Source: Shinella granuli
GTDB lineage: Bacteria; Pseudomonadota; Alphaproteobacteria; Rhizobiales; Rhizobiaceae
Direction of reading: 5' to 3'
Assembly (NCBI RefSeq): GCF_004341885.1
Contig: NZ_SLVX01000007.1
Location: forward strand, 186,001-250,000
Length of the DNA: 64,000 nt
How positions within the stretch are numbered: the first letter of the stretch is position 1; each line of letters opens with the position of its first letter. The position numbers were made by a program, and so were the translations under genes. Positions 1-64,000 of the stretch are shown piece after piece. Below the pieces are notes generated by a model. That model worked only from the letters and a program-made list of their open reading frames with translations, had not been told where the DNA came from and ran no database searches.

Positions 1-30
1 CGGCTGAAAATGCCGGCCGATCCGTCTCTT

Positions 31-51
31 CCCGGCGCGGTGCGCGCCGGG
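31..51. other. Perfect hairpin upstream of sucA
   Basis: A 9-bp inverted repeat (CCCGGCGCG / CGCGCCGGG) with a 3-base loop lies about 65 bases before the sucA start. No T-run follows on either strand, so it is not a classic intrinsic terminator. In rhizobia sucA usually follows sucCD, so this may be an mRNA-processing or stabilising hairpin between sucD and sucA. The left neighbour lies outside the window, so that is inference. Confidence 0.45.
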
Positions 52-117
52 CGGCAAGCCGGGGAGGCCCGGTCAACACGATCGTTCGGGAGGCGGGCGC
101 GGCGCCCGCGAAACACC

Positions 118-3114
118 ATGGCACGGCAAGACGCCAACGAACAATTCCTGGCCACGTCCTTCCTCGACGGGGCGAACGCAGCCTATATCGAGCAGCTCTA
201 CGCGAAGTACGAGGCCGATCCCGCCTCGCTCGGTGAGGAATGGCAGGCCTTCTTCAAGGCCCTCGAAGACCAGCCCTCCGACATCGTGAAGGCCGCCAAG
301 GGCGCCTCCTGGAAGCGCGCGAACTGGCCCATCGCGGCCAATGGCGAGCTCGTCTCGGCGCTCGACGGCAACTGGGGCATTGTCGAGAAGGTCCTGGAAA
401 AGAAGGTGCAGGCAAAGGCCGAGGCCGTTGCGGCCCAGACCGGCACGCCCGTCAACCAGGCCGACGTCAACCAGGCGACGCGCGATTCCGTGCGCGCCAT
501 CATGATGATCCGCGCCTACCGCGCGCGCGGCCACCTGCACGCCAAGCTCGATCCGCTCGGCCTTGCTGTCCCCGTGGAGGACTATAACGAGCTTTCGCCC
601 TCGAACTACGGTTTCGAGGAGAAGGATCTCGACCGCAAGATCTTCATCGACAACGTGCTCGGCCTCGAATATGCGAGCGTGCGCGAAATGGTCGAGATCC
701 TGGAGCGCACCTATTGCTCGACGATCGGCGTCGAGTTCATGCACATCTCCAACCCGGAAGAGAAGGGCTGGATCCAGGAGCGCATCGAGGGCCCGGACAA
801 GGGCGTCGACTTCACGCCCGAGGGCAAGAAGGCGATCCTGCAGAAGCTGATCGAGGCGGAAGGCTTCGAGCAGTTCATCGACGTCAAGTACAAGGGCACC
901 AAGCGCTTCGGTCTCGATGGTGGCGAGTCCCTCATCCCGGCGCTGGAGCAGATCATCAAGCGCGGCGGCCAGCTCGGCCTCAAGGAAATCGTGCTCGGCA
1001 TGGCCCATCGTGGCCGCCTCAACGTGCTCACCAACGTGATGGCCAAGCCCCATCGCGCCGTCTTCCACGAGTTCAAGGGCGGCTCCTATGCGCCGGACGA
1101 CGTGGAAGGCTCGGGCGACGTGAAGTACCACCTCGGCGCCTCCTCGGACCGCGAGTTCGACGGCAACAAGGTGCACCTGTCGCTGACCGCCAACCCCTCG
1201 CACCTTGAAATCGTCAACCCGGTCGTCATGGGCAAGGCCCGCGCCAAGCAGGACCAGATGGCGACCGTCTTCGAGGGCGACATCATTCCGCTGCGCGAGC
1301 GCGTCAAGGTCATGCCGCTGCTGCTGCATGGCGATGCGGCCTTCGCGGGCCAGGGCGTCGTTGCCGAAATCCTCGGCCTGTCGGGCCTGCGCGGCCACCG
1401 CGTCGCCGGCACGGTGCATGTCATCATCAACAACCAGATCGGTTTCACCACGAACCCGGCCTTCTCGCGCTCCTCGCCCTATCCGTCGGATGTGGCGAAG
1501 ATGATCGAGGCGCCGATCTTCCATGTGAACGGCGACGATCCGGAAGCGGTGACCTATGCCGCCAAGGTCGCGACCGAATTCCGCATGAAGTTCCACAAGC
1601 CGGTCGTGCTGGATATCTTCTGCTATCGCCGCTTCGGCCACAACGAAGGCGACGAGCCGGCGTTCACCCAGCCGAAGATGTACAAGGCGATCCGCGCGCA
1701 CAAGACCGTGGTCAACCTCTATGGTTCGCGCCTCATCGGCGAGGGCGTGATCAGCGAGGGCGAGTTCGAGAAGATGAAGGCCGACTGGCGCGCCAATCTC
1801 GAACAGGAATTCGAGGCCGGCCAGTCCTACAAGCCGAACAAGGCCGACTGGCTGGACGGCGCCTGGTCGGGCCTGCGCTCGGCCGACAACCAGGACGAAC
1901 AGCGTCGCGGCAAGACCTCCGTGCCGATGAAGCAGCTCAAGGAGATCGGCCGCAAGATCGCGACGATCCCGGAAGGCTTCAAGGCGCACAAGACCATCCA
2001 GCGGTTCATGGACAACCGCTTGCAGATGGTCGAGACGGGCGAGGGCATCGACTGGGCGATGGCGGAAGCGCTCGCCTTCGGCACGCTCTGCGTCGAGGGC
2101 ACGAAGATCCGCCTGTCCGGCCAGGATTGCGAACGCGGCACCTTCTCGCAGCGCCACTCGGTGCTCTACGACCAGGAGACCGAGGACCGCTACATCCCGC
2201 TCGCCAACCTCTCGCCGACCCAGGCGCGCTACGAGGTCATCAACTCGATGCTCTCGGAAGAAGCGGTGCTCGGTTTCGAATACGGCTATTCGCTCGCCCG
2301 TCCGAACGCGCTGACCCTCTGGGAAGCCCAGTTCGGCGACTTCGCCAACGGTGCGCAGGTCGTCTTCGACCAGTTCATCTCGTCGGGCGAACGCAAGTGG
2401 CTGCGCATGTCCGGCCTCGTCTGCCTCTTGCCGCACGGCTATGAGGGCCAGGGTCCGGAACACTCCTCCGCCCGCCTCGAACGCTGGCTGCAGATGTGCG
2501 CCGAGGACAACATGCAGGTCGCCAATGTCACGACGCCGGCGAACTATTTCCACATCCTGCGCCGCCAGGTGAAGCGCGACTTCCGCAAGCCGCTGATCAT
2601 GATGACGCCGAAGTCCCTGCTGCGCCACAAGCGCGCCGTCTCCTCGCTGTCGGAAATGGCGGGCGAAAGCTCGTTCCACCGCCTGCTCTGGGACGATGCC
2701 GAGGTCATCAAGGACGGCCCGATCAAGCTGCAGAAGGACGCCAAGATCCGCCGCGTCGTGATGTGCTCGGGCAAGGTCTATTACGACCTTCTGGAAGAGC
2801 GTGAAAAGCGCGGCATCGACGATGTCTACCTGCTGCGTCTCGAACAGCTCTATCCGTTCCCGGCCAAGGCGCTGATCAACGAACTGTCGCGCTTCCGCAA
2901 TGCCGAGATGGTCTGGTGCCAGGAAGAGCCCAAGAACATGGGTGGCTGGGCGTTCATCGACCCCTATCTCGAATGGGTGCTCGCCCATATCGACGCCAAG
3001 TACCAGCGCGTGCGCTACACCGGCCGTCCGGCCGCTGCCTCGCCGGCGACGGGCTTGATGTCGAAGCACATGGCGCAGCTCGCCGCCTTCCTCGAGGACG
3101 CGCTGGGCGGTTGA
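118..3114 (+). CDS. sucA: 2-oxoglutarate dehydrogenase E1 component
   Basis: E1 subunit (998 aa) of the 2-oxoglutarate dehydrogenase complex of the TCA cycle. It decarboxylates 2-oxoglutarate on thiamine diphosphate and passes the succinyl group to the E2 lipoyl arm. Seen: the family motif GMAHRGRLNVL near residue 294 and the ThDP/Mg signature GDAAFAGQG...NNQIGFTT at about 405-445, followed by the transketolase-like C-terminal half. The length matches rhizobial SucA. The ATG at 118 was chosen because the protein there begins MARQDANEQF, as in relatives; the frame stays open upstream to about base 10, but that extension is low-complexity and unlike the family. sucB follows after 51 bases, so the two are probably co-transcribed. 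Confidence 0.96.
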   Translation: MARQDANEQFLATSFLDGANAAYIEQLYAKYEADPASLGEEWQAFFKALEDQPSDIVKAAKGASWKRANWPIAANGELVSALDGNWGIVEKVLEKKVQAKAEAVAAQTGTPVNQADVNQATRDSVRAIMMIRAYRARGHLHAKLDPLGLAVPVEDYNELSPSNYGFEEKDLDRKIFIDNVLGLEYASVREMVEILERTYCSTIGVEFMHISNPEEKGWIQERIEGPDKGVDFTPEGKKAILQKLIEAEGFEQFIDVKYKGTKRFGLDGGESLIPALEQIIKRGGQLGLKEIVLGMAHRGRLNVLTNVMAKPHRAVFHEFKGGSYAPDDVEGSGDVKYHLGASSDREFDGNKVHLSLTANPSHLEIVNPVVMGKARAKQDQMATVFEGDIIPLRERVKVMPLLLHGDAAFAGQGVVAEILGLSGLRGHRVAGTVHVIINNQIGFTTNPAFSRSSPYPSDVAKMIEAPIFHVNGDDPEAVTYAAKVATEFRMKFHKPVVLDIFCYRRFGHNEGDEPAFTQPKMYKAIRAHKTVVNLYGSRLIGEGVISEGEFEKMKADWRANLEQEFEAGQSYKPNKADWLDGAWSGLRSADNQDEQRRGKTSVPMKQLKEIGRKIATIPEGFKAHKTIQRFMDNRLQMVETGEGIDWAMAEALAFGTLCVEGTKIRLSGQDCERGTFSQRHSVLYDQETEDRYIPLANLSPTQARYEVINSMLSEEAVLGFEYGYSLARPNALTLWEAQFGDFANGAQVVFDQFISSGERKWLRMSGLVCLLPHGYEGQGPEHSSARLERWLQMCAEDNMQVANVTTPANYFHILRRQVKRDFRKPLIMMTPKSLLRHKRAVSSLSEMAGESSFHRLLWDDAEVIKDGPIKLQKDAKIRRVVMCSGKVYYDLLEEREKRGIDDVYLLRLEQLYPFPAKALINELSRFRNAEMVWCQEEPKNMGGWAFIDPYLEWVLAHIDAKYQRVRYTGRPAAASPATGLMSKHMAQLAAFLEDALGG

Positions 3115-3165
3115 TCCGCCCGGCTTCCCAGTAACCACGATAAGAATCACGAACGGAACACACTC

Positions 3166-4404
3166 ATGGCTACCGAAATCCGCGTCCCGACTCTGGGCGA
3201 ATCCGTCAGCGAAGCGACCGTCGGCACCTGGTTCAAGAAGGTCGGCGACGTCATCAAGGCCGACGAGCCGCTCTGTGAGCTCGAAACCGACAAGGTAACG
3301 ATCGAAGTGCCCGCGCCGGCTGCCGGCGTCCTGTCGGAAATCACCGCCGCCGCCGGCGAGACCGTTGCCCCGGGCGGCCTGCTCGGCCAGATCGCCGAAG
3401 GCGCTTCCGCCGGCGCTGCGGCGCCGGCCGCTGCCGAAAAGGTCGAGAAGGCCGCTGTTGCAGCACCCGCCGCCGAGGCCAAGCCTGCTGCCGGCGCCTC
3501 CGCCATGCCGGCCGCTCCGGCTGCTGCCAAGATGCTCGCCGAAAACAACCTTTCGGCCGATCAGGTCGACGGCTCCGGCAAGCGCGGCCAGGTGCTGAAG
3601 GGTGACGTCATCGCTGCCGTCGCCAAGGGCATCACGGCCTCCACCGCCGCTGCCGCCGAGCCGGTCAAGGTCGCCGCCCGCGCCCCGTCCTCCGAGGCGG
3701 ATGCGCCGCGCGAAGAGCGCGTGAAGATGACGCGCCTGCGCCAGACGATCGCAAAGCGCCTCAAGGACGCCCAGAACACCGCCGCCATGCTGACCACCTA
3801 CAACGAGGTGGACATGTCGGCCGTCATGGACCTGCGCAACCGCTACAAGGAGCTCTTCGAGAAGAAGCACGGCGTCAAGCTCGGCTTCATGGGCTTCTTC
3901 ACCAAGGCGGTGACCCACGCGCTGAAGGAACTGCCGGCCGTCAACGCCGAGATCGACGGCACCGACATCATCTACAAGAACTACTGCCATGTCGGCGTTG
4001 CCGTCGGCACGGACAAGGGCCTCGTCGTCCCGGTCGTGCGCGATGCGGACCAGATGTCGATCGCCGAGATCGAGAAGGAAATCGGCCGCCTCGGCAAGGC
4101 CGCCCGTGACGGCGCGCTCTCCATGGCCGACATGCAGGGCGGCACCTTCACCATCTCGAACGGCGGCGTCTACGGCTCGCTGATGTCCTCGCCGATCCTC
4201 AATGCCCCGCAGTCCGGCATCCTCGGCATGCACAAGATCCAGGATCGTCCGGTCGTCGTCGGTGGCCAGATCGTCATCCGCCCGATGATGTATCTCGCCC
4301 TCTCCTACGACCACCGCATCGTCGATGGCAAGGAAGCCGTGACCTTCCTCGTGCGCGTCAAGGACAGCCTGGAAGATCCGGAACGCCTCGTTCTCGATCT
4401 CTGA
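3166..4404 (+). CDS. sucB: Dihydrolipoyllysine succinyltransferase (E2 of 2-oxoglutarate dehydrogenase)
   Basis: E2 core of the 2-oxoglutarate dehydrogenase complex (412 aa). It takes the succinyl group from E1 and makes succinyl-CoA. Domains in order: one lipoyl domain at about 2-77 with the lipoylated Lys in ETDKVT (about residue 43), an Ala/Pro-rich linker, a peripheral subunit-binding domain at about 118-155, another Ala-rich linker, and the catalytic acyltransferase domain ending in [10 protein letters not shown] with the active-site His near 383. A single lipoyl domain and the position directly after sucA favour SucB over the pyruvate dehydrogenase E2. MAPEG-family and other genes follow at once, before lpdA (E3). 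Confidence 0.95.
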
Positions 4405-4416
4405 GCGGAGAACCCC

Positions 4417-4830
4417 ATGGAGGCGGCAGCGTCAGCGTCTTCGCCCATGCTCGTGCTTCTGGCATTGAGCGTGGCGCTGCTCGTCTTCCATATCCTGCTC
4501 CAGGGCATGCTCTCGACACGGGAGCTCGGCTCTGCCTGGAACGCCGGCCCGCGCGATGAGCCGCGGCAGCCGGCCGGCCTCATCGCCGGACGCGCCGCGC
4601 GTGCGTCGGCGAATTTCCGGGAGACCTATCCGGCCTTCGTCGCGCTCGCCCTGGCGCTCGCCATCGCGGGCGATCCGGCGGGCTGGGGGCTTGCCGGCGC
4701 ATGGTTGTGGTTCGTCGCCCGGCTCGTCTATCTTCCGCTCTATCTGGCAGGCATACCCTATATCCGCTCGCTCGTCTGGACCGTTGCTTTGGCGGGACTC
4801 GCGGTCATGGCGGGCGTGATCATCCTCTAG
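4417..4830 (+). CDS. MAPEG-family membrane protein
   Basis: A 137-aa integral membrane protein of the MAPEG family (membrane-associated proteins in eicosanoid and glutathione metabolism). About four hydrophobic helices are visible, at roughly 8-30, 70-85, 90-112 and 118-137. The family-typical segment NFRETYPAFVAL lies after the first loop, and the C-terminal half has the Arg/Tyr-rich RLVYLPLYLAGIPYIRS pattern. Bacterial MAPEG members are poorly characterised; some relatives are glutathione transferases, and no substrate can be assigned here. It starts 12 bases after sucB and is followed by the LysE gene after 13 bases, so it probably shares the suc transcript. Confidence 0.8.
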   Translation: MEAAASASSPMLVLLALSVALLVFHILLQGMLSTRELGSAWNAGPRDEPRQPAGLIAGRAARASANFRETYPAFVALALALAIAGDPAGWGLAGAWLWFVARLVYLPLYLAGIPYIRSLVWTVALAGLAVMAGVIIL

Positions 4831-4843
4831 GAGGCAGGCATCC

Positions 4844-5488
4844 ATGAGCAACTATCTCCTCGAACTCGCCTCGCTGATGGCGATCTTCGCCTTCGCCATC
4901 GTCTCGCCCGGCGCGGATCTCGCCATGGTGATGCGCCAGTCGATCGTGCATGGGCGGCGCGCGGCGATCGTCACGTCCTTCGGCATCGGCACGTCGCTGA
5001 TGTTCCACGTCACCTATACGATCCTCGGCCTCGGCATCATCATTTCCCAGTCGATCTACCTCTTCAACATCGTGAAATGGTGCGGCGTCGCTTACCTCGT
5101 CTATATCGGCATCAAGGCGCTCAGGGCCGGCAAGGCCGACCTTTCCGTCGAGGCGGTGAAGGGCGGCGAGGATGGCAAGGGCGGACAATCGGCCGTCCGC
5201 GCCTTCGGCCTCGGTTTCCTCGCCAATGCGCTGAACCCCAAGCCGGTCTTCTTCTTCCTGTCGATCTTTTCGACCGTGGTCAGCGCCCATACGCCGATCG
5301 CCATCAAGTTCGGCTACGGCCTCGTCATGGCCACCTGCCTCATCGCCTGGTTCGTCGGCGTCTCGCTCTTCATGACGACGCCGAAGATGCGTGCGGCCTT
5401 CGCGCGCATGAGCCAGTGGATCGACCGGGCGAGCGGCCTCGTCTTCATCGCACTCGGCATCAAGCTCGCCACGGAAAAGGCCCATTGA
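4844..5488 (+). CDS. LysE/RhtB-family amino-acid exporter
   Basis: A 214-aa inner-membrane protein of the LysE/RhtB translocator family, which exports amino acids or related small molecules. The N-terminal family signature is visible as FAIVSPGADLAMVM (about 17-30). The AFGLGFLANALNPKP motif of the central loop follows near 125-140, and there are about six hydrophobic helices. The substrate cannot be read from sequence. A good Shine-Dalgarno (CTAGGAGG) precedes the ATG. It lies inside the sucAB-lpdA gene string, 13 bases after the MAPEG gene and 3 bases before the next gene. Confidence 0.85.
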   Translation: MSNYLLELASLMAIFAFAIVSPGADLAMVMRQSIVHGRRAAIVTSFGIGTSLMFHVTYTILGLGIIISQSIYLFNIVKWCGVAYLVYIGIKALRAGKADLSVEAVKGGEDGKGGQSAVRAFGLGFLANALNPKPVFFFLSIFSTVVSAHTPIAIKFGYGLVMATCLIAWFVGVSLFMTTPKMRAAFARMSQWIDRASGLVFIALGIKLATEKAH

Positions 5489-5491
5489 GCG

Positions 5492-5980
5492 ATGCGCGGC
5501 GCCCTCGTCCTTGCCGGTTTCCTTGTTGCAACCGCCGCCTCCGCGGCGGAGTGCCGGCAGGACCGCGCGCTCTATGCGGATCGCGACGGGGGCTATGAGC
5601 TCACCTTCGAGCCTGTCGGTTCCGACGCGGCAGCGACGAGCCATCATTTCAAGCTGAAGGTCCTGGCGAGCGGCGTGGTGCTCGACGGCGTCGTCATGCC
5701 GGGCGAGCCGACCCGCTCCAACGGCATGGTCATGCACGATTGTCCGGAAGGCGACGTGACCGGCGAGGAGATCGCCGCCTGCACCATCTGGGAAGGCGTG
5801 ATCTACGCGCTCGACGGCGCCGGCGATGCCGGCCTCCTGCCGGAGGAGGGTGCGGCGGCGGCCGAGACCCTGCTCCTGTCCGGCTTCGGGCCGTCGGTGC
5901 GCTATTCGAAGCTTTGGGACGACGGCAAGGCGCGCGTCGCGCCATGGGATGTCTTCAGGCGGAAGGGATGTGCGACATGA
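5492..5980 (+). CDS. Secreted protein of unknown function
   Basis: A 162-aa protein with a clear Sec signal peptide: hydrophobic residues 4-17 and an AXA-type site at about 17-19 (ASAAE). The mature part is acidic and has four cysteines (near residues 21, 104, 117 and 160) that could form disulfides in the periplasm. I do not recognise a characterised domain. It starts 3 bases after the LysE gene, and its stop overlaps the start of the following SDR gene (ATGA), which suggests translational coupling. Function is unknown. Confidence 0.75.
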   Translation: MRGALVLAGFLVATAASAAECRQDRALYADRDGGYELTFEPVGSDAAATSHHFKLKVLASGVVLDGVVMPGEPTRSNGMVMHDCPEGDVTGEEIAACTIWEGVIYALDGAGDAGLLPEEGAAAAETLLLSGFGPSVRYSKLWDDGKARVAPWDVFRRKGCAT

Positions 5981-6729
5981 CGGAAGCTCCCGTTCTCCTC
6001 GTCACCGGCGGCAGCCGGGGCATCGGCGCCAGCGTGTGCCGCATGGCGGGCGCCGCCGGCTGGCAGGTCGCGGTGAACTATGCCACCAATCGCGACGCGG
6101 CCGAGACCGTGGTCGCCGACATCAGGGCGCTCGGCGGCTCGGCGATCCCGGTTGCGGGCGATGTCGGGACGGAACTCGGCCTCGCCTCCATCTTCTCCGC
6201 CATCGACGGCACGTTCGGCCGGCTCGACGGGCTCGTCAACAATGCCGGCATCGTCGCGCTGCCGCAGCGCGTCGACGAGATGTCCGCCGAGCGGCTGGAG
6301 CGCATGTTCGCCGTCAACGTGATGGGTTCGATCCGCTGCGCCCAGGAGGCCGTCCGCCGCATGTCGACCCGTCACGGCGGCAAGGGCGGCTCGATCGTCA
6401 ACATCTCCTCCGTTGCGGCTCTCCTCGGCGCGGCCGGGCAATATGTCGACTATGCCGCCAGCAAGGGCGCCATCGAGAGTTTCACCGTCGGCCTCGCGCG
6501 CGAGGTCGCCGCGGAGGGCGTGCGCGTCAATCTCGTGCGCCCCGGCATCATCGATACCGACATCCACGCCTCCGGCGGCCTGCCGGACCGGGCGCGCGAC
6601 ATGGCGTCGCTCATCCCGATGCAGCGGCCGGGAACGGCCGATGAAGTCGCCCATTCCATTCTCTATCTTCTCTCCGATGCGGCGTCCTATGTGACGGGTG
6701 CCGCCCTCAACGTCAGCGGCGGGCGCTAG
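5977..6729 (+). CDS. Short-chain dehydrogenase/reductase (SDR), classical type
   Basis: A 250-aa cytosolic NAD(P)-dependent oxidoreductase of the classical SDR family. Seen: cofactor motif TGGSRGIG (10-17), VNNAG (87-91), and the catalytic Ser145-Tyr159-Lys163 in a YxxxK arrangement. The C-terminal GGR end is typical of FabG-like or glucose-1-dehydrogenase-like members. The substrate is unknown; similarity to 3-oxoacyl-ACP reductases alone does not make it FabG. The start overlaps the stop of the secreted-protein gene by four bases, and lpdA follows after 24 bases, so it is embedded in the 2-oxoglutarate dehydrogenase gene string. Confidence 0.88.
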   Translation: MTEAPVLLVTGGSRGIGASVCRMAGAAGWQVAVNYATNRDAAETVVADIRALGGSAIPVAGDVGTELGLASIFSAIDGTFGRLDGLVNNAGIVALPQRVDEMSAERLERMFAVNVMGSIRCAQEAVRRMSTRHGGKGGSIVNISSVAALLGAAGQYVDYAASKGAIESFTVGLAREVAAEGVRVNLVRPGIIDTDIHASGGLPDRARDMASLIPMQRPGTADEVAHSILYLLSDAASYVTGAALNVSGGR

Positions 6730-6753
6730 GCCCCCGCGCAGGAAGGACTTGTC

Positions 6754-8160
6754 ATGGCATATGATCTCATCGTTATCGGTTCCGGCCCCGGCGGCTATGT
6801 CTGCGCCATCAAGGCGGCCCAGCTCGGCCTCAAGGTCGCGGTCGTCGAAAAGCGCGCCACCTATGGCGGCACCTGCCTCAATGTCGGCTGCATCCCTTCC
6901 AAGGCGCTGCTGCATGCCTCCGAGACCTACAGCCACGCCGCCCACGGCCTGGACGCGCTCGGCATCGAGGGCGTCACGCCGGTGCTGAACCTCGCCAAGA
7001 TGATGGCGCACAAGGATGCGACGGTGAAGTCGAATGTCGACGGCGTCGCCTTCCTCTTCAAGAAGAACAAGATCGACGGCATCCAGGGCACCGGCAAGGT
7101 GCTCGGCGCGGGCAAGGTCTCCGTCACCAACGACAAGGGCGAGGAACAGGTCCTCGAGACGAAGAACATCGTCATCGCCACGGGCTCCGACGTCGCCAGC
7201 ATTCCGGGCGTCCCGGTCGAGATCGACGAAAAGGTCATCGTCTCCTCCACCGGCGGCATCGCGCTCGACAAGGTGCCGGGCCACCTCATCGTCGTCGGCG
7301 GCGGCGTCATCGGGCTTGAGCTCGGCTCCGTCTGGGCCCGCCTCGGCGCCAAGGTCACCGTGGTCGAATATCTCGACACCATCCTCGGCGGCATGGACGG
7401 CGACGTCTCCAAGCAGTTCCAGCGCATGCTGGTCAAGCAGGGCATGGAGTTCAAGCTCGGCGCGAAGGTGACGGGCGTCGAGAAGGCGGGGTCCGGCGCG
7501 AAGGTGACCTTCGAGCCGGTCAAGGGCGGCGAGGCCGCCACGATCGAAGCCGACGTCGTGCTGATCGCCACCGGCCGCAAGCCCTATACCGAAGGCCTCG
7601 GTCTCAAGGAAGCCGGCGTCGCGCTGGACAATCGCGGCCGTGTCGAGATCGACAACCACTTCCAGACCAACGTCGCCGGCATCTATGCCATCGGCGACGT
7701 GGTGCGCGGCCCGATGCTCGCCCACAAGGCGGAAGACGAGGGTGTCGCCCTCGCCGAGATCCTCGCGGGCCAGGCCGGCCACGTGAACTATGACGTCATT
7801 CCGAGCGTCGTCTACACCCAGCCGGAAGTCGCCTCCGTCGGCAAGACGGAAGAGGAGCTGAAGGCCGCGGGCATCGCCTACAAGGCCGGCAAGTTCCCCT
7901 TCACCGCGAACGGCCGCGCCCGCGCCATGCTGGCGACGGACGGCTTCGTCAAGGTGCTGGCGGACAAGGAGACGGACCGCGTGCTCGGCGTGCACATCGT
8001 CGGCTTCGGCGCCGGCGAGATGATCCACGAGGCGGCCGTGCTGATGGAATTCGGCGGCTCCTCCGAAGACCTCGGCCGCACCTGCCACGCGCACCCGACC
8101 ATGTCGGAAGCCGTCAAGGAAGCCGCGCTCGCGACCTTCTTCAAGCCGATCCACATGTGA
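6754..8160 (+). CDS. lpdA: Dihydrolipoyl dehydrogenase (E3)
   Basis: FAD-dependent E3 subunit (468 aa) that reoxidises dihydrolipoyl groups of 2-oxo acid dehydrogenase complexes with NAD+. Seen: FAD-binding GSGPGG (9-14), the redox disulfide C41-C46 in [10 protein letters not shown], a second nucleotide-binding motif [11 protein letters not shown] at about 180-190, the FAD-contacting [15 protein letters not shown], and the C-terminal active-site HAHPTMSE. Its place after sucAB marks it as the E3 of 2-oxoglutarate dehydrogenase, though rhizobia often carry more than one lpd. An inverted repeat just after the stop may end the transcript. Confidence 0.96.
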
Positions 8161-8166
8161 TCCGGT

Positions 8167-8193
8167 CAGGCGGCTGCGACAACCGGCCGCCTG
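8167..8193 (+). terminator. Possible terminator after lpdA
   Basis: An 8-bp perfect stem (CAGGCGGC / GCCGCCTG) with an 11-base loop starts six bases after the lpdA stop. Only a weak pyrimidine tail follows, so termination may be partial or Rho-dependent, letting some transcripts continue into the DUF2867 gene. Confidence 0.45.
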
Positions 8194-8234
8194 TCTTCGC
8201 CCGGTGAAGAGGCGCACCATGGAGGCCTCAAAGG

Positions 8235-8741
8235 ATGGCCTTCATGTCCCCCGTTTCGAGACCCGTCTCGCTTCCACATCCGCTTCTGCCTGCCGCCGAC
8301 TGGGCGGATCGCTTCACGCTGGGCCTGCCCGTCGAGAACCTCACAGCGCGGGAGGCGGCGCGGCTGGCGCTCGAACACCCGCCGGCCTGGGTGCGCCGGC
8401 TCATGGCGCTGCGCAATGCGCTCGTCCGGCCTTTCGGCCTGAAGGGGGCGGCTGAGAAGGTCGCGCCGTCGGAGACGGAGATCGGCGGCTTTCCGGTGGT
8501 CAGCGCGAGCGACGACCGGGTGGTGCTCGGCTTCGACGACAGGCATCTCAATTTCCGCATCGTCATCGATGTCCGGCAGGACCGGCCGAGCGGCCAGACG
8601 CTCAGCGTGATGACGCTCGTCCACCGCAACAACCTGCTCGGCCGGCTCTATCTCGCAGCCGTCATGCCGTTCCACAAGCTGATCGTGCGCACCATGCTGG
8701 CCGGCATCGGCCGCAGGATCTCACGCACACAAGAGCCATGA
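8235..8741 (+). CDS. DUF2867-family protein
   Basis: A 168-aa protein matching DUF2867 in pattern: an N-terminal P-Hx-LLPxADWADRF segment, a central beta-rich part (GGFPVV, DRVVLGFDDRHLNFR) and a conserved LVHRNNLLGRLYLAAVMPFH end. The C-terminal Tyr/His/Phe stretch is amphipathic and could contact membrane. Function is unknown. It begins 74 bases after lpdA beyond a weak hairpin, and its stop lies only 3 bases from the stop of the convergent TraB gene. Confidence 0.75.
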   Translation: MAFMSPVSRPVSLPHPLLPAADWADRFTLGLPVENLTAREAARLALEHPPAWVRRLMALRNALVRPFGLKGAAEKVAPSETEIGGFPVVSASDDRVVLGFDDRHLNFRIVIDVRQDRPSGQTLSVMTLVHRNNLLGRLYLAAVMPFHKLIVRTMLAGIGRRISRTQEP

Positions 8742-8744
8742 GGC

Positions 8745-9827
8745 TCAGGGGACAACGGTCACGCTGAAACCCTGCTTGCGCAGCAGCTCCACCACCCCTT
8801 CCGGGCCGGCAAGATGCAATGCGCCAACGGCGATGAAGACGTTGCCGCCGGCGAGGATTGGCGCGGCGCGCTCCGCCATCGTGTGGTTGCGGTCGATGAT
8901 GATGCGCTGCTCGAAATCGGCATAGGCCTGAATGTCCGCGTCCGTCTCGGGCGCGGCGGCGCGCATCATCGGCATGATCATGCCGGTATCGCCGGAAAGG
9001 TAGAGCTGGCTCATCGTCTCGATGACGTCCTTCAGCGTGTCGCCGAGTTCCAGCGTCTGGACAAGGCCCTGGACCTGCGGTTCGAGCGGCAGGGAATCGA
9101 GGGCGGAAATCTGCTCGACGAGCGTTTCGAGACCCTTCAGCGTCTTGCCCTCGGCAAGCGCATCCTTGGCGAGGCGCTGGTCGAGGAAGGCGGCGCCGGC
9201 CGTCTTGCGGGCGATCTCGCAGGCCGGCAGCGCCACGAAGCTCGCGATCATCCACGGTTTCATGCGGCCGACCGCCGCGAGCGAGAGCCCGCGGCTCTTC
9301 AGGCCTTCCGCCAGTTTCTCCGCGCCCTCCTTGTCGAGGAAGTCGGTGATGGACCTGCCATCGGTGAACATGGTGAGGTCGGGGCGGGCGAGCATCGCCG
9401 CGCCGGCCTTCTTCTCGTCGGCGATCTCGTCCGATTCGACCACGATCGTGGCGGCCGCGGCAAAGGCGGTACGTGCCGCCTCCGGCATGGCGAGCACGCG
9501 CGGGTCCGTCACATGCATGGTGCCGAGCAGCCAGGAGGCGGGCTGGCCGTCCTTCTCGATCTTCCAGAAGATGCCCTTGCCGTTCGGCATGCCATCGGCC
9601 TCGGCCCGCAGTTTGGCATAGCCGGCCGGATCGTCCTTTTCGAATTTTTCGAGCAGATTGACGCCGCCGCAGACCGGCGGCTCCTCCGCGCGGGCCGGCG
9701 AGAGGCCAGCAAGCACGAAGAGGAAGGAGAGGGCGACCAGCACATGGACGGCAGCCAGCCCCCAGAGGCCGGCATCGGCCAGCCGGTCGGCAAGTGCTTG
9801 GCGCTGTCTGCGAAGAAGGACTGTCAT
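8745..9827 (-). CDS. TraB/GumN-family protein, membrane anchored
   Basis: A 360-aa protein of the TraB/GumN family (related to the PrgY and Tiki erythromycin-esterase-like folds; Tiki members are metalloproteases, but bacterial functions are mostly unproven). A hydrophobic segment at about 20-47 ending near SPARAEE suggests a signal peptide or anchor, so the body is probably periplasmic. Seen: the N-terminal GTMHV motif near 103 and the C-terminal FIAVGALHLAGPEG with the paired GxLH motif, the two conserved family signatures. The Shine-Dalgarno is AGGGAG. It is convergent with the DUF2867 gene. Confidence 0.8.
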   Translation of the reverse strand: MTVLLRRQRQALADRLADAGLWGLAAVHVLVALSFLFVLAGLSPARAEEPPVCGGVNLLEKFEKDDPAGYAKLRAEADGMPNGKGIFWKIEKDGQPASWLLGTMHVTDPRVLAMPEAARTAFAAAATIVVESDEIADEKKAGAAMLARPDLTMFTDGRSITDFLDKEGAEKLAEGLKSRGLSLAAVGRMKPWMIASFVALPACEIARKTAGAAFLDQRLAKDALAEGKTLKGLETLVEQISALDSLPLEPQVQGLVQTLELGDTLKDVIETMSQLYLSGDTGMIMPMMRAAAPETDADIQAYADFEQRIIIDRNHTMAERAAPILAGGNVFIAVGALHLAGPEGVVELLRKQGFSVTVVP

Positions 9828-9913
9828 GGTCGAACTCCCTGTTTTTTCGGCGGCCCTGAAACGCGTCGCGATCCTCTGGATTCGTCCCCTGCGCTTCAGG
9901 GCCTTGATTTTAC

Positions 9914-9960
9914 GCCTGTCGTTCTCGCAAAACCGCTGGGCACTTTTGTGTGCGACATGC
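9914..9960 (+). repeat. Covarying-stem intergenic hairpin, copy A
   Basis: One of four related elements in the window (others at 35843, 47640 and 50453). The core reads CGCAAAACCGCTGGGCACTT. The ends pair: GCCTGTCG at 9914-9921 against CGACATGC at 9953-9960, with one mismatch. It lies between the starts of the TraB gene and the end of xerC, in a stretch (9828-10017) with no other feature I can identify. Similarity to copy B also extends about 30 bases to the left. Confidence 0.75.
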
Positions 9961-10017
9961 TCTAGTCCGGTTGCCCCTCACAATCCCTTAACGGCCTGTG
10001 CCCTTGACGAAGCGGCC

Positions 10018-10953
10018 TCATGCCCGCGGATGGGCGCGGTCGTAGATTTCGAGCAGCCGGGCGGAATCGACACCGGTATAGACCTGCGTGGTGGAAAGGC
10101 TGGCATGGCCGAGCAGTTCCTGGATGGTGCGCAGATCGCCGCCGCCGGCCAGCAGGTGCGTGGCGAAGGAATGGCGCAGCGCGTGCGGCGTCGCGCTGTC
10201 CGGCAGGCCGAGGGCACCGCGCAGCTTCTGCATCTCCCGCTGGATGATTGCCGGTTGCAGGGGGCCGCCGCGCGCGCCGCGGAAGAGCGGTTTGTCCTCT
10301 GCCAGCGGGAAGGGGCAGAGTTTCATGTAATCCTCGACGCCGGCAAGGGCTGGGGCGATCAGCGGCACGATGCGGGTCTTGTCGCCCTTGCCGGTGATGC
10401 GCAGCGCGGTCGGCGTGCCGGCGAAATCGGCCGGCGTCAGCGACAGCGCCTCGGAAATGCGCAGGCCGCAGCCGTAGAGGAGCGTCAGGACAGCGGCGTT
10501 GCGCAGGCGGATCCACGGTTCCTCGGCCAGTTGTTCATGGGCGTCGACGACGGCGATCGCCTGCCGGTCGGAGAGCGGCTTCGGCAGCGATTTCGGCTGT
10601 TTCGGCGAGCGCACCGCCGAAGCGCCGGCGGCATTGGCAAGGCCCTTGCGCTCCAGGTGGCGCAGGAACGAACGCAGGCCCGCAAGGCCGCGGCCGAGCG
10701 TGCGCGCACCCGCGCCGTCGCGGCGCCGGGCCGCGAGGAAGCCGCGCAGGTCTGCCGGCCGCAGGTCGTCGATGTCCTTGAGCCGCGCCGGGGTGGCAAG
10801 GTGCTGCGTCAGGAAGGCAAGGAACTGGCGGGTGTCGCGCTCATAGGCGTCCAGCGTGTTGTCGGAAAGCCGTCGCTCCTCCGCCAGCGCGGCGAGCCAG
10901 CCCTGGCGCTCGGCCATCAGTGTCGGGTCGGCGATGATGAGGAGATCGGTCAT
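10018..10953 (-). CDS. xerC: Tyrosine recombinase XerC
   Basis: A 311-aa site-specific recombinase that resolves chromosome dimers at dif together with XerD. Domains: an N-terminal SAM-like core-binding domain (about 15-105) and a C-terminal catalytic domain. All catalytic residues are visible: R165 (GCGLRISEAL), K190, H257 and R260 (HALRHSFATHLL), H283 (LGHASLS) and the nucleophile Y292 (QVYTGVD). The length and the AHPRA end fit chromosomal XerC rather than a phage integrase, and rhizobia commonly place xerC beside priA. Start ATG at 10953. Confidence 0.92.
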   Translation of the reverse strand: MTDLLIIADPTLMAERQGWLAALAEERRLSDNTLDAYERDTRQFLAFLTQHLATPARLKDIDDLRPADLRGFLAARRRDGAGARTLGRGLAGLRSFLRHLERKGLANAAGASAVRSPKQPKSLPKPLSDRQAIAVVDAHEQLAEEPWIRLRNAAVLTLLYGCGLRISEALSLTPADFAGTPTALRITGKGDKTRIVPLIAPALAGVEDYMKLCPFPLAEDKPLFRGARGGPLQPAIIQREMQKLRGALGLPDSATPHALRHSFATHLLAGGGDLRTIQELLGHASLSTTQVYTGVDSARLLEIYDRAHPRA

Positions 10954-10995
10954 GTCCTGCCCTTTGGCGTTTGCCGGAGCATGGGCGATTTCCGC

Positions 10996-11010
10996 TTAAG
11001 GTTTTGCTAA
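10996..11010. promoter_or_regulatory. CtrA-like box between xerC and the ATPase gene
   Basis: TTAA-N7-CTAA, seven of eight positions of the TTAA-N7-TTAA box bound by the alphaproteobacterial cell-cycle regulator CtrA. It sits 43 bases before the xerC start and 90 before the divergent ATPase start. One near-match can arise by chance, so this is a candidate only. Confidence 0.3.
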
Positions 11011-11099
11011 CGTTCGCGTCGGGGCTGGGCAAAGCGGCCCGCCTTCCTCTAGACACGGTGGCTGGTATAGAGAGGGTCTTTCTCCATTCCGGGACCATC

Positions 11100-12236
11100 A
11101 TGCTTTTGCGTTCCATGTCTGCCGAAAACTATCGTTCGCTGCGCTCGATCCGCATGGATCTCGGGCGTGTGAACCTGTTCGTCGGCGAGAACGGGGCGGG
11201 GAAATCGAACCTCTACCGATCGCTGCAACTGGTGCAGGCCGCGGTGCGCGGCAGTTTCGCCCATGAGATCGCGGCGGAAGGCGGCATGGCTTCGGCGCTC
11301 TGGACGGGCAGGCGGCGAGGGAACGAGCCGGTTCGCATCCGCCTTGAGACCGAACTGCTCGACGAGGACCGGGCGATCACCTTCCGTTACCGCGTGGAGG
11401 CCGGGTTGCGCCCGCCGAAGGCCGCCGCGGGCTTTGCCTTCGAGCCGCAGGTCAAGGCGGAGGAACTGACCATCGAGACCGGGCGGCGGCCGGTGACGGT
11501 GATGAAGCGCGCCGGGCCGGGCATCCTAGTGCGCGACGAGACCGGCCGCATGGTCGAGCATCCCGAACAGGCGCTGACCTCGGAAACGGCCATCGCGCTG
11601 CTCGGCGATGCCGGGCATTACCCGGAGATTGGCACTTTCCGCCGCGCCATCTCGCAATGGCGCTTCTTCCACGGCTTCCGCTCCGATCGCGATTCGGCCC
11701 TGCGCCAGCCCTGCCTTGCCGTCACCGCGCCGCTGCTCGACCAGGACGGAGCCAATATGGCCGCCGTCTTCGCGACGCTCACCTGGACGCGGGAAGATAC
11801 GCTCGACCTCGACCGGGCGGTGGCGGACGCGTTCGGCGGGGCGCGGCTTTCCGTGCCGGAGCCGGAGGAGTTCGCCTCCTACGGGCTGGTGTTCCCGCAG
11901 TTTCCCCAGCGCGTCTTCCAGCCGCGCGAGCTTTCGGACGGGCAGATCCGCTTCCTGGCGCTCGCCGCGGCCCTTCTCTCCTATCGCACGCCGCCGCTGA
12001 TCGCGCTGAACGAGCCGGAAGCAAGCCTCCATCCGGACATGCTGGCACCGCTTGCCGACATGATCGCGCGGGCCGCGCAGTCGAGCCAGCTCTGGATCGT
12101 CACCCATTCCGAGCGGCTGGCACAGGAGGTGGAGACGCGCTGCGGCGTCCGGGCGAAGCGGGTCGTGCGCAATGACGGGGCGACCTGGATCGACGGCATG
12201 CGGCTGACGGGCGAAATGGCCGGGGACGACGAATGA
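11100..12236 (+). CDS. RecF/SMC-like AAA ATPase (COG4637 type)
   Basis: A 378-aa predicted ATPase of the ABC/RecF/SMC-like group. Seen: the N-terminal LLRSMSAENYRSLRSI strand-helix typical of such ATPases, Walker A GENGAGKS at 29-36, an LSDGQIRFLALAAAL signature region near 280, Walker B IALNEPEASLHPD, and the switch-His segment WIVTHSERLA. No nuclease domain (TOPRIM) is fused and no partner gene overlaps. I chose ATG 11100 because it begins MLLRSMSAENY; ATG 11115 is the alternative. Function is unknown: related ATPases serve in DNA repair, recombination or defence. It lies between divergent xerC and downstream priA. Confidence 0.82.
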   Translation: MLLRSMSAENYRSLRSIRMDLGRVNLFVGENGAGKSNLYRSLQLVQAAVRGSFAHEIAAEGGMASALWTGRRRGNEPVRIRLETELLDEDRAITFRYRVEAGLRPPKAAAGFAFEPQVKAEELTIETGRRPVTVMKRAGPGILVRDETGRMVEHPEQALTSETAIALLGDAGHYPEIGTFRRAISQWRFFHGFRSDRDSALRQPCLAVTAPLLDQDGANMAAVFATLTWTREDTLDLDRAVADAFGGARLSVPEPEEFASYGLVFPQFPQRVFQPRELSDGQIRFLALAAALLSYRTPPLIALNEPEASLHPDMLAPLADMIARAAQSSQLWIVTHSERLAQEVETRCGVRAKRVVRNDGATWIDGMRLTGEMAGDDE

Positions 12237-12297
12237 GCAGGCCGGCGGCGATCTTTGCGGTTTTCTTCGCACGGCGGCGGGGGCATCTTCGCGCCTG

Positions 12298-14502
12298 ATG
12301 ACCAGCGATTCGACCGACCTTTTCGGGGAAAGACTCTTTGCGCGCACGGTGCCCGTGATGGTGCCGGTGCCGACGCCCTTGCCCTATTCCTATTCGGTGC
12401 CGGAGGGCATGGCGGTCGAGCCGGGCTCGATCGTGCAGGTGCCGCTCGGCCCCCGGCTGGTGCCGGGTGTCGTCTGGGACGGCGGCGACGACGGCAAGGT
12501 CGATCCGAAGAAGCTGCGGCCGATCGAGAAGGTGTTCGATTGCCCGCCGCTCTCCAAGGAGATGCGCGATTTCCTCGACTGGGTCTCCGCATACACGGTG
12601 ACGCCGCCGGGCCTCGTTGCCCGCATGGCGCTGCGCGCGCCCACCGCCTTCGATCCCGAGCCGATGATCGAGGGGCTGCGCTTCACCGGCCACCGGCCGG
12701 AGCGGCTGACGAGCGCGCGTGAACGCGTGCTGGAGCTGATCGAGGACGGTGTTCCCTGGACGCGGTCCGGCCTTGCGCATGCCTCCGGCACCTCGACGAG
12801 CGTCATCGACGGGCTCGTGAAGCAGGGCACGTTCGAGACGGTCTTCCTGCCGCCGCCGCCGGTCGTGGCGCTGCCCGATCCGGACTATGTCGCACCGCGG
12901 CTCGAAGGGCCGCAGACGGAGAGCGCCGCGGAACTGGTCGAGAGCGTGCGGAAGGGTGAATTCTCCGTCTCGCTGATCGATGGCATCACCGGTTCGGGCA
13001 AGACGGAGGTCTATTTCGAGGCGATCGCCGAGACGCTGCGACGAGGGCGGCAGGTGCTCATCCTCCTGCCGGAAATCGCGCTGACGGCGAGTTTCCTGGA
13101 GCGGTTCCAGGATCGTTTCGGCGCCAAGCCCGCGGAGTGGCATTCCGATCTCGCCCCCCGCACCCGCGAGCGTGCCTGGCGGCAGGTGACGACGGGGGAT
13201 GTCCGGGTCGTGGCCGGCGCGCGCTCGGCGCTCTTCCTGCCGTTCGAAAATCTCGGCCTCATCATCGTCGACGAGGAGCACGACCCGGCCTACAAGCAGG
13301 AGGACCGCGTCTTCTACAATGCGCGCGACATGGCGGTGGTCCGGGCGCGCATCGGTGACTTTCCGGCCGTGCTGGTCTCGGCGACGCCTTCGGTGGAAAG
13401 CCGTGTCAACAGCGATGTCGGCCGCTACCGCAAACTGCACCTGCCAACGCGTTACGGCGATGCGGCGCTGCCGGACCTGCACCTCGTCGACATGCGGCGG
13501 CATCCGCCGGCGCGCGGCGGCTTCCTGTCGCCGGTCATGCTGCGCGGCATCCAGCGCACCATCGAGAAGGGTGAGCAGGCGCTGCTCTTCCTCAACCGCC
13601 GCGGTTATGCGCCGTTGACGCTCTGCCGGGTCTGCGGCCACCGCTTCCAGTGCCCGCAATGTTCGAGCTGGCTGGTCGAGCACCGTTTTCGCGGGCAGAT
13701 TCAATGCCACCATTGCGGTTATGCCGAGCGTACGCCGGAGGCCTGCCCGGAATGCGGCACCTTCGATCACCTCGCCGCCTGCGGGCCGGGGGTGGAGCGC
13801 ATCGCGGAGGAGGTGGAGCGGCATTTTCCCGAGGCGCGCACCATCGTGCTCTCCTCCGACCTGATGGGCGTGAAGCGGCTCAGGCTGGAGCTGGAGGCGA
13901 TCGCGCGCGGCGAGGCGGATATCGTCATCGGCACGCAGCTCGTCGCCAAGGGGCACAATTTCCCGCTGATGTCGCTGGTCGGCGTGGTGGATGCGGATCT
14001 CGGGCTTTCCAACGGCGACCCGCGGGCGGCCGAGCGGACCTTCCAGCTTCTTTCGCAGGTGACGGGGCGTGCCGGGCGTTCTGGCCTGAAGAGCCACGGC
14101 CTCATCCAGACCTACCAGCCGGCCCATCCCGTCATGCAGGCCATCGTCTCCGGCGATGCGACGGCGTTCTATGACCGCGAGATCGGCGAGCGGGAGAAGG
14201 CGCTGCTGCCGCCGTTCGGCCGGCTCGCCTCGGTCATCGTCTCGGCCGATAGCCGCGGCGAGGCGGAGGCGCATGCGCGGGGGCTGCGGCAGGCAGCACC
14301 GCAGGTCTCCGGCATCTCCATCCTCGGCCCGGCGGAGGCGCCGCTGGCGCTGATCCGCGGCCGCCACCGCTTCCGCCTCCTGGTGCACGGCCGGCGGGGC
14401 AGCGACATGCAGGCCTTCCTGCGCGCCATGCTGGCCAACGGGCCGAAGGAACGGGCCTCGCTGCAGGTGCAGCTCGACATCGATCCGCAGAGTTTCCTCT
14501 GA
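12298..14502 (+). CDS. priA: Primosomal protein N' (replication restart helicase)
   Basis: A 734-aa superfamily-2 DNA helicase that recognises stalled forks and reloads the replisome. Order: an N-terminal 3'-DNA-binding and winged-helix region (1-200), Walker A GITGSGKT near 225, the DEAH-like box VDEEHD near 323, the motif LVSATPSVES, and then two zinc sites formed by CRVCGHRFQCPQC...CHHCGY...CPECG near 440-485. The helicase C-lobe ends in VTGRAGRSG and the C-terminal domain closes with QLDIDP. Length and motif order fit PriA. It begins 61 bases after the ATPase gene; no strong ribosome-binding site is evident. Confidence 0.95.
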   Translation: MTSDSTDLFGERLFARTVPVMVPVPTPLPYSYSVPEGMAVEPGSIVQVPLGPRLVPGVVWDGGDDGKVDPKKLRPIEKVFDCPPLSKEMRDFLDWVSAYTVTPPGLVARMALRAPTAFDPEPMIEGLRFTGHRPERLTSARERVLELIEDGVPWTRSGLAHASGTSTSVIDGLVKQGTFETVFLPPPPVVALPDPDYVAPRLEGPQTESAAELVESVRKGEFSVSLIDGITGSGKTEVYFEAIAETLRRGRQVLILLPEIALTASFLERFQDRFGAKPAEWHSDLAPRTRERAWRQVTTGDVRVVAGARSALFLPFENLGLIIVDEEHDPAYKQEDRVFYNARDMAVVRARIGDFPAVLVSATPSVESRVNSDVGRYRKLHLPTRYGDAALPDLHLVDMRRHPPARGGFLSPVMLRGIQRTIEKGEQALLFLNRRGYAPLTLCRVCGHRFQCPQCSSWLVEHRFRGQIQCHHCGYAERTPEACPECGTFDHLAACGPGVERIAEEVERHFPEARTIVLSSDLMGVKRLRLELEAIARGEADIVIGTQLVAKGHNFPLMSLVGVVDADLGLSNGDPRAAERTFQLLSQVTGRAGRSGLKSHGLIQTYQPAHPVMQAIVSGDATAFYDREIGEREKALLPPFGRLASVIVSADSRGEAEAHARGLRQAAPQVSGISILGPAEAPLALIRGRHRFRLLVHGRRGSDMQAFLRAMLANGPKERASLQVQLDIDPQSFL

Positions 14503-14605
14503 CATGCGTGGTTAACAAAGAGTTGTGCGAACTTTCCCGGCGCGCTTCTGCCCGTCGCGGGCCTGTGCGATAGAGGGCGGCGGGCAGGCAAGGAGAGGCG
14601 CCGAG

Positions 14606-14989
14606 ATGGAATTCTACATCCCCACCGAGACGGGCGAGTTCCTGGCGTTCTGCGCTGCCATCGCGACCGTGCTTTTCGGCCTCTTCGCCCTCTTTGCGCC
14701 GGGCACGGCCTTGAAGCTCGCCGGTCTCCAGGTCCGGGACGGCACTTCGGAAGGATATGCCTTCGCCCGCTCGGCCGGCGGCTTTTATGCGGGGATCGCC
14801 ATCGTCGCGCTGCTGATGGCGCAGAGCTGGATCTACATGGCCATCGGCGGCGGTTTCGCGCTGGCCGCCTTCGGCCGCATCCTGTCGCTGATGTCGGACG
14901 GTTCCTTCACGCTCAAGAACCTTGCCGCGCTCGCCGCGCAGGCGGTGCTTGCCGCCCTGCCGCTCGGCTACGCCTTCGGCTTCCTCTGA
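14606..14989 (+). CDS. Small DUF4345-like membrane protein
   Basis: A 127-aa protein with about four hydrophobic helices (14-35, 55-75, 78-92 and 105-125). The GRILSLMSDG motif near 92-101 resembles the pattern of the DUF4345 family of four-helix inner-membrane proteins; the family match is by eye. The ATG at 14606 has a good Shine-Dalgarno (AAGGAGAGG) 11 bases upstream; the open frame to the left lacks one. Function is unknown. The following 261 bases up to atpH hold no gene. I see a small hairpin there (15204-15216) and no convincing promoter, although the atp operon promoter must lie there or upstream. Confidence 0.7.
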   Translation: MEFYIPTETGEFLAFCAAIATVLFGLFALFAPGTALKLAGLQVRDGTSEGYAFARSAGGFYAGIAIVALLMAQSWIYMAIGGGFALAAFGRILSLMSDGSFTLKNLAALAAQAVLAALPLGYAFGFL

Positions 14990-15250
14990 CCGGAAAACCG
15001 GCTTCCGGCCTCCATAAACGCCAGAACAGAGTGCGCGCAGTCAACTTTTGCCCCGACTGTGGCCGACTTATGGCGCATTCCTGCGTCCGGCGTGTTGCGA
15101 GTCCCGGTTTCGTATGCTAGACGAACCGCGAAATTCAGAAAAAGCGGGCGCCAAAGCCTGTAGGGACTGAAGATTACCGCAACGATTTCAAGTGGTTAGG
15201 ACCGTAGCTTCGCTACTGCCCGGCCTCTTGAATGAAAAGAAGAGAAGCTT

Positions 15251-15817
15251 GTGCCCGTGGCAGACACATCCCAGCTTGTTTCCGGTGTTGCAGAAAGATA
15301 CGCGTCTTCGCTTTTCGACCTCGCTCAGGAAGCCGGTTCGGCTGACAGTGTCGGTGCCGATCTTGCCCGTTTCCAGGCACTGATCGACGAAAGCGACGAC
15401 CTGAAGCGGCTGATCCTCAGCCCCGTCTTCTCCGCCGAAGATCAGACCAAGGCCATTGCCGCCGTTGCCGCAAGGGCCGGCATCACGGGTCTCGTGGCAA
15501 ACTTCCTCAAGGTGGTTGCGTCAAATCGCCGCCTCTTCGCCGTTCCCGGCATGATCAAGGCATACCGCGTCATTGCGGCCCGCGCCCGCGGCGAAATCAC
15601 GGCCGATGTCACCTCGGCCCATGCGCTGACCGCAGCGCAGGAAACAGAATTGAAGGCGGCGCTGAAAGGCGTCACCGGCAAAGACGTGGCGATTGCCGTC
15701 ACCGTCGACCCGTCCATTCTCGGTGGTCTGATCGTCAAGGTCGGGTCCCGCCAGATCGACACCTCCCTTCGCACCAAACTCTCTACCCTTAAGCTTGCAC
15801 TGAAAGAGGTCGGCTGA
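15251..15817 (+). CDS. atpH: ATP synthase F1 delta subunit
   Basis: Delta subunit (188 aa) of F1Fo ATP synthase, the link between the F1 head and the peripheral stalk. Seen: the N-terminal [15 protein letters not shown] typical of OSCP/delta, and the C-terminal [22 protein letters not shown] signature region. The GTG start at 15251 gives MPVADTSQL, matching rhizobial relatives; a second in-frame GTG lies at 15257. It is the first gene of atpHAGDC, and its last base is the first base of the atpA start codon, giving tight coupling. Confidence 0.95.
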
Positions 15818-17346
15818 TGGATATCCGCGCCGCGGAAATTTCCGCAATTCTCAAAGATCAGATCAAAAATTTCGGCAAAGAGGCGGAAGTCTCGGAAGTC
15901 GGCCAGGTGCTCTCCGTCGGTGACGGTATCGCCCGCGTTTACGGCCTCGACAATGTCCAGGCTGGTGAAATGGTGGAGTTCCCCGGCGGCATCCGCGGCA
16001 TGGCGCTGAACCTGGAAAGCGACAATGTCGGTGTCGTTATCTTCGGTTCCGACCGTGACATCAAGGAAGGCGACACCGTCAAGCGCACCGGCGCCATCGT
16101 GGACGTGCCGGTCGGTCCGGAACTGCTCGGCCGCGTCGTCGACGCGCTCGGCAACCCGATCGACGGCAAGGGCCCGATCAATGCCAAGCAGCGCGCCCGC
16201 GTTGACGTCAAGGCTCCGGGCATCATCCCGCGCAAGTCGGTGCATGAGCCGATGTCGACCGGCCTCAAGGCCATCGACGCCCTCATCCCGGTCGGCCGCG
16301 GCCAGCGCGAGCTGGTCATCGGCGACCGCCAGACTGGCAAGACCGCCATCATCCTGGACACGATCCTGAACCAGAAGGCGATCCACGACAACGGCCCGGA
16401 CGGCGACAAGCTGTACTGCGTCTACGTCGCCATCGGCCAGAAGCGTTCGACCGTCGCCCAGTTCGTGAAGGTGCTCGAAGAGCGCGGCGCGCTCCAGTAC
16501 TCGATCATCGTCGCTGCAACCGCCTCCGACCCGGCGCCGATGCAGTATCTCGCACCGTTCGCCGGCTGCGCGATGGGCGAATATTTCCGCGACAACGGCA
16601 AGCACGCCCTCATCGGCTACGACGACCTTTCCAAGCAGGCCGTTTCCTACCGCCAGATGTCGCTGCTGCTGCGCCGCCCGCCGGGCCGCGAAGCCTATCC
16701 GGGCGACGTCTTCTACCTGCACTCGCGCCTGCTGGAACGCGCTGCAAAGCTCAACGACGAGATGGGCGCCGGCTCGCTGACGGCCCTGCCGGTCATCGAA
16801 ACCCAGGGCAACGACGTTTCGGCCTTCATCCCGACCAACGTGATCTCGATCACCGACGGCCAGATCTTCCTTGAAACGGACCTGTTCTACCAGGGTATCC
16901 GCCCGGCCGTGAACGTCGGCCTGTCGGTGTCCCGCGTCGGCTCGTCCGCCCAGATCAAGGCGATGAAGCAGGTCGCCGGCTCGATCAAGGGCGAACTCGC
17001 CCAGTATCGCGAAATGGCCGCCTTCGCCCAGTTCGGCTCGGACCTCGATGCCGCAACGCAGCGCCTGCTCAACCGCGGTGCACGTCTGACCGAACTCCTG
17101 AAGCAGCCGCAGTTCTCGCCGCTGAAGACGGAAGAGCAGGTCGTCGTGATCTTCGCCGGCGTCAACGGCTATCTCGACAAGCTGCCGGTCGCCCAGGTCG
17201 GCAAGTTCGAGCAGGGCCTGCTCGGCTACATGCGCTCCGAAGGCAAGGCGATCCTCGACACGATCCGCACCGAAAAGGCGATCAGCGACGACACCAAGGG
17301 CAAGCTCAAGGCTGCTCTCGACGCCTTCGCCAAGAGCTTCGGCTGA
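15817..17346 (+). CDS. atpA: ATP synthase F1 alpha subunit
   Basis: Alpha subunit (509 aa), a non-catalytic nucleotide-binding member of the alpha3beta3 ring on the cytoplasmic face of the inner membrane. Seen: the N-terminal beta-barrel domain (about 25-95), the P-loop GDRQTGKTA near 170, the family signature [17 protein letters not shown] near 365, and the helical C-terminal domain. It overlaps atpH by one base. A strong hairpin lies in the 115-base gap before atpG. Confidence 0.97.
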
Positions 17347-17363
17347 GACCTAACGGTTCGAGC

Positions 17364-17386
17364 CCTGCGCGCCGCCGGCGCGCAGG
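17364..17386. other. Strong hairpin between atpA and atpG
   Basis: A perfect 10-bp stem (CCTGCGCGCC / GGCGCGCAGG) with a 3-base loop starts 18 bases after the atpA stop. There is no T-run, and atpG follows on the same strand, so this is more likely an intra-operon mRNA stability or processing element than a terminator. Confidence 0.6.
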
Positions 17387-17461
17387 CAGCCCGGGAACTT
17401 TGATTGACGCATGATCCGCTGAGGAGACCTCTCCCGGATCGTGTTACAGGACGGAAAACGG

Positions 17462-19899
<2,438 letters not shown>

Positions 19900-19988
19900 C
19901 AGCGAATAGGAAATAGGGAGTAGCGAATAGGGAAAACGCGAACTTCGAATACGAATTCTATTCGCTATTCGCTATTCGCTATTCGCTA
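19900..19988. repeat. Two-armed heptamer array filling the atpC leader
   Basis: Right arm: four perfect tandem copies of TTCGCTA at 19961-19988. Left arm: five consecutive degenerate heptamers of the reverse complement (TAGNGAA type) at 19900-19906, 19907-13, 19914-20, 19921-27 and 19928-34. A 26-base spacer separates them. The arms can fold on each other into a long hairpin. The array begins right after the atpD stop and ends 8 bases before the atpC ATG at 19997, so it occupies the place where a ribosome-binding site would be expected. Confidence 0.9.
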
Positions 19989-19996
19989 AGATGGTC

Positions 19997-20404
19997 ATGG
20001 CAACAGAATTCAACTTTGAACTCGTTTCCCCCGAGCGCCTGCTGGTTTCCGGCAGCGTCAGCGAAGTCGTCATCCCGGCGACCGAGGGCGAGATGACCGT
20101 CATGGCCAACCACGCGCCGACCATGACGACGATCAAGCCGGGTATCGTCACCGTGAAGTTCGCGGACGGCAAGAAGGACCGTTACGTGGTCTTCGGCGGT
20201 TTCGCCGACATCGTCCCGACCGGCTGCACGCTGCTGGCCGAATCGGCCGTGCATGTCGACGACTTCAAGAGCGAGGACATCGTTCGTCGCATCGAAGCCG
20301 CCCGTGCCGAGCTGAACCATGCCAAGTCGGACGACCAGAAGTTCGGCATCGAGACCTATCTCGCCGAACTCACCACGCTGCAGGGGATCGTCGTACCGGC
20401 CTGA
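19997..20404 (+). CDS. atpC: ATP synthase F1 epsilon subunit
   Basis: Epsilon subunit (135 aa from ATG 19997; ATG 19991 would add two residues) that couples gamma to the Fo ring and inhibits ATP hydrolysis. Seen: the beta-sandwich domain start FNFELVSPERLL, the conserved PATEGEMTVMANHAPTMT, and the helical C-terminal hairpin. I prefer 19997 because relatives begin MA-x-FNFELVSPE. The leader is entirely the heptamer array, with no recognisable Shine-Dalgarno, so initiation may depend on coupling to atpD or on RNA structure. It is the last gene of the operon, followed by an intrinsic terminator. Confidence 0.95.
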   Translation: MATEFNFELVSPERLLVSGSVSEVVIPATEGEMTVMANHAPTMTTIKPGIVTVKFADGKKDRYVVFGGFADIVPTGCTLLAESAVHVDDFKSEDIVRRIEAARAELNHAKSDDQKFGIETYLAELTTLQGIVVPA

Positions 20405-20428
20405 TTGCGGTACGCGTTTCCGCCTGTC

Positions 20429-20454
20429 AAACCCGCCGTTCCGGCGGGTTTTTT
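20429..20454 (+). terminator. Intrinsic terminator of the atp operon
   Basis: A perfect 10-bp stem (AAACCCGCCG / CGGCGGGTTT) with the loop TTC lies 24 bases after the atpC stop and runs into six T residues. This is a textbook Rho-independent terminator. Confidence 0.92.
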
Positions 20455-20626
20455 GTTGCCTGCGATTTACCGCTTTCGGAGAAGGTCCTCTTTACCCTAT
20501 CCGCAACATTGCGTACCCGACCGGAACGCCAGGTTGTGGTAATTTGCTGTTTCTTTACGACGCCGGGCGAGAGTGGCGCGCAAGGCGTGCGCCATGAGGG
20601 CGGACCAACGCATCAGGACGAGCAGG

Positions 20627-22054
20627 ATGAGCAGCAAGATCGTACCCGTCATCATGGCCGGCGGTAAGGGCACCCGTCTCTGGCCGCTGTCGCGCGCCTC
20701 CGCGCCAAAGCAGTTCCTCGAATTCCTCGGGGAAACCACGCTCTTCCAGAAGACGCTGGCGCGCGTCGCCGATGCGGGGGTCTATGCGGCGCCGATCGTC
20801 GTCACCAACAGCGACTTCCGCTTCCTCGTCGCCGAGCAGGCCCGCGCGGCCGGCGTCGCGCTGACCTCGATCCTGCTGGAGCCCGTTGCCCGCAACACGG
20901 CGCCGGCGCTCGCCGCCGCCGCGACCTTCATCGCCGGCCTTCATGGCGACGACGCGATCATGCAGGTGCTCGCCTCCGATCATGAGATTGATGCCAACGC
21001 GACCTATTTCGACTGCATCGCCAAGGCGGCGGCGGCTGCACGGGCCGGCCGCCTCGTGACCTTCGGCATCACGCCGAGCGAGCCTGCGACCGGCTACGGC
21101 TATATCGAGATCGGCGAGGACCTCGGCAACGGCGCCAATGCGGTGCGCCGCTTCGTCGAGAAGCCCAACCACGAGAAGGCGACGGCCATGCTGGCGGCCG
21201 GCGGTTATCTGTGGAATTCCGGGATGTTCATGCTGCCGGTCGGGCTCTTCCTGCGTGAACTCCGGCAATATGCGCCGGACGTGCTGGAGGCGGCCGGCGA
21301 AGCGGTCGCCAAGGCCCAGCACGATCTCGACTTCGAGCGGCTCGACGAGGCGGCCTTTTCGCGCGCGCCCGATATCTCCGTCGACTATGCCATCTTCGAG
21401 AAGACGCCGATCGCCGCCGTCGTGCCTTCGCCGATCACCTGGTCCGATCTCGGAAGTTGGGATTCGGTGTGGAAGACCGGCCGGCAGGACGAGGCCGGCA
21501 ATGTCGTCGACGGCAGCACGACGGTGCTCGACACGCGCAACTCGCTGGTCATCTCGCGGGACATCCACGTCGCCGTGCAGGGCCTCGACAATGTCGCCGT
21601 CATCGCCAGCGAGGACGCTGTCTATGTCGGCCGCATGGAGGACAGCCAGAATGTCGGCAAGCTGGTGAAGCATCTCGCCAGCCTGCCGAAGACGGCGAAG
21701 CTGACCGAGACGCACCCGACCTCCTACCGGCCTTGGGGCGGCTATACCTCGGTGCTGAACGGCGAGCGTTTCCAGGTCAAGCGCCTGTTCGTGACGCCGG
21801 GCAAGCGGCTGTCGCTGCAAAAGCACCATCATCGCTCCGAACACTGGATCGTCGTGCGGGGCACAGCCGAGGTGACGATCGGCGACAGGACGATCCCGCT
21901 GCGCGAGAACGAGTCCGTCTACATTCCGCAGGGCGAGGTGCATCGCCTCGCCAATCCGGGAAAAATCCTGCTCGAACTGATCGAGGTGCAGACCGGCTCC
22001 TATCTCGGCGAGGATGACATCATCCGGATCGAGGACGAGTTCGGGCGGGGCTAA
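20627..22054 (+). CDS. manC: Mannose-1-phosphate guanylyltransferase / mannose-6-phosphate isomerase
   Basis: A bifunctional-type 475-aa enzyme that makes GDP-mannose for exopolysaccharide, LPS or other glycoconjugates. Seen: the nucleotidyltransferase signature GGKGTRLWPLSR at 12-23, RNTAPA near 90, FVEKP near 181, the GMP-type signature WSDLGSWD near 275, then a C-terminal cupin domain with PGKRLSLQKHHHRSEHW near 395, the type II mannose-6-phosphate isomerase part. ATG 20627 follows AGGACGAGCAGG; the in-frame codon upstream lacks support. Its stop overlaps the convergent phosphatase stop by four bases. In nodulating rhizobia the homologue is called noeJ. Confidence 0.92.
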   Translation: MSSKIVPVIMAGGKGTRLWPLSRASAPKQFLEFLGETTLFQKTLARVADAGVYAAPIVVTNSDFRFLVAEQARAAGVALTSILLEPVARNTAPALAAAATFIAGLHGDDAIMQVLASDHEIDANATYFDCIAKAAAAARAGRLVTFGITPSEPATGYGYIEIGEDLGNGANAVRRFVEKPNHEKATAMLAAGGYLWNSGMFMLPVGLFLRELRQYAPDVLEAAGEAVAKAQHDLDFERLDEAAFSRAPDISVDYAIFEKTPIAAVVPSPITWSDLGSWDSVWKTGRQDEAGNVVDGSTTVLDTRNSLVISRDIHVAVQGLDNVAVIASEDAVYVGRMEDSQNVGKLVKHLASLPKTAKLTETHPTSYRPWGGYTSVLNGERFQVKRLFVTPGKRLSLQKHHHRSEHWIVVRGTAEVTIGDRTIPLRENESVYIPQGEVHRLANPGKILLELIEVQTGSYLGEDDIIRIEDEFGRG

Positions 22055-22800
22055 ACCAGGTCCGCGCCCGCAAGGGTCACCCTGAGGGCGGTCAGCCGGC
22101 CGGTGGCGTAGCAGGTCGTGTCGATGCAGATGCGGCCCTTGCCGAAGACCGGCTCGCGCCCGGCTGTATGGCCGTGGATGACCGTCAGGGGCAGGCCGGG
22201 GCCTTCGCTGAGGAAGGGTTCGCGGATCCAGATCAGGTCTTGGTCTTCCTGCCGGGCGAGCGGAATGCCGGGCATGATGCCGGCATGGACGAAGAGCCGG
22301 TCGCCGCTCGTCAGCGCGATCGGCATGGCCTGCAGGAAATCGATATGGTGCTGCGGGACCGCCCGGCGCAGGGCCGCGCCGAGCGCATGCACCGCCTCGT
22401 CTCGGTCGGTATAGTCCGCAAGGTCCAGCCCGTAGGAGCGCAGCGTCGCGTCGCCGCCGTAGTCCAGCCAGCGCAGGTGCTGGTGCGGATTGAAGATGAA
22501 TTTCAGGAACGTGTCGTCATGGTTGCCGCACAGCGCGATGCGCTCGATGCCGTCGCCATGGTCGGGCTTCGCCAGATGCTCGATGACCGCCCGGGAGGCA
22601 GGGCCGCGGTCGACATAATCGCCGAGATAGAGGATGAGCGGCCGCTCGGCCATGCGGGGCGCGGCGTCCGCACGGATCCTCTCCTCCAGCGCCAGCAGGG
22701 CGTCGAGACAGCCATGCACATCGCCGATGGCGTAGATGAGCGGCCGGTCGGCGGCAAGCGTGAGACGCTGACGAAAGATGGGTTGGGCAGGAAGGGTCAT
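22051..22800 (-). CDS. PrpA-like serine/threonine phosphatase (metallophosphoesterase)
   Basis: A 249-aa calcineurin-like phosphoesterase. The metal-binding blocks are all present: GDVHG (26-30), GDYVDRG (60-66), GNHD (92-95), a later FVHAG and VIHGHT. The pattern fits bacterial PrpA/PrpB-type protein phosphatases, or less likely ApaH (diadenosine tetraphosphatase). The substrate is unproven. It is cytosolic, with no signal peptide. It is convergent with manC, overlapping by four bases at the stops. Confidence 0.87.
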   Translation of the reverse strand: MTLPAQPIFRQRLTLAADRPLIYAIGDVHGCLDALLALEERIRADAAPRMAERPLILYLGDYVDRGPASRAVIEHLAKPDHGDGIERIALCGNHDDTFLKFIFNPHQHLRWLDYGGDATLRSYGLDLADYTDRDEAVHALGAALRRAVPQHHIDFLQAMPIALTSGDRLFVHAGIMPGIPLARQEDQDLIWIREPFLSEGPGLPLTVIHGHTAGREPVFGKGRICIDTTCYATGRLTALRVTLAGADLV

Positions 22801-22857
22801 GGCCTGTCATAGCGGGGATGGAGCGGGGAGGGAACCGGCAAAGTGGTGCCATCGCCT

Positions 22858-23475
22858 TCAGCGCCGCCGCCCCGGCGGGCATCGCTTGAGTGCGCGGCAT
22901 TCCGCGTCGATCCAGATGCCGGTCTTGCGCCGCATGGCGTCCTCCTGCGTGCCGGCAAGCCGCGGCGTGGCGGCCGAGGCCGCGCCGGTCGCGACGAGCG
23001 TTTCGGCAAGATCCCTGCCGCCGGCCGAGCAGGTGAGGAAGGACACGCCGGAAAACCGGATATCCTCCTCGCAGGTCAGGCTCTTGCCGGCGACCAGCCG
23101 CCTGAGGGCGATGCGCGCCTGCTGGCCGCAGACGGCGACCGTGCCGTCGGCATCGCGGCAGAACCGCTTCGGATCGACCGGCACGGCGTCCGTCAGCACA
23201 TAGAGCCGGCCGCCGTCGGCGAAGGAGGCGCTGTCGAAGACGGTGACGCGGGCGGTCGGATGAAGACGCAGGGGCAGCACGATCGGCTCCACGGCCAGCC
23301 GTTCATAGGCCTGCGCCTTCCGGTCGATGCGCACGGGCTTGTCGGTCCAGATCGGATCGTCCGAAACCGGGCCGGATTCGAGGCCGGCGGCCTGGGCGGT
23401 GACCGCCGAGAGGAGGAGGGCGAGCACCTGTGCCAACCCTGTGCGCTTTGCCGGTCTTTTCATGGCAGGCTTCAT
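22858..23475 (-). CDS. Exported SNase-like protein, catalytic motif degenerate
   Basis: A 205-aa protein with a basic N-terminus and hydrophobic stretch (about 11-26, ending VTAQAA), consistent with secretion. The region 70-180 resembles a thermonuclease (SNase/OB) fold: ARIALRRLVAGKSLTCEEDIRF and GRDLAETLVATGAAS look like the DL-x-LV-x-GxA tail of that family. The expected RL-x-GID-x-PE catalytic segment is replaced by FADGGRLYVLTDAVPVDPKR, so activity is doubtful. Start 23475 was chosen for the upstream AGGTGG. The DUF6030-type gene ends 11 bases upstream, so the two are probably co-transcribed. Confidence 0.65.
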   Translation of the reverse strand: MKPAMKRPAKRTGLAQVLALLLSAVTAQAAGLESGPVSDDPIWTDKPVRIDRKAQAYERLAVEPIVLPLRLHPTARVTVFDSASFADGGRLYVLTDAVPVDPKRFCRDADGTVAVCGQQARIALRRLVAGKSLTCEEDIRFSGVSFLTCSAGGRDLAETLVATGAASAATPRLAGTQEDAMRRKTGIWIDAECRALKRCPPGRRR

Positions 23476-23486
23476 CTTGCCACCTG

Positions 23487-24278
23487 TCACAACTTGTCGG
23501 GCAGCGGCAGCCAGCGGCCGCGGTCGAAATAATCCGGCAGGTAGGAACCGCGGTTTCGCGTGCGGTCCGGCGTGATGATGAAATTGTAGCGCGGCGTCTC
23601 GCTGAACTCCTTCTTGAGCTGGATGCGGTTGCCGAAGCGGATGATGTCGAATTCCTTGAGGGCGCGGATATCGGCGAAGATGTCGGGCGCCTCTTCCCAG
23701 CGCACCTCGTCGAGGAAGACCTCGATCGCCGCGATGACGGCATCCGTCACGCGGTTCTGCGTCGCCGTGTTCTCGATGTTGAGCTTGATGCGGAAGGAGG
23801 AGACGCGCGTTTCCGCATTGCCCCTGATCGACAGGAAGGCGGAGGAGGACGGGTTCGTGCCGTCGCTCGCGTCCGGGAATTCGCGGTAGGACTGGCATTC
23901 CCAGCTCTGCTGGTCGAACAGCCCGGCCTTCCAGCCGGCCGTCTCGAAGCCGCTGCGGCGCAGCGCCTCGCAGAGCATTTCCGGTGCCTTGCGGATGGTG
24001 CGGACGAACCGGGTCTGCATCGGCGTGACGGGCGTCAGGAGCCGTTCCGGGATGAGGCCCTTTGCGCGTGGCACGCGGTTGCCCTTCATCTCATAGGGAC
24101 GCAGCGCGCGCGTCTGCGGCGTCACGGCGACGGGATCGTAGCCGAAGCGGGCAAGCAAGCGGTTGAGATTGCGGTAGTCGTTGGCCAGGAGCACGGTCGC
24201 GCCGATGGCCCCGAGCAGCACGATGGCCAAAAGCCCGAAGACAACCAAGCCGGATCTGCCTTGCTTCCGCTCCGTCAT
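23487..24278 (-). CDS. DUF6030-like membrane-anchored protein
   Basis: A 263-aa protein with a single N-terminal transmembrane segment (about 11-32, after a basic MTERKQGRSG start) and a soluble, presumably periplasmic domain. The body contains two cysteines (in MLCEAL and WECQSY) and the conserved-looking NTATQNRVTDAVIAAIEVFL and YNFIITPDRTRNRGSYL. It resembles the DUF6030 family common in rhizobia; this match is from memory of the pattern. Function is unknown. It is followed 11 bases later by the SNase-like gene. Confidence 0.65.
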   Translation of the reverse strand: MTERKQGRSGLVVFGLLAIVLLGAIGATVLLANDYRNLNRLLARFGYDPVAVTPQTRALRPYEMKGNRVPRAKGLIPERLLTPVTPMQTRFVRTIRKAPEMLCEALRRSGFETAGWKAGLFDQQSWECQSYREFPDASDGTNPSSSAFLSIRGNAETRVSSFRIKLNIENTATQNRVTDAVIAAIEVFLDEVRWEEAPDIFADIRALKEFDIIRFGNRIQLKKEFSETPRYNFIITPDRTRNRGSYLPDYFDRGRWLPLPDKL

Positions 24279-24394
24279 GCCGAACCGCGCCGTTGCCCGT
24301 GTCGATGCGGTGGTGCCGGACCCATGCCGGGCCGGATCCATCGATCTCCCGCTCCTGATAGGCTACTCCCCGGATGCCTGCAAGCGCGGGAGCC

Positions 24395-25318
24395 TTACGG
24401 CGCGGCGCGGCTGGCGAGCAGGCTGTCGTGCAGCCGGAGTGCTTCGGGCGGCGAGGTGCGGAATTTCGGCAGGCCGAGATGGTAGCCGTAGCCGGTGACG
24501 AGGCGCGTCTCCCCGAGCTGCACCAGTGTGCCCTCGGCAAGCGCGGCGGCAAGCAGATCGAGGCTGCCGAGCGCCACGCCATCGCCGCTGATGGCCGCGT
24601 CGATGGCGAGCGCATAGGTAGAGAAGGTGAGGTGCGGCCGCGGCGGCGCCTTGCGCAGCGCCTGTGGCGCGACCCGCTCCAGCCAGGGGCGGAAGGAGAT
24701 CCAGTTGGCATTGAAGCGCTCGTAGTCGATGAGGTCGAGGGCGATGAGATCGGCCGGGACGATGGCAGCGGCATCAAGGCCCTTGCGGGCGATATAGTCC
24801 GGCGAGGCCACGGGGGCGAGCGTTTCGGCGAGAAGCGGCGTCAGCGTCCAGCGGGGGTGCTCGCCGGCGCTGTAGGGGATGACGAGGTCGTTGTTCTCCG
24901 AGGCGAGGTCGGCCGGGCTGTCCGACGTGACGAGGCGGAGCGCGACGTCGGGATTGTCGCGGGAGAAATCGCGCAGGCGCGGGCCGAGCCAGAGATGGGA
25001 GACCGATCCGCTTGCGGCGAGCGATATGCTCTGTCCCGCACCGGTGCGGAACGGCTCCAGGCTTTCCTCCAGATAATCGAGCGAAGCGCGTACGCGCTGG
25101 AACAGCCTTTCGCCGCGCGGCGTCAGGGCCAGGTTCTTGCCGCTTCGGGCGAAGAGCTGCGTGCCGAGATGATCCTCTAGCCCCTTGATGCGCCGGCTGA
25201 CGGCCGCCTGGGTGATGTTCAGCTCCCGTCCGGCGCGCGAAAAGTTCATGTGCCGGCAGGCGGCGTCGAAGACACGGAAGGCTTCGAGGGGGATATGGGC
25301 GAGCATGGCGTCCTTCAT
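24395..25318 (-). CDS. LysR-family transcriptional regulator (GcvA-like)
   Basis: A 307-aa LysR-type regulator. The N-terminal winged helix-turn-helix (about 12-70) shows AFRVFDAACRHMNFSRAGRELNITQAAVSR-type spacing (seen as FSRAGRELNITQAAVSRRI); the effector domain at 95-300 has the GcvA-like LAASGSVSHLWLGPRL start. It is divergent from the alcohol dehydrogenase gene across 91 bases holding a palindrome, the standard LysR arrangement, so it probably controls the 25.4-29.2 kb cluster. Start 25318 or the Met at 25306 are both possible. The inducer is unknown. Confidence 0.9.
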   Translation of the reverse strand: MKDAMLAHIPLEAFRVFDAACRHMNFSRAGRELNITQAAVSRRIKGLEDHLGTQLFARSGKNLALTPRGERLFQRVRASLDYLEESLEPFRTGAGQSISLAASGSVSHLWLGPRLRDFSRDNPDVALRLVTSDSPADLASENNDLVIPYSAGEHPRWTLTPLLAETLAPVASPDYIARKGLDAAAIVPADLIALDLIDYERFNANWISFRPWLERVAPQALRKAPPRPHLTFSTYALAIDAAISGDGVALGSLDLLAAALAEGTLVQLGETRLVTGYGYHLGLPKFRTSPPEALRLHDSLLASRAAP

Positions 25319-25344
25319 GATCTGAAGTTATCAAAAAGACTGAA

Positions 25345-25358
25345 AAATCCAAGGATTT
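25345..25358. promoter_or_regulatory. Candidate LysR operator
   Basis: A perfect inverted repeat AAATCC-AA-GGATTT lies midway in the 91-base AT-rich gap between the divergent LysR gene and the alcohol dehydrogenase gene. LysR proteins typically bind dyads of this size there, so it is the best operator candidate. Confidence 0.5.
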
Positions 25359-25409
25359 GAAAATCTGAAATTGTGATGCACGGTTCGGCAAATCCGTTCG
25401 GGAGGTTCC

Positions 25410-26552
25410 GTGCCGTTCACAACGTCTTTCGTGCCCGAGATCCGTTTCGGCGAAGGGGTCCATGAGACCATCGCCGCATCCGCCCATGCGCTCGGTGCCC
25501 GCTCCGTGCTCGTCGTCATCGATGGTTTCCTTGCGGCCGGCGGGCTCGGCGAGCGCCTGGCCGGTCAGTTTGATGCCGAGGGCGTGGCGGTGGCGTTCTT
25601 CTCCGGTTTTGCCGGCGAGCCGAAGCTGGCCGCGGTCGAGGCCGCCACGGCTGCCGCCCGCGGCAAGGACCTCGTCGTCGGTCTCGGCGGCGGGTCGGCG
25701 CTCGATATCGCCAAGATCGCGGCCTGCGTGGCGGCGGGCGCGGACGGCCCGATGCATTATGCGCTTGCCGCCCACCCTTTGCCGGGCCGGCCGCTGCGCA
25801 AGATCCTGGTGCCGACGACGGCAGGCACCGGCTCGGAAACGTCGGCGACGACCATCTTCACCGGGCCGGAAGGCAAGAAGCTGTGGATCTGGGGGCCGGA
25901 GACCAAGGCGGACCTCGTGCTGCTCGATCCGGCGCTGACCGTGACACTTCCGGCAAATCTTACCGCCTGGTGCGGCCTCGACGCCTTCGTGCATGCCTTC
26001 GAGGCGGCGACCAACCGCAACGCCCATGCCGGCGCTGCGCTCTATGCCCATGCCGCCCTCGGCCTCCTCGTGGAGGCGCTGGAAACAGCGGTGAACAACC
26101 CGGCGGACAGGAAGGCGCGCGGAAAAATGCTGCTCGGCGCCTGTTATGCCGGCATCGCGATCGACAATTGCGGCACGGCGATCGCCCATACGATCAGCCA
26201 TGCGCTCGCCGGCCTTGCGCCGGTGCATCACGGGCTCGCCACGGCGCTCGGCTTCGAGGCGACGCTCGGCTGGCTCGTCGAGGCCGACACGGCCGACCTT
26301 GCCGCGGCCGCGCGGGCCTGCGGCCTGCAGGATGCGGCGATGCTGCCCGGCTTCGTCGCCGACCTGATGGACCGTTGCGGCATCGTCCGCGCCCTGCCGG
26401 CCGCCTTTGCCGCCTTCACCGCCGAAGACCTCGCCCGTGAAATGCGCGCGCCGGAGAACCAGCCGATGCGCCGCTCGACGATCCGGGCGGTTGCGGATGC
26501 CGATATCGATGCCTTCGCCACCAGCATGATGGCTCTGCCCCGGACGCTCTGA
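25410..26552 (+). CDS. Iron-containing (group III) alcohol dehydrogenase
   Basis: A 380-aa NAD(P)-dependent Fe-type alcohol dehydrogenase. Seen: nucleotide-binding GLGGGSALD (91-99), TTAGTGSETS (136-145), and metal ligands D191, H195, H260 and H274 with the family spacing (DAFVHA, AHTISHAL, VHHGLA). The GTG start at 25410 follows GGAGG at an ideal distance. Family members reduce or oxidise many alcohols, aldehydes and maleylacetate, and the substrate here is unknown. It is first gene of a LysR-linked cluster with an aldehyde dehydrogenase (8 bases downstream) and an enolase-superfamily enzyme. Confidence 0.9.
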   Translation: MPFTTSFVPEIRFGEGVHETIAASAHALGARSVLVVIDGFLAAGGLGERLAGQFDAEGVAVAFFSGFAGEPKLAAVEAATAAARGKDLVVGLGGGSALDIAKIAACVAAGADGPMHYALAAHPLPGRPLRKILVPTTAGTGSETSATTIFTGPEGKKLWIWGPETKADLVLLDPALTVTLPANLTAWCGLDAFVHAFEAATNRNAHAGAALYAHAALGLLVEALETAVNNPADRKARGKMLLGACYAGIAIDNCGTAIAHTISHALAGLAPVHHGLATALGFEATLGWLVEADTADLAAAARACGLQDAAMLPGFVADLMDRCGIVRALPAAFAAFTAEDLAREMRAPENQPMRRSTIRAVADADIDAFATSMMALPRTL

Positions 26553-26560
26553 GGACGACC

Positions 26561-28060
26561 ATGATCGAACAGTACAGCCGCGCCTATTGGGAAGAACGCC
26601 TTGCCGGCCTCTCGCTTGCCCGCGGGCATTTCATCGACGGCAGGACGCAGCCCGCCGTTTCCGGCCGGACCTTTACCCGCACGCGGCCCATGGACGGCCA
26701 GCCCGGCGCCGTGCTGGCGCGCGGCGATGCGGCCGATGTCGACCGTGCCGTGGCCTCTGCCCGCAAGGCCTTTGCCAGTGGTGCGTGGCGTGGCAGGGAT
26801 CCGCTGGAGAAGAAGCGGATCATGCTGCGCTGGGCGGAATTGATCCGTGCCCATGGCGAAGAGCTGGCGCTTCTCGAAACGCTCGATGTCGGCAAGCCGG
26901 TGCAGGCCTCGCTCGGCGTCGACGTGCGCCTCTGTGCCGAAGGCATCCAGTATTACGGCGAGATGATCGACAAGATGTATGACGAGATCGCGCCGACCGG
27001 GCCGAAGGCGCGCGCCCTCGTCCGCAAGGTGCCGCTCGGCGTCGTCGCGGCGATCACGCCGTGGAACTATCCGATGATCATCGATGCCTGGAAGCTCGGG
27101 CCGGCGATCGCGGCCGGCAATTGCGTGGTGCTGAAGCCGGCCGAGCAGTCCTCGCTCTCGGCGCTGCGGCTCGCCGAGCTTGCCGTCGAGGCGGGCCTGC
27201 CCGCCGGCGTCTTCAACGTCGTCACAGGCTTCGGCGAGGAGGTCGGCAAGCCGCTGGCGCTCCACGCGGATGTCGACATGGTCGCCTTCACCGGCTCGAC
27301 CGAGGTGGGCAGGCTGATCATGAGCTATGCCGCCCGGTCGAACCTCAAGCGCGTGGCGCTGGAACTCGGCGGCAAGTCGCCGCTCGTCGTCTTTGCCGAT
27401 GCCGATCTCGACGCGGCGGCAAGCGCGGCCGCTTGGGGCTGCTTCTACAATTCCGGCGAGACCTGCCATGCCGCCACGCGTCTTCTCGTGCAGCGTCCGG
27501 TGCAGGACGCGCTGATCGAGAAGATCGAGGCGGTTGTGAAGCGCGAGATCGTGCTGGCGCACCCCTTCGAGCCGGAGGCGCAGATCGGCGCGTTGATCGA
27601 GGCGGAGCACATGGACAAGGTCCTCGGCCTCGTCGCGGCGGGGGAAGCGGACGGCGGGCGCCGCGTCTTCGGCGCGGAGCGGGTATTGTCCGAGACGGGC
27701 GGCTGCTATGTCTCGCCGGGTGTCGTCACGGATGTGACGAACGACATGCGCATCGCCCGGCAGGAGATCTTCGGCCCTGTGCTTGCGGCCATCGCCTTCG
27801 ACACGGAGGAGGAAGCGCTCGCCATCGCCAATGACACCATCTACGGGCTTGCCGGCGCCGTCTTCACCCGTGACATGGACCGGGCGCACCGTTTCTCCGA
27901 GGGCATCCATGCCGGCACGGTCTGGATCAACACCTACGACATGTCGAATTTCGCGACGCCCTTCGGCGGCTTCAAGCAATCGGGTTTCGGCCGCGACCGC
28001 TCGGTGCATGCGATCGACAAATATTGCGACTACAAGACGATCTGGCAGCAGTTCGGTTGA
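26561..28060 (+). CDS. Aldehyde dehydrogenase
   Basis: A 499-aa NAD(P)+-dependent aldehyde dehydrogenase. The catalytic set is complete: N169 (TPWNYP), general base E268 (LELGGKSP) and nucleophile C302 (NSGETCHA). FTGSTEVG near 243-250 is the coenzyme loop. It resembles the betaine/gamma-glutamyl-aminobutyraldehyde dehydrogenase group, but the substrate is not determinable by eye. It begins 8 bases after the Fe-alcohol dehydrogenase gene and 25 bases before the enolase-superfamily gene, suggesting successive steps of one catabolic route. Confidence 0.92.
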   Translation: MIEQYSRAYWEERLAGLSLARGHFIDGRTQPAVSGRTFTRTRPMDGQPGAVLARGDAADVDRAVASARKAFASGAWRGRDPLEKKRIMLRWAELIRAHGEELALLETLDVGKPVQASLGVDVRLCAEGIQYYGEMIDKMYDEIAPTGPKARALVRKVPLGVVAAITPWNYPMIIDAWKLGPAIAAGNCVVLKPAEQSSLSALRLAELAVEAGLPAGVFNVVTGFGEEVGKPLALHADVDMVAFTGSTEVGRLIMSYAARSNLKRVALELGGKSPLVVFADADLDAAASAAAWGCFYNSGETCHAATRLLVQRPVQDALIEKIEAVVKREIVLAHPFEPEAQIGALIEAEHMDKVLGLVAAGEADGGRRVFGAERVLSETGGCYVSPGVVTDVTNDMRIARQEIFGPVLAAIAFDTEEEALAIANDTIYGLAGAVFTRDMDRAHRFSEGIHAGTVWINTYDMSNFATPFGGFKQSGFGRDRSVHAIDKYCDYKTIWQQFG

Positions 28061-28085
28061 AGGCTCAAGTCCAGGGGAGGAGCGC

Positions 28086-29210
28086 ATGAGCAGGATCGTT
28101 TCCATCGGCATCAGCCATCACCGGCTGCCGCTCGATCCGCCGTTCAAGGCGAGCTGGGACGGGCGCCCACGCAACCATTTCGACGCGACGATCGTGCGCG
28201 TGCGTGACGAAGAAGGTCGCGAAGGTATCGGCTCCGGCGACCTGATGAAGGGGTTCGAGGGCCACGAGGACCTGTTCATCGGTGCGGACCCGCGCCATCT
28301 CGAACGGCATTACGAGGTGCTTTCGCATATCAATTTCCACTATGGCCGCTGCTGGCCACTCGACCTGGCGCTCTGGGACCTCGCAGGCAAGGTGACGGGC
28401 GAGCCGGTCTGGCGCATGCTCGGCGGCCGTGCCGACCGGGTGCGGCTCTATGCGTCCTCCGGCGTGCTGCGCGAGCCCGCCGCCATGGCCGACCAGGCCG
28501 AGCGCTACATCGCGGAAGGCTTTCCGGCGATGAAGGTGCGGTTCTCCTCCTCCGCCGGCGGGCGCAACGACTGGCGCGAGGACGTGAAGGCGCTGGAGGC
28601 GATCCGCGCGCGCGTCGGTGACCGGCTGGAGCTGATGGTCGACTGCAACCAGGGTTGGCGCATGCCCTGGGACACGACGCTCTCCTGGACCTTCAAGGAT
28701 GCGCTCGTCGTCGCGCGGGAGCTGGAACGGCTCGGCATCTACTGGATGGAGGAGCCACTGCACCGCTCCGACCGCAAGGGCATGAAGGCGTTGAAAGAGG
28801 CGACGAGCGTGCGCATCGCGGGCGGGGAGATGACGCGCGAGCTCTATGAGTTCCGCGACATCATCGAGGAGCGCGCCTTCGACGTGATCCAGCCGGACGT
28901 GGCGTTGGTCGGCGGCATCACGGGATGCCGGCGGCTCGCCTTCCAGGCGCGCGAGGCGGGCGTCGCCTTCACTCCGCATTCCTGGACGAACGGCATCGGC
29001 GTGCTCGCCAATGCGCATCTGACGGCGGGGGCGGGTGATGCACCCTTCCTCGAATATCCCTATGACGGGCCGGAATGGAGCGAGGCGCGCCGTGACTACC
29101 CGCTGCAAGCGCCGCTGCGGCACGAGGACGGCTGGCTGGTGCTGGGTGAAACGCCCGGCCTCGGCGTGGTCCTCGACGAGGACCGGCTCCGGGCGACGCG
29201 GCTCGGCTGA
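28086..29210 (+). CDS. Mandelate racemase/muconate lactonizing-type enolase superfamily enzyme
   Basis: A 374-aa enolase-superfamily protein. Seen: an N-terminal capping domain (1-115), K150 in PAMKVRF, metal ligands D186 (MVDCNQ), E222 (YWMEEP) and E248 (IAGGEM), and the mandelate-racemase-subgroup dyad D271 ([12 protein letters not shown]) with H298 (FTPHSW). The dyad predicts proton abstraction from a sugar acid or similar acid, giving dehydration or racemisation. Which acid is unknown. ATG 28086 follows GGGGAGGAGC. It is third gene of the LysR-linked cluster, which it probably feeds or drains. Confidence 0.88.
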
Positions 29211-29304
29211 ACCGCTTCACTTCGTCTCCTTCCGCATTCGACCCTTGACATCCGCCCCAGGGAGGCCGACTTCACGGGGGACACGGACGCGAAGGAGACG
29301 AGCC

Positions 29305-30054
29305 ATGAGCGAGGCAGCCCGCACGACGATCGACCAGGCGGAAGTCGACCGCTTCTCGGCGATGGCGGCCGAGTGGTGGGATCCGGCCGGAAAGTTCCGG
29401 CCCTTGCACAAGTTCAATCCGGTCCGCCTCACCTATATCCGCGATCTCGTATCCGGTCAGTTCGGCCGCGACCCCGCGGCGCATCGCCCGCTGGAGGGCC
29501 TGCGCATCCTCGATATCGGCTGCGGCGGTGGCCTGCTCTCCGAGCCGATGGCGCGCATGGGGGCGGATGTGCTCGGTGCGGATGCCTCGGAAAAGAACAT
29601 CGGCATCGCCAAGGCCCATGCGGCGGGCAGCGGCGTTCCGGTCGACTACCGGGCCGTGACCGCCGAGGCGTTGGCGGAAGCCGGCGAGACCTTCGACGTC
29701 GTGCTCAACATGGAAGTGGTCGAGCACGTCTCCGACGTCGATTTCTTCCTCACCACCTGCGCCTCCATGGTGCGTCCGGGCGGCATGATGTTCGTCGCCA
29801 CGATCAACCGCACGCTGAAGGCGGCGGCGCTGGCGATCTTCGCGGCGGAGAACGTGCTGCGCTGGCTGCCGCGCGGCACCCATCAATATGAAAAGCTGGT
29901 GCGCCCGGAGGAAATCGAAAAGCCGCTGACGGCCTCGGGGCTGACGGTGACCGATTGCACCGGCGTGTTCTTCAACCCGCTGTCCAACCAGTGGAACCTG
30001 TCGAAGGACATGGACGTGAACTACATGATGGTGGCGCGCCGCGCCTCCGCCTGA
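29305..30054 (+). CDS. ubiG: Ubiquinone biosynthesis O-methyltransferase
   Basis: A 249-aa SAM-dependent methyltransferase carrying out both O-methylations in ubiquinone synthesis. Seen: the UbiG N-terminus [23 protein letters not shown] motif [16 protein letters not shown] near 67-80, [11 protein letters not shown] near 135, and the conserved C-terminal [11 protein letters not shown]...GVFFNPL. The Shine-Dalgarno is AAGGAG. A perfect TTGACA stands at 29245, but no good -10 follows at the right distance, so I have not annotated a promoter. Confidence 0.95.
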
Positions 30055-30078
30055 AGCCGGCCCGCACGGAAGCTCAGG

Positions 30079-30657
30079 TCACGCCTTCAACGTCTTCGCG
30101 ACGGCCAGCAGGTCCTGTTGCCCGGTCGCATTGCGCGCGGCTATCGTCTTCACGCTTTCGCGGTCGATGTCGACGGTGTTGCCGTCGGGGCAAAAGGCCG
30201 TCTTGAAGGTGAAGGCGCGCGGCGACGGGCCGTGATCGGCAAGATGCTCCAGCCGCTCGGCGCCATCAGCCCAGAGAGGCCGGGTGCCTTCCGCCACCCA
30301 CCAGAGCACGAGGGCAGGCCAGGCCTGCCGCTGGTTCCAGTTGCGGGCGTGTTTCAGGGCGTCGGCGTGCACGCCATTGTAGGTGAAGGCCATCAGCGCT
30401 TCGAGCCCGCTCCACAGCGAGAGCGAGGAGGGGGCATCGGCAAAGCCGCTGCCGGCGATGAAGCGGGGATAGGCCTTCTCGCCCCAGCTTTCCGGCCCCG
30501 GCTCGCCCTCATAGCCGGAACGGCCGATGAAGCCCTCCGCCCGGTTCGCCGCCTCGAAATTCAGCGGTTCGCGCAGGCGAAAGCCTTCGACGCGCGGGCT
30601 TTCGTAGTCATCGACATGCAGGCCGAAATTGTAGATCGCGAGATGGTGGCCGCGCAT
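30079..30657 (-). CDS. DUF3291-family protein
   Basis: A 192-aa protein with the DUF3291 pattern: an N-terminal HLAIYNFGLHV strand, SLWSGLEALMAFTYNGVHADALKH near 82-105, and WPALVLWWVAEGTRPLWADG near 115-135, which recalls antibiotic-biosynthesis-monooxygenase-like dimeric alpha/beta barrels. Function is unknown. Its start codon shares one base with the DUF1178 stop (TGATG), so it is translationally coupled as the last gene of the comF-grxC-amidase group. It is convergent with ubiG, 24 bases between stops. Confidence 0.75.
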   Translation of the reverse strand: MRGHHLAIYNFGLHVDDYESPRVEGFRLREPLNFEAANRAEGFIGRSGYEGEPGPESWGEKAYPRFIAGSGFADAPSSLSLWSGLEALMAFTYNGVHADALKHARNWNQRQAWPALVLWWVAEGTRPLWADGAERLEHLADHGPSPRAFTFKTAFCPDGNTVDIDRESVKTIAARNATGQQDLLAVAKTLKA

Positions 30658-31085
30658 CAGTTGGTTTCGTCGGGCAGGACGGGAAGCGGCGCGACCTCGA
30701 CGCCCTCCTCCAGCAGCTCGCGCACCTCGTCCGCCGAGGCCCGGCCGATCAGGCCGCGCTGTTCGGCCTCGCCGTAATGGATCTTGCGCGCTTCTTCGGG
30801 AAAACGCTCGCCGACATCCTCCGAATTGGCGCGGATGGTCGAGACGATCTCCCGAAGCTTGTTCATCATCTCCTTCTGGCCGGCCTGCACCACGAGCTCC
30901 TGGCGGCGCTCCTTCTTGCGGGCGGTCGAGACGGAGGGCGCCATCAGGCGCTTGGCGACATGGGTGGAGCCGCAGGTGGGACAGGAGACGAGCGCCCGCT
31001 TCTGCTGGCGGTCGAAATCGTCCGCCGAGCCGAACCACCCTTCGAAGGCGTGCCCGTTGTCACAGGAAAGCTCGTAGCGGATCAA
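30657..31085 (-). CDS. DUF1178-family protein with zinc-ribbon-like N-terminus
   Basis: A 142-aa protein matching DUF1178: MIRYELSCDNGHAFEGWF with C8 and H12, followed by SCPTCGSTHVAKRLMAP (CPxCG), together a likely zinc ribbon. The remainder is charged and helical (KLREIVSTIRANSEDVGERF and a GEAEQRGLIGRASADEVREL end). Function is unknown. Its start overlaps the amidase stop by four bases and its stop overlaps the DUF3291 start. Confidence 0.85.
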   Translation of the reverse strand: MIRYELSCDNGHAFEGWFGSADDFDRQQKRALVSCPTCGSTHVAKRLMAPSVSTARKKERRQELVVQAGQKEMMNKLREIVSTIRANSEDVGERFPEEARKIHYGEAEQRGLIGRASADEVRELLEEGVEVAPLPVLPDETN

Positions 31086-31939
31086 GCGGCAACGCCTCCC
31101 TTCGCAGGCGCCTTCGCCGTTTCCAGCGTGAAGGTGCGCCCGTTGCGCAGGTTGGGGATCTTGTCATGCGCGGCCTTGACGGCGGCGCTGTCGACTTCGG
31201 CGAGCACGATGGCTTCGCCCGTGCCGCCGGCGCTGGCCAGGACGCGGCCCCACGGGTCGATGATCATGGAATGGCCGAAGGTCTCGCGGCCGTCCTCGTG
31301 CACGCCGGCCTGCGCGGCGGCGATGATGTAGACGCCGTTCTCGATGGCGCGGGCGCGCAGCAGCGTTTCCCAATGGGCTTCGCCGGTCTGCCGCGTGAAG
31401 GCGGCGGGAACGGAGATGATCTCGGCACCGGCCTGAGCCTGTATCTTGAAGAGCTCGGGGAAGCGCACGTCGTAGCAGATGGCAAAGCCGAGCCGTGCGA
31501 AGGGAAGGTCCGCCATGCGCGCGACGACGCCCGGCGAATAGACCGCGCTCTCGCGCCAGCTTTCGCCATTGTCGAGATCGACGTCGAACATGTGGATCTT
31601 GTCGTATGTGCAGACCTGTCCGCCATCGGGGCCGAACAGGAAGCCGCGATTGGCGACCTTGCCGTCGGCAAGCGCGATGGCGGTGGAGCCGACATGCACG
31701 TGGATGCCGAGCTCGGCGGCAAGTTCGGCCGCGGCGGCGACCACGAGATCGTCGGCCTCCATGCGCAGGATGGCGCGCAGCCCCGCGCGGTCGCGCTGGA
31801 GCGCGCCGGTCATTTCCGGCGTCTGGACATAGACGGCGCCCTTGGCGGCCGCTTCGCGCACGAGGCGCCGCATCGTCTCGACATTGCGGACGGGATCGGT
31901 CCCGGAGCACATCTGGAGGGCGGCGATCGTTGCGGTCAT
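31082..31939 (-). CDS. Nitrilase-superfamily amidase (Nit/deaminated-glutathione amidase-like)
   Basis: A 285-aa carbon-nitrogen hydrolase with the full catalytic triad E42 (PEMTG), K114 (TYDKIHMFDVD) and C155 (AICYDVRFPEL). The YDKIHMFDVD and CYDVRFPELF signatures are those of the Nit1/Nit2 branch, whose studied members hydrolyse deaminated glutathione or omega-amides of 2-oxo acids. It is 10 bases downstream of grxC and overlaps DUF1178. A glutathione-linked repair role would suit the glutaredoxin neighbour, which is inference. Confidence 0.88.
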   Translation of the reverse strand: MTATIAALQMCSGTDPVRNVETMRRLVREAAAKGAVYVQTPEMTGALQRDRAGLRAILRMEADDLVVAAAAELAAELGIHVHVGSTAIALADGKVANRGFLFGPDGGQVCTYDKIHMFDVDLDNGESWRESAVYSPGVVARMADLPFARLGFAICYDVRFPELFKIQAQAGAEIISVPAAFTRQTGEAHWETLLRARAIENGVYIIAAAQAGVHEDGRETFGHSMIIDPWGRVLASAGGTGEAIVLAEVDSAAVKAAHDKIPNLRNGRTFTLETAKAPAKGGVAA

Positions 31940-31949
31940 GAAAAGGTCC

Positions 31950-32207
31950 TCAGGCGGCGAGCAGGGCGTCGAGCTCGCCGGCGCGCTCCAGCGCATGCAG
32001 GTCGTCGCAGCCGCCGACATGGCGTTCGTCGATGAAGATCTGCGGGAAGGTGCTGCGGCCGTTGGCGCGCTTGATCATCTCCTGGCGGATCTCCGGCGCA
32101 TAGGTCGCGTCATGCTCCTGGTAGGCCACACCCTTGGTTTCGAGAAGTTTCTTGGCGGCGCTGCAATAGCCGCAGAACTGACGCGTATAGATGACGACCG
32201 AAGCCAT
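31950..32207 (-). CDS. grxC: Glutaredoxin 3
   Basis: An 85-aa dithiol glutaredoxin. The active site is C12-x-x-C15 (FCGYC), with the GSH-binding TFPQIFID and GGCDDLHALE segments. ATG 32207 follows AGGAGA; the frame extends upstream without a good start. It reduces protein or glutathione mixed disulfides in the cytosol. It sits 35 bases after comF and 10 bases before the amidase gene. Confidence 0.93.
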   Translation of the reverse strand: MASVVIYTRQFCGYCSAAKKLLETKGVAYQEHDATYAPEIRQEMIKRANGRSTFPQIFIDERHVGGCDDLHALERAGELDALLAA

Positions 32208-32242
32208 ATTCTCCTGCTCCAAAGCTTGGAAAACCTTGTCTT

Positions 32243-33034
32243 TCATATAGGTCCGGGAAGCGCCCTTGCAAAGGTCAAAACGGTGATGTCGGCGGCGCCC
32301 GCCCGTTTCAGCGCGCGCGTGACGGCCGAAACGGTGGCCCCGGTCGTATAGACGTCGTCGACGAGCACCACGCGGCGGCCGAACAGCGCCTCGCGGCCCT
32401 CCGGCGTGACGGTGAAGGCGCCGCGCACGTTCTCCTCGCGGGCGCGAGGCCCGAGGCCGATCTGGCGGCGGGTGCGTTTCGTGCGGCGCACGGCATCGAC
32501 GAGAACGGGCCGGCCGGAAAGCCCGCCGAGCGCGCGGGCAAGTTCCGACGACTGGTTGAACTTGCGCCAGAGGAGGCGGAAGCGATGCAGGGGAACGGGG
32601 ACGATGGCGTCCGCGGCCTCCACGGTACCGTCGCCGGCCCGCAGCATCCACCCGGCCATCATCGGCGCGAGATCGGTGCGGTCGCGGTATTTCAGCGCAT
32701 GGACGAGCACGCGGGCAAGGTCGTCGTAAAGCGCGACGGAGCGCAGCCGGTCGAAAGGCGGCGGGTTGGCGATGGCGTCGGCGCTGAGGATGCCCGGGCC
32801 GAGATCGTGCGAGAAGGGGGTGCCGAGCACCTCGCAATAGGGGCGCTCGATCAGGGCGAGCTTCGACCAGCACCGCGGGCAGAGGCCTGCACGGCTGCCG
32901 AGCAGCACGCCGCAGCCCGCGCAGGCCGGCGGATAGACGAGGTCGAGGGCGCTGCCCGCAAGGCCGCGCAGCCGGCGGGCAAGGGCCTGCCGGAGCGGGA
33001 CTGCCGGCGCTGCCTCGGCCTCGATTTCGCCCAT
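32243..33034 (-). CDS. comF: ComF-family phosphoribosyltransferase-like protein
   Basis: A 263-aa protein of the ComF family. N-terminal paired cysteines (PPACAGCG at about 36-43 and LCPRC at 51-55) suggest a zinc finger, and the C-terminal PRPP-binding loop is VVLVDDVYTTGAT near 220-232. The middle holds the family KYRDRTDLAP and VPLHRFRLLWRKFNQS. The role in competence is known only in naturally transformable species; the biochemical function here is unknown. It is divergent from the methyltransferase-like gene (62 bases between starts). Confidence 0.88.
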   Translation of the reverse strand: MGEIEAEAAPAVPLRQALARRLRGLAGSALDLVYPPACAGCGVLLGSRAGLCPRCWSKLALIERPYCEVLGTPFSHDLGPGILSADAIANPPPFDRLRSVALYDDLARVLVHALKYRDRTDLAPMMAGWMLRAGDGTVEAADAIVPVPLHRFRLLWRKFNQSSELARALGGLSGRPVLVDAVRRTKRTRRQIGLGPRAREENVRGAFTVTPEGREALFGRRVVLVDDVYTTGATVSAVTRALKRAGAADITVLTFARALPGPI

Positions 33035-33096
33035 GCGGTTGACAATAGTCGGTCCAAGCGGCCAAAGCGAATGGAATTGCGAACCGGACCTCTCCC

Positions 33097-33966
33097 ATGG
33101 AAACGCTCTTCGACCAATCCCTGATCGACACGAACCGACGGCGCGCGCTTGCCGGCGAGCCGGCGGACTTCCTGCTCGACGTGGTGGCGCGCGAGCTTGC
33201 CGAGCGCCTCAGCGTCATCGAGCGCCGCTTCGAGCGGGCCGTCGAGCTGCACGGCCACACCGGTGCCGCCGCACGGGCGGTCGTCGCGACAGGCAAGGTG
33301 GACGGGATGGAGCGGGTGGAAAGCGACGCGCGGTTCGCCGCGCCGGGCGAGGCGCTGACGGTGTCGCCGCTCGAAACGGTGCCGCTGGAGCCGCAGTCGG
33401 CCAACCTCATCGTCTCGCCGCTGGCGCTGCACCTCACCAACGACACGCCGGGTGTCTTCGTGCAGATCCGCCGTGCGCTGAAGCCGGACGGGCTGTTCCT
33501 TGCGGCCATCCCCGGCAGCGGCACCCTGCAGGAACTGCGCGAGGTGCTGCTTGCGGCGGAAAGCGAGATGACGGGCGGGGCGAGCCCGCGGGTCATCCCC
33601 TTCCCGGATGTGCGCGATGTCGGCGCGCTTCTCCAGCGCGGCGGCTTCGCCCTGCCGGTGACGGACCGGGAGACCTATACGGTGCGCTATGATTCGATCT
33701 TTCCGCTGATGAAGGACCTGCGGGCCATGGGCATGGCCAATCCGCTTGCCGGCCGCAGCCGCCGGCCGCTCACGCGCGGCGTCCTCCTGCGCGCGGCGGA
33801 GCTTTATGCGGAACGCTTCTCCGATCCGGACGGGCGCATCCGCGCGAGCTTTTCGGTCATCTATGTATCGGGCTGGGCGCCGCACGAAAGCCAGCAGAAG
33901 CCGCTGAAGCCCGGCTCGGCGAGGATGCGCCTTGCCGATGCGCTGAAGCAGGGCGGCCGCGGCTGA
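33097..33966 (+). CDS. NDUFAF5/BioC-like methyltransferase-fold protein
   Basis: A 289-aa protein resembling mitochondrial complex I assembly factor NDUFAF5 and its alphaproteobacterial homologues. Seen: the FERAVELHGHTG region where motif I should be, PQSANLIVSPLALHLTND, ALKPDGLFLAAIPGSGTLQELREVL, and IPFPDVRDVGALLQRGGFALPVTDRE. The Asp-x-Gly-x-Gly SAM motif is absent: the equivalent segment is VELHGHTGAA. NDUFAF5 hydroxylates an Arg of NDUFS7, so a complex I assembly role is a reasonable inference. ATG 33097 gives METLFDQSLID. Confidence 0.75.
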   Translation: METLFDQSLIDTNRRRALAGEPADFLLDVVARELAERLSVIERRFERAVELHGHTGAAARAVVATGKVDGMERVESDARFAAPGEALTVSPLETVPLEPQSANLIVSPLALHLTNDTPGVFVQIRRALKPDGLFLAAIPGSGTLQELREVLLAAESEMTGGASPRVIPFPDVRDVGALLQRGGFALPVTDRETYTVRYDSIFPLMKDLRAMGMANPLAGRSRRPLTRGVLLRAAELYAERFSDPDGRIRASFSVIYVSGWAPHESQQKPLKPGSARMRLADALKQGGRG

Positions 33967-33970
33967 CCGG

Positions 33971-34153
33971 CTATTTCTTGCCGGCGGAGTCCATGCTGTT
34001 CGAGATCGTGGTGAGGGTATCGGAGAGGCCGTTGCTGAAGGCTTCGAGGCCGGCCAGCAGGCCGATCGAGATGAGCGCCAGCAGGAGCCCGTATTCGATG
34101 GCCGTGCCGCCGGCGCGGTCGGAGCAGAATGATTTCAGCAATTTCGGCACCAT
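33971..34153 (-). CDS. Flp-family type IVb pilin
   Basis: A 60-aa prepilin. A short basic leader (MVPKLLKSFCSDRAG) is followed by GTAIEYGLLLALISIGLL, the Flp-type hydrophobic N-terminus with Glu at position +5 (E20), so prepilin peptidase should cut between G15 and G16. No cpa/tad assembly genes are in the window, so assembly machinery must come from elsewhere, or this pilin is a solitary paralogue. It lies 38 bases downstream of the 105-aa gene on the same strand, and its stop is 4 bases from the convergent NDUFAF5-like stop. Confidence 0.85.
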   Translation of the reverse strand: MVPKLLKSFCSDRAGGTAIEYGLLLALISIGLLAGLEAFSNGLSDTLTTISNSMDSAGKK

Positions 34154-34191
34154 TCCACTCTCCCGCGCCCTTTGCGCATGTCCATGTCTCT

Positions 34192-34509
34192 TCAGCAGCC
34201 GTTGCTGATACCGTTGCCGTTGACGATGCATACGGCACCGGGCATTTCCTGCAGGACGCTGCGGCGCACCGTATAGCGTTTTCCGCCTTCCGACGGGATC
34301 GAGCCCGTCGAGATCATGTCGAATTCATCGGGCACATTCGCCATCATGCGCTTGTCGGTCTTTGCGGAGAGGACCGGGGTCAGAACCAGAGCAAGCGCGA
34401 TGACGGCGGTGCCGAAGAGCAGGGCAAGGTTGAGCGCGCCCGTCCGGCTGTCGCCGGCCGGCGTGAAATCCTTCTCCTGAACGGTTTTCCAGAAGTCTTC
34501 GTCACGCAT
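34192..34509 (-). CDS. Small membrane protein of unknown function next to the Flp pilin
   Basis: A 105-aa protein with one transmembrane helix (about 28-48, NLALLFGTAVIALALVLTPV), a charged cytosolic N-terminus and a C-terminal periplasmic tail of about 57 residues. Two cysteines lie near the end (GAVCIVN and the terminal C), possibly forming a disulfide. I do not recognise a family. It is followed by the pilin gene on the same strand and preceded by a CtrA-like box, so a surface-structure role is possible. Confidence 0.6.
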   Translation of the reverse strand: MRDEDFWKTVQEKDFTPAGDSRTGALNLALLFGTAVIALALVLTPVLSAKTDKRMMANVPDEFDMISTGSIPSEGGKRYTVRRSVLQEMPGAVCIVNGNGISNGC

Positions 34510-34566
34510 CTGAGGGTCTCGTAGGCATTCATTGCAACGTTAGACCCAATCTTTGAACCATGGTGC

Positions 34567-34581
34567 TAAACGATTGCTTAA
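34567..34581. promoter_or_regulatory. CtrA-like box upstream of the pilin pair
   Basis: TAAA-N7-TTAA, seven of eight positions of the CtrA consensus TTAA-N7-TTAA, located 58 bases upstream of the 105-aa gene start. CtrA controls the pilin gene in Caulobacter, which makes the location suggestive. The site is in an otherwise featureless 112-base gap. Confidence 0.35.
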
Positions 34582-34621
34582 CGGAGACTGAAAAAGACGG
34601 GGTAAATCCCTGCCGTTCCGT

Positions 34622-35044
34622 TCAGAGAAGGTCCATCAGGAAGGGAATGAGCGGCTCGTCGGCCGGCGGCATCGGGTAGTCGCGCAACGCCTTCGGGCGC
34701 ACCCACTTGATCGCCTGTCCCTCGCGGCCATGCGCGGTGCCCTCGAAGCGGCGGCAGATATAGAGCGGCATCAGGAGGTGGAAGTCGTCATAGGTGTGGC
34801 TGGCGAAGGTCAGCGGGGCGAGGCAGGCGACCTTCGTGCGGATGCCGAGCTCCTCGTCCAGTTCGCGGATCAGCGTCTCCTCCGGCGTTTCGCCGGGCTC
34901 CACCTTGCCGCCGGGAAACTCCCAGAGACCGGCGAGCGCCTTTCCTTCCGGACGCTGTGCCAGGAGGATGCGGCCATCGGCATCGACGAGCGCGCAGGCG
35001 GCGACGAGCAGGATGCGGCGGGGTTTCGTTTCGATCTCGCTCAT
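34622..35044 (-). CDS. mutT: MutT-type NUDIX hydrolase (8-oxo-dGTP diphosphatase)
   Basis: A 140-aa NUDIX hydrolase with a complete NUDIX box at 46-68 (G46, E52, R60, E61, E64, E65, G67). The surrounding WEFPGGKVEPGET is the MutT/8-oxo-dGTP diphosphatase form. It probably removes oxidised guanine nucleotides, although NUDIX specificity is hard to assign by sequence. It overlaps the GNAT gene upstream by four bases. Confidence 0.87.
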   Translation of the reverse strand: MSEIETKPRRILLVAACALVDADGRILLAQRPEGKALAGLWEFPGGKVEPGETPEETLIRELDEELGIRTKVACLAPLTFASHTYDDFHLLMPLYICRRFEGTAHGREGQAIKWVRPKALRDYPMPPADEPLIPFLMDLL

Positions 35045-35820
35045 GCCGCGGCAGGCCCCCGGTAGCTGTACTGGTAGACGTCCTTGAAGCCGGCTCGGCG
35101 GTAGAGCGCGATGGCGGCGGCGTTGTCGGCCTCGACCTGCACCCAGGCCTGGCGGGCGCCCTTCAGCTTCGCCCAGCGCAGGGCGGCGTGGAGGACCGCG
35201 GTGCCGAGGCCGCTGCCGCGCTGCTCTTTTACGACGCCGAGCTGGAGGATGCCGACGAGGTCGTTGTCATGCACGGCGATCGCCACGGCCGTCGGGCCGA
35301 AATCGGGCTCCTCGAAGATGAAGAGGCCGGTTTCCGGCTTGATGGCGTTGATGATCTCGGTGAGGCCGGGCTTCAGCGCCGGGTCGTCGCCGGCAACGCG
35401 GATGCGGGCGTCGACGAAGCGGCCGACGTCGCGGCTCGGCAGATGGTCGAGGCCTTCGTCGCGCGGCAGCGTCGCAAGGTCCGCCATCATGACGATGGTG
35501 CGGCCCGCCTCCGCCCAGCCGGCCGCATCCATATGGGCGACAAGCTTCGGCGGGGTCAGCGGCGTCTGGCGCACCAGGAGCGGGCGGCCGTAGTCGGAAA
35601 ACTTCTTCGCCGCCTTCTGGAGGCGGATGTCGAGGTCGCGGATGTCGGACGGGTCGAGCGGGTTCACCGAATTCAGCCGGCGCGAGGGGTGGCCGGCGGT
35701 CAGGCGGAAGAGCCAGCTTCCGTCATAATGCACGGACGCGGCCGGCCAGGCGCGGAAGCCGACGGCCTCGAGCCGGCGGACTTTCGGCAGATCGCTGATG
35801 TTTTCTTCTGATGGCGTCAC
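35041..35820 (-). CDS. GNAT-family N-acetyltransferase
   Basis: A 259-aa protein whose C-terminal half (about 130-255) is a GNAT fold: VAIAVHDNDLVGILQLGVVKEQRGSGLG (motif A with the acetyl-CoA loop RGSGLG) and WVQVEADNAAAIALYRRAGF (motif B). The N-terminal half, with LEAVGFRAWPAASVHYDGSWLFRLTAGHPSRR, resembles the leader domain of some two-domain rhizobial GNATs. The substrate is unknown. It is followed by mutT with a four-base overlap. Confidence 0.85.
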   Translation of the reverse strand: MTPSEENISDLPKVRRLEAVGFRAWPAASVHYDGSWLFRLTAGHPSRRLNSVNPLDPSDIRDLDIRLQKAAKKFSDYGRPLLVRQTPLTPPKLVAHMDAAGWAEAGRTIVMMADLATLPRDEGLDHLPSRDVGRFVDARIRVAGDDPALKPGLTEIINAIKPETGLFIFEEPDFGPTAVAIAVHDNDLVGILQLGVVKEQRGSGLGTAVLHAALRWAKLKGARQAWVQVEADNAAAIALYRRAGFKDVYQYSYRGPAAA

Positions 35821-35842
35821 GCTGCCAGGCCTCTATTTCTGC

Positions 35843-35886
35843 GCGGTACCGGGAGCAAAATCGCTGCACACTTCTGCTGGAACCGC
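35843..35886 (+). repeat. Covarying-stem intergenic hairpin, copy D
   Basis: The core reads AGCAAAATCGCTGCACACTT. The ends pair: GCGGTACC at 35843-35850 against GGAACCGC at 35879-35886, with one mismatch. It lies between the GNAT start and the argJ stop and comes within one base of the argJ stop codon, so it could act as a 3' end structure for argJ. Confidence 0.7.
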
Positions 35887-35887
35887 T

Positions 35888-37120
35888 TTAGCTGCGATAG
35901 TCGCCGTTGATCTCGACATATTCCTTGGTGAGGTCGCAGGTCCAGACGGTCGCCTTGCCGGTGCCGAGGCCGATCTCGACGCGGACAGGGATGTCCTGGC
36001 GCTTCATGACGGCGGTGGCCGCCTCTTCGGAATAGGCGGGGTCGCGCTCGCCGTCGACGGCGACGCGCACGTCGCCGAACCAGATGGCGAGACGGTCGCG
36101 GTCGGCCATCTCGCCGGATTTGCCGACGGCCATGACGATGCGGCCCCAATTGGCGTCCTCGCCGGCAACCGCGGTCTTGACCAGCGGCGAATTGGCGATG
36201 GAGAGCGCGATGCGCTTGGCCGCCGCGTCGTTTTCGGCACCCTCGACGGTGATTTCCACCATCTTGCGCGCGCCCTCGCCGTCGCGCACGACCTGGAGCG
36301 CGAGGTCGCGCAAGAGGTCGTTCAGCGCCGCGCGGAAATCATCGAGCGCGGCATCGTCCGCGGTGACGGGCGCCTGGCCTTCGGCCGCGCCGGTCGCAAA
36401 AAGCATCAGCGTGTCGGAGGTCGAGGTGTCGCTGTCGACGGTGACGGAATTGAAGGTCGGGCCGGCGCCGGCCGACAGCAGCGATTGCAGCACCGGTGCC
36501 GGGATATCCGCATCCGTCACGACGAAGGAAAGCATGGTCGCCATGTCGGGCGCGATCATGCCGGCGCCCTTGGCGATGCCGTTGATGCGCACGGTGACGC
36601 CGCCGAGCTCGGCCGTGCGCGTGGCGACCTTCGGATAGGTGTCCGTCGTCATGATGGCCTTGGCGGCCTCGAACCAGAAGTCCTCCGTGCCGGAGGCGGC
36701 GAGGCTGTCGAGCACGCCGGAGAATTTCGTCGCGTCGAGCGGCTCGCCGATGACGCCGGTCGAGGCGAGGAAGACCTCGCCTTCGCTGCAGCCGACGGCC
36801 CCTGCGGCGGCTTCCGCGGTCATCTTCGTCGATTCGCGGCCCTTGCGGCCGGTGAAGGCGTTCGCATTGCCGGAATTGACCACCACAGCGCGGGCGATCC
36901 CGCCGGGCAGGTTGGCGCGGCAGAAATCGACCGGCGCCGAGGGGCACTTGGAGCGGGTGAAGACGCCGGCGACGGTTGCGGGGCGGTCGAACACCATCAT
37001 CAGCACGTCCGTCCGACCCTTGTACTTGATCCCGGCGGCGGCGGTCGCCATGCGCACGCCGCGCACCGGCGGCATCTCGGCATAGGTTTTGGGAGCGAGC
37101 GGAGAGAGGGAACCGGACAT
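35888..37120 (-). CDS. argJ: Glutamate N-acetyltransferase / amino-acid acetyltransferase
   Basis: A bifunctional-type ArgJ (410 aa) that transfers acetyl from N-acetylornithine to glutamate in the arginine cycle. The precursor cuts itself before the nucleophile Thr195 in the motif PDMATML (cleavage between Ala194 and Thr195). [12 protein letters not shown] and the C-terminal GDYRS end are family hallmarks. Whether it also uses acetyl-CoA (bifunctional) cannot be told by eye. The Shine-Dalgarno is AGGAAAG. It lies downstream of the parvulin gene but beyond that gene's terminator, so it probably has its own promoter. argH lies at the right end of the window. Confidence 0.95.
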
Positions 37121-37134
37121 CGTGCTTTCCTGTC

Positions 37135-37160
37135 AAGAAAGGCCCGGCGGCTGCCGGGCC
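37135..37160 (-). terminator. Intrinsic terminator after the parvulin gene
   Basis: An 8-bp perfect stem (GGCCCGGC / GCCGGGCC) with a 4-base loop, followed on the minus strand by TTTCTT, lies 9 bases after the parvulin stop. This is good evidence that transcription ends here before argJ. Confidence 0.8.
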
Positions 37161-37168
37161 GTTGTCGA

Positions 37169-38068
37169 TTACTGCTGGCCTTCGGTTTCCGGCGCGGCTT
37201 CGCCTTCACCCGCGGCTTCCGGCTTGTTGACCGCGTCATAGGCGGTCTTCAGCGCGGCGTCCTGGATGTCGACGGGGGCTGCGGCCTTGGCCTTTTCCAG
37301 GAGCTCCAGATACTTGTCGCGCATGACGAGCTGACGAACCTGGCTTTCGACCTGGTCGAGCGCCGGGGGCTGCTGCTTGCGCTTGTCCTCGATCTTGATG
37401 ACGTGGAAGCCGAACTGGCTCTTCACCGGCTCCTTGGAATAGGCGCCCTTCTCCAGCGCGAAGGCGGCCGTCTCGAATTCCGGAACCATGCGGCCCTTGC
37501 CGAAATAGCCGAGGTCGCCGCCTTCGGACTTGTTCGGGTCGGTCGACTTTTCCTTGGCGATCTCGACGAAGTCCTTGCCGGCGTCGAGGTCCTTGATGAT
37601 GGCCTTGGCCTCTTCCTCGGTCTTGACGAGGATGTGGCGGGCGCGGATCTCGTCTTCCGGCTCGATGGCGGCGACTTCCTTGTCGTAGCGCGCCTTCACC
37701 TCTTCCGGGGTCACGGCGTCGACGACGTGCTTCTTGAAATAGGCATTGTGCAGCTCGCGATCCGTGAGGAAGGCGAGGCGCTGCTTGAAGTCGGGCGTAT
37801 CCTGCAGGCCTTCCTTGCCGGCATCGGCGGCGAGCAGCTTCACGTCGATGATCGAGGAAAGGGCGGCGACGCGCTTCTGCTCGTCCGGCAGGTTGGCGAG
37901 CTGCGGATCGAGGCCGGTGATGGCGAGCTTCAGCTCCGATTCGCGGATTTCCAGCGCGCCGACCTTGGCGATGACGGGATCGGCCGCCGCATCCTCAGCG
38001 CGGACGCTGGTGCTTGCGGCGGCAATCGCGATGAGGGCGACTGCTGCGAGCTTGCTGTACTTGAACAT
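37169..38068 (-). CDS. Periplasmic parvulin-type peptidyl-prolyl isomerase
   Basis: A 299-aa exported foldase. The signal peptide is at about 1-24 (AAASTSVRAED). Order: a SurA/PrsA-like N-terminal helical region (40-130) and one parvulin domain (about 130-235: IRARHILVKTEEEAKAI, GGDLGYFGKGRMVPEFE, VKSQFGFHVIKIED). A C-terminal helix and an acidic low-complexity tail (Glu/Pro/Gly) follow. The start at MFKYSKL (38068) was chosen because it gives the signal peptide. It probably assists outer-membrane or periplasmic protein folding. It is divergent from secA, a fitting neighbour for a secretion-linked gene. Confidence 0.87.
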   Translation of the reverse strand: MFKYSKLAAVALIAIAAASTSVRAEDAAADPVIAKVGALEIRESELKLAITGLDPQLANLPDEQKRVAALSSIIDVKLLAADAGKEGLQDTPDFKQRLAFLTDRELHNAYFKKHVVDAVTPEEVKARYDKEVAAIEPEDEIRARHILVKTEEEAKAIIKDLDAGKDFVEIAKEKSTDPNKSEGGDLGYFGKGRMVPEFETAAFALEKGAYSKEPVKSQFGFHVIKIEDKRKQQPPALDQVESQVRQLVMRDKYLELLEKAKAAAPVDIQDAALKTAYDAVNKPEAAGEGEAAPETEGQQ

Positions 38069-38169
38069 ATCGAAGAGACCTTTCACATCCTCGCCGGAAT
38101 CGGGCCGATATCCGGTGCCAGACGGCTCAACACCACCAGAATGTGGCAGTTGTGCAACCGCCTGAGCCG

Positions 38170-38198
38170 TTGACATCATTCGACCCCCCTCTTATCTG
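38170..38198 (+). promoter_or_regulatory. Candidate sigma-70 promoter of secA
   Basis: A perfect -35 TTGACA at 38170-38175, a 17-base spacer, and a weak -10 TATCTG at 38193-38198, about 108 bases before the secA ATG. The strong -35 and the spacing favour it; the poor -10 lowers confidence. Confidence 0.45.
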
Positions 38199-38305
38199 TC
38201 ACGCAATCCCGCGTCCAGAACAGTTTCCGGGCGTCTCAAGGCTTTGCGCGCAAATATCGTGCGACCTGTCACGCGCCGGGTGCCCATAAAGAAAGGACCA
38301 TCCTG

Positions 38306-41032
<2,727 letters not shown>

Positions 41033-41085
41033 CCGGCTGCGGGAGCAAGTGGCGCATAGGCTATGAACCGTCGCCCATCCTCCAA

Positions 41086-41116
41086 CGTCATGCTCGGGTC
41101 AGGCCCGAGCATGACG
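41086..41116. repeat. Palindromic intergenic repeat (CGTCATGCTCGGG type)
   Basis: A perfect 13-bp inverted repeat (CGTCATGCTCGGG / CCCGAGCATGACG) with a 5-base loop TCAGG, 53 bases after secA. I recognise this type of sequence as a dispersed intergenic palindrome in rhizobial genomes (recollection, not a search). It may add to 3' protection of the secA mRNA. Confidence 0.8.
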
Positions 41117-41152
41117 GAAGAGAGGTATGCGGCTCTTGATTCGCTCCCTTTG

Positions 41153-41180
41153 AATGCCGCCCCCGGGCGGCATTTTCTTT
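41153..41180 (+). terminator. Intrinsic terminator after secA
   Basis: A perfect 10-bp stem (AATGCCGCCC / GGGCGGCATT) with a two-base loop, followed by TTCTTT, so that the tract reads TTTTCTTT. It lies 120 bases beyond the secA stop. Confidence 0.82.
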
Positions 41181-41275
41181 AAGGGCGCGGCCCCCGCCAT
41201 CCAACCGTTTGTTAACCCTGATCTGACAAGACTGATCCTCGTTCAGTTCTGCGTTGCATACGGGTTCCTGTGTTG

Positions 41276-42703
41276 ATGGCGGTCATTCAGTCGGCGGAGA
41301 AATTGCTGCCATCGGCCCTGCGCGGCAAGGCGGAGCCGCTGGTGCGCGCGCTCGGAACGATCCTCGTCAGCGACGATCCCCGCAACCTTGCCCAGCGCAT
41401 GGCGCTCATCACCTTCGCCATCCGCGTCATCAATGCGGCGATCGCCTTTCTCTCGCAGATCATCCTCGCCCGCATGATGGGCGAATTCGAATACGGCATC
41501 TTCGTCTTCGTCTGGGCGCTCGTCGTCATTTTCGGCGACATGTCCTGTCTCGGCATCCACACCACCGTCGTGCGCTTCCTGCCCGACTATGCGGGGCGCA
41601 GCGCGCATGCGGAAATCCGCGGCCTCACCTCGACGGCCCGTGTCTTCGCCATGCTGTCCTCGACGGCGCTGGCGGCCATCGGCCTCCTCGCCCTCTGGTT
41701 CTTCCATGACGGTTTCGCCGACTACTATGTGGTGCCGCTTTTCGTCGGTCTCTTCTGCATGCCGATGATCGCGCTCGGAGACGTGCTCGACAGCACGGCG
41801 CGCGCCCATAGCTGGGCGGTGGTGGCCCTCAGCCCGACCTATATCATCCGCCCGCTGCTGATCCTCGTCTTCATGGTGCTGGCGGTTTTCCTGGACGCGC
41901 CGCACACCGCGCTCACCGCCATGGTCGCCGCGCTCGCCGCCACCTACCTTACGACCGTCGTGCAGTTCTTCAACATCCTGCGACGGCTCAGCAAGCGCTA
42001 CGTCAAGGGGCCGCGCAAGCTGGAATTCTCCCTGTGGATCAAGGCGGCGCTGCCGATCTTCCTGATCGAGGGCTTCGGCTTCCTGCTCACCAATTCCGAC
42101 GTCATCGTCGTCGGCCTCTATCTCGACCCGGAAAGCGTCGCCATCTATTTCGCCGCGGCGAAGACCATGGCGCTGGTGCATTTCGTCTTCTTCTCGGTGA
42201 AGGCCGCGGCCGCACCGCGCTTTTCCGCGCTGTTTTCGGCCGGCGACCGGCTGGCGCTGGCGCGCTTTGCCGGCGAGACGGTGCGCTGGAGCTTCTGGCC
42301 GTCGCTGGCCGTCGGGCTCGGCGTGCTGGCGCTCGGCCATTTCCTGCTGTCGCTGTTCGGTGCCGCCTTCACGGCCGGCTACAGCCTGATGTTCATCCTC
42401 TTCGTCGGCATTCTCGCCAAGGCGCTGATCGGGCCGGGCGAGGTGCTGCTCACCATGGCCGGCCAGCAGAAACTCTGCGTCGTCGTCTATGCCGTGGCGC
42501 TGGCGGCGAATATCGGCTTCAACGTCACGCTCATTCCGCTTTTCGGCCTGACGGGCGCGGCGGCCGCCACCGCCGGCGCCATGATCGTCGAGGCGCTGCT
42601 GCTGCACCTCGTCGTGCGCCGGAAACTCTCCATCATTCTCTTCGCCTTCGCCAATCCGGTGCAGGCAAGCCTTGCCAACGGGATGGACCGCCATGACCGA
42701 TAG
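41276..42703 (+). CDS. Polysaccharide flippase-like membrane protein (MATE/Wzx-type)
   Basis: A 475-aa integral membrane protein with about 12-14 hydrophobic helices, of the polysaccharide biosynthesis (Wzx/MurJ-like) family. Seen: the family-typical first helices LITFAIRVINAAIAFLSQIILARMMG (ending in LARMMGEFEYGIF) and the C-terminal GLTGAAAATAGAM. It probably flips a lipid-linked saccharide across the inner membrane. GTG 41270 is an alternative start; neither has a strong Shine-Dalgarno. It overlaps the following acetyltransferase gene by 11 bases. The 95 bases upstream contain only the secA terminator tail. Confidence 0.85.
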   Translation: MAVIQSAEKLLPSALRGKAEPLVRALGTILVSDDPRNLAQRMALITFAIRVINAAIAFLSQIILARMMGEFEYGIFVFVWALVVIFGDMSCLGIHTTVVRFLPDYAGRSAHAEIRGLTSTARVFAMLSSTALAAIGLLALWFFHDGFADYYVVPLFVGLFCMPMIALGDVLDSTARAHSWAVVALSPTYIIRPLLILVFMVLAVFLDAPHTALTAMVAALAATYLTTVVQFFNILRRLSKRYVKGPRKLEFSLWIKAALPIFLIEGFGFLLTNSDVIVVGLYLDPESVAIYFAAAKTMALVHFVFFSVKAAAAPRFSALFSAGDRLALARFAGETVRWSFWPSLAVGLGVLALGHFLLSLFGAAFTAGYSLMFILFVGILAKALIGPGEVLLTMAGQQKLCVVVYAVALAANIGFNVTLIPLFGLTGAAAATAGAMIVEALLLHLVVRRKLSIILFAFANPVQASLANGMDRHDR

Positions 42704-43961
42704 CCACGGCTTCGACCACACGATCGCGGCAGGCCGCGCCCAGGCCGCCATTCCGCCCGCCCTGCCGCATGCCCCGCCGGCGGACCAGCGCCTCGCCGTC
42801 GGCCGCCCCGGCCGGTCGCTGGCGCTCTATCCGGCGACGGCCGGCTATGAGCTGCAGCAGGAACTCGATTTCCTGTCGAACCGCGTCATGGAGCCGAACG
42901 TCTTCTTCACCGGCCGCTTCCTCGCGCCCGCCATGCCGCGCCTGGAAGACCGCACCGTGCGCCTTTCCGTGCTGCGCGACGAGGGCGCCGGGCGCAGCCG
43001 CATGCGCTTCCTCATGCCCTTCTCCATCGAGAAGCCGGGCTTTTCCATCGGCTCCAGCATCCTGCGCGCCTGGTCGAACCCGTTCGGGCCGCTCGGCACG
43101 CCGCTCGTCGATGCCGAGGATGCCGCCGAGACGCTCGACAATGTGCTGGAAGCCCTCGGCGGCACCGGCAGCGGCCTGCCGGGCATCCTCGTCCTGCCGG
43201 ACCTGCGCCTCAACGGCGCCTTCGCGCAACTGATGCGCGCCGTCGCCATCGGCCGGAACCTGCCGGTCACCGTCACCGATACCTATCGCCGGCCGATGCT
43301 GGAGAGCCTGCTCGACGGCCAGACCTATCTGCAGCAGGCCATCTCGCCGGAACATTTCCGCGAGTTGCGCCGGCAATGGCGCAAGCTCGACGCGATGGGC
43401 GCGCTTTTCTACAACGTCGCCCGCCAGCCCGCCGATATCCGGCTGCGCATGGAGGAGTTCCTGTTGCTCGAGGCTTCCGGCTGGAAGGGCCGCGGCCGCA
43501 CGGCGATGATCAACGATCGCTACCGTGCCGCCTTCGCCCGCGAGGCGGTCAGCAACCTTGCCGAGACCGACGGCGTGCGCATCCACACGCTCGACCTCGA
43601 CGGTCGCGCCATCGCCTCGATGATCGTCTTCATGATGGGCGGCGAGGCCTATACGTGGAAGACGGCCTATGACGAGGAATATGCAAAGTTCTCGCCCGGC
43701 AAGCTGCTGGTGGCGGAACTGACGGAGTGGCATCTCGACGACGCCAATATCACGCGGTCCGATTCCTGTGCGGTGCCGGATCATCCGGTCATGAGCCGCT
43801 TCTGGGAAGAGCGCGAGGACATGGGCACGCTCGTCGTCGGCCTGCAGCAGAACCGTGACCGCGACGTGCGCCAGGTGGCGACGCAGCTCCACCTCTATCG
43901 CAACACGCGCAATGTCGCGCGGCTGCTGCGCGAGAAGATCCGCGCGCTCGCGCGCCGCTGA
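42693..43961 (+). CDS. CelD/BcsL-type GNAT acetyltransferase
   Basis: A 422-aa protein of the CelD/BcsL group (GNAT fold), associated with cellulose or exopolysaccharide acetylation. Seen: the N-terminal LALYPATAGYELQQELDFLSNRVMEPNVFFTGRF region and the C-terminal MEEFLLLEASGWKGRGRTAM followed by HTLDLDGRAIASMIVFMMGGEAYTWKTAYDEEYAKFSPG, a classical BcsL pattern (pieces shown separately: LEASGWKGRG, YTWKTAYDEEYAKFSPG). ATG 42693 lies inside the flippase gene, so the two are coupled and probably act on the same saccharide. Confidence 0.82.
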   Translation: MTDSHGFDHTIAAGRAQAAIPPALPHAPPADQRLAVGRPGRSLALYPATAGYELQQELDFLSNRVMEPNVFFTGRFLAPAMPRLEDRTVRLSVLRDEGAGRSRMRFLMPFSIEKPGFSIGSSILRAWSNPFGPLGTPLVDAEDAAETLDNVLEALGGTGSGLPGILVLPDLRLNGAFAQLMRAVAIGRNLPVTVTDTYRRPMLESLLDGQTYLQQAISPEHFRELRRQWRKLDAMGALFYNVARQPADIRLRMEEFLLLEASGWKGRGRTAMINDRYRAAFAREAVSNLAETDGVRIHTLDLDGRAIASMIVFMMGGEAYTWKTAYDEEYAKFSPGKLLVAELTEWHLDDANITRSDSCAVPDHPVMSRFWEEREDMGTLVVGLQQNRDRDVRQVATQLHLYRNTRNVARLLREKIRALARR

Positions 43962-44002
43962 GGCCATTCCGGCCCGGTTCAATATTCGAAAGCGCTAAGG
44001 AA

Positions 44003-45646
44003 CTAGGCGGCGAACGGCGTTTCCTCCGCCGCCCGCTTGCGCAGGAGGTGGCGGATGACCTTGCCGGAGGTCGTCAGCGGCAAAGCATCGACGAAATCCA
44101 CCTCGCGCGGATACTCGTGCATGGAGAGCCGCGACTTCACCCAGTCGCGGATATCGCTGGCCAGGGCGTCCGAGGGCGCGTTGCCGGGGCGCAGCACCAC
44201 ATAGGCCTTGACGATTTCCGTGCGCACCGGATCGGGCTTGCCCACGGCGGCGGCGAGCTGCACGGCTGGATGGCCGGCCAGGCAATCCTCGATCTCGCTC
44301 GGCCCGATGCGGTAGCCGGAGGAGGTGATGACGTCGTCGTCGCGGCCGAAGAAGGTGACGTAGCCCTCCTCGTCCATGCGGCCGAGATCGCCGGTCGTCA
44401 TCCAGTCGCCAATGAATTTTTCCGCCGTTGCCTTCTCGTTCTTCCAGTAGCCGAGGAACATGACGGGATCGGGCCGTTTCACCGCGACCTGGCCGACGGT
44501 GCCGCGCGGCATTTCCCGGCCGTTCGCATCGATGATCGCCACCACATGGCCGGGCACCGGCTTGCCGATCGGCCCCGGTCGGGACACGCCGAGCTTGCCG
44601 ATCGAGCCGAGCACGATGTTGCACTCGGTCTGGCCATAGAACTCGTTGATGGTGATGCCCAGCGTGTCGCGCACCCATTCCCACGTCTCGCGGCCGAGCG
44701 ATTCGCCGGCCGAGCCGATGGTGCGCAGGTTGAGCCGGTATTTTTCACGGGGGTTCGCCACCGTTTTCATCAGCCGCAGCGCCGTCGGCGGGATGAAGGC
44801 GTTGCGCACGTCCATGTCCTGCATGATGCGATAGGCCATGTCGGGATCGAATTTCTGGCCCGGCGAGGAGACGACGGGCACGCCGAGCAGCAATGCCGGC
44901 AAGAGCACGTTGAGAAGCCCGCCCGCCCAGGCCCAGTCGGAGGGCGTCCAGATGCGGTCGCCCGGCTGCGGCAGGAATTCGTGATGCATCTGGAAGCCCG
45001 GCACATGGCCGAGCAGCACGCGATGGCCGTGCAGCGCGCCCTTCGGCGGGCCTGTCGTGCCCGATGTGTAGATCATCATGGCCGGATCGTCCGGGCCGCT
45101 GTCGACGGCCGCGAAGGGGCCGGCATGGCGGGCGACGAGGTCCTCGAAGGATTTTGCCGCGGCGTCTGTGCCCGGCTCGGTGGTGATCACCAGCGCAAGC
45201 GTCGGCAGCTCCGCCCGGATCGGCTGCAGGCGTTCCAGGCCGAAGCGATTGGTGACGATCGCCTTCGCCTCGGCATTCTTCAGCCGGAAGGAGAGCGCAT
45301 CGGCGCCGAAGAGCAAAGCGAGCGGCAGGGCGATGGCGCCGAGCTTGTAGATGGCCAGATGGGATATGACCGTCTCGAAACCCTGCGGCAGCAGGATGGC
45401 GACGCGGTCGCCGGCCTTCACCCCTTCCGCAGCAAGCGCGGCGGCGAAGGCGTCCGACCGGGCCGCGAGCGCGCCATAGGTGAGGGAGAGCGGCGGGGCG
45501 TCCGGCCGGAAATGCTCAAGACAGATCCGGTCCGGCGCGCGTGCCGCCCAGGCATTGGAAACCGCGGTGCCGATGTTGAAGCGCTCGGGGATCTGCCAGT
45601 GGAAATCCCGATACAGCGCATCATAGGTCGATCTTTCGGCGAGCAT
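44003..45646 (-). CDS. Acyl-CoA synthetase (AMP-binding)
   Basis: A 547-aa adenylate-forming enzyme of the acetyl/medium-chain acyl-CoA synthetase group. Seen: the AMP-binding P-loop YTSGTTGPPKG near 192-202, EFYGQTECN near 340, TGDLGRMDEEGYVTFFGRDDDVI near 420, and the C-terminal catalytic Lys in PLTTSGKVIR near 530. It activates a carboxylic acid to acyl-CoA via acyl-AMP; chain length is not readable. Convergent with the CelD-like gene, 41 bases apart. Confidence 0.9.
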   Translation of the reverse strand: MLAERSTYDALYRDFHWQIPERFNIGTAVSNAWAARAPDRICLEHFRPDAPPLSLTYGALAARSDAFAAALAAEGVKAGDRVAILLPQGFETVISHLAIYKLGAIALPLALLFGADALSFRLKNAEAKAIVTNRFGLERLQPIRAELPTLALVITTEPGTDAAAKSFEDLVARHAGPFAAVDSGPDDPAMMIYTSGTTGPPKGALHGHRVLLGHVPGFQMHHEFLPQPGDRIWTPSDWAWAGGLLNVLLPALLLGVPVVSSPGQKFDPDMAYRIMQDMDVRNAFIPPTALRLMKTVANPREKYRLNLRTIGSAGESLGRETWEWVRDTLGITINEFYGQTECNIVLGSIGKLGVSRPGPIGKPVPGHVVAIIDANGREMPRGTVGQVAVKRPDPVMFLGYWKNEKATAEKFIGDWMTTGDLGRMDEEGYVTFFGRDDDVITSSGYRIGPSEIEDCLAGHPAVQLAAAVGKPDPVRTEIVKAYVVLRPGNAPSDALASDIRDWVKSRLSMHEYPREVDFVDALPLTTSGKVIRHLLRKRAAEETPFAA

Positions 45647-45722
45647 CCGACGTCACTCCAGTTTGCTGCATTGCACCTAGCATTCCGGAGGGGCCGCCGG
45701 CAATGGCGGCTTTTCGCTGAAG

Positions 45723-45986
45723 TCAGAGCCAGGAGAGGCGGTTGTCCACCTCGCTGACTTCCTTGATCGCGGCGGCGACCGTCGTTGCCCGTTCCGCCTC
45801 CTCGGCGGAGCCGACGCTGCCGGAAAGGATGATCCGTGTGCCCTTGCAGGTCACGGTGATGTCGGAGGCGTCCACGTCGCCGGCGACGGACAATGCGTCC
45901 GCCACCTTCGTCTCCAGCCAGGCCGGGTGGGGTCCGTCGAAATGCTCGGGCGGTTCGCCCTTGAACGTACCTTCCTTGAAGACCAT
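45723..45986 (-). CDS. Small BON-domain protein
   Basis: An 87-aa single BON-domain protein. The domain covers about 22-86: WLETKVADALS, the DITVTCKGTRIILSGSVGSAEEAERA core with the invariant Gly of LSGSV, and AAAIKEVSEVDNRLSWL. It has no signal peptide, so unlike OsmY it looks cytosolic. BON domains bind phospholipid or act in osmotic and envelope stress. The Shine-Dalgarno AGGAG supports ATG 45986. A possible EcfG-type stress promoter lies directly upstream. Confidence 0.85.
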   Translation of the reverse strand: MVFKEGTFKGEPPEHFDGPHPAWLETKVADALSVAGDVDASDITVTCKGTRIILSGSVGSAEEAERATTVAAAIKEVSEVDNRLSWL

Positions 45987-46018
45987 GTCGCACTCCTCTT
46001 GCTCGGCTTCCGCAGGGA

Positions 46019-46043
46019 AACGCAGGGTGAGCCTATTTGTTCT
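46019..46043 (-). promoter_or_regulatory. Candidate EcfG (general stress sigma) promoter of the BON gene
   Basis: On the minus strand AGAAC - 16 bases - CGTT, one mismatch from GGAAC-N16/17-CGTT, the known promoter of the alphaproteobacterial general stress sigma EcfG/RpoE2. The -10 lies 33 bases before the BON start codon, a sensible leader length. Confidence 0.45.
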
Positions 46044-46380
46044 TTGTCGCTGAAGGAAGACGGGCGTCGCTCGACATCGACGGCCTTGCCCCCAAATGGT
46101 TGAGACCCAAGAGCGTGCACATCGCTCTCGGGTCCCCCTCCGCAACCACATCCGGGGGTGTCTGTCGTTGCATCGCGTAAATGCGGCCGTGCAAAATTTG
46201 TTCCTGCTAAAAAGCAAATTTTTTGAAGGGCTAGACGTGTTACAGGCAACCTTTGGCGGCCTCTCCTTCTTCAGTGCAGCGACGAATGCGGCAGATCGAT
46301 CTCGCAGGACGTGCCCTTCCTCGTGCGACCTAAACGATGCTTCATTCTTGACTCTTTGAGGACGCGTGGCAGGTTGCCTG
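46044..46380. other. Gene-free stretch with an AT-rich inverted repeat
   Basis: Between the BON promoter region and the next gene I see no credible gene. The open frame at 46096-46359 lacks a ribosome-binding site and any family-like pattern. The one structural feature is an AT-rich dyad AAAATTTG at 46193-46200 against CAAATTTT at 46215-46222 (14-base spacer) followed by extra T residues, which could be an operator or a weak terminator. The stretch is visibly less GC-rich than its surroundings. Confidence 0.5.
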
Positions 46381-46665
46381 ATGACGAAGAAACCAGAAAA
46401 CCGCTACGACAGGCGTGAGGACGGCACGGGCATGAGCACTAAGGCCGACATCGACGCCCTCCAGCTTGAACTCTGGGCCACGCAATACTGGATGAAATAC
46501 CTGTATGTCGCCCAGGCCAAAGGCGAGCGCATGCGGTCGGCCGACATTCTCGACCTCATCGAGGAATTGAAAGCGACCGCGCCGTCAGACGAGGCGGACC
46601 GCTTTCCGGTCTGTGAACGGGTGGGGCTGGAGATCGCCGCCCTGCTGAGAAAGGCGGGGAATTGA
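46381..46665 (+). CDS. Small protein of unknown function, first of a four-gene chain
   Basis: A 94-aa soluble, mostly helical protein; the section from residue 18 on (MSTKADIDALQLELWATQYWMKYLYVAQ) is rich in Trp and Tyr, with a charged C-terminal half containing one Cys. An internal start at 46432 (77 aa) has GAGGA upstream and is a serious alternative. I do not recognise a family. Its stop overlaps the TTG start of a 31-codon membrane peptide (TTGA), the beginning of a chain of coupled small genes. Confidence 0.65.
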   Translation: MTKKPENRYDRREDGTGMSTKADIDALQLELWATQYWMKYLYVAQAKGERMRSADILDLIEELKATAPSDEADRFPVCERVGLEIAALLRKAGN

Positions 46666-46757
46666 GAGCCTTCCACTCTTCTCCTCGCCGCTGGCTGGCC
46701 GTTGGTTTGCTGCTTGGTGCCATGCTCGCAATCGGTCTCTCGATTGGGTTGCCATGA
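46662..46757 (+). CDS. 31-aa single-pass membrane micro-protein
   Basis: A TTG-initiated reading frame of 31 codons overlapping the previous stop by four bases. The peptide has a basic start (RAFHSSPRRW) and one hydrophobic helix of about 20 residues (LAVGLLLGAMLAIGLSIGLP), so it would sit in the inner membrane. No separate ribosome-binding site is obvious, although AAAGGCGGGG at the end of the upstream gene could serve; translation is probably coupled. Its stop in turn overlaps the next start (ATGA). Confidence 0.45.
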   Translation: MRAFHSSPRRWLAVGLLLGAMLAIGLSIGLP

Positions 46758-46810
46758 GCCAAAGGATCGACTTCACCTTCAAGCTGTGCCGGGCCGCGGA
46801 GGCTATCTGA
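46754..46810 (+). CDS. Possible 18-aa leader peptide
   Basis: ATG at 46754 overlaps the previous stop (ATGA) and opens an 18-codon frame (MSQRIDFTFKLCRAAEAI) ending one base before the GTG start of the 235-aa gene. It may only serve to hand ribosomes to the next gene. Coding status is uncertain. Confidence 0.3.
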   Translation: MSQRIDFTFKLCRAAEAI

Positions 46811-46811
46811 C

Positions 46812-47519
46812 GTGTTGCGTAACCTCGACTTCAGTTCATGGCACAGCGTCCTTGTGACATTGATCGGGCTCGCTCTCTTCACCCTGATCAGCATAGGCAT
46901 CCGCCTGATCATGATGTTCACCATCCAGCAGCGCAGGGAACGGGTGAACCGCCAGATCAACGAGCGCCTGAAAACCCTCATTGCCGCCTACAAGACGTTA
47001 GGCGGCTCATTCACGGGCAACCTTGCCGTCAATCCCACCCATCTGCGCGACCTGCGCCAGCGCTCGGCGCCGATGAGCGAGCCGGAAACTGCGGAATTTC
47101 CGGCCGAGGGCATAATCGCCAGTTCGGAACGTAGCCGCCGCATCAGGGATGATGTCGAGGCGGCTCTTTCCGATATCATGCTTCTTGGGACCGAAGAGCA
47201 GGTTAGACTTGCGGAAAAGGCGGCGCGAGAACTCGTTGCCGGCCGGCCAGTGCATACCCAAGATCTCGTCGTGTCACTTCGCGCCTTCATCCGTGAGGCG
47301 CTCGATCTCGATCCGGTTCCGGCCGACGTGGCCATCCCGATGCAAGGCCCTGCACGCCCCTCATCTGGGGGAGGCCGCGCCAAAGGGGAGCGCGGGAAGG
47401 AAGGGGGCCGCGGAGGCGGCGGCGGTATGGGAATGGGCGGTGGAACGGGAGGAGGATCTGGTATGGGTGGCGATGCCGACGATGATCACACGGCGCCAGG
47501 TCGGCATGGAGTAAGATGA
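46812..47519 (+). CDS. Membrane-anchored protein with Gly/Met-rich C-terminal tail
   Basis: A 235-aa protein starting with GTG at 46812. One transmembrane helix lies at about 12-36 (SVLVTLIGLALFTLISIGIR), followed by QQRRERVNRQINERLKTLIAAYKTLGGSFTG, a helical positively charged juxtamembrane segment. A soluble domain (50-175) with SERSRRIRDDVEAALSDIMLLGTEEQVRLAEKAARELVAG comes next. The last 45 or so residues are almost only Gly, Met, Lys, Arg and Ser, then acidic. I recall similar proteins in mobile parts of proteobacterial genomes but no function. It is the end of the four-gene chain; hairpins follow. Confidence 0.75.
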   Translation: MLRNLDFSSWHSVLVTLIGLALFTLISIGIRLIMMFTIQQRRERVNRQINERLKTLIAAYKTLGGSFTGNLAVNPTHLRDLRQRSAPMSEPETAEFPAEGIIASSERSRRIRDDVEAALSDIMLLGTEEQVRLAEKAARELVAGRPVHTQDLVVSLRAFIREALDLDPVPADVAIPMQGPARPSSGGGRAKGERGKEGGRGGGGGMGMGGGTGGGSGMGGDADDDHTAPGRHGVR

Positions 47520-47585
47520 TGCGCGATCATATGGGAGAAGCGTGAACGCCGAACCCATCGCCAGACGGAAGAGGACGACGTATCG

Positions 47586-47622
47586 GAGCATTTCCGCTTT
47601 TCTTCGAGCCGCGAAAACGCTC
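47586..47622 (+). terminator. Imperfect hairpin followed by T-rich run
   Basis: GAGCATTTCCGC at 47586-47597 pairs with GCGAAAACGCTC at 47611-47622 in 10 of 12 positions and is followed by TAATTTTTTGTTTT. It could terminate the 46.4-47.5 kb gene chain. It abuts repeat copy C, and the two may be one composite element. Confidence 0.5.
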
Positions 47623-47639
47623 TAATTTTTTGTTTTAAC

Positions 47640-47683
47640 GCAATTCCAGACGCAGAACCGCTTCGCACTTTTGCTGGAATTGC
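47640..47683 (+). repeat. Covarying-stem intergenic hairpin, copy C
   Basis: The core reads CGCAGAACCGCTTCGCACTT. The ends pair perfectly over 9 bp: GCAATTCCA at 47640-47648 against TGGAATTGC at 47675-47683. It lies 18 bases before the start of the 85-aa membrane protein gene. Compared with the other copies, the core is conserved but the arm sequence is different. Confidence 0.8.
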
Positions 47684-47700
47684 TCCAGGGTAGCTGAACG

Positions 47701-47958
47701 TTGCGGATTTTCCTCGGGCTCATCGCCATCATCGTTGGTGCCATTGTGCTGGCCATCCTGACAGTCGATTCCTGGCTTGTGATCGGAGAGCGTGCCCAGG
47801 GCGGACACGCGCCCCGCACCGCTGCGGAACAGACTGCGGCGGAAGAGCGCGCCAAGGCCAGCCAAGCTGAGGCAATCAAGGCTGCGGACGAGGCAATGAA
47901 TGCGATAGACGGTCACGTCGAAGACGGAATGGCCGGACGCAAGGGGACGGCGCATTGA
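47701..47958 (+). CDS. Small membrane-anchored protein with helical tail
   Basis: An 85-aa protein from a TTG start. One transmembrane helix (about 2-21, RIFLGLIAIIVGAIVLAILTV) is followed by an Ala/Glu/Lys-rich segment (TAAEQTAAEERAKASQAEAI-type) likely to be a coiled coil. The Shine-Dalgarno is weak (CCAGGG). I do not recognise a family. It lies between repeat C and the integrase remnant within the accessory stretch. There is no alternative ATG before residue 66. Confidence 0.5.
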   Translation: MRIFLGLIAIIVGAIVLAILTVDSWLVIGERAQGGHAPRTAAEQTAAEERAKASQAEAIKAADEAMNAIDGHVEDGMAGRKGTAH

Positions 47959-47982
47959 GCGCTAAGCGGCGGGTCTCCCGCA

Positions 47983-48165
47983 TTGCGGCGTTCATGGCGC
48001 CACCGGGCGTCGCTCACCGGCCACGTAACCTCAAAAGAAGCCATCCGCTACACGAAAGCAGCCGAGCAAAAACGACTCGCCAAGGCAGCAATAGACCTCA
48101 TCGGCCGGCTAGACGAGGAGGATGCGGGTGAGGACGAAACCGAGAACAAAAGTGTCCAGAAATAA
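47983..48165 (+). pseudogene. C-terminal remnant of a tyrosine integrase
   Basis: A 60-codon frame whose centre, TGHVTSKEAIRYTKAAEQ, followed by KRLAKAAIDLIGRL, matches the extreme C-terminus of phage/element tyrosine integrases: the GH of the last catalytic box, the nucleophile Tyr (IRYTKAA) and the conserved (D/E)Q-KRLA helix. The rest of the integrase, including the Arg and HxxR boxes, is missing upstream, and the sequence just before TGH is shifted or scrambled. It lies 67 bases from the 3' end of tRNA-Leu, the usual place for an integrase. Confidence 0.65.
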
Positions 48166-48207
48166 GGACTGTGCTTCCCTGACGGGCGAAGAAAGCCCAA
48201 AAAACAA

Positions 48208-48226
48208 GGAAAAACCACGCGGTTTT
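48208..48226 (-). terminator. Terminator of tRNA-Leu
   Basis: On the minus strand AAAACC-GCGT-GGTTTT followed by T, starting 7 bases after the tRNA 3' end: a 6-bp stem, 4-base loop and five-T run. A second T-rich run (TTGTTTTTTGGG) follows. Confidence 0.75.
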
Positions 48227-48232
48227 CGCTGT

Positions 48233-48317
48233 TGGTGCCCCATGCCGGAATCGAACCAGCACTCCTTTCGGAACTCGATTTTGAGTCGAGCGCGTCTACC
48301 AGTTCCGCCAATGGGGC
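48233..48317 (-). tRNA. tRNA-Leu (anticodon CAA)
   Basis: An 85-base leucine tRNA read on the minus strand. Acceptor stem GCCCCAT / ATGGGGC, discriminator A, encoded CCA end. Anticodon stem CTCGA / TCGAG with loop CTCAAAA, so the anticodon is CAA, decoding UUG. A long variable arm (GTTCCGAAAGGAGT region) and T-loop GGTTCGATTCC confirm a class II leucine tRNA. An integrase remnant lies beyond its 3' end. Confidence 0.95.
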
Positions 48318-48479
48318 ACGGCACTTGCAGCCATCGCCGTTTACACGAAGCATCCGTGGGCGGCAACCGGCAAATCCCCCTTGCGTGGACGATCACTTGT
48401 TTGTGCGGGTGATTTACAACGCCGCCTCACCTGATAGAACTCGGCGCCGTTTCGTCGGCATCCTCGCCGGCCCGATTGG

Positions 48480-48998
48480 ATGATGCTGATGACCGCACCT
48501 CTCGACCTTTCCCGCAGGATTTCCGCAGGTCTCCTGACGCTCGGCATGGCGGCGACCGTGGGTGGGGCGCTCGGCTTCGAGCATATCGGCGGCTACATTC
48601 CCTGCGCGCTCTGCCTGTTGCAGCGCGATCCCTATTATTACGGCATTCCGGTCGCGATCGCCGCGCTGCTGTCGGCGCTTTTCGGCGGCCCGGCCTGGCT
48701 GACGCGGCTGCTGCTCGCTGTCGCAGGCATCATGATGCTCGTCGGCGCCGGCATGGGCGTCTATCATGCGGGCGTGGAGTGGGGTTTCTGGGAGGGGCCT
48801 GCGACCTGCGCGACCTCGGCGCAGGGCGTCACGCAGAATGCCGGCGATCTCCTCGCCGACCTCAACGCCAAGCACGGGCCGTCCTGCACGCAAGCGTCCT
48901 TCCGTTTCCTCGGCCTGTCCTTCGCCGGCTGGAATGTGATCGCAAGCCTCATCCTCGCCGCGATCGCCTTCTCGGGCGTGCGGTCGGCGAAAGCCTGA
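48480..48998 (+). CDS. dsbB: DsbB-family disulfide bond formation protein
   Basis: A 172-aa inner-membrane protein of the DsbB family that passes electrons from periplasmic thiol oxidation to quinone. Four hydrophobic helices are visible. The first periplasmic loop has C42-x-x-C45 (PCALCLLQRD, with the conserved Gln-Arg), and the second has C110 and C136 (GPATCATS, GPSCTQAS). ATG 48480 is followed by in-frame ATGs at 48483 and 48489, so the exact start is uncertain. No dsbA is adjacent. Confidence 0.9.
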   Translation: MMLMTAPLDLSRRISAGLLTLGMAATVGGALGFEHIGGYIPCALCLLQRDPYYYGIPVAIAALLSALFGGPAWLTRLLLAVAGIMMLVGAGMGVYHAGVEWGFWEGPATCATSAQGVTQNAGDLLADLNAKHGPSCTQASFRFLGLSFAGWNVIASLILAAIAFSGVRSAKA

Positions 48999-49068
48999 TA
49001 TCCCCGCAACCCGGTCGCAAATGCCTATGGGTGCCGCAAAAACGCCTGGCGTTTCTGCGGTTCCGGCA

Positions 49069-49626
49069 TCAGGGCTGCAGTTCGACGTCCCAGTAGAGAT
49101 AGTCCATCCAGCTTTCGTGCAGATAGTTGGGTGGAAACAGTCGCCCGTTGTTGTGCAGATCCTGAACCGTCGGATGGTAGGGCTTCTGATGCGGGTGCAT
49201 GCCCGCCTGCTTCGGCAGCTTGCTGCCTTTTCTCAAATTGCACGGGGAGCAGGCCGCGACCACGTTGCACCATGTCGTCTCGCCGCCATGGGCGCGCGGG
49301 ATGACATGGTCGAAGGTCAGGTCGTCCGGCGACCCGCAGTACTGGCATTCGAACTTGTCGCGCAGGAACACGTTGAACCGGGTGAAGGCCGGGTGGCGTG
49401 ACGGCTGCACGTATGTTTTCAGGCACACGACGCTCGGCAGGCGCATCGTGAAACTCGGGGACGATACCGAATGGTCGTATTCGGCGATGATGTTTACACG
49501 GTCTAGAAACACGGCCTTGATCGCGTCCTGCCAGGACCAGAGCGACAAGGGGTAATAACTCAGCGGCCTGTAGTCAGCATTCAGTACAAGGGCTGGCAGG
49601 GCCTGTGGTGAAACAGAAATCGTCAA
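49069..49626 (-). CDS. HNH endonuclease
   Basis: A 185-aa protein with a C-terminal HNH nuclease domain (about 88-135): zinc-binding C94-x-x-C97 (CQYCG) and C126-x-x-C129 (CSPC), catalytic D106-H107 (FDHVIPRAHGG) and N121. The N-terminal LVLNADYRPLSYYPLSLWSWQDAIKAVFLDRV is conserved in a widespread housekeeping HNH family (parts: LNADYRPLSYYPLSLW, AVFLDRV). Its role is unknown; the wide conservation argues against a phage or restriction origin. Confidence 0.88.
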   Translation of the reverse strand: MTISVSPQALPALVLNADYRPLSYYPLSLWSWQDAIKAVFLDRVNIIAEYDHSVSSPSFTMRLPSVVCLKTYVQPSRHPAFTRFNVFLRDKFECQYCGSPDDLTFDHVIPRAHGGETTWCNVVAACSPCNLRKGSKLPKQAGMHPHQKPYHPTVQDLHNNGRLFPPNYLHESWMDYLYWDVELQP

Positions 49627-49731
49627 GGGCTTCTCCTGATCGATTCGGCATCTGCCCTTCTATATTAGGCCCGTTGTTACAGCATTGTGAAGCGGGAAAG
49701 GAAAAGCGAAAACAAGCTATTTCGCGAAGGC

Positions 49732-50388
49732 TCAGCCTTCGAGCACCGGCGCCGCCTCGCGTCGCATCTCCCGCGAATAATAGGCCCAGAACAGCCGGGC
49801 CGAGACGCCGCGCCAGGGCGACCAGCCCTCCGCGATCCGGTCGAGTTCCTGCGGGCTCGGGCGCACGGCAAGGCCGAGCGCATGGGCGACCGCATTCTGC
49901 AGCGCGATATCGCCGGATGGGAAGATATCCGGATGGCCGCCGCAAAAGAGCAGGTAGACATCCGCCGTCCAGCGGCCGATGCCCTTGATGGCGGTCAGCC
50001 GCCGCGTGGCCGCCGCCGCTTCCATGCGGCAGACGGCGTCGAGGTCGAGTTCGCCGCGATCGACCACCTCGGCGGCGCGGCGCAGCGTCTCCGCCTTGGC
50101 GCGCGACAGACCCACCGTGCGACAGTCCTCGTCGGACAGGGCGAGGATGTGGTGGGGGGTGATGTCGCCGGCCGCCTCCTCGAGCCGGTGCCAGATGGCA
50201 TCGGCGCTGGCGCGCGAGACCATCTGTGCGACGATGATGCCGGCAAGGCCGCGATAGCCGGGCGAAAGGCGCCGCAGCGGCACGGGGCCGGCCTTGTCGA
50301 TGACGGTGAAAAGACGCGCGTCGAGCAGGGCGAGATCGACGAGACCCGCCGCGACATCCGCATCCGTCCTGATCATGTGCAACTGCAT
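49732..50388 (-). CDS. DNA-3-methyladenine glycosylase II (AlkA-type)
   Basis: A 218-aa HhH-GPD superfamily base-excision glycosylase. Seen: helix-hairpin-helix LTAIKGIGRWTA (131-142) and catalytic D160 (FPSGDIALQ), with VAQMVSRASADAIW in the N-terminal helical part. It removes alkylated bases such as 3-methyladenine. ATG 50388 gives MQLHMIRTD; ATG 50376 is an alternative. It is divergent from gluQ; repeat copy B stands in the gap. Confidence 0.87.
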   Translation of the reverse strand: MQLHMIRTDADVAAGLVDLALLDARLFTVIDKAGPVPLRRLSPGYRGLAGIIVAQMVSRASADAIWHRLEEAAGDITPHHILALSDEDCRTVGLSRAKAETLRRAAEVVDRGELDLDAVCRMEAAAATRRLTAIKGIGRWTADVYLLFCGGHPDIFPSGDIALQNAVAHALGLAVRPSPQELDRIAEGWSPWRGVSARLFWAYYSREMRREAAPVLEG

Positions 50389-50452
50389 TTTCCCGAGTGG
50401 CCTCGACCCTTGCTGCCACGGCAACCCTTGCGCCTCAGGTCCCTGATTTTCC

Positions 50453-50497
50453 GCATGCCGTTGTCGCAAAACCGCTGCGCACCTTTGTGCGGCATGC
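50453..50497 (+). repeat. Covarying-stem intergenic hairpin, copy B
   Basis: The core reads CGCAAAACCGCTGCGCACCT. The ends pair perfectly over 8 bp: GCATGCCG at 50453-50460 against CGGCATGC at 50490-50497. It lies between the divergent glycosylase and gluQ starts. About 30 bases to the left it also resembles copy A (CTTGCGCCTCAGGTCCCTGA against CCTGCGCTTCAGGGCCTTGA). Confidence 0.8.
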
Positions 50498-50521
50498 TTT
50501 ATTGGCGTAACGCGCCTCTTC

Positions 50522-51445
50522 ATGCCAGAAGACCTCATGCACACCGCTTTGTCAAAAAATCGTGTCTTCCGGTTCGCACCCAGCCCGAATGGCCTCCTGC
50601 ATCTCGGTCATGCGCTTTCGGCGATGCTCAACCACGAGCTTGCCGCGGCCTGCGGCGGGCGGTTCCTGCTGCGCATGGAAGACATCGACCCCGCCCGCTC
50701 GCGACCCGAATTCGAGCAGGCGATCTATCGCGATCTCGCCTGGCTGGGCCTTGACTGGGAAAAGCCGGTGCGGCGCCAGTCGGAGCATCTTGCCTTCTAC
50801 GGCGCGGCGCTGGAGCGCCTCACGGCGATGGGCGTGCTCTATCCGGGTTTCCTCAGCCGCGGAGAGGTGAAGGCGCGGGTTCTGGCGCAGGAGGCTGCAG
50901 GTGGAACCTGGCTGCGTGATCCGGACGGGGCGCCGCTCTATCCGACGGAAGAGCGCTCGCTCGACCGGAACCTGGCGCTCGGCTGGATCGCGGCGGGGCG
51001 GCGGCATGCCTGGCGGCTCGACATGGAGAAGGCGCTGGCGCTCGTGCCGGAGGCGCTCACCTGGTCGGAGGCGGGCGAGGGGCCGGACGGTGAGACGGGC
51101 GCCGTCGTGGCGCGGCCGGAGCGCTGGGGCGACGTCATCCTGTCCCGCCCGGATGCGCCGGCGAGCTACCACCTTGCCGTGGTGCTCGACGATGCGGCAC
51201 AGGGCATCACCGACGTGGTGCGCGGGCAGGATCTGTTTCATGCGACGGCCTTGCACCGCCTGCTGCAAAGCCTGCTCGGCCTGCCGGCGCCTTGCTATCG
51301 TCACCATGGGCTGGTGCCGGGGCCGGACGGGCGAAAGCTTTCCAAGAGCAACGAGGATACCGGCCTTGCCGCCTACCGGGAAAGGGGCGTGTCACCTGCC
51401 GGCATTCGCGCCCTGCTCGCGGGCTATGGCTTCGTCCTCCATTGA
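50522..51445 (+). CDS. gluQ: Glutamyl-Q tRNA(Asp) synthetase
   Basis: A truncated glutamyl-tRNA synthetase homologue (307 aa) that attaches glutamate to queuosine in tRNA-Asp. Seen: FAPSPNGLLHLGHALSA with the HIGH-type HLGH at 27-30, the zinc-less catalytic core, LDDAAQGITDVVRGQDL, and KLSKS (KMSKS type) near 272. It lacks the anticodon-binding domain, as expected for GluQ. ATG 50537 (MHTALSK) is an alternative start. Its last 54 bases overlap the end of the opposite-strand YihY gene. Confidence 0.92.
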   Translation: MPEDLMHTALSKNRVFRFAPSPNGLLHLGHALSAMLNHELAAACGGRFLLRMEDIDPARSRPEFEQAIYRDLAWLGLDWEKPVRRQSEHLAFYGAALERLTAMGVLYPGFLSRGEVKARVLAQEAAGGTWLRDPDGAPLYPTEERSLDRNLALGWIAAGRRHAWRLDMEKALALVPEALTWSEAGEGPDGETGAVVARPERWGDVILSRPDAPASYHLAVVLDDAAQGITDVVRGQDLFHATALHRLLQSLLGLPAPCYRHHGLVPGPDGRKLSKSNEDTGLAAYRERGVSPAGIRALLAGYGFVLH

Positions 51446-52336
51446 ATCCTCCTCGGGTTGCGGCTGCTTGCGCACGCCGCGGATCCGGTCGAGGATCACG
51501 TGCTTCACCCGGTACTTCATCAGCGCCGCGTTGATTTCCGCGCCGATGATGAAGATCGCCCCGACGATGTAGAGAAAGACCAGCGCGATCATGATCGAGG
51601 CGAGGCCGGCATAGGTCGAGACGTAGTTGGCGAAGGTGGCGAGGTAGGAGGCGAAGGCATAGGCGCCGATGCCCCAGGCGATCAGCGTCACCAGGATGCC
51701 GGGCAGCACGTCGGCGATCTTGCGCCGGCCGGCGGGCAGCCAGAGATGGGCTATCAGGAGGCCGACGAGCAGCACCAGGACGGTGCCGAAGAGCCCCCAG
51801 CTTTCCACCCAGGAATAGACATAGGTGAGCCAGGGCAGCCAATCGCCCGTTGCCCGCACCGCAAGGGGCGCTGCCACGAGCACGATGCTGAGGATCGCCA
51901 GCGCCAGCACGCCGGCGATGACGAAGCCGAGGCTGGCAAGGCGCGTGACGTACCAGTAGCGTGTCTCGGCCACCCGGTAGGCGCGGTTGAGCGAGACGCG
52001 CAGCGCCTCCACGCCGTTCGAGGCGAAATAGGCGGCGGCGAGCACGGAGACCGTCAGCAGGCCGCCGCGCGGAATCGTGAGCACCGCCACCACCTCGCGC
52101 GAGATCGGCGCGGCGATCGATTCCGGCCAGGTATCGAAGATGAGGTGCACGGCGGTTTCGGCGAACTGGTCGGCGCCGAGGAAGGAGCCGAGCGCGGTGC
52201 CGAAGATCAGGAAGGGGAAGATGGCCAGCAGCGTCGACAGCGCGACATGGCTTGCCATCGCCCAGCCGTCGTCTTCGGAAAAGTGCCAGATCGCATCGAA
52301 GACGACCTTGTAGGCAAGGCGGATGGCGGTCGGCAT
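51392..52336 (-). CDS. YihY/BrkB-family membrane protein
   Basis: A 314-aa inner-membrane protein of the YihY (once called BrkB or RNase BN) family with about six hydrophobic helices. Seen: DDGWAMASHVALSTLLAIFPF near 25-45 (the family DxxxxLAAxxAFxxLxSLxP pattern), SNGVEALRVSLNRAYRV and the C-terminal GAEINAALMK. The acidic tail QPQPEEDSMEDEA is soluble. Function is unknown; it is not an RNase. ATG 52336 was chosen over a TTG six bases upstream. The 54-base tail overlap with gluQ is antisense. Confidence 0.87.
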   Translation of the reverse strand: MPTAIRLAYKVVFDAIWHFSEDDGWAMASHVALSTLLAIFPFLIFGTALGSFLGADQFAETAVHLIFDTWPESIAAPISREVVAVLTIPRGGLLTVSVLAAAYFASNGVEALRVSLNRAYRVAETRYWYVTRLASLGFVIAGVLALAILSIVLVAAPLAVRATGDWLPWLTYVYSWVESWGLFGTVLVLLVGLLIAHLWLPAGRRKIADVLPGILVTLIAWGIGAYAFASYLATFANYVSTYAGLASIMIALVFLYIVGAIFIIGAEINAALMKYRVKHVILDRIRGVRKQPQPEEDSMEDEAIAREQGANAGR

Positions 52337-52529
52337 CGGCAATCTCGTCCCTCGCGGCCGTCTCCGGCCGTCTCTTGCATTGTCTGCCCGGGTATAACCC
52401 CTTACATCGGGATCGGTTCAGGGGGGACCCGGATTCAATGGTCTGTCACGCGCCCGCGCATCGGGAACGACATGCGGCGCGCTGGTGGTGAATATGGGAA
52501 ACACGAACGGATTTGTACAGGAAACCGCC

Positions 52530-53378
52530 ATGCCTTCTTCAAATGCCACAACGCCGCCGAGCATCATCGTCACGGGATGCTCCTCGGGCATCGGCGCCCA
52601 TTGCGCCCGGGCGCTGAAGGCGGAGGGCTGGCGGGTCTTCGCGACGGTGCGCCGGCAGGAGGATCTCGCGAGCCTTGAGGCCGACGGCATCGAGGCGCTT
52701 CTGATGGATTATACGAAGCCCGACACGATCGCCGCGCTTGTCGAGACGGTGCTGGCGCGCACTAGCGGCCGGCTGGATGCGCTCTTCAACAACGGCGCCT
52801 ATGGCCAGGCCGGTGCCGTCGAGGACCTGCCGGTCGAGGCGCTGCGGATGCAGTTCGAGACCAATGTCTTCGGCTGGCACGACCTGACGCGGCGGGTGAT
52901 CCCCGTCATGCGCCGGCAGGGTTCTGGGCGCATCGTGCAGTGCTCGTCGATCCTCGGCATCGTGCCCTATCGCTGGCGCGGCGCCTACAATGCCTCGAAA
53001 TTCGCGCTCGAGGCCCTGTCGCTGACGTTGCGCATGGAGCTTGCGGGTTCGGGCATACATGTCAGTCTCATCGAGCCGGGGCCGATCGCCTCGCGCTTCA
53101 CGGCCAATGCGCTGACGCATATCGAGCGGAACATCGACCTCGAAAATTCCGTGCATGCGGACGAGTATCGCCGCCAGTTGCAGCGGCTGCGCGGTGAGGC
53201 AAAGCCCGCGCGCGGAAAGCTCGGCCCCGAGGCGGTGCATGCGGTGCTGCGCCACGCGCTGACGGCGAAAACGCCCCGGCCGCACTATGTCGTGACGACG
53301 CCGGCCAAGCAGGGCGTGCTCCTGAAAAAGCTGCTGCCGGCGGCGCTCTTCTACCGGATCATCGGCAGGCTCGGCTGA
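52530..53378 (+). CDS. SDR-family oxidoreductase
   Basis: A 282-aa classical short-chain dehydrogenase. Cofactor motif TGCSSGIG (15-22), FNNGAYG (86-92), catalytic S140, Y153 and K157 (YNASK). The C-terminal 60 residues (KTPRPHYVVTTPAKQGVLLKKLLPAALFYRII) are basic and hydrophobic and may contact membrane; such SDRs resemble retinol or 17-beta-hydroxysteroid dehydrogenase-like proteins. The substrate is unknown. AGGA precedes ATG 52530. Confidence 0.87.
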   Translation: MPSSNATTPPSIIVTGCSSGIGAHCARALKAEGWRVFATVRRQEDLASLEADGIEALLMDYTKPDTIAALVETVLARTSGRLDALFNNGAYGQAGAVEDLPVEALRMQFETNVFGWHDLTRRVIPVMRRQGSGRIVQCSSILGIVPYRWRGAYNASKFALEALSLTLRMELAGSGIHVSLIEPGPIASRFTANALTHIERNIDLENSVHADEYRRQLQRLRGEAKPARGKLGPEAVHAVLRHALTAKTPRPHYVVTTPAKQGVLLKKLLPAALFYRIIGRLG

Positions 53379-53434
53379 CGCGGCGCGGCGTCGCAGGGTT
53401 TCAGCCTGCAAAAAGCGTGCACTTTGCGCGAAAT

Positions 53435-53452
53435 GCCCTATGTGAATAGGGC
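53435..53452. other. Small hairpin upstream of the HIG1-type gene
   Basis: A perfect 7-bp stem (GCCCTAT / ATAGGGC) with loop GTGA, 27 bases before the HIG1-type start codon. It may be an operator or a leader hairpin. No FNR/FixK-type box (TTGAT-N4-ATCAA) was seen nearby. Confidence 0.4.
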
Positions 53453-53478
53453 TGACGGAAATCAAATCGGATCGTTGC

Positions 53479-53676
53479 ATGTCTTCCTTCCTCACCTTCA
53501 TGACCCTGCTCGTCATGGGCCTCGTCGCCATCGTGCTGGTGCGCGGTCTCGTCAACATGGCCAGGGGCGGCAGCGGCAACACGTCGAACAAGCTGATGCA
53601 GCTTCGCGTGCTCTTGCAGGCGATCGCGATCGTCCTCATCATGCTGACGCTCTGGATCACGGGCGGCGGGCGCTGA
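53479..53676 (+). CDS. HIG1-type twin-transmembrane small protein
   Basis: A 65-aa protein with two helices (2-24 and 43-61) joined by a short polar loop containing NTSNKLMQLRVLLQ, the core of the HIG1 domain (consensus S-N-x-LM-x-x-R-V-x-x-Q). In mitochondria and some alphaproteobacteria HIG1 proteins associate with cytochrome oxidase; a respiratory role here is inference. It is 7 bases upstream of the adenosyltransferase gene and probably co-transcribed. Confidence 0.8.
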   Translation: MSSFLTFMTLLVMGLVAIVLVRGLVNMARGGSGNTSNKLMQLRVLLQAIAIVLIMLTLWITGGGR

Positions 53677-53683
53677 GGGGAAC

Positions 53684-54262
53684 ATGGTCAAGCTCAACAA
53701 GATCTACACGCGCACGGGCGACGACGGCACGACCGGCCTCGTCGCCGGGCCGCGCCGCAAGAAGCATGACCTGCGCGTCGAATCCTATGGCGAGGTGGAC
53801 GAGGCCAATTCCTGCATCGGCCTGGTGCGCCAGCATCTTGCCGATCATCCCGAACTCGACGCGATGCTGGTGCGCATCCAGAACGATCTCTTCGATCTCG
53901 GCGCGGACCTCGCGACGCCGGAGACCGGCAGGAAGCTCGACTACGAGCCTCTGCGTATCGCGCAGGTCCAGGTGGAGCGGCTGGAGCGGGAAATCGACCT
54001 GCTCAATGCCGATCTTCAGCCGCTGCGCTCCTTCGTCCTGCCGGGTGGCGTGCCCGCTGCGGCTGCGCTGCATCTTGCACGCACCGTCGCGCGCCGGGCG
54101 GAGCGGCGCATCGTCGCCCTGCAGGATATCGAGGGCGAAGCGGTCTCGGCTGCCGCCGCGGCCTATATCAACCGGCTCTCCGATTTCCTCTTCGTTGCCG
54201 CGCGCTGGGTCAACGACAAGGGGCGTACGGACATATTGTGGGTTCCGGGCAAGAACAGGTAA
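53684..54262 (+). CDS. Cob(I)alamin adenosyltransferase (PduO-type)
   Basis: A 192-aa PduO-type ATP:cob(I)alamin adenosyltransferase that makes adenosylcobalamin. Seen: the ATP-binding TRTGDDGTTGL at 9-19, GEVDEANSCIG near 37-47, ARRAERR near 132 and NRLSDFLFVAAR near 162. It is not CobO-type (no P-loop), so I give no symbol. It follows the HIG1-type gene by 7 bases and precedes the rhomboid gene by 33. Confidence 0.92.
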   Translation: MVKLNKIYTRTGDDGTTGLVAGPRRKKHDLRVESYGEVDEANSCIGLVRQHLADHPELDAMLVRIQNDLFDLGADLATPETGRKLDYEPLRIAQVQVERLEREIDLLNADLQPLRSFVLPGGVPAAAALHLARTVARRAERRIVALQDIEGEAVSAAAAAYINRLSDFLFVAARWVNDKGRTDILWVPGKNR

Positions 54263-54295
54263 GCTCGCTTCCAGACGCCTTGGGGAAGGGGATTC

Positions 54296-55081
54296 ATGTT
54301 CATACCGCTGCACGACGCGAACGCCCTCAAATACATCAAGGTGCAGTATGTCACGATCAGCCTGATCGCGATCAATGTCGCGGTCTGGCTGGTGACCGGA
54401 CTTGCCTCGACGCAGGCCTTTTCCGATGCGACGGTGGTCGGCCTCGGCTATATCCCCGCGGTCGTCTTCGATTTCGCCGACCTGGAGCCGAGCCTCGTGC
54501 TGGTGCCGGAGGATGCGACCTATATCACCTATGCGTTCCTGCACGGCGATTTCATGCATCTCGCCTCGAACATGCTGTTCCTCTGGGTGTTCGGCGACAA
54601 TGTCGAGGATGCGCTCGGCCATGTCCGCTTCCTCCTTTTCTACCTGCTCTGCGCGGCGGCCGGCGCGCTGGTGCACGGCCTCGTGCAGCCGGATTCGGAG
54701 GCGCCGCTGATCGGCGCCTCGGGGGCGATCTCCGGCGTGGTGGCGGCCTATTTCCTGCTGCATCCGAAGGTGCGCGTCTGGGTGCTGGTGTTCTTCCGCA
54801 TTCCCCTGCCGCTGCCGGCGGTCATTCCGCTCGCCTTCTGGATCGCCCAGCAGTTCTACATGCTGGTGGTCGACAGCGACAGCGGCGTTTCCTGGGGTGC
54901 CCATGTCGGCGGCATCCTCGCGGGCGGGCTTCTCGTGCTCGTGCTGCGGCGGCGGGGCGTGCCGCTGTTCGACCGGACGATCGTCACGCCGAAGGCGGTG
55001 CGGCATGTCGAGGCGACGCCCGTCGCCACCGAGGAGACGGCCGCGCGCCCCTCCGCGCGGCCGACCCATTGGGGACGATGA
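54296..55081 (+). CDS. Rhomboid-family intramembrane serine protease
   Basis: A 261-aa membrane protein with about six helices. The catalytic dyad is Ser142 (GASGAISG) and His203 (SWGAHVGG); the oxyanion-site HGDFMHLASN is present (H83, H88, N92). It cleaves transmembrane substrates; none can be named. The C-terminal 45 residues are a soluble basic tail. The gene may be the last of the HIG1-adenosyltransferase group; the etf promoter follows 20 bases after its stop. Confidence 0.9.
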   Translation: MFIPLHDANALKYIKVQYVTISLIAINVAVWLVTGLASTQAFSDATVVGLGYIPAVVFDFADLEPSLVLVPEDATYITYAFLHGDFMHLASNMLFLWVFGDNVEDALGHVRFLLFYLLCAAAGALVHGLVQPDSEAPLIGASGAISGVVAAYFLLHPKVRVWVLVFFRIPLPLPAVIPLAFWIAQQFYMLVVDSDSGVSWGAHVGGILAGGLLVLVLRRRGVPLFDRTIVTPKAVRHVEATPVATEETAARPSARPTHWGR

Positions 55082-55100
55082 GCGTGCCGTGATGGGAAAA

Positions 55101-55116
55101 TTGACGTGAACGTAAA
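55101..55116. promoter_or_regulatory. LiuR-like palindromic operator upstream of etfBA
   Basis: TTGACGTGAACGTAAA: the halves TTGACGT and ACGTAAA pair in 6 of 7 positions around a two-base centre. From memory this resembles the palindromes reported for LiuR, the MerR-family regulator of branched-chain amino acid and fatty acid catabolism, whose targets include electron-transfer flavoprotein genes. No liuR gene is in the window. Confidence 0.55.
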
Positions 55117-55129
55117 GGTAATTTATAAC
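55101..55129 (+). promoter_or_regulatory. Sigma-70 promoter of etfBA
   Basis: -35 TTGACG at 55101-55106, exactly 17 bases, then -10 TATAAC at 55124-55129 (five of six each). It is the best promoter in the window. The LiuR-like palindrome covers the -35 and half the spacer, so a bound regulator would compete with RNA polymerase. The start site would be about 55136, giving a leader of about 130 bases. Confidence 0.75.
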
Positions 55130-55213
55130 CTGCCCGTTTTCACGCCGGGAGGGGTCGTGGCGCATTGTAATTGGGAAAAAAACGCGTATCGATGTCGCCA
55201 ACCGACAATCAGG

Positions 55214-55235
55214 GCGCCTTTGAAAGGCGCATTTT
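55214..55235 (+). terminator. Terminator-like hairpin inside the etfB leader
   Basis: GCGCCTT-TGA-AAGGCGC followed by ATTTTC lies between the promoter and the etfB start (30 bases before it). It has the form of a short intrinsic terminator with a brief T-run. It could attenuate, or simply shield the 5' end of the mRNA. Confidence 0.5.
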
Positions 55236-55264
55236 CCCTCGCGGGCATTTGAAGGAAGGAAGCC

Positions 55265-56014
55265 ATGAAGATCCTGGTCCCTGTAAAGCGGGTCGTAGAC
55301 TACAACGTTAAGATCCGCGTGAAGGCGGACGGCTCGGGCGTCGAGCTTGCCAACGTGAAGATGTCGATGAACCCGTTCGACGAAATCTCCGTGGAAGAGG
55401 CGCTGCGCCTGAAGGAAGCCGGCAAGGCCGAGGAGGTCGTCGTCGTCTCCATCGGTCCTGCGAAGGCCGAAGAGACGCTGCGCACCGCGCTCGCCATGGG
55501 CGCCGACCGCGCCGTGCTGGTCGAGACGGACGATGCCGTCGAGCCGCTCGCCGTCGCCAAGATCCTCAAGGGCGTCACCGAGGCCGAACAGCCCGGCCTC
55601 GTCATCGTCGGCAAGCAGGCGATCGACGACGACAGCAACCAGACCGGCCAGATGCTGTCGGCCCTGCTCGGCTGGGCGCAGGCGACCTTCGCCTCCAAGG
55701 TCGAGATCGGTAACGGCTCGGCCCAGGTCACCCGCGAAGTCGACGGCGGTCTCCAGACGATCGACGTGAAGCTTCCGGCCGTCGTCACGACCGATCTTCG
55801 CCTCAACGAACCGCGCTATGCCTCGCTGCCGAACATCATGAAGGCGAAGAAGAAGCCGCTCGACAAGAAGACGCCGGCCGACTTCGGCGTCGATACCGCC
55901 CCGCGCCTGAAAGTGCTGAAGACCGAGGAGCCGTCCGGCCGCAAGGCTGGCGTCAAGGTCAAGTCGGTCGCCGAGCTGGTCGAGAAGCTCAAGACCGAAG
56001 CCGGCGTGCTCTGA
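55265..56014 (+). CDS. etfB: Electron transfer flavoprotein beta subunit
   Basis: A 249-aa beta subunit, AMP-binding, of the electron transfer flavoprotein that carries electrons from acyl-CoA dehydrogenases to the quinone pool through ETF-QO. Seen: [18 protein letters not shown] start, [16 protein letters not shown] near 37, and the family signature [24 protein letters not shown] near 116-140 (parts [22 protein letters not shown]). The Shine-Dalgarno is AAGGAAGGA. etfA follows 23 bases later. Confidence 0.95.
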
Positions 56015-56037
56015 GAACGGAAAGGGAGAACTAAACC

Positions 56038-56967
56038 ATGGCCATTCTTCTTCTGGCAGATCACGACAACGCCCACCTTTCCGACCAGACGGCAAAAGCG
56101 CTGACGGCGGCATCGAAGATCGGTTCCGACGTGCATGTGCTCGTCGCCGGCAGCAATGCCAAGGCTGCGGCCGAACAGGCGGCAAAGCTGTCGGGCGTAT
56201 CCAAGGTGCTCGTCGCCGACGACGCCAGCCTTGCCAACAACCTTGCCGAGCCGCTGGCCGCCCTCATCGTCTCGCTTTCGGGCAACTACGATGCGATCGT
56301 CTCGGCTGCGACGTCGGTCGGCAAGAACGTGCTGCCGCGCGTCGCCGCCCTTCTCGACGTGGCGCAGGTCTCGGAAATCGTCGAGGTCGTCAGCCCTGAC
56401 ACGTTCAAGCGTCCGATCTATGCCGGCAATGCCATCCAGACGGTCCAGTCCACCGACGCCAGGAAGGTGATCACCGTGCGCACGGCCTCCTTCGCCGCTG
56501 CCCCCGAAGGCGGCAGCGCCTCGGTGGAGACCGTTCCGGCCGCTGCCGATCCGGGCCTCTCGACCCACGTCCAGGACGCGCTGTCGTCCTCCGATCGTCC
56601 GGAGCTGACGTCCGCGAAGATCATCATCTCGGGCGGCCGTGCGCTCGGCTCGTCGGAGAAGTTCCAGGAAGTCATCCTTCCGGTTGCCGACAAGCTGGGG
56701 GCGGCTGTCGGCGCAAGCCGCGCTGCCGTCGATGCGGGCTACGCGCCGAACGACTGGCAGGTCGGGCAGACGGGCAAGGTCGTCGCCCCGCAGCTCTACA
56801 TCGCCTGCGGCATCTCGGGCGCGATCCAGCACCTTGCCGGCATGAAGGACTCGAAGGTGATCGTCGCGATCAACAAGGACGAGGAGGCGCCGATCTTCCA
56901 GGTCGCAGACTACGGCCTCGTCGCAGACCTCTTCGAGGCCCTCCCGGAACTCGAAAAGGCGCTTTGA
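56038..56967 (+). CDS. etfA: Electron transfer flavoprotein alpha subunit
   Basis: A 309-aa alpha subunit that binds FAD. Seen: [20 protein letters not shown] start, the FAD-binding C-terminal domain with [14 protein letters not shown] near 199 and the signature [19 protein letters not shown] near 260-280. It pairs with etfB and follows it by 23 bases. A strong terminator comes 68 bases after the stop. Confidence 0.95.
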
Positions 56968-57035
56968 GCCGGCTTCGGCCTGGTTTTTGCGACGATGATT
57001 TCACTGGAAAAATGCGTCGCGGCGCTTTATCACTT

Positions 57036-57067
57036 CACCGGGCCGGCTCGACCGGCCCGGTGTTTTT
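57036..57067 (+). terminator. Intrinsic terminator of etfBA
   Basis: A perfect 11-bp stem (CACCGGGCCGG / CCGGCCCGGTG) with the loop CTCGA is followed by five T residues. It separates etfBA from the 3-hydroxybutyryl-CoA dehydrogenase gene, which therefore needs its own promoter or readthrough. Confidence 0.92.
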
Positions 57068-57114
57068 CTGCCTGCGCGTAGGGGCGCAGACGCTGTGATG
57101 GGGCGATTGGCGCT

Positions 57115-57987
57115 ATGATCAAGAACGTCGGTATTGTCGGTGCGGGCCAGATGGGATGCGGGATCGCGCACGTCTCTGCCATGGCCGGATACAAGGTCCA
57201 TATCTACGACCTGTCGCCGGAGCGCATCGAGACCGGGCTCGCCACGATCAACGGCAACCTCGCCCGCCAGGTTTCCTCCGGCAAGATGACCGACGAGGAG
57301 CGCAAGAGCGCGCTCGCCCTGATCAAGGGCTCCGCCGACATCAACGACCTCTCCGACGCCGATCTCGTCATCGAGGCGGCGACCGAGGACGAGACCGTCA
57401 AGCGCAAGATCTACGGCCAGGTCTGTTCCGTGCTGAAGCCGGAAGCGATCCTTGCGACCAACACGTCCTCGCTGTCGATCACGCGGCTTGCCTCCGCAAC
57501 CGACCGGCCGGAGCGCTTCATGGGCATCCACTTCATGAACCCGGTCCCGGTCATGAAGCTGGTCGAGCTCGTGCGCGGCATCGCGACCGAGGAAGGCACG
57601 TTCGCCGCCGCCAAGGAATTCGTCGCCAAGCTCGACAAGACGATCACCGTCGCGGAGGATTTCCCGGCCTTCATCGTCAACCGCATCCTGCTGCCGATGA
57701 TCAACGAGGCGATCTACACGCTCTATGAGGGCGTCGGCTCGGTGGAGGCCATCGATACCGCCATGAAGCTCGGCGCCAACCATCCGATGGGCCCGCTGCA
57801 GCTCGCCGATTTCATCGGCCTCGATACCTGCCTGTCGATCATGCAGGTCCTGCATGACGGGCTCGCCGACTCGAAATATCGTCCGTGCCCGCTGCTGGTG
57901 AAGTATGTCGAGGCCGGCTGGCTCGGCCGCAAGTCCGGCCGCGGCTTCTACGATTATCGCGGCGACGTCCCGGTCCCGACACGCTGA
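57115..57987 (+). CDS. 3-hydroxybutyryl-CoA dehydrogenase
   Basis: A 290-aa short-chain L-3-hydroxyacyl-CoA dehydrogenase (Hbd/PaaH type) acting in beta-oxidation, butyrate or poly-hydroxybutyrate-related metabolism. Seen: NAD-binding GAGQMGCGIAHV (9-20), LVIEAATEDE near 84, GIHFMNPVPVMKLVELV with the catalytic His near 139, and the C-terminal KSGRGFYDY. It lies next to etfBA in a fitting redox context but beyond their terminator. Confidence 0.93.
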   Translation: MIKNVGIVGAGQMGCGIAHVSAMAGYKVHIYDLSPERIETGLATINGNLARQVSSGKMTDEERKSALALIKGSADINDLSDADLVIEAATEDETVKRKIYGQVCSVLKPEAILATNTSSLSITRLASATDRPERFMGIHFMNPVPVMKLVELVRGIATEEGTFAAAKEFVAKLDKTITVAEDFPAFIVNRILLPMINEAIYTLYEGVGSVEAIDTAMKLGANHPMGPLQLADFIGLDTCLSIMQVLHDGLADSKYRPCPLLVKYVEAGWLGRKSGRGFYDYRGDVPVPTR

Positions 57988-58033
57988 GCAGCGGGACATT
58001 CCCCGAGCCCGGCCTTTCAGGGAAAAATGTTTC

Positions 58034-58058
58034 GCCTGCCGCAGGCGCCGCGGCAGGC
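58034..58058. other. Hairpin between the dehydrogenase and cysP
   Basis: GCCTGCCG at 58034-58041 pairs with CGGCAGGC at 58051-58058 across 9 bases. There is no T-run. It may be a weak or Rho-dependent stop after the dehydrogenase gene. No convincing promoter for cysP is visible in the remaining 70 bases. Confidence 0.4.
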
Positions 58059-58128
58059 CATGCCTCGGATCGAGGCCGGCCGGTCGCTATTGTCTGCCCG
58101 AATTCAGGTTCCATTCGGGGTTTTTCAG

Positions 58129-59112
58129 ATGAAACGTTTGCTCCTTCTCGGCGTGGCTCTCCTCGGCCTCGCCGCTCCGTTCTCCGCGCAGGCCGCCGAC
58201 AAGCTGCTCAATGCCTCCTATGACGTGGCGCGCGAGCTTTTCGCCGCCGAGAACGAGGCCTTCGTGAAGGCGCATCCGGGCGTCACCGTCGACCAGTCGC
58301 ATGGCGGCACCTCCAAGCAGGCGCGCGCCATCGTCGAGGGCCTCGAGGCCGACGTGGTCACCTTCAACCAGGTGACGGACATCGACTTCCTCGTGAAGAA
58401 CGGCTTCGTTGCGGAAGACTGGCAGCAGAAGTTCCCGAACGGCGCCTCGCCCTTCTACTCCTTCCCGTCCTTCCTCGTTCGCGCCGGCAATCCGAAGAAC
58501 ATCAAGGACTGGTCCGACCTTGCCCGTGACGACGTGAAGGTCATCTTCCCGAACCCGAAGACCTCGGGCAACGCGCGCTACACCTATCTCGCCGCGACCG
58601 CCTATGCCAAGGAGGCGTTCGACAACGACCCGGTCAAGGTCGAGGCATTCGTCACCAAGATCTTCGACAACGTGCCGGTCTTCGACACGGGCGGGCGCGC
58701 GGCGACGACGACCTTCGTCGAGCGCGAGATCGGCGATGTCATCATCACCTTCGAGGCGGAGACCAAGTCGATCGCCAAGCAGTATGGCGAGGACAAGTTC
58801 GAGAACATCGTGCCCTCCGTCTCGCTGCTCGCCGAATTCCCGGTCGCCATCGTCGACAAGGTGGCCGACGCCAAGGGCAGCCGGGATCTTGCAAAGTCCT
58901 ATCTCGACTTCCTCTATGCGCCGGAAGGCCAGAAGATCGCCGCCGAATTCGGCCACCGCGTCCTTGACGAGACGGTCGCCGCCGAGTTCAAGGACCAGTT
59001 CCCGCAGATCCGCCTCGTGAATGTCGACGATGTCTTCGGCGGCTGGAAGAAGATCTCCGAGGAGCACTTCGCCGAAGGCGGCACGCTGGACAAGATCTAC
59101 GGCAGCCGCTGA
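58129..59112 (+). CDS. cysP: Sulfate-binding periplasmic protein
   Basis: A 327-aa solute-binding protein of the sulfate/thiosulfate ABC importer. The signal peptide is at about 1-21 (PFSAQAADK). Family motifs: LLNASYDVARELF near 22, DQSHGGTSKQARAIVEGL near 58, NPKTSGNARYTYLAA near 142 and FVEREIGDVIITFEAE near 200. ATG 58129 was chosen because it starts the signal peptide. It could equally be called sbp. A hairpin separates it from cysT, a common way to keep binding-protein mRNA more abundant. Confidence 0.93.
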   Translation: MKRLLLLGVALLGLAAPFSAQAADKLLNASYDVARELFAAENEAFVKAHPGVTVDQSHGGTSKQARAIVEGLEADVVTFNQVTDIDFLVKNGFVAEDWQQKFPNGASPFYSFPSFLVRAGNPKNIKDWSDLARDDVKVIFPNPKTSGNARYTYLAATAYAKEAFDNDPVKVEAFVTKIFDNVPVFDTGGRAATTTFVEREIGDVIITFEAETKSIAKQYGEDKFENIVPSVSLLAEFPVAIVDKVADAKGSRDLAKSYLDFLYAPEGQKIAAEFGHRVLDETVAAEFKDQFPQIRLVNVDDVFGGWKKISEEHFAEGGTLDKIYGSR

Positions 59113-59132
59113 TCCATCGACCTTCGATTTAT

Positions 59133-59164
59133 CGCAACCGGCGGCCGCAAGTCCGCCGGTTGTG
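59133..59164. other. Intercistronic hairpin between cysP and cysT
   Basis: A 10-bp perfect stem (CAACCGGCGG / CCGCCGGTTG, 59135-59144 and 59153-59162), extendable by two more pairs, with an 8-base loop. No T-run follows. It is probably a 3' stabiliser of cysP mRNA, a pattern known for ABC importer operons. Confidence 0.6.
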
Positions 59165-59245
59165 GCATGAAAGGTGTCCGCGCGGTTCCCGGCGGAAACA
59201 GCGTTTCACGCTTTTCATGACATTGCCTGAGAAAGGAAGCGCCTC

Positions 59246-60067
59246 TTGAGACGGCGTGTACTGCCCGGATTGCCGCTCGCACTCGGCATCACCCTCGTCT
59301 ATGTGGCGATCATCGTCGTGCTGCCGCTGGCCGCGCTCGTCTTCAAGGCGGCGAGCCTCGGGCCGGAGGATTACTGGCGCATCGTCTCGTCGGACCGCGC
59401 CGTCGCCAGTTACCGCGTCACGGTGCTCTGCGCGCTGGCGGCCACCGCGTTCAATCTCGTCTTCGGCCTGTCGCTCGCCTGGGTTCTGGTGCGCTACCGC
59501 TTTCCCGGCCGCCGGCTGGTCGATGCGCTTGTCGATCTGCCCTTCGCGCTGCCGACGGCCGTCGCGGGCATCGCGCTCACCACGCTTTTCGCCACCAACG
59601 GCTGGTTCGGCGGGCCGCTTTCGCTTCTCGGCATCAAGGTCGCCTATACGCCGCTCGGCATCATGGTCGCCATGAGCTTCACCAGCATCCCCTTCATCGT
59701 GCGCACGGTGCAGCCGGTGCTGGAGGAGCTGGATCCGGCGCTGGAAGAGGCGGGGCAGACGCTGGGGGCGAGCGACCTGTCGATCTTCACCGGCGTCATC
59801 CTGCCGCTCCTGGCGCCAGCGCTTCTGGCCGGTGTCTCGCTCTCCTTCGCCCGCAGCCTCGGCGAGTTCGGCGCCATCATCTTCATCGCAGGCAACCAGC
59901 CGTTCTCCACGGAGATCACGGCGCTGCTCGCCTTCATCCGGCTGGAGGAATACGACTACCCGGCCTCCGCCGCGATCGCCTCCGTCATGCTGCTGACGGC
60001 CTTCGTCATGCTGGCGGTCACCAATCTCATGCAGGCCCGGGCCCTGCGCTACACGGCAAGGGGCTGA
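59246..60067 (+). CDS. cysT: Sulfate ABC transporter permease CysT
   Basis: A 273-aa inner-membrane permease (also called CysU). About six helices are visible; the EAA loop EEAGQTLGASDLSIFTGVILP contacts the ATPase near 170-190 (EEAGQTLGAS shown), and SLGEFGAIIFIAGN is typical of the sulfate group. The start is TTG at 59246, supported by AAGGA 9 bases upstream; no ATG fits the family N-terminus. cysW follows after 2 bases. Confidence 0.92.
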   Translation: MRRRVLPGLPLALGITLVYVAIIVVLPLAALVFKAASLGPEDYWRIVSSDRAVASYRVTVLCALAATAFNLVFGLSLAWVLVRYRFPGRRLVDALVDLPFALPTAVAGIALTTLFATNGWFGGPLSLLGIKVAYTPLGIMVAMSFTSIPFIVRTVQPVLEELDPALEEAGQTLGASDLSIFTGVILPLLAPALLAGVSLSFARSLGEFGAIIFIAGNQPFSTEITALLAFIRLEEYDYPASAAIASVMLLTAFVMLAVTNLMQARALRYTARG

Positions 60068-60069
60068 GC

Positions 60070-60966
60070 ATGGCGCATCCTGGAAAGGGCAAGCCGCCCC
60101 GCGTCGGCGACAATCCGGTCTTCCGCCGCACGCTTCTCGCCTTCGTGCTCGTGCTGGTCGCGCTGATGATCGTCGCGCCGCTCGTCGTCATCGCCGTCGA
60201 GGCCTTCTCGCGGGGCGTCGGCTATTTTGCCGCCTCGATCGCCGATCCGGATACGCGGCACGCGATCCTGCTGACGGTCGTCACGGCGCTGATCGCGGTG
60301 CCGGTCAACACGGCCTTCGGCGTTGCGGCGGCCTGGGCCATCACCAAGCACGATTTCCGGGGCAAGCGGCTGCTCACCGTCGTCATCGAGCTGCCGTTCT
60401 CCGTGTCGCCCATCGTGGCGGGCGTCTCCTATCTCTTCGTCTACGGCCTGCAGGGCCTGTTCGGCCCGGCGCTGCAATCGGCGGAGATCAAGATCCTCTT
60501 CGCGCTGCCGGGCATCGTGCTGGCCAGCATGTTCGTGACGGCGCCCTTCGTGGCGCGCGAACTGATCCCGCTGATGCAGGCGCAGGGGCGCGATCTGGAG
60601 GAGGCGGCGACGTCGCTGGGGGCGAGCGGCTGGCGCACCTTCGTCTCCGTCACGTTGCCGAACATCAAGTGGGCGCTGCTCTACGGCGTCGTGCTCTGCA
60701 ATTCGCGCGTGATGGGCGAGTTCGGTGCCGTCTCCGTCGTCTCGGGCAATATCCGCGGTCAGACGAACACGCTGCCGCTGCATATCGAGCTGCTCTACCA
60801 CGACTACAACGCGGCCGGCTCCTTTGCCGCCGCATCCATCCTCGCCGGCCTTGCCATCGTCACGCTCATCGCCAAGGTGGCGCTGGAGCGGCAGGGCGCG
60901 GGCCGCGTCCAGCGCCCCTCTCAACTGGCCGGCGCCGACAGCATCACTCCGGAGGTAAAGCCGTGA
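60070..60966 (+). CDS. cysW: Sulfate ABC transporter permease CysW
   Basis: A 298-aa second permease of the sulfate importer. Seen: ITKHDFRGKRLLTVVIELPFSVSPIVAGV near 95 (parts FRGKRLL, LPFSVSPIVAG), the EAA loop EEAATSLGASGWRTF near 177, and SRVMGEFGAVSVVSGNIRGQTNT near 218, a CysW hallmark. It ends in GTGA overlapping the cysA start by four bases. Confidence 0.93.
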   Translation: MAHPGKGKPPRVGDNPVFRRTLLAFVLVLVALMIVAPLVVIAVEAFSRGVGYFAASIADPDTRHAILLTVVTALIAVPVNTAFGVAAAWAITKHDFRGKRLLTVVIELPFSVSPIVAGVSYLFVYGLQGLFGPALQSAEIKILFALPGIVLASMFVTAPFVARELIPLMQAQGRDLEEAATSLGASGWRTFVSVTLPNIKWALLYGVVLCNSRVMGEFGAVSVVSGNIRGQTNTLPLHIELLYHDYNAAGSFAAASILAGLAIVTLIAKVALERQGAGRVQRPSQLAGADSITPEVKP

Positions 60967-61985
60967 AGATCCGCCTCGACAATGTGGTCAAGGAGTTCCA
61001 GACCTTTCGCGCCGTGCACGGCGTGTCGCTCGATATCGAAAGCGGCGAGCTGGTCGCGCTGCTCGGCCCGTCCGGCTCCGGCAAGACGACGATCCTGCGC
61101 ATGGTCGCCGGCCTCGAATATGCCGATGGCGGCGCGATCTATTTCGGCGAGGAGAATGCGACCGACATTCCGGTGCGCGAGCGCGGCGTCGGTTTCGTCT
61201 TCCAGCACTATGCCCTCTTCCCGCACATGACCGTCGGCGAGAACATCGCCTTCGGCATGAAGGTCTCCAAGGTCAGGCGTTCGCCCGAGGCGATCACCAG
61301 ACGTGTTGCCGAACTGCTCGATCTCGTGCAGCTCGGCGGCCTCAAGGACCGCTTTCCCGGCCAGATCTCCGGCGGCCAGCGCCAGCGCGTGGCGCTCGCC
61401 CGGGCGCTCGCCGTCGATCCGCGCGTGCTGCTGCTCGACGAGCCTTTCGGCGCGCTCGACGCCAATGTGCGGCGGGACCTGCGCCGCTGGCTTCGGAAAA
61501 TTCATGACGAACTGGGCATCACCACGCTCTTCGTCACGCACGACCAGGAGGAGGCGCTGGACCTTGCCGACCGGGTCGTCATCCTGAACAAGGGCAAGAT
61601 CGTGCAGGAGGGCACGCCCGAGGCGGTGTGCCGCAATCCGGCCGATGCCTTCGTGATGAACTTCCTCGGCGATGCGAACCGGCTTGATGCCGATATCCGC
61701 GGTGGCAAGGCCTATGTCGGCGACGTGGCCTTCGAGGCGGGCGGCGTGGCGGATGGCAGCGGCCAGATCCTGTTCCGCCCGGCCGACGTCACCTGGCGCG
61801 AGGACGGGCACGGCATCGCCGCGAGGATCGTGCGGGTCATCGACCGGCCGGATTCGCGCCGCGTGCTGGCGCTGACGGGCAGCGGCCAGCCGGTCGAGTT
61901 CGACACGGCGCCGGAATTCCCCCACCGCAAGGGCGAAGCGGGGTTCCTCGACATCCGACGGCCGCGCGCCTATTCGGCGGCGTAA
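60963..61985 (+). CDS. cysA: Sulfate ABC transporter ATPase CysA
   Basis: A 340-aa ATPase of the sulfate importer. Walker A GPSGSGKTT (35-43), signature ISGGQRQRVALARAL near 135, Walker B VLLLDEPFGALD near 158, switch His in FVTHDQEEAL near 192, and a C-terminal regulatory TOBE-like domain (about 240-340). GTG start at 60963 after GGAGG. It is convergent with tlpA; a palindromic repeat fills the gap. Confidence 0.94.
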   Translation: MKIRLDNVVKEFQTFRAVHGVSLDIESGELVALLGPSGSGKTTILRMVAGLEYADGGAIYFGEENATDIPVRERGVGFVFQHYALFPHMTVGENIAFGMKVSKVRRSPEAITRRVAELLDLVQLGGLKDRFPGQISGGQRQRVALARALAVDPRVLLLDEPFGALDANVRRDLRRWLRKIHDELGITTLFVTHDQEEALDLADRVVILNKGKIVQEGTPEAVCRNPADAFVMNFLGDANRLDADIRGGKAYVGDVAFEAGGVADGSGQILFRPADVTWREDGHGIAARIVRVIDRPDSRRVLALTGSGQPVEFDTAPEFPHRKGEAGFLDIRRPRAYSAA

Positions 61986-62024
61986 CCCCCTTCTGCAATG
62001 CCGGCCATCTCCCTCTCAAGGGGG
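61986..62024. repeat. Palindromic intergenic repeat (CCCCCTT type)
   Basis: CCCCCTT at 61986-61992 pairs with AAGGGGG at 62018-62024 across a 25-base loop reading through GCCGGCCATCTCCC. I recall this kind of sequence as a very common intergenic element in rhizobia. It sits between the convergent cysA and tlpA genes and may act as a bidirectional stop. Confidence 0.65.
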
Positions 62025-62044
62025 AATCGACAAGAGGCCCGCGC

Positions 62045-62719
62045 TTAAGTTCCCGGCGCCGCCAGCGCGGCGTTGATCAGCGCCTTGGCGTCGTCGCTGT
62101 CCCAGGCGGCGGGGCCGTTCATGGCCGAGATCAGGCAGCCCTTGTCGTCCATCAGCAGGGTGACGGGCAGGCCGAAGGCGAGGCCCTCCTTCTTCAGCGT
62201 GTTGAAGACGCCCATCGAGGCATCGCGGTAGTAGCCGAGTTCGTTGACGCCCGTCTCGGTGAGGAAGGCCTTCGGCTTCTCGTCGTCGCCGGTGTCGATG
62301 TTGATCGCCACGACCTCGAACCTGTCGCTGCCGAGCTCCTTTTCGAGCGCGTTGAGCGCCGGCATTTCCTCGCGGCAGGGCACGCACCAGGTGGCCCAGA
62401 GGTTGACGAGCAGCGTCTTGCCGGAAAAATCGGCGATCGTCTTCTTCTTGCCGTCGGGGCCGTCGAAGACGAGATCGGGCAGCGGGCGGTGCTCGTCCAC
62501 CGTGCGCATGGCGGCGACCTGGCCCCTGGAAAAGGGCGTCAGGGCCTCGGCCTTCGCCGCGGCGGCCGCGCAGGCGGCGGGATCGGCGGAAGCGACCGCG
62601 CCATTGCCAGACAGGCTTTCCTTCACGTATATCGCAGCACCACCGGCGAGAAGTCCGGCGAGCCCGGCAATGGCGATGAGCTTTCCTGCCGGCAGGCCGA
62701 GTTTCTTCTTCACTGTCAT
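62045..62719 (-). CDS. tlpA: TlpA-like thioredoxin, membrane anchored
   Basis: A 224-aa periplasmic-facing thioredoxin-fold protein. An N-terminal anchor (about 12-32, [20 protein letters not shown]) is followed by a region with one extra Cys (C50), then the thioredoxin domain (80-222) with the active site W111-C112-V-P-C115 ([12 protein letters not shown]). In Bradyrhizobium TlpA reduces partners for cytochrome oxidase assembly. Start 62719 was chosen for GGAG upstream. Its start lies only 22 bases from the divergent argH start. Confidence 0.87.
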
Positions 62720-62741
62720 TTCATTCTCCAGGACGGGACCC

Positions 62742-64000
62742 ATGGCTGACGGCACTTCCGAGACGAAATCCTCGAACCAGATGTGGGGCGGCCGTTTCGC
62801 CTCGGGACCGGATGCGATCATGGAGGAGATAAATGCCTCCATCGGCTTCGACAAGAAGCTTTATGCCCAGGACATCCGCGGCTCAAAGGCGCATGCCGAG
62901 ATGCTCGCCCATCAGGGCATTATTTCGGCGGACGATAAGGAAAAGATCGTTCACGGTCTCGACACGATCCTGTCGGAGATCGAAAGCGGCAGTTTCGAGT
63001 TCTCCCGCCGGCTGGAAGACATCCACATGAATGTCGAGGCGCGGCTGGCGACGCTGATCGGCCCCGCGGCCGGCCGCCTGCACACCGCCCGCTCGCGCAA
63101 CGACCAGGTGGCGCTCGACTTCCGCCTCTGGGTGAAGGAAGAGCTGCAGAAGACGGAGACGGCGCTGGCGGGTCTCATCGCGGCCTTCCTCGATCGTGCC
63201 GAGGAGCACGCCGAGACCGTCATGCCGGGCTTCACCCACCTGCAGACCGCTCAGCCGGTGACCTTCGGCCACCATTGCATGGCCTATGTCGAGATGTTCG
63301 GCCGCGACCGCCAGCGCGTGCGCCACGCCATCGAGCATCTAGACGAAAGCCCGATCGGTGCCGCCGCGCTCGCCGGCACGGGCTACAATATCGACCGGCA
63401 CATGACGGCGAAGGCGCTCGGCTTCCGCGAGCCGACCCGCAACTCCATCGATACCGTGTCGGACCGCGATTTCGCCCTCGAATTCCTGTCGATCGCCGCG
63501 ATCGCCGGCGTTCACCTGTCGCGCCTTGCCGAGGAGATCGTCATCTGGTCGACGCCGCAATTCGGCTTCATCCGCCTGTCGGATGCCTTCTCCACAGGCT
63601 CCTCCATCATGCCGCAGAAGAAGAACCCGGATGCCGCCGAGCTTGTGCGCGCCAAGACCGGCCGCATAAACGGCTCGCTGATCGCGCTCCTGACGGTCAT
63701 GAAAGGCCTGCCGCTCGCCTATTCCAAGGACATGCAGGAAGACAAGGAACAGGTCTTCGACGCGGCCGAGAGCATCGAGCTGGCGATTGCCGCGATGACC
63801 GGCATGGTGCGTGACATGACGATCCGCACCGACAGGATGAAGGCGGCGGCCGGGTCCGGCTATTCCACCGCCACCGACCTTGCCGACTGGCTGGTGCGCG
63901 AGGCGGGGCTTCCCTTCCGCGACGCCCACCATGTGACGGGCCGCGCCGTGGCGCTGGCCGAGAGCAAGGGCTGCGACCTCGCCGACCTGTCACTTGAGGA
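62742..64000 (+). CDS. argH: Argininosuccinate lyase (partial, runs off right edge)
   Basis: The first 419 codons of argininosuccinate lyase, last step of arginine synthesis (argininosuccinate to arginine and fumarate). Seen: MWGGRF near 14, [13 protein letters not shown] near 115, the superfamily signature [12 protein letters not shown] near 285, and [13 protein letters not shown] near 328. The stop is beyond base 64000; the family is about 465 aa. Divergent from tlpA with 22 bases between starts. The Shine-Dalgarno is AGGACGGGA. Confidence 0.95.

What the first reader, a model, noticed from the sequence alone, without database searches (positions are those of the whole stretch)
9914..50497. 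Family of four hairpins with conserved core and covarying stems
Copies at 9914-9960, 35843-35886, 47640-47683 and 50453-50497 share the core CGCAAAACCGCTGCGCACTT (one to three changes each) and similar length (44-47 bases), all in the same orientation on +. Their terminal arms differ: GCCTGTCG/CGACATGC, GCGGTACC/GGAACCGC, GCAATTCCA/TGGAATTGC, GCATGCCG/CGGCATGC. Yet within each copy the arms pair, perfectly or with one mismatch. Compensatory change of this kind is the signature of selection on a folded RNA or DNA, not of inert debris. Copies A and B are also alike for about 30 bases on the left. They flank xerC, argJ, a membrane gene and gluQ. I recall related intergenic repeats in rhizobia, but not a function.
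Basis: partly seen in the sequence, partly recalled or inferred. Interest (0 to 1): 0.72.

Follow-up and report, generated by a model that had tools for sequence, protein, structure and literature searches.

The report
Hairpin remnants of tiny IS630-type transposons
The four hairpins are worn right-hand halves of a roughly 106-base jumping element that has no genes of its own, appears to borrow the transposase of IS630-type insertion sequences, and lands in the rare sequence CTAG, often exactly at the stop codons of genes; their matched arms are real, but mostly a property of the mobile element rather than proof of a host regulatory RNA.

Summary
In detail: four related hairpins at the stated places (4 matches, 0.02 expected). 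They belong to a family of over 100 copies in this genome, present in 21 of 21 genomes searched of its genus (apparently Shinella) and in many other Alphaproteobacteria. The hairpin is the right arm of a ~106-bp unit: left arm with a GANTC site, T-rich linker, right arm, CTAG-like ends. In relatives the empty site is often a single CTAG (16 of 30 rows); end sequences fit duplication of TA. Ends resemble those of IS630 insertion sequences in the same bacterial family. I read it as an IS630-type MITE with the architecture published for the CcrM-associated intergenic repeats (CIR), whose mobility a 2007 review called unresolved. Arm covariation is real (64 compensated cells, 10.9 by shuffling), but G·U and A·C mismatches are about equal (89, 99), orientation to genes is random, and old copies decay. 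This fits pairing kept in mobile lineages better than a one-strand RNA function; a weak transcribed-strand G·U excess (62 to 39) stays open. CTAG is about 15-fold depleted and mostly non-coding, which helps explain the positions. Known kind; the assignment and mechanism seem new.

The parts
9856..9965 (+). Copy A: full but decayed unit of subfamily 2 (left arm and linker 9856-9911, right-arm hairpin 9914-9960, terminal CTAG 9962-9965), between the gene at 8745-9827 (-) and xerC at 10018-10953 (-)
   Evidence: left end CTGAAACGCGTC has 2 mismatches in 12 to CTAAAGCGCGTC
9879..9883 (+). GATTC (GANTC, CcrM-type site) in the left arm of copy A
   Evidence: read; such sites in the left arm of 57 of 87 units
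35833..35891 (+). Copy B: right arm only (hairpin 35843-35886) with a short leader; its right end CTTTAG holds the TAA stop codon of argJ (- strand, stop at 35888-35890); 13 of 21 genus genomes have no extra bases at this spot
47583..47688 (+). Copy C: full-length unit of subfamily 1 (left arm GGAGCATTTCCGC.., linker, hairpin 47640-47683, end CTCCAG)
50425..50502 (+). Copy D: subfamily 2 right arm (hairpin 50453-50497) with remnant of linker and left arm, about 20 bp before the first ATG of the gluQ reading frame (50522)
   Evidence: several relatives carry an element in the opposite orientation or none at this spot

Best explanation
The hairpins are the right arms of copies of a ~106-bp non-autonomous transposable element (MITE). 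SHOWN: a unit with sharp ends, [C]TA-GAGCATTTCC...(left arm with GANTC)...TTTGTTTT...GCAATTCC-hairpin-GGAATTGCTC-TA[G], or TA-AAGC...GCTT-TA in subfamily 2; many near-identical copies with unrelated flanks in one relative; a single CTAG at many empty sites in relatives; end patterns that fit a 2-bp TA duplication; end sequences that resemble those of IS630-family insertion sequences of the same bacterial family. INFERRED: an IS630-family transposase binds the ends, cuts the unit out and pastes it into TA, preferring CTAG. Because CTAG is rare and lies mostly at TAG stop codons or between genes, and because the element starts with G or A after the TA, an insertion into a TAN stop codon recreates a stop (TAG or TAA), so such insertions are tolerated. 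The two arms are kept complementary in the mobile lineages (masters), perhaps because the palindromes help end recognition or make the copy harmless in a transcript; after insertion, copies mostly decay.
For: Copy number: 100 pattern matches in the own genome against 4 for the reversed control; 133 with the covariance model at E<=1, only 150 candidates scored. Mobility: of 19 high-scoring G011 copies fetched, 18 are full units with unrelated flanks; CTAG at the left end in 14 and at the right end in 17 of these 18. Empty sites: joined flanks of 14 units gave 30 spanning rows at 8 loci among the 30 loci fetched; the relative's own letters at the junction are CTAG in 16 of 30 (4 loci: 10 of 11, 3 of 3, 2 of 2, 1 of 2). 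TA duplication: of 31 units with TA at both ends, 12 have equal 4-mers; all 19 others fit N-TA-R ... Y-TA-N. IS630: paired TA-flanked ends (<=8 of 20 mismatches) in 16 of 41 IS630 loci against 0 of 105 control loci; 8 of 38 IS630 ends lie within 2 mismatches of a MITE end in 12 bases, against 20 of 1169 comparable background sites, p 9e-7; examples L435, L450, L458, and the single end in L418; three such proteins match NF033545 IS630 transposase. Placement: 308 of 309 copies outside gene interiors; the stop codon lies exactly at the element's right-hand TAG for 24 of 57, 36 of 58 and 41 of 78 genes ending into it (the middle set was picked by an exact ...TAG end). CTAG 326 seen outside elements against 5069 expected in 1.59 Mb; 69 are called stops and 182 other intergenic.
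Against: No IS630 element with both ends matching the MITE was found in the same genome: the four-copy IS630 of G011 shares CTAGAG and little more with the units, and the good matches are in other genera or a single end (L418). TA versus 4-bp CTAG duplication rests on end statistics, since most intact targets are CTAG. At 4 of 8 loci the empty site is not CTAG today. At the B locus the near relative G008 has no insert while G015 has a degraded one, so loss or repeated insertion must be assumed. Lone right arms are common and are not simply explained by whole-unit transposition. The share of copies whose right end is a stop codon (41 of 107 in the genus set) exceeds the share of stops among free CTAG (69 of 326), so target choice alone may not explain the placement. 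The IS630 end search was seeded with TA[GA][AG]GC, so it cannot see IS630 elements with other ends; its controls used the same seed.
Confidence: 0.85

Rival explanations
1. The hairpin is selected in place as a structured RNA (3' end stabiliser, attenuator or small RNA).
For: Strong covariation. In tandem gene contexts, counted on the transcribed strand, G.U exceeds A.C 62 to 39 (binomial p 0.028 two-sided, permutation p 0.014 one-sided; sets: p 0.034, 0.045, 0.66). The stem of copy D and the left arm of copy C score as terminator-like in a simple scan of 46500-51500 (10 sites, 3.9 by shuffling).
Against: Overall G.U 89 to A.C 99 over four alignments; element orientation to genes random (32 same, 33 opposite in tandem contexts); copies are present in some relatives and absent in others, and sit where the insertion target is; one of three data sets shows no transcribed-strand signal.
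Confidence: 0.12
2. The arms stay complementary through DNA-level correction (template switching in quasi-palindromes), not selection; the element is otherwise a MITE.
For: About equal G.U and A.C mismatches; wobble states are few across order and class (7 of 671 cells) while 91 cells changed on both sides. At the B locus G018 (GCAGTTCC/GGAACTGC) and G017 (GCAATTCC/GGAACTGC) differ by one step that turns an A.C mismatch into G-C or the reverse.
Against: One locus only; 87 one-sided changes against 41 compensated ones in the outer stem of the own genome show that correction, if any, is slow.
Confidence: 0.25
3. REP-type palindromes moved by a Y1 (RAYT/IS200-like) transposase.
For: Short intergenic palindromes in high copy; REP families exist in rhizobia (PMC3733652, passages).
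Against: Y1_Tnp (PF01797) in 3 of 21 genus genomes, none in G000 or in G011 with its near-identical copies; target duplication and terminal inverted repeats are not REP traits (recalled).
Confidence: 0.02
4. IS5-type MITE with 4-bp CTAG duplication, as MITEPsy1 of Pseudomonas syringae (100 nt, CTAG or YTAA, listed as 'IS5?'; PMC3189936, passages).
For: Same size and target; 12 of 31 units have equal 4-mers.
Against: 19 of 31 have unequal 4-mers that all fit TA duplication; ends match IS630 elements. IS5 ends in these genomes were not examined.
Confidence: 0.05

Closest known systems
CIR elements (CcrM-associated intergenic repeats; Chen & Shapiro 2003, original not held; described in PMC2229807, passages and section 7)
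   Same: ~110 bp, two inverted-repeat arms joined by a linker, GANTC at the loop of one arm, TA at the termini, not found inside genes, alphaproteobacterial
   Different: The published sequences could not be compared letter by letter. The review's table lists no TIR and an unknown target duplication; here terminal repeats, TA duplication, CTAG target and IS630-like ends are found
RUP of Streptococcus pneumoniae (107 bp, 108 copies, proposed to be moved by IS630-Spn1; PMC2229807 and PMC3049150, passages)
   Same: Size, ~100 copies, TA target, IS630-like ends, non-autonomous
   Different: No sequence relation tested; in the passages seen RUP is not described with two arms, a GANTC site or CTAG/stop-codon placement
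RIME and Sm/ABC repeats of Sinorhizobium (Osteras 1995, not held; mentioned in PMC2573895, PMC2245857, passages)
   Same: Rhizobial intergenic palindromic repeats; similar length recalled. A divergent copy lies in the S. meliloti chvI-chvG gap; the 1995 title places RIMEs in an essential two-component system, which I recall to be this one
   Different: That gap also holds another two-hairpin element, so which one is RIME1 could not be decided
MITEPsy1 of Pseudomonas syringae (PMC3189936, passages)
   Same: 100-nt MITE inserted at CTAG
   Different: Listed as IS5-like, other ends, 4-nt duplication
IS630 of Shigella and ISY100 (PMC2170065, passages and reference list)
   Same: TA target with TA duplication; IS630 prefers TA in CTAG (title of Tenzen & Ohtsubo 1991 in the reference list)
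   Different: Autonomous elements with transposase

Membership tests
MITE of the IS630/Tc1-mariner family | short unit without coding capacity, with terminal inverted repeats | tested here: met
   ~106 bp, ends CTAGAGCAWTTCC / GGAATTGCTCTAG
MITE of the IS630/Tc1-mariner family | TA target-site duplication | tested here: met
   19 of 19 units with unequal end 4-mers fit TA; the other 12 of 31 cannot discriminate; empty sites
MITE of the IS630/Tc1-mariner family | ends like those of an IS630 element | tested here: met
   best matches 11 of 12 bases in other genera, 12 of 12 for a single end (L418) in the own genome
MITE of the IS630/Tc1-mariner family | mobilised by that transposase | not testable with these tools
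   bench test needed
CIR elements | two arms plus linker, ~110 bp | tested here: met
   compared with PMC2229807 section 7. The energy fold of one whole unit (L031) pairs its two ends instead
CIR elements | GANTC in the loop region of one arm | tested here: met
   57 of 87 units, 52 sites at the same offset, against 3 of 87 control stretches; 30 of 87 lack it
CIR elements | never intragenic | tested here: met
   308 of 309 outside gene interiors by my own gene calls
CIR elements | sequence identity to published CIR1-CIR4 | not tested
   paper not held
RIME | identity to the element in the S. meliloti chvI/chvG region | tested here: inconclusive
   weak hit E 2.3e-4 there, next to another two-hairpin element; paper not held
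REP/RAYT | Y1 transposase in genomes with many copies | tested here: not met
   3 of 21 genomes, not G000 or G011
Rfam RNA family | reaches a family's gathering score | tested here: not met
   only a tRNA in the window

The most novel reading that the evidence does not exclude
The CIR/RIME-like intergenic repeats of Alphaproteobacteria are one superfamily of IS630 MITEs built as paired palindromes with a CcrM (GANTC) switch. The hemimethylated state just after replication licenses transposition, as Dam does for some insertion sequences (recalled), and stop-codon CTAG targeting makes insertions harmless, so these elements shape the 3' ends of very many genes.
Probability: 0.15. Interest if true: 0.75.

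Novelty: new member of a known kind. Interest (0 to 1): 0.48.

Why it matters
A large class of intergenic repeats of unknown function in rhizobia and their relatives gets a mobility mechanism, a target site and candidate partner enzymes, which makes the question left open for CIR elements in PMC2229807 directly testable. It also shows why covariation within one genome is not proof of a regulatory RNA: a mobile palindrome gives the same signal. Small-RNA screens in Sinorhizobium had to discard many candidates because they fell in intergenic repeats of this general sort (PMC2573895, PMC2245857, passages).

Tried and rejected
Model R1 was built with a misplaced structure string and was not used; R2 replaced it. 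A first gene caller picked wrong strands and was replaced; counts cited come from the second, which is home-made and untested against annotation. One search was superseded. Literature: a search for the repeat's letters and for IS630 + miniature inverted-repeat + rhizobi (2 papers, a sulphur bacterium and a lichen fungus) gave nothing relevant, one search found none; searches showed no paper that names these repeats as IS630 MITEs, but most of those are capped lists (at most 20 shown, of up to 2,659 papers) in an open-licence library, read as listings, abstracts and the passages cited. REP/RAYT was rejected. The right-arm hairpins do not look like plain intrinsic terminators: the consensus T-run lies inside the hairpin; a simple scan of 46500-51500 scored copy D's stem and copy C's left arm. 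The transcribed-strand test was kept as inconclusive.

Rows dropped before counts: one search used 103 of 106 rows (two reverse-strand duplicates and one fragment); one search used 104 of 106; one search used 102, 100 and 107 of 106, 101 and 108 rows (named duplicates, fragments under about 40 bp, copies within 30 bp of another); searches used all rows (identical rows counted once in 102 and 103). Alignment A7 used 35 of the 38 order/class loci L149-L186 (L170, L183, L186 left out) plus L464. One search used 41 of 59 IS630 loci (those over 3.2 kb), all 59. The named set A5 holds the 80 stretches listed of 103 reported and is conditioned on an exact 3' half. The genus set A6 is centred mostly on top-scoring copies. 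One search fetched 30 loci of many more matches.
Full report
What is there. The four hairpins exist as described. Four matches to the core within three changes were found where 0.02 are expected. The own genome (G000, 6.59 Mb) has 47 forward and 53 reverse matches to the core with up to 3 mismatches, against 3 and 1 for the reversed control, and 133 matches to a covariance model of the hairpin at E<=1, with only 150 candidates scored. All 21 genomes of the genus that were searched hold 8 to 126 copies at E<=1e-4, again with 150 candidates scored each. At the same threshold 76 of 199 sampled genomes of the order and 13 of 142 of the class sample have a match, G000 included in both. Named genomes with an exact 37-base right half include Rhizobium, Shinella, Mesorhizobium, Neorhizobium, Aquamicrobium, Xanthobacter, Bosea and Hoeflea (103 stretches, 80 listed). 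The best plasmid-collection matches are Shinella.

The unit. Own copies range from full units to lone right arms. In the window A and C are full-length, B and D are right arms with little left. Subfamily 2 (A and D) has ends AAGC...GCTT and arms GCATGTCG/CGACATGC. A GANTC site sits in the left arm in 57 of 87 units, 52 sites at the same offset, against 3 of 87 control stretches.

Insertion. I joined the flanks of 14 units and searched the genus. Among the 30 loci fetched, 30 rows at 8 of the 14 loci span the junction; in 16 of them the relative carries a single CTAG exactly there (10 of 11 at one locus, 3 of 3, 2 of 2 and 1 of 2 at others); the remaining four loci show other letters such as CTAA, TCAG or CAG. 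Of 31 units with TA at both ends, 12 have the same 4-mer at both ends and 19 do not; all 19 fit a fixed element base inside and a free base outside the TA. This favours a 2-bp TA duplication. Window copy B lies at the stop codon of argJ. There 8 of 21 genomes have some 45-65 extra bases, clearly this hairpin in G000, G018 and G017 and degraded in the other five, and 13 have none; the near relative G008 is among those without (read by eye).

Partner. IS630-family transposase genes (PF13358) match in 13 of 21 genus genomes, 10 over the cut-off, and in 83 of 151 family genomes, 78 over it. TA-flanked inverted ends were found around 16 of 41 such loci at <=8 mismatches in 20, and around 0 of 105 control loci searched the same way. 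Several match the MITE ends: L435 GAGCGTTTCCGC against GAGCATTTCCGC, L458 and L450 AAGCGYGTCGC against AAGCGCGTCGCG, and L418 in the own genome AAGCATGTCGCG as a single end. Within 2 mismatches of a MITE end: 8 of 38 IS630 ends against 20 of 1169 comparable sites (p 9e-7). In G011 an IS630 present in four nearly identical copies also lies between CTAG ends, but its inner ends differ from the MITE, so the exact partner is not identified.

Placement. With my own gene calls, 308 of 309 copies are outside gene interiors. In G000 orientation is random (32 same, 33 opposite in tandem pairs; 24 convergent, 14 divergent, 1 inside). Of genes that end into the element's right end, 24 of 57, 36 of 58 and 41 of 78 in three sets have their stop codon exactly at its terminal TAG (the middle set was selected by an exact end). 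In 1.59 Mb of the genus CTAG occurs 326 times outside elements, against 5069 expected from base composition; 69 are called stop codons and 182 lie in other intergenic DNA. Insertion into CTAG therefore goes far to explain the intergenic and stop-codon positions without a host function, though the share at stop codons (41 of 107 copies) is higher than among free CTAG. The element begins with G or A after TA, so an interrupted stop codon is restored as TAG or TAA; this last step is inference.

Covariation. It is real: 64 both-sided Watson-Crick cells in 103 own copies, shuffles mean 10.9, maximum 22; 67 against 11.8; across order and class 91 against 18.4, with 97.9% of cells paired. Pooled, 24 different outer arms pair perfectly, in 219 of 366 rows. 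Selection on one RNA strand should favour G·U over A·C; the counts are 48 to 54, 17 to 19, 17 to 22 and 7 to 4. Counted on the transcribed strand in tandem gene contexts, G·U leads 62 to 39 (permutation p 0.014 one-sided, binomial 0.028); two sets show it (p 0.034, 0.045), the third does not (p 0.66). I take this as unproven. Outer-stem cells in G000 include 87 one-sided changes, so copies do decay.

Known relatives. A 2007 review (PMC2229807, passages and section 7) describes CIR elements: about 110 bp, two arms with a linker, GANTC in a loop, TA at the ends, intergenic, mobility unresolved. RUP of pneumococcus is the closest mechanistic parallel (PMC2229807, PMC3049150, passages). ISY100 shows TA insertion by an IS630-type transposase in vitro (PMC2170065, passages), and the title of Tenzen & Ohtsubo 1991 in its reference list states CTAG preference for IS630. 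A weak copy lies in the S. meliloti chvI-chvG gap, next to a different two-hairpin element, so the relation to RIME stays open.

Verdict. The element is a MITE of IS630 type with CIR architecture (0.85). A CcrM-timed transposition switch is the boldest reading that is left (0.15).

Noticed in passing
window 50425-50502 and L317, L322, L331: At the gluQ upstream spot, G020 and G012 carry a subfamily-2 type hairpin in the opposite orientation and G018 a full CTAAAGC...GCTTTAG unit (by eye): repeated insertion or inversion at one site.
   Followed up: partly
L464 3650-3860: The S. meliloti chvI-chvG gap holds a second two-hairpin element (GCATGTTTCC...AAAACATGC, then CTACAG...CTGTAG) directly beside a divergent copy of this family.
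   Followed up: no
L424 / L297 (G011 C2 about 2106900-2108000): A MITE unit and an IS630 copy share one CTAG: nested or adjacent insertion.
   Followed up: no
L168, L540, L184, L157: Right-arm hairpins in tandem, three or four in a row, at about 60-bp (L168, L540) or about 127-140-bp (L184, L157) spacing, as if the arm alone can multiply.
   Followed up: no
window, whole: CTAG occurs 14 times where base composition predicts about 202.
   Followed up: partly
L113, L112 (8358-8407), L066 (2665-2714): A possible third subfamily with arms GCATT..C / GGAAATGC and a different, GC-rich inner stem.
   Followed up: no
L041 right flank: A different inverted repeat (CCCCACCCTCTGTTGTCATCCTCGGG...) lies directly beside the unit.
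   Followed up: no
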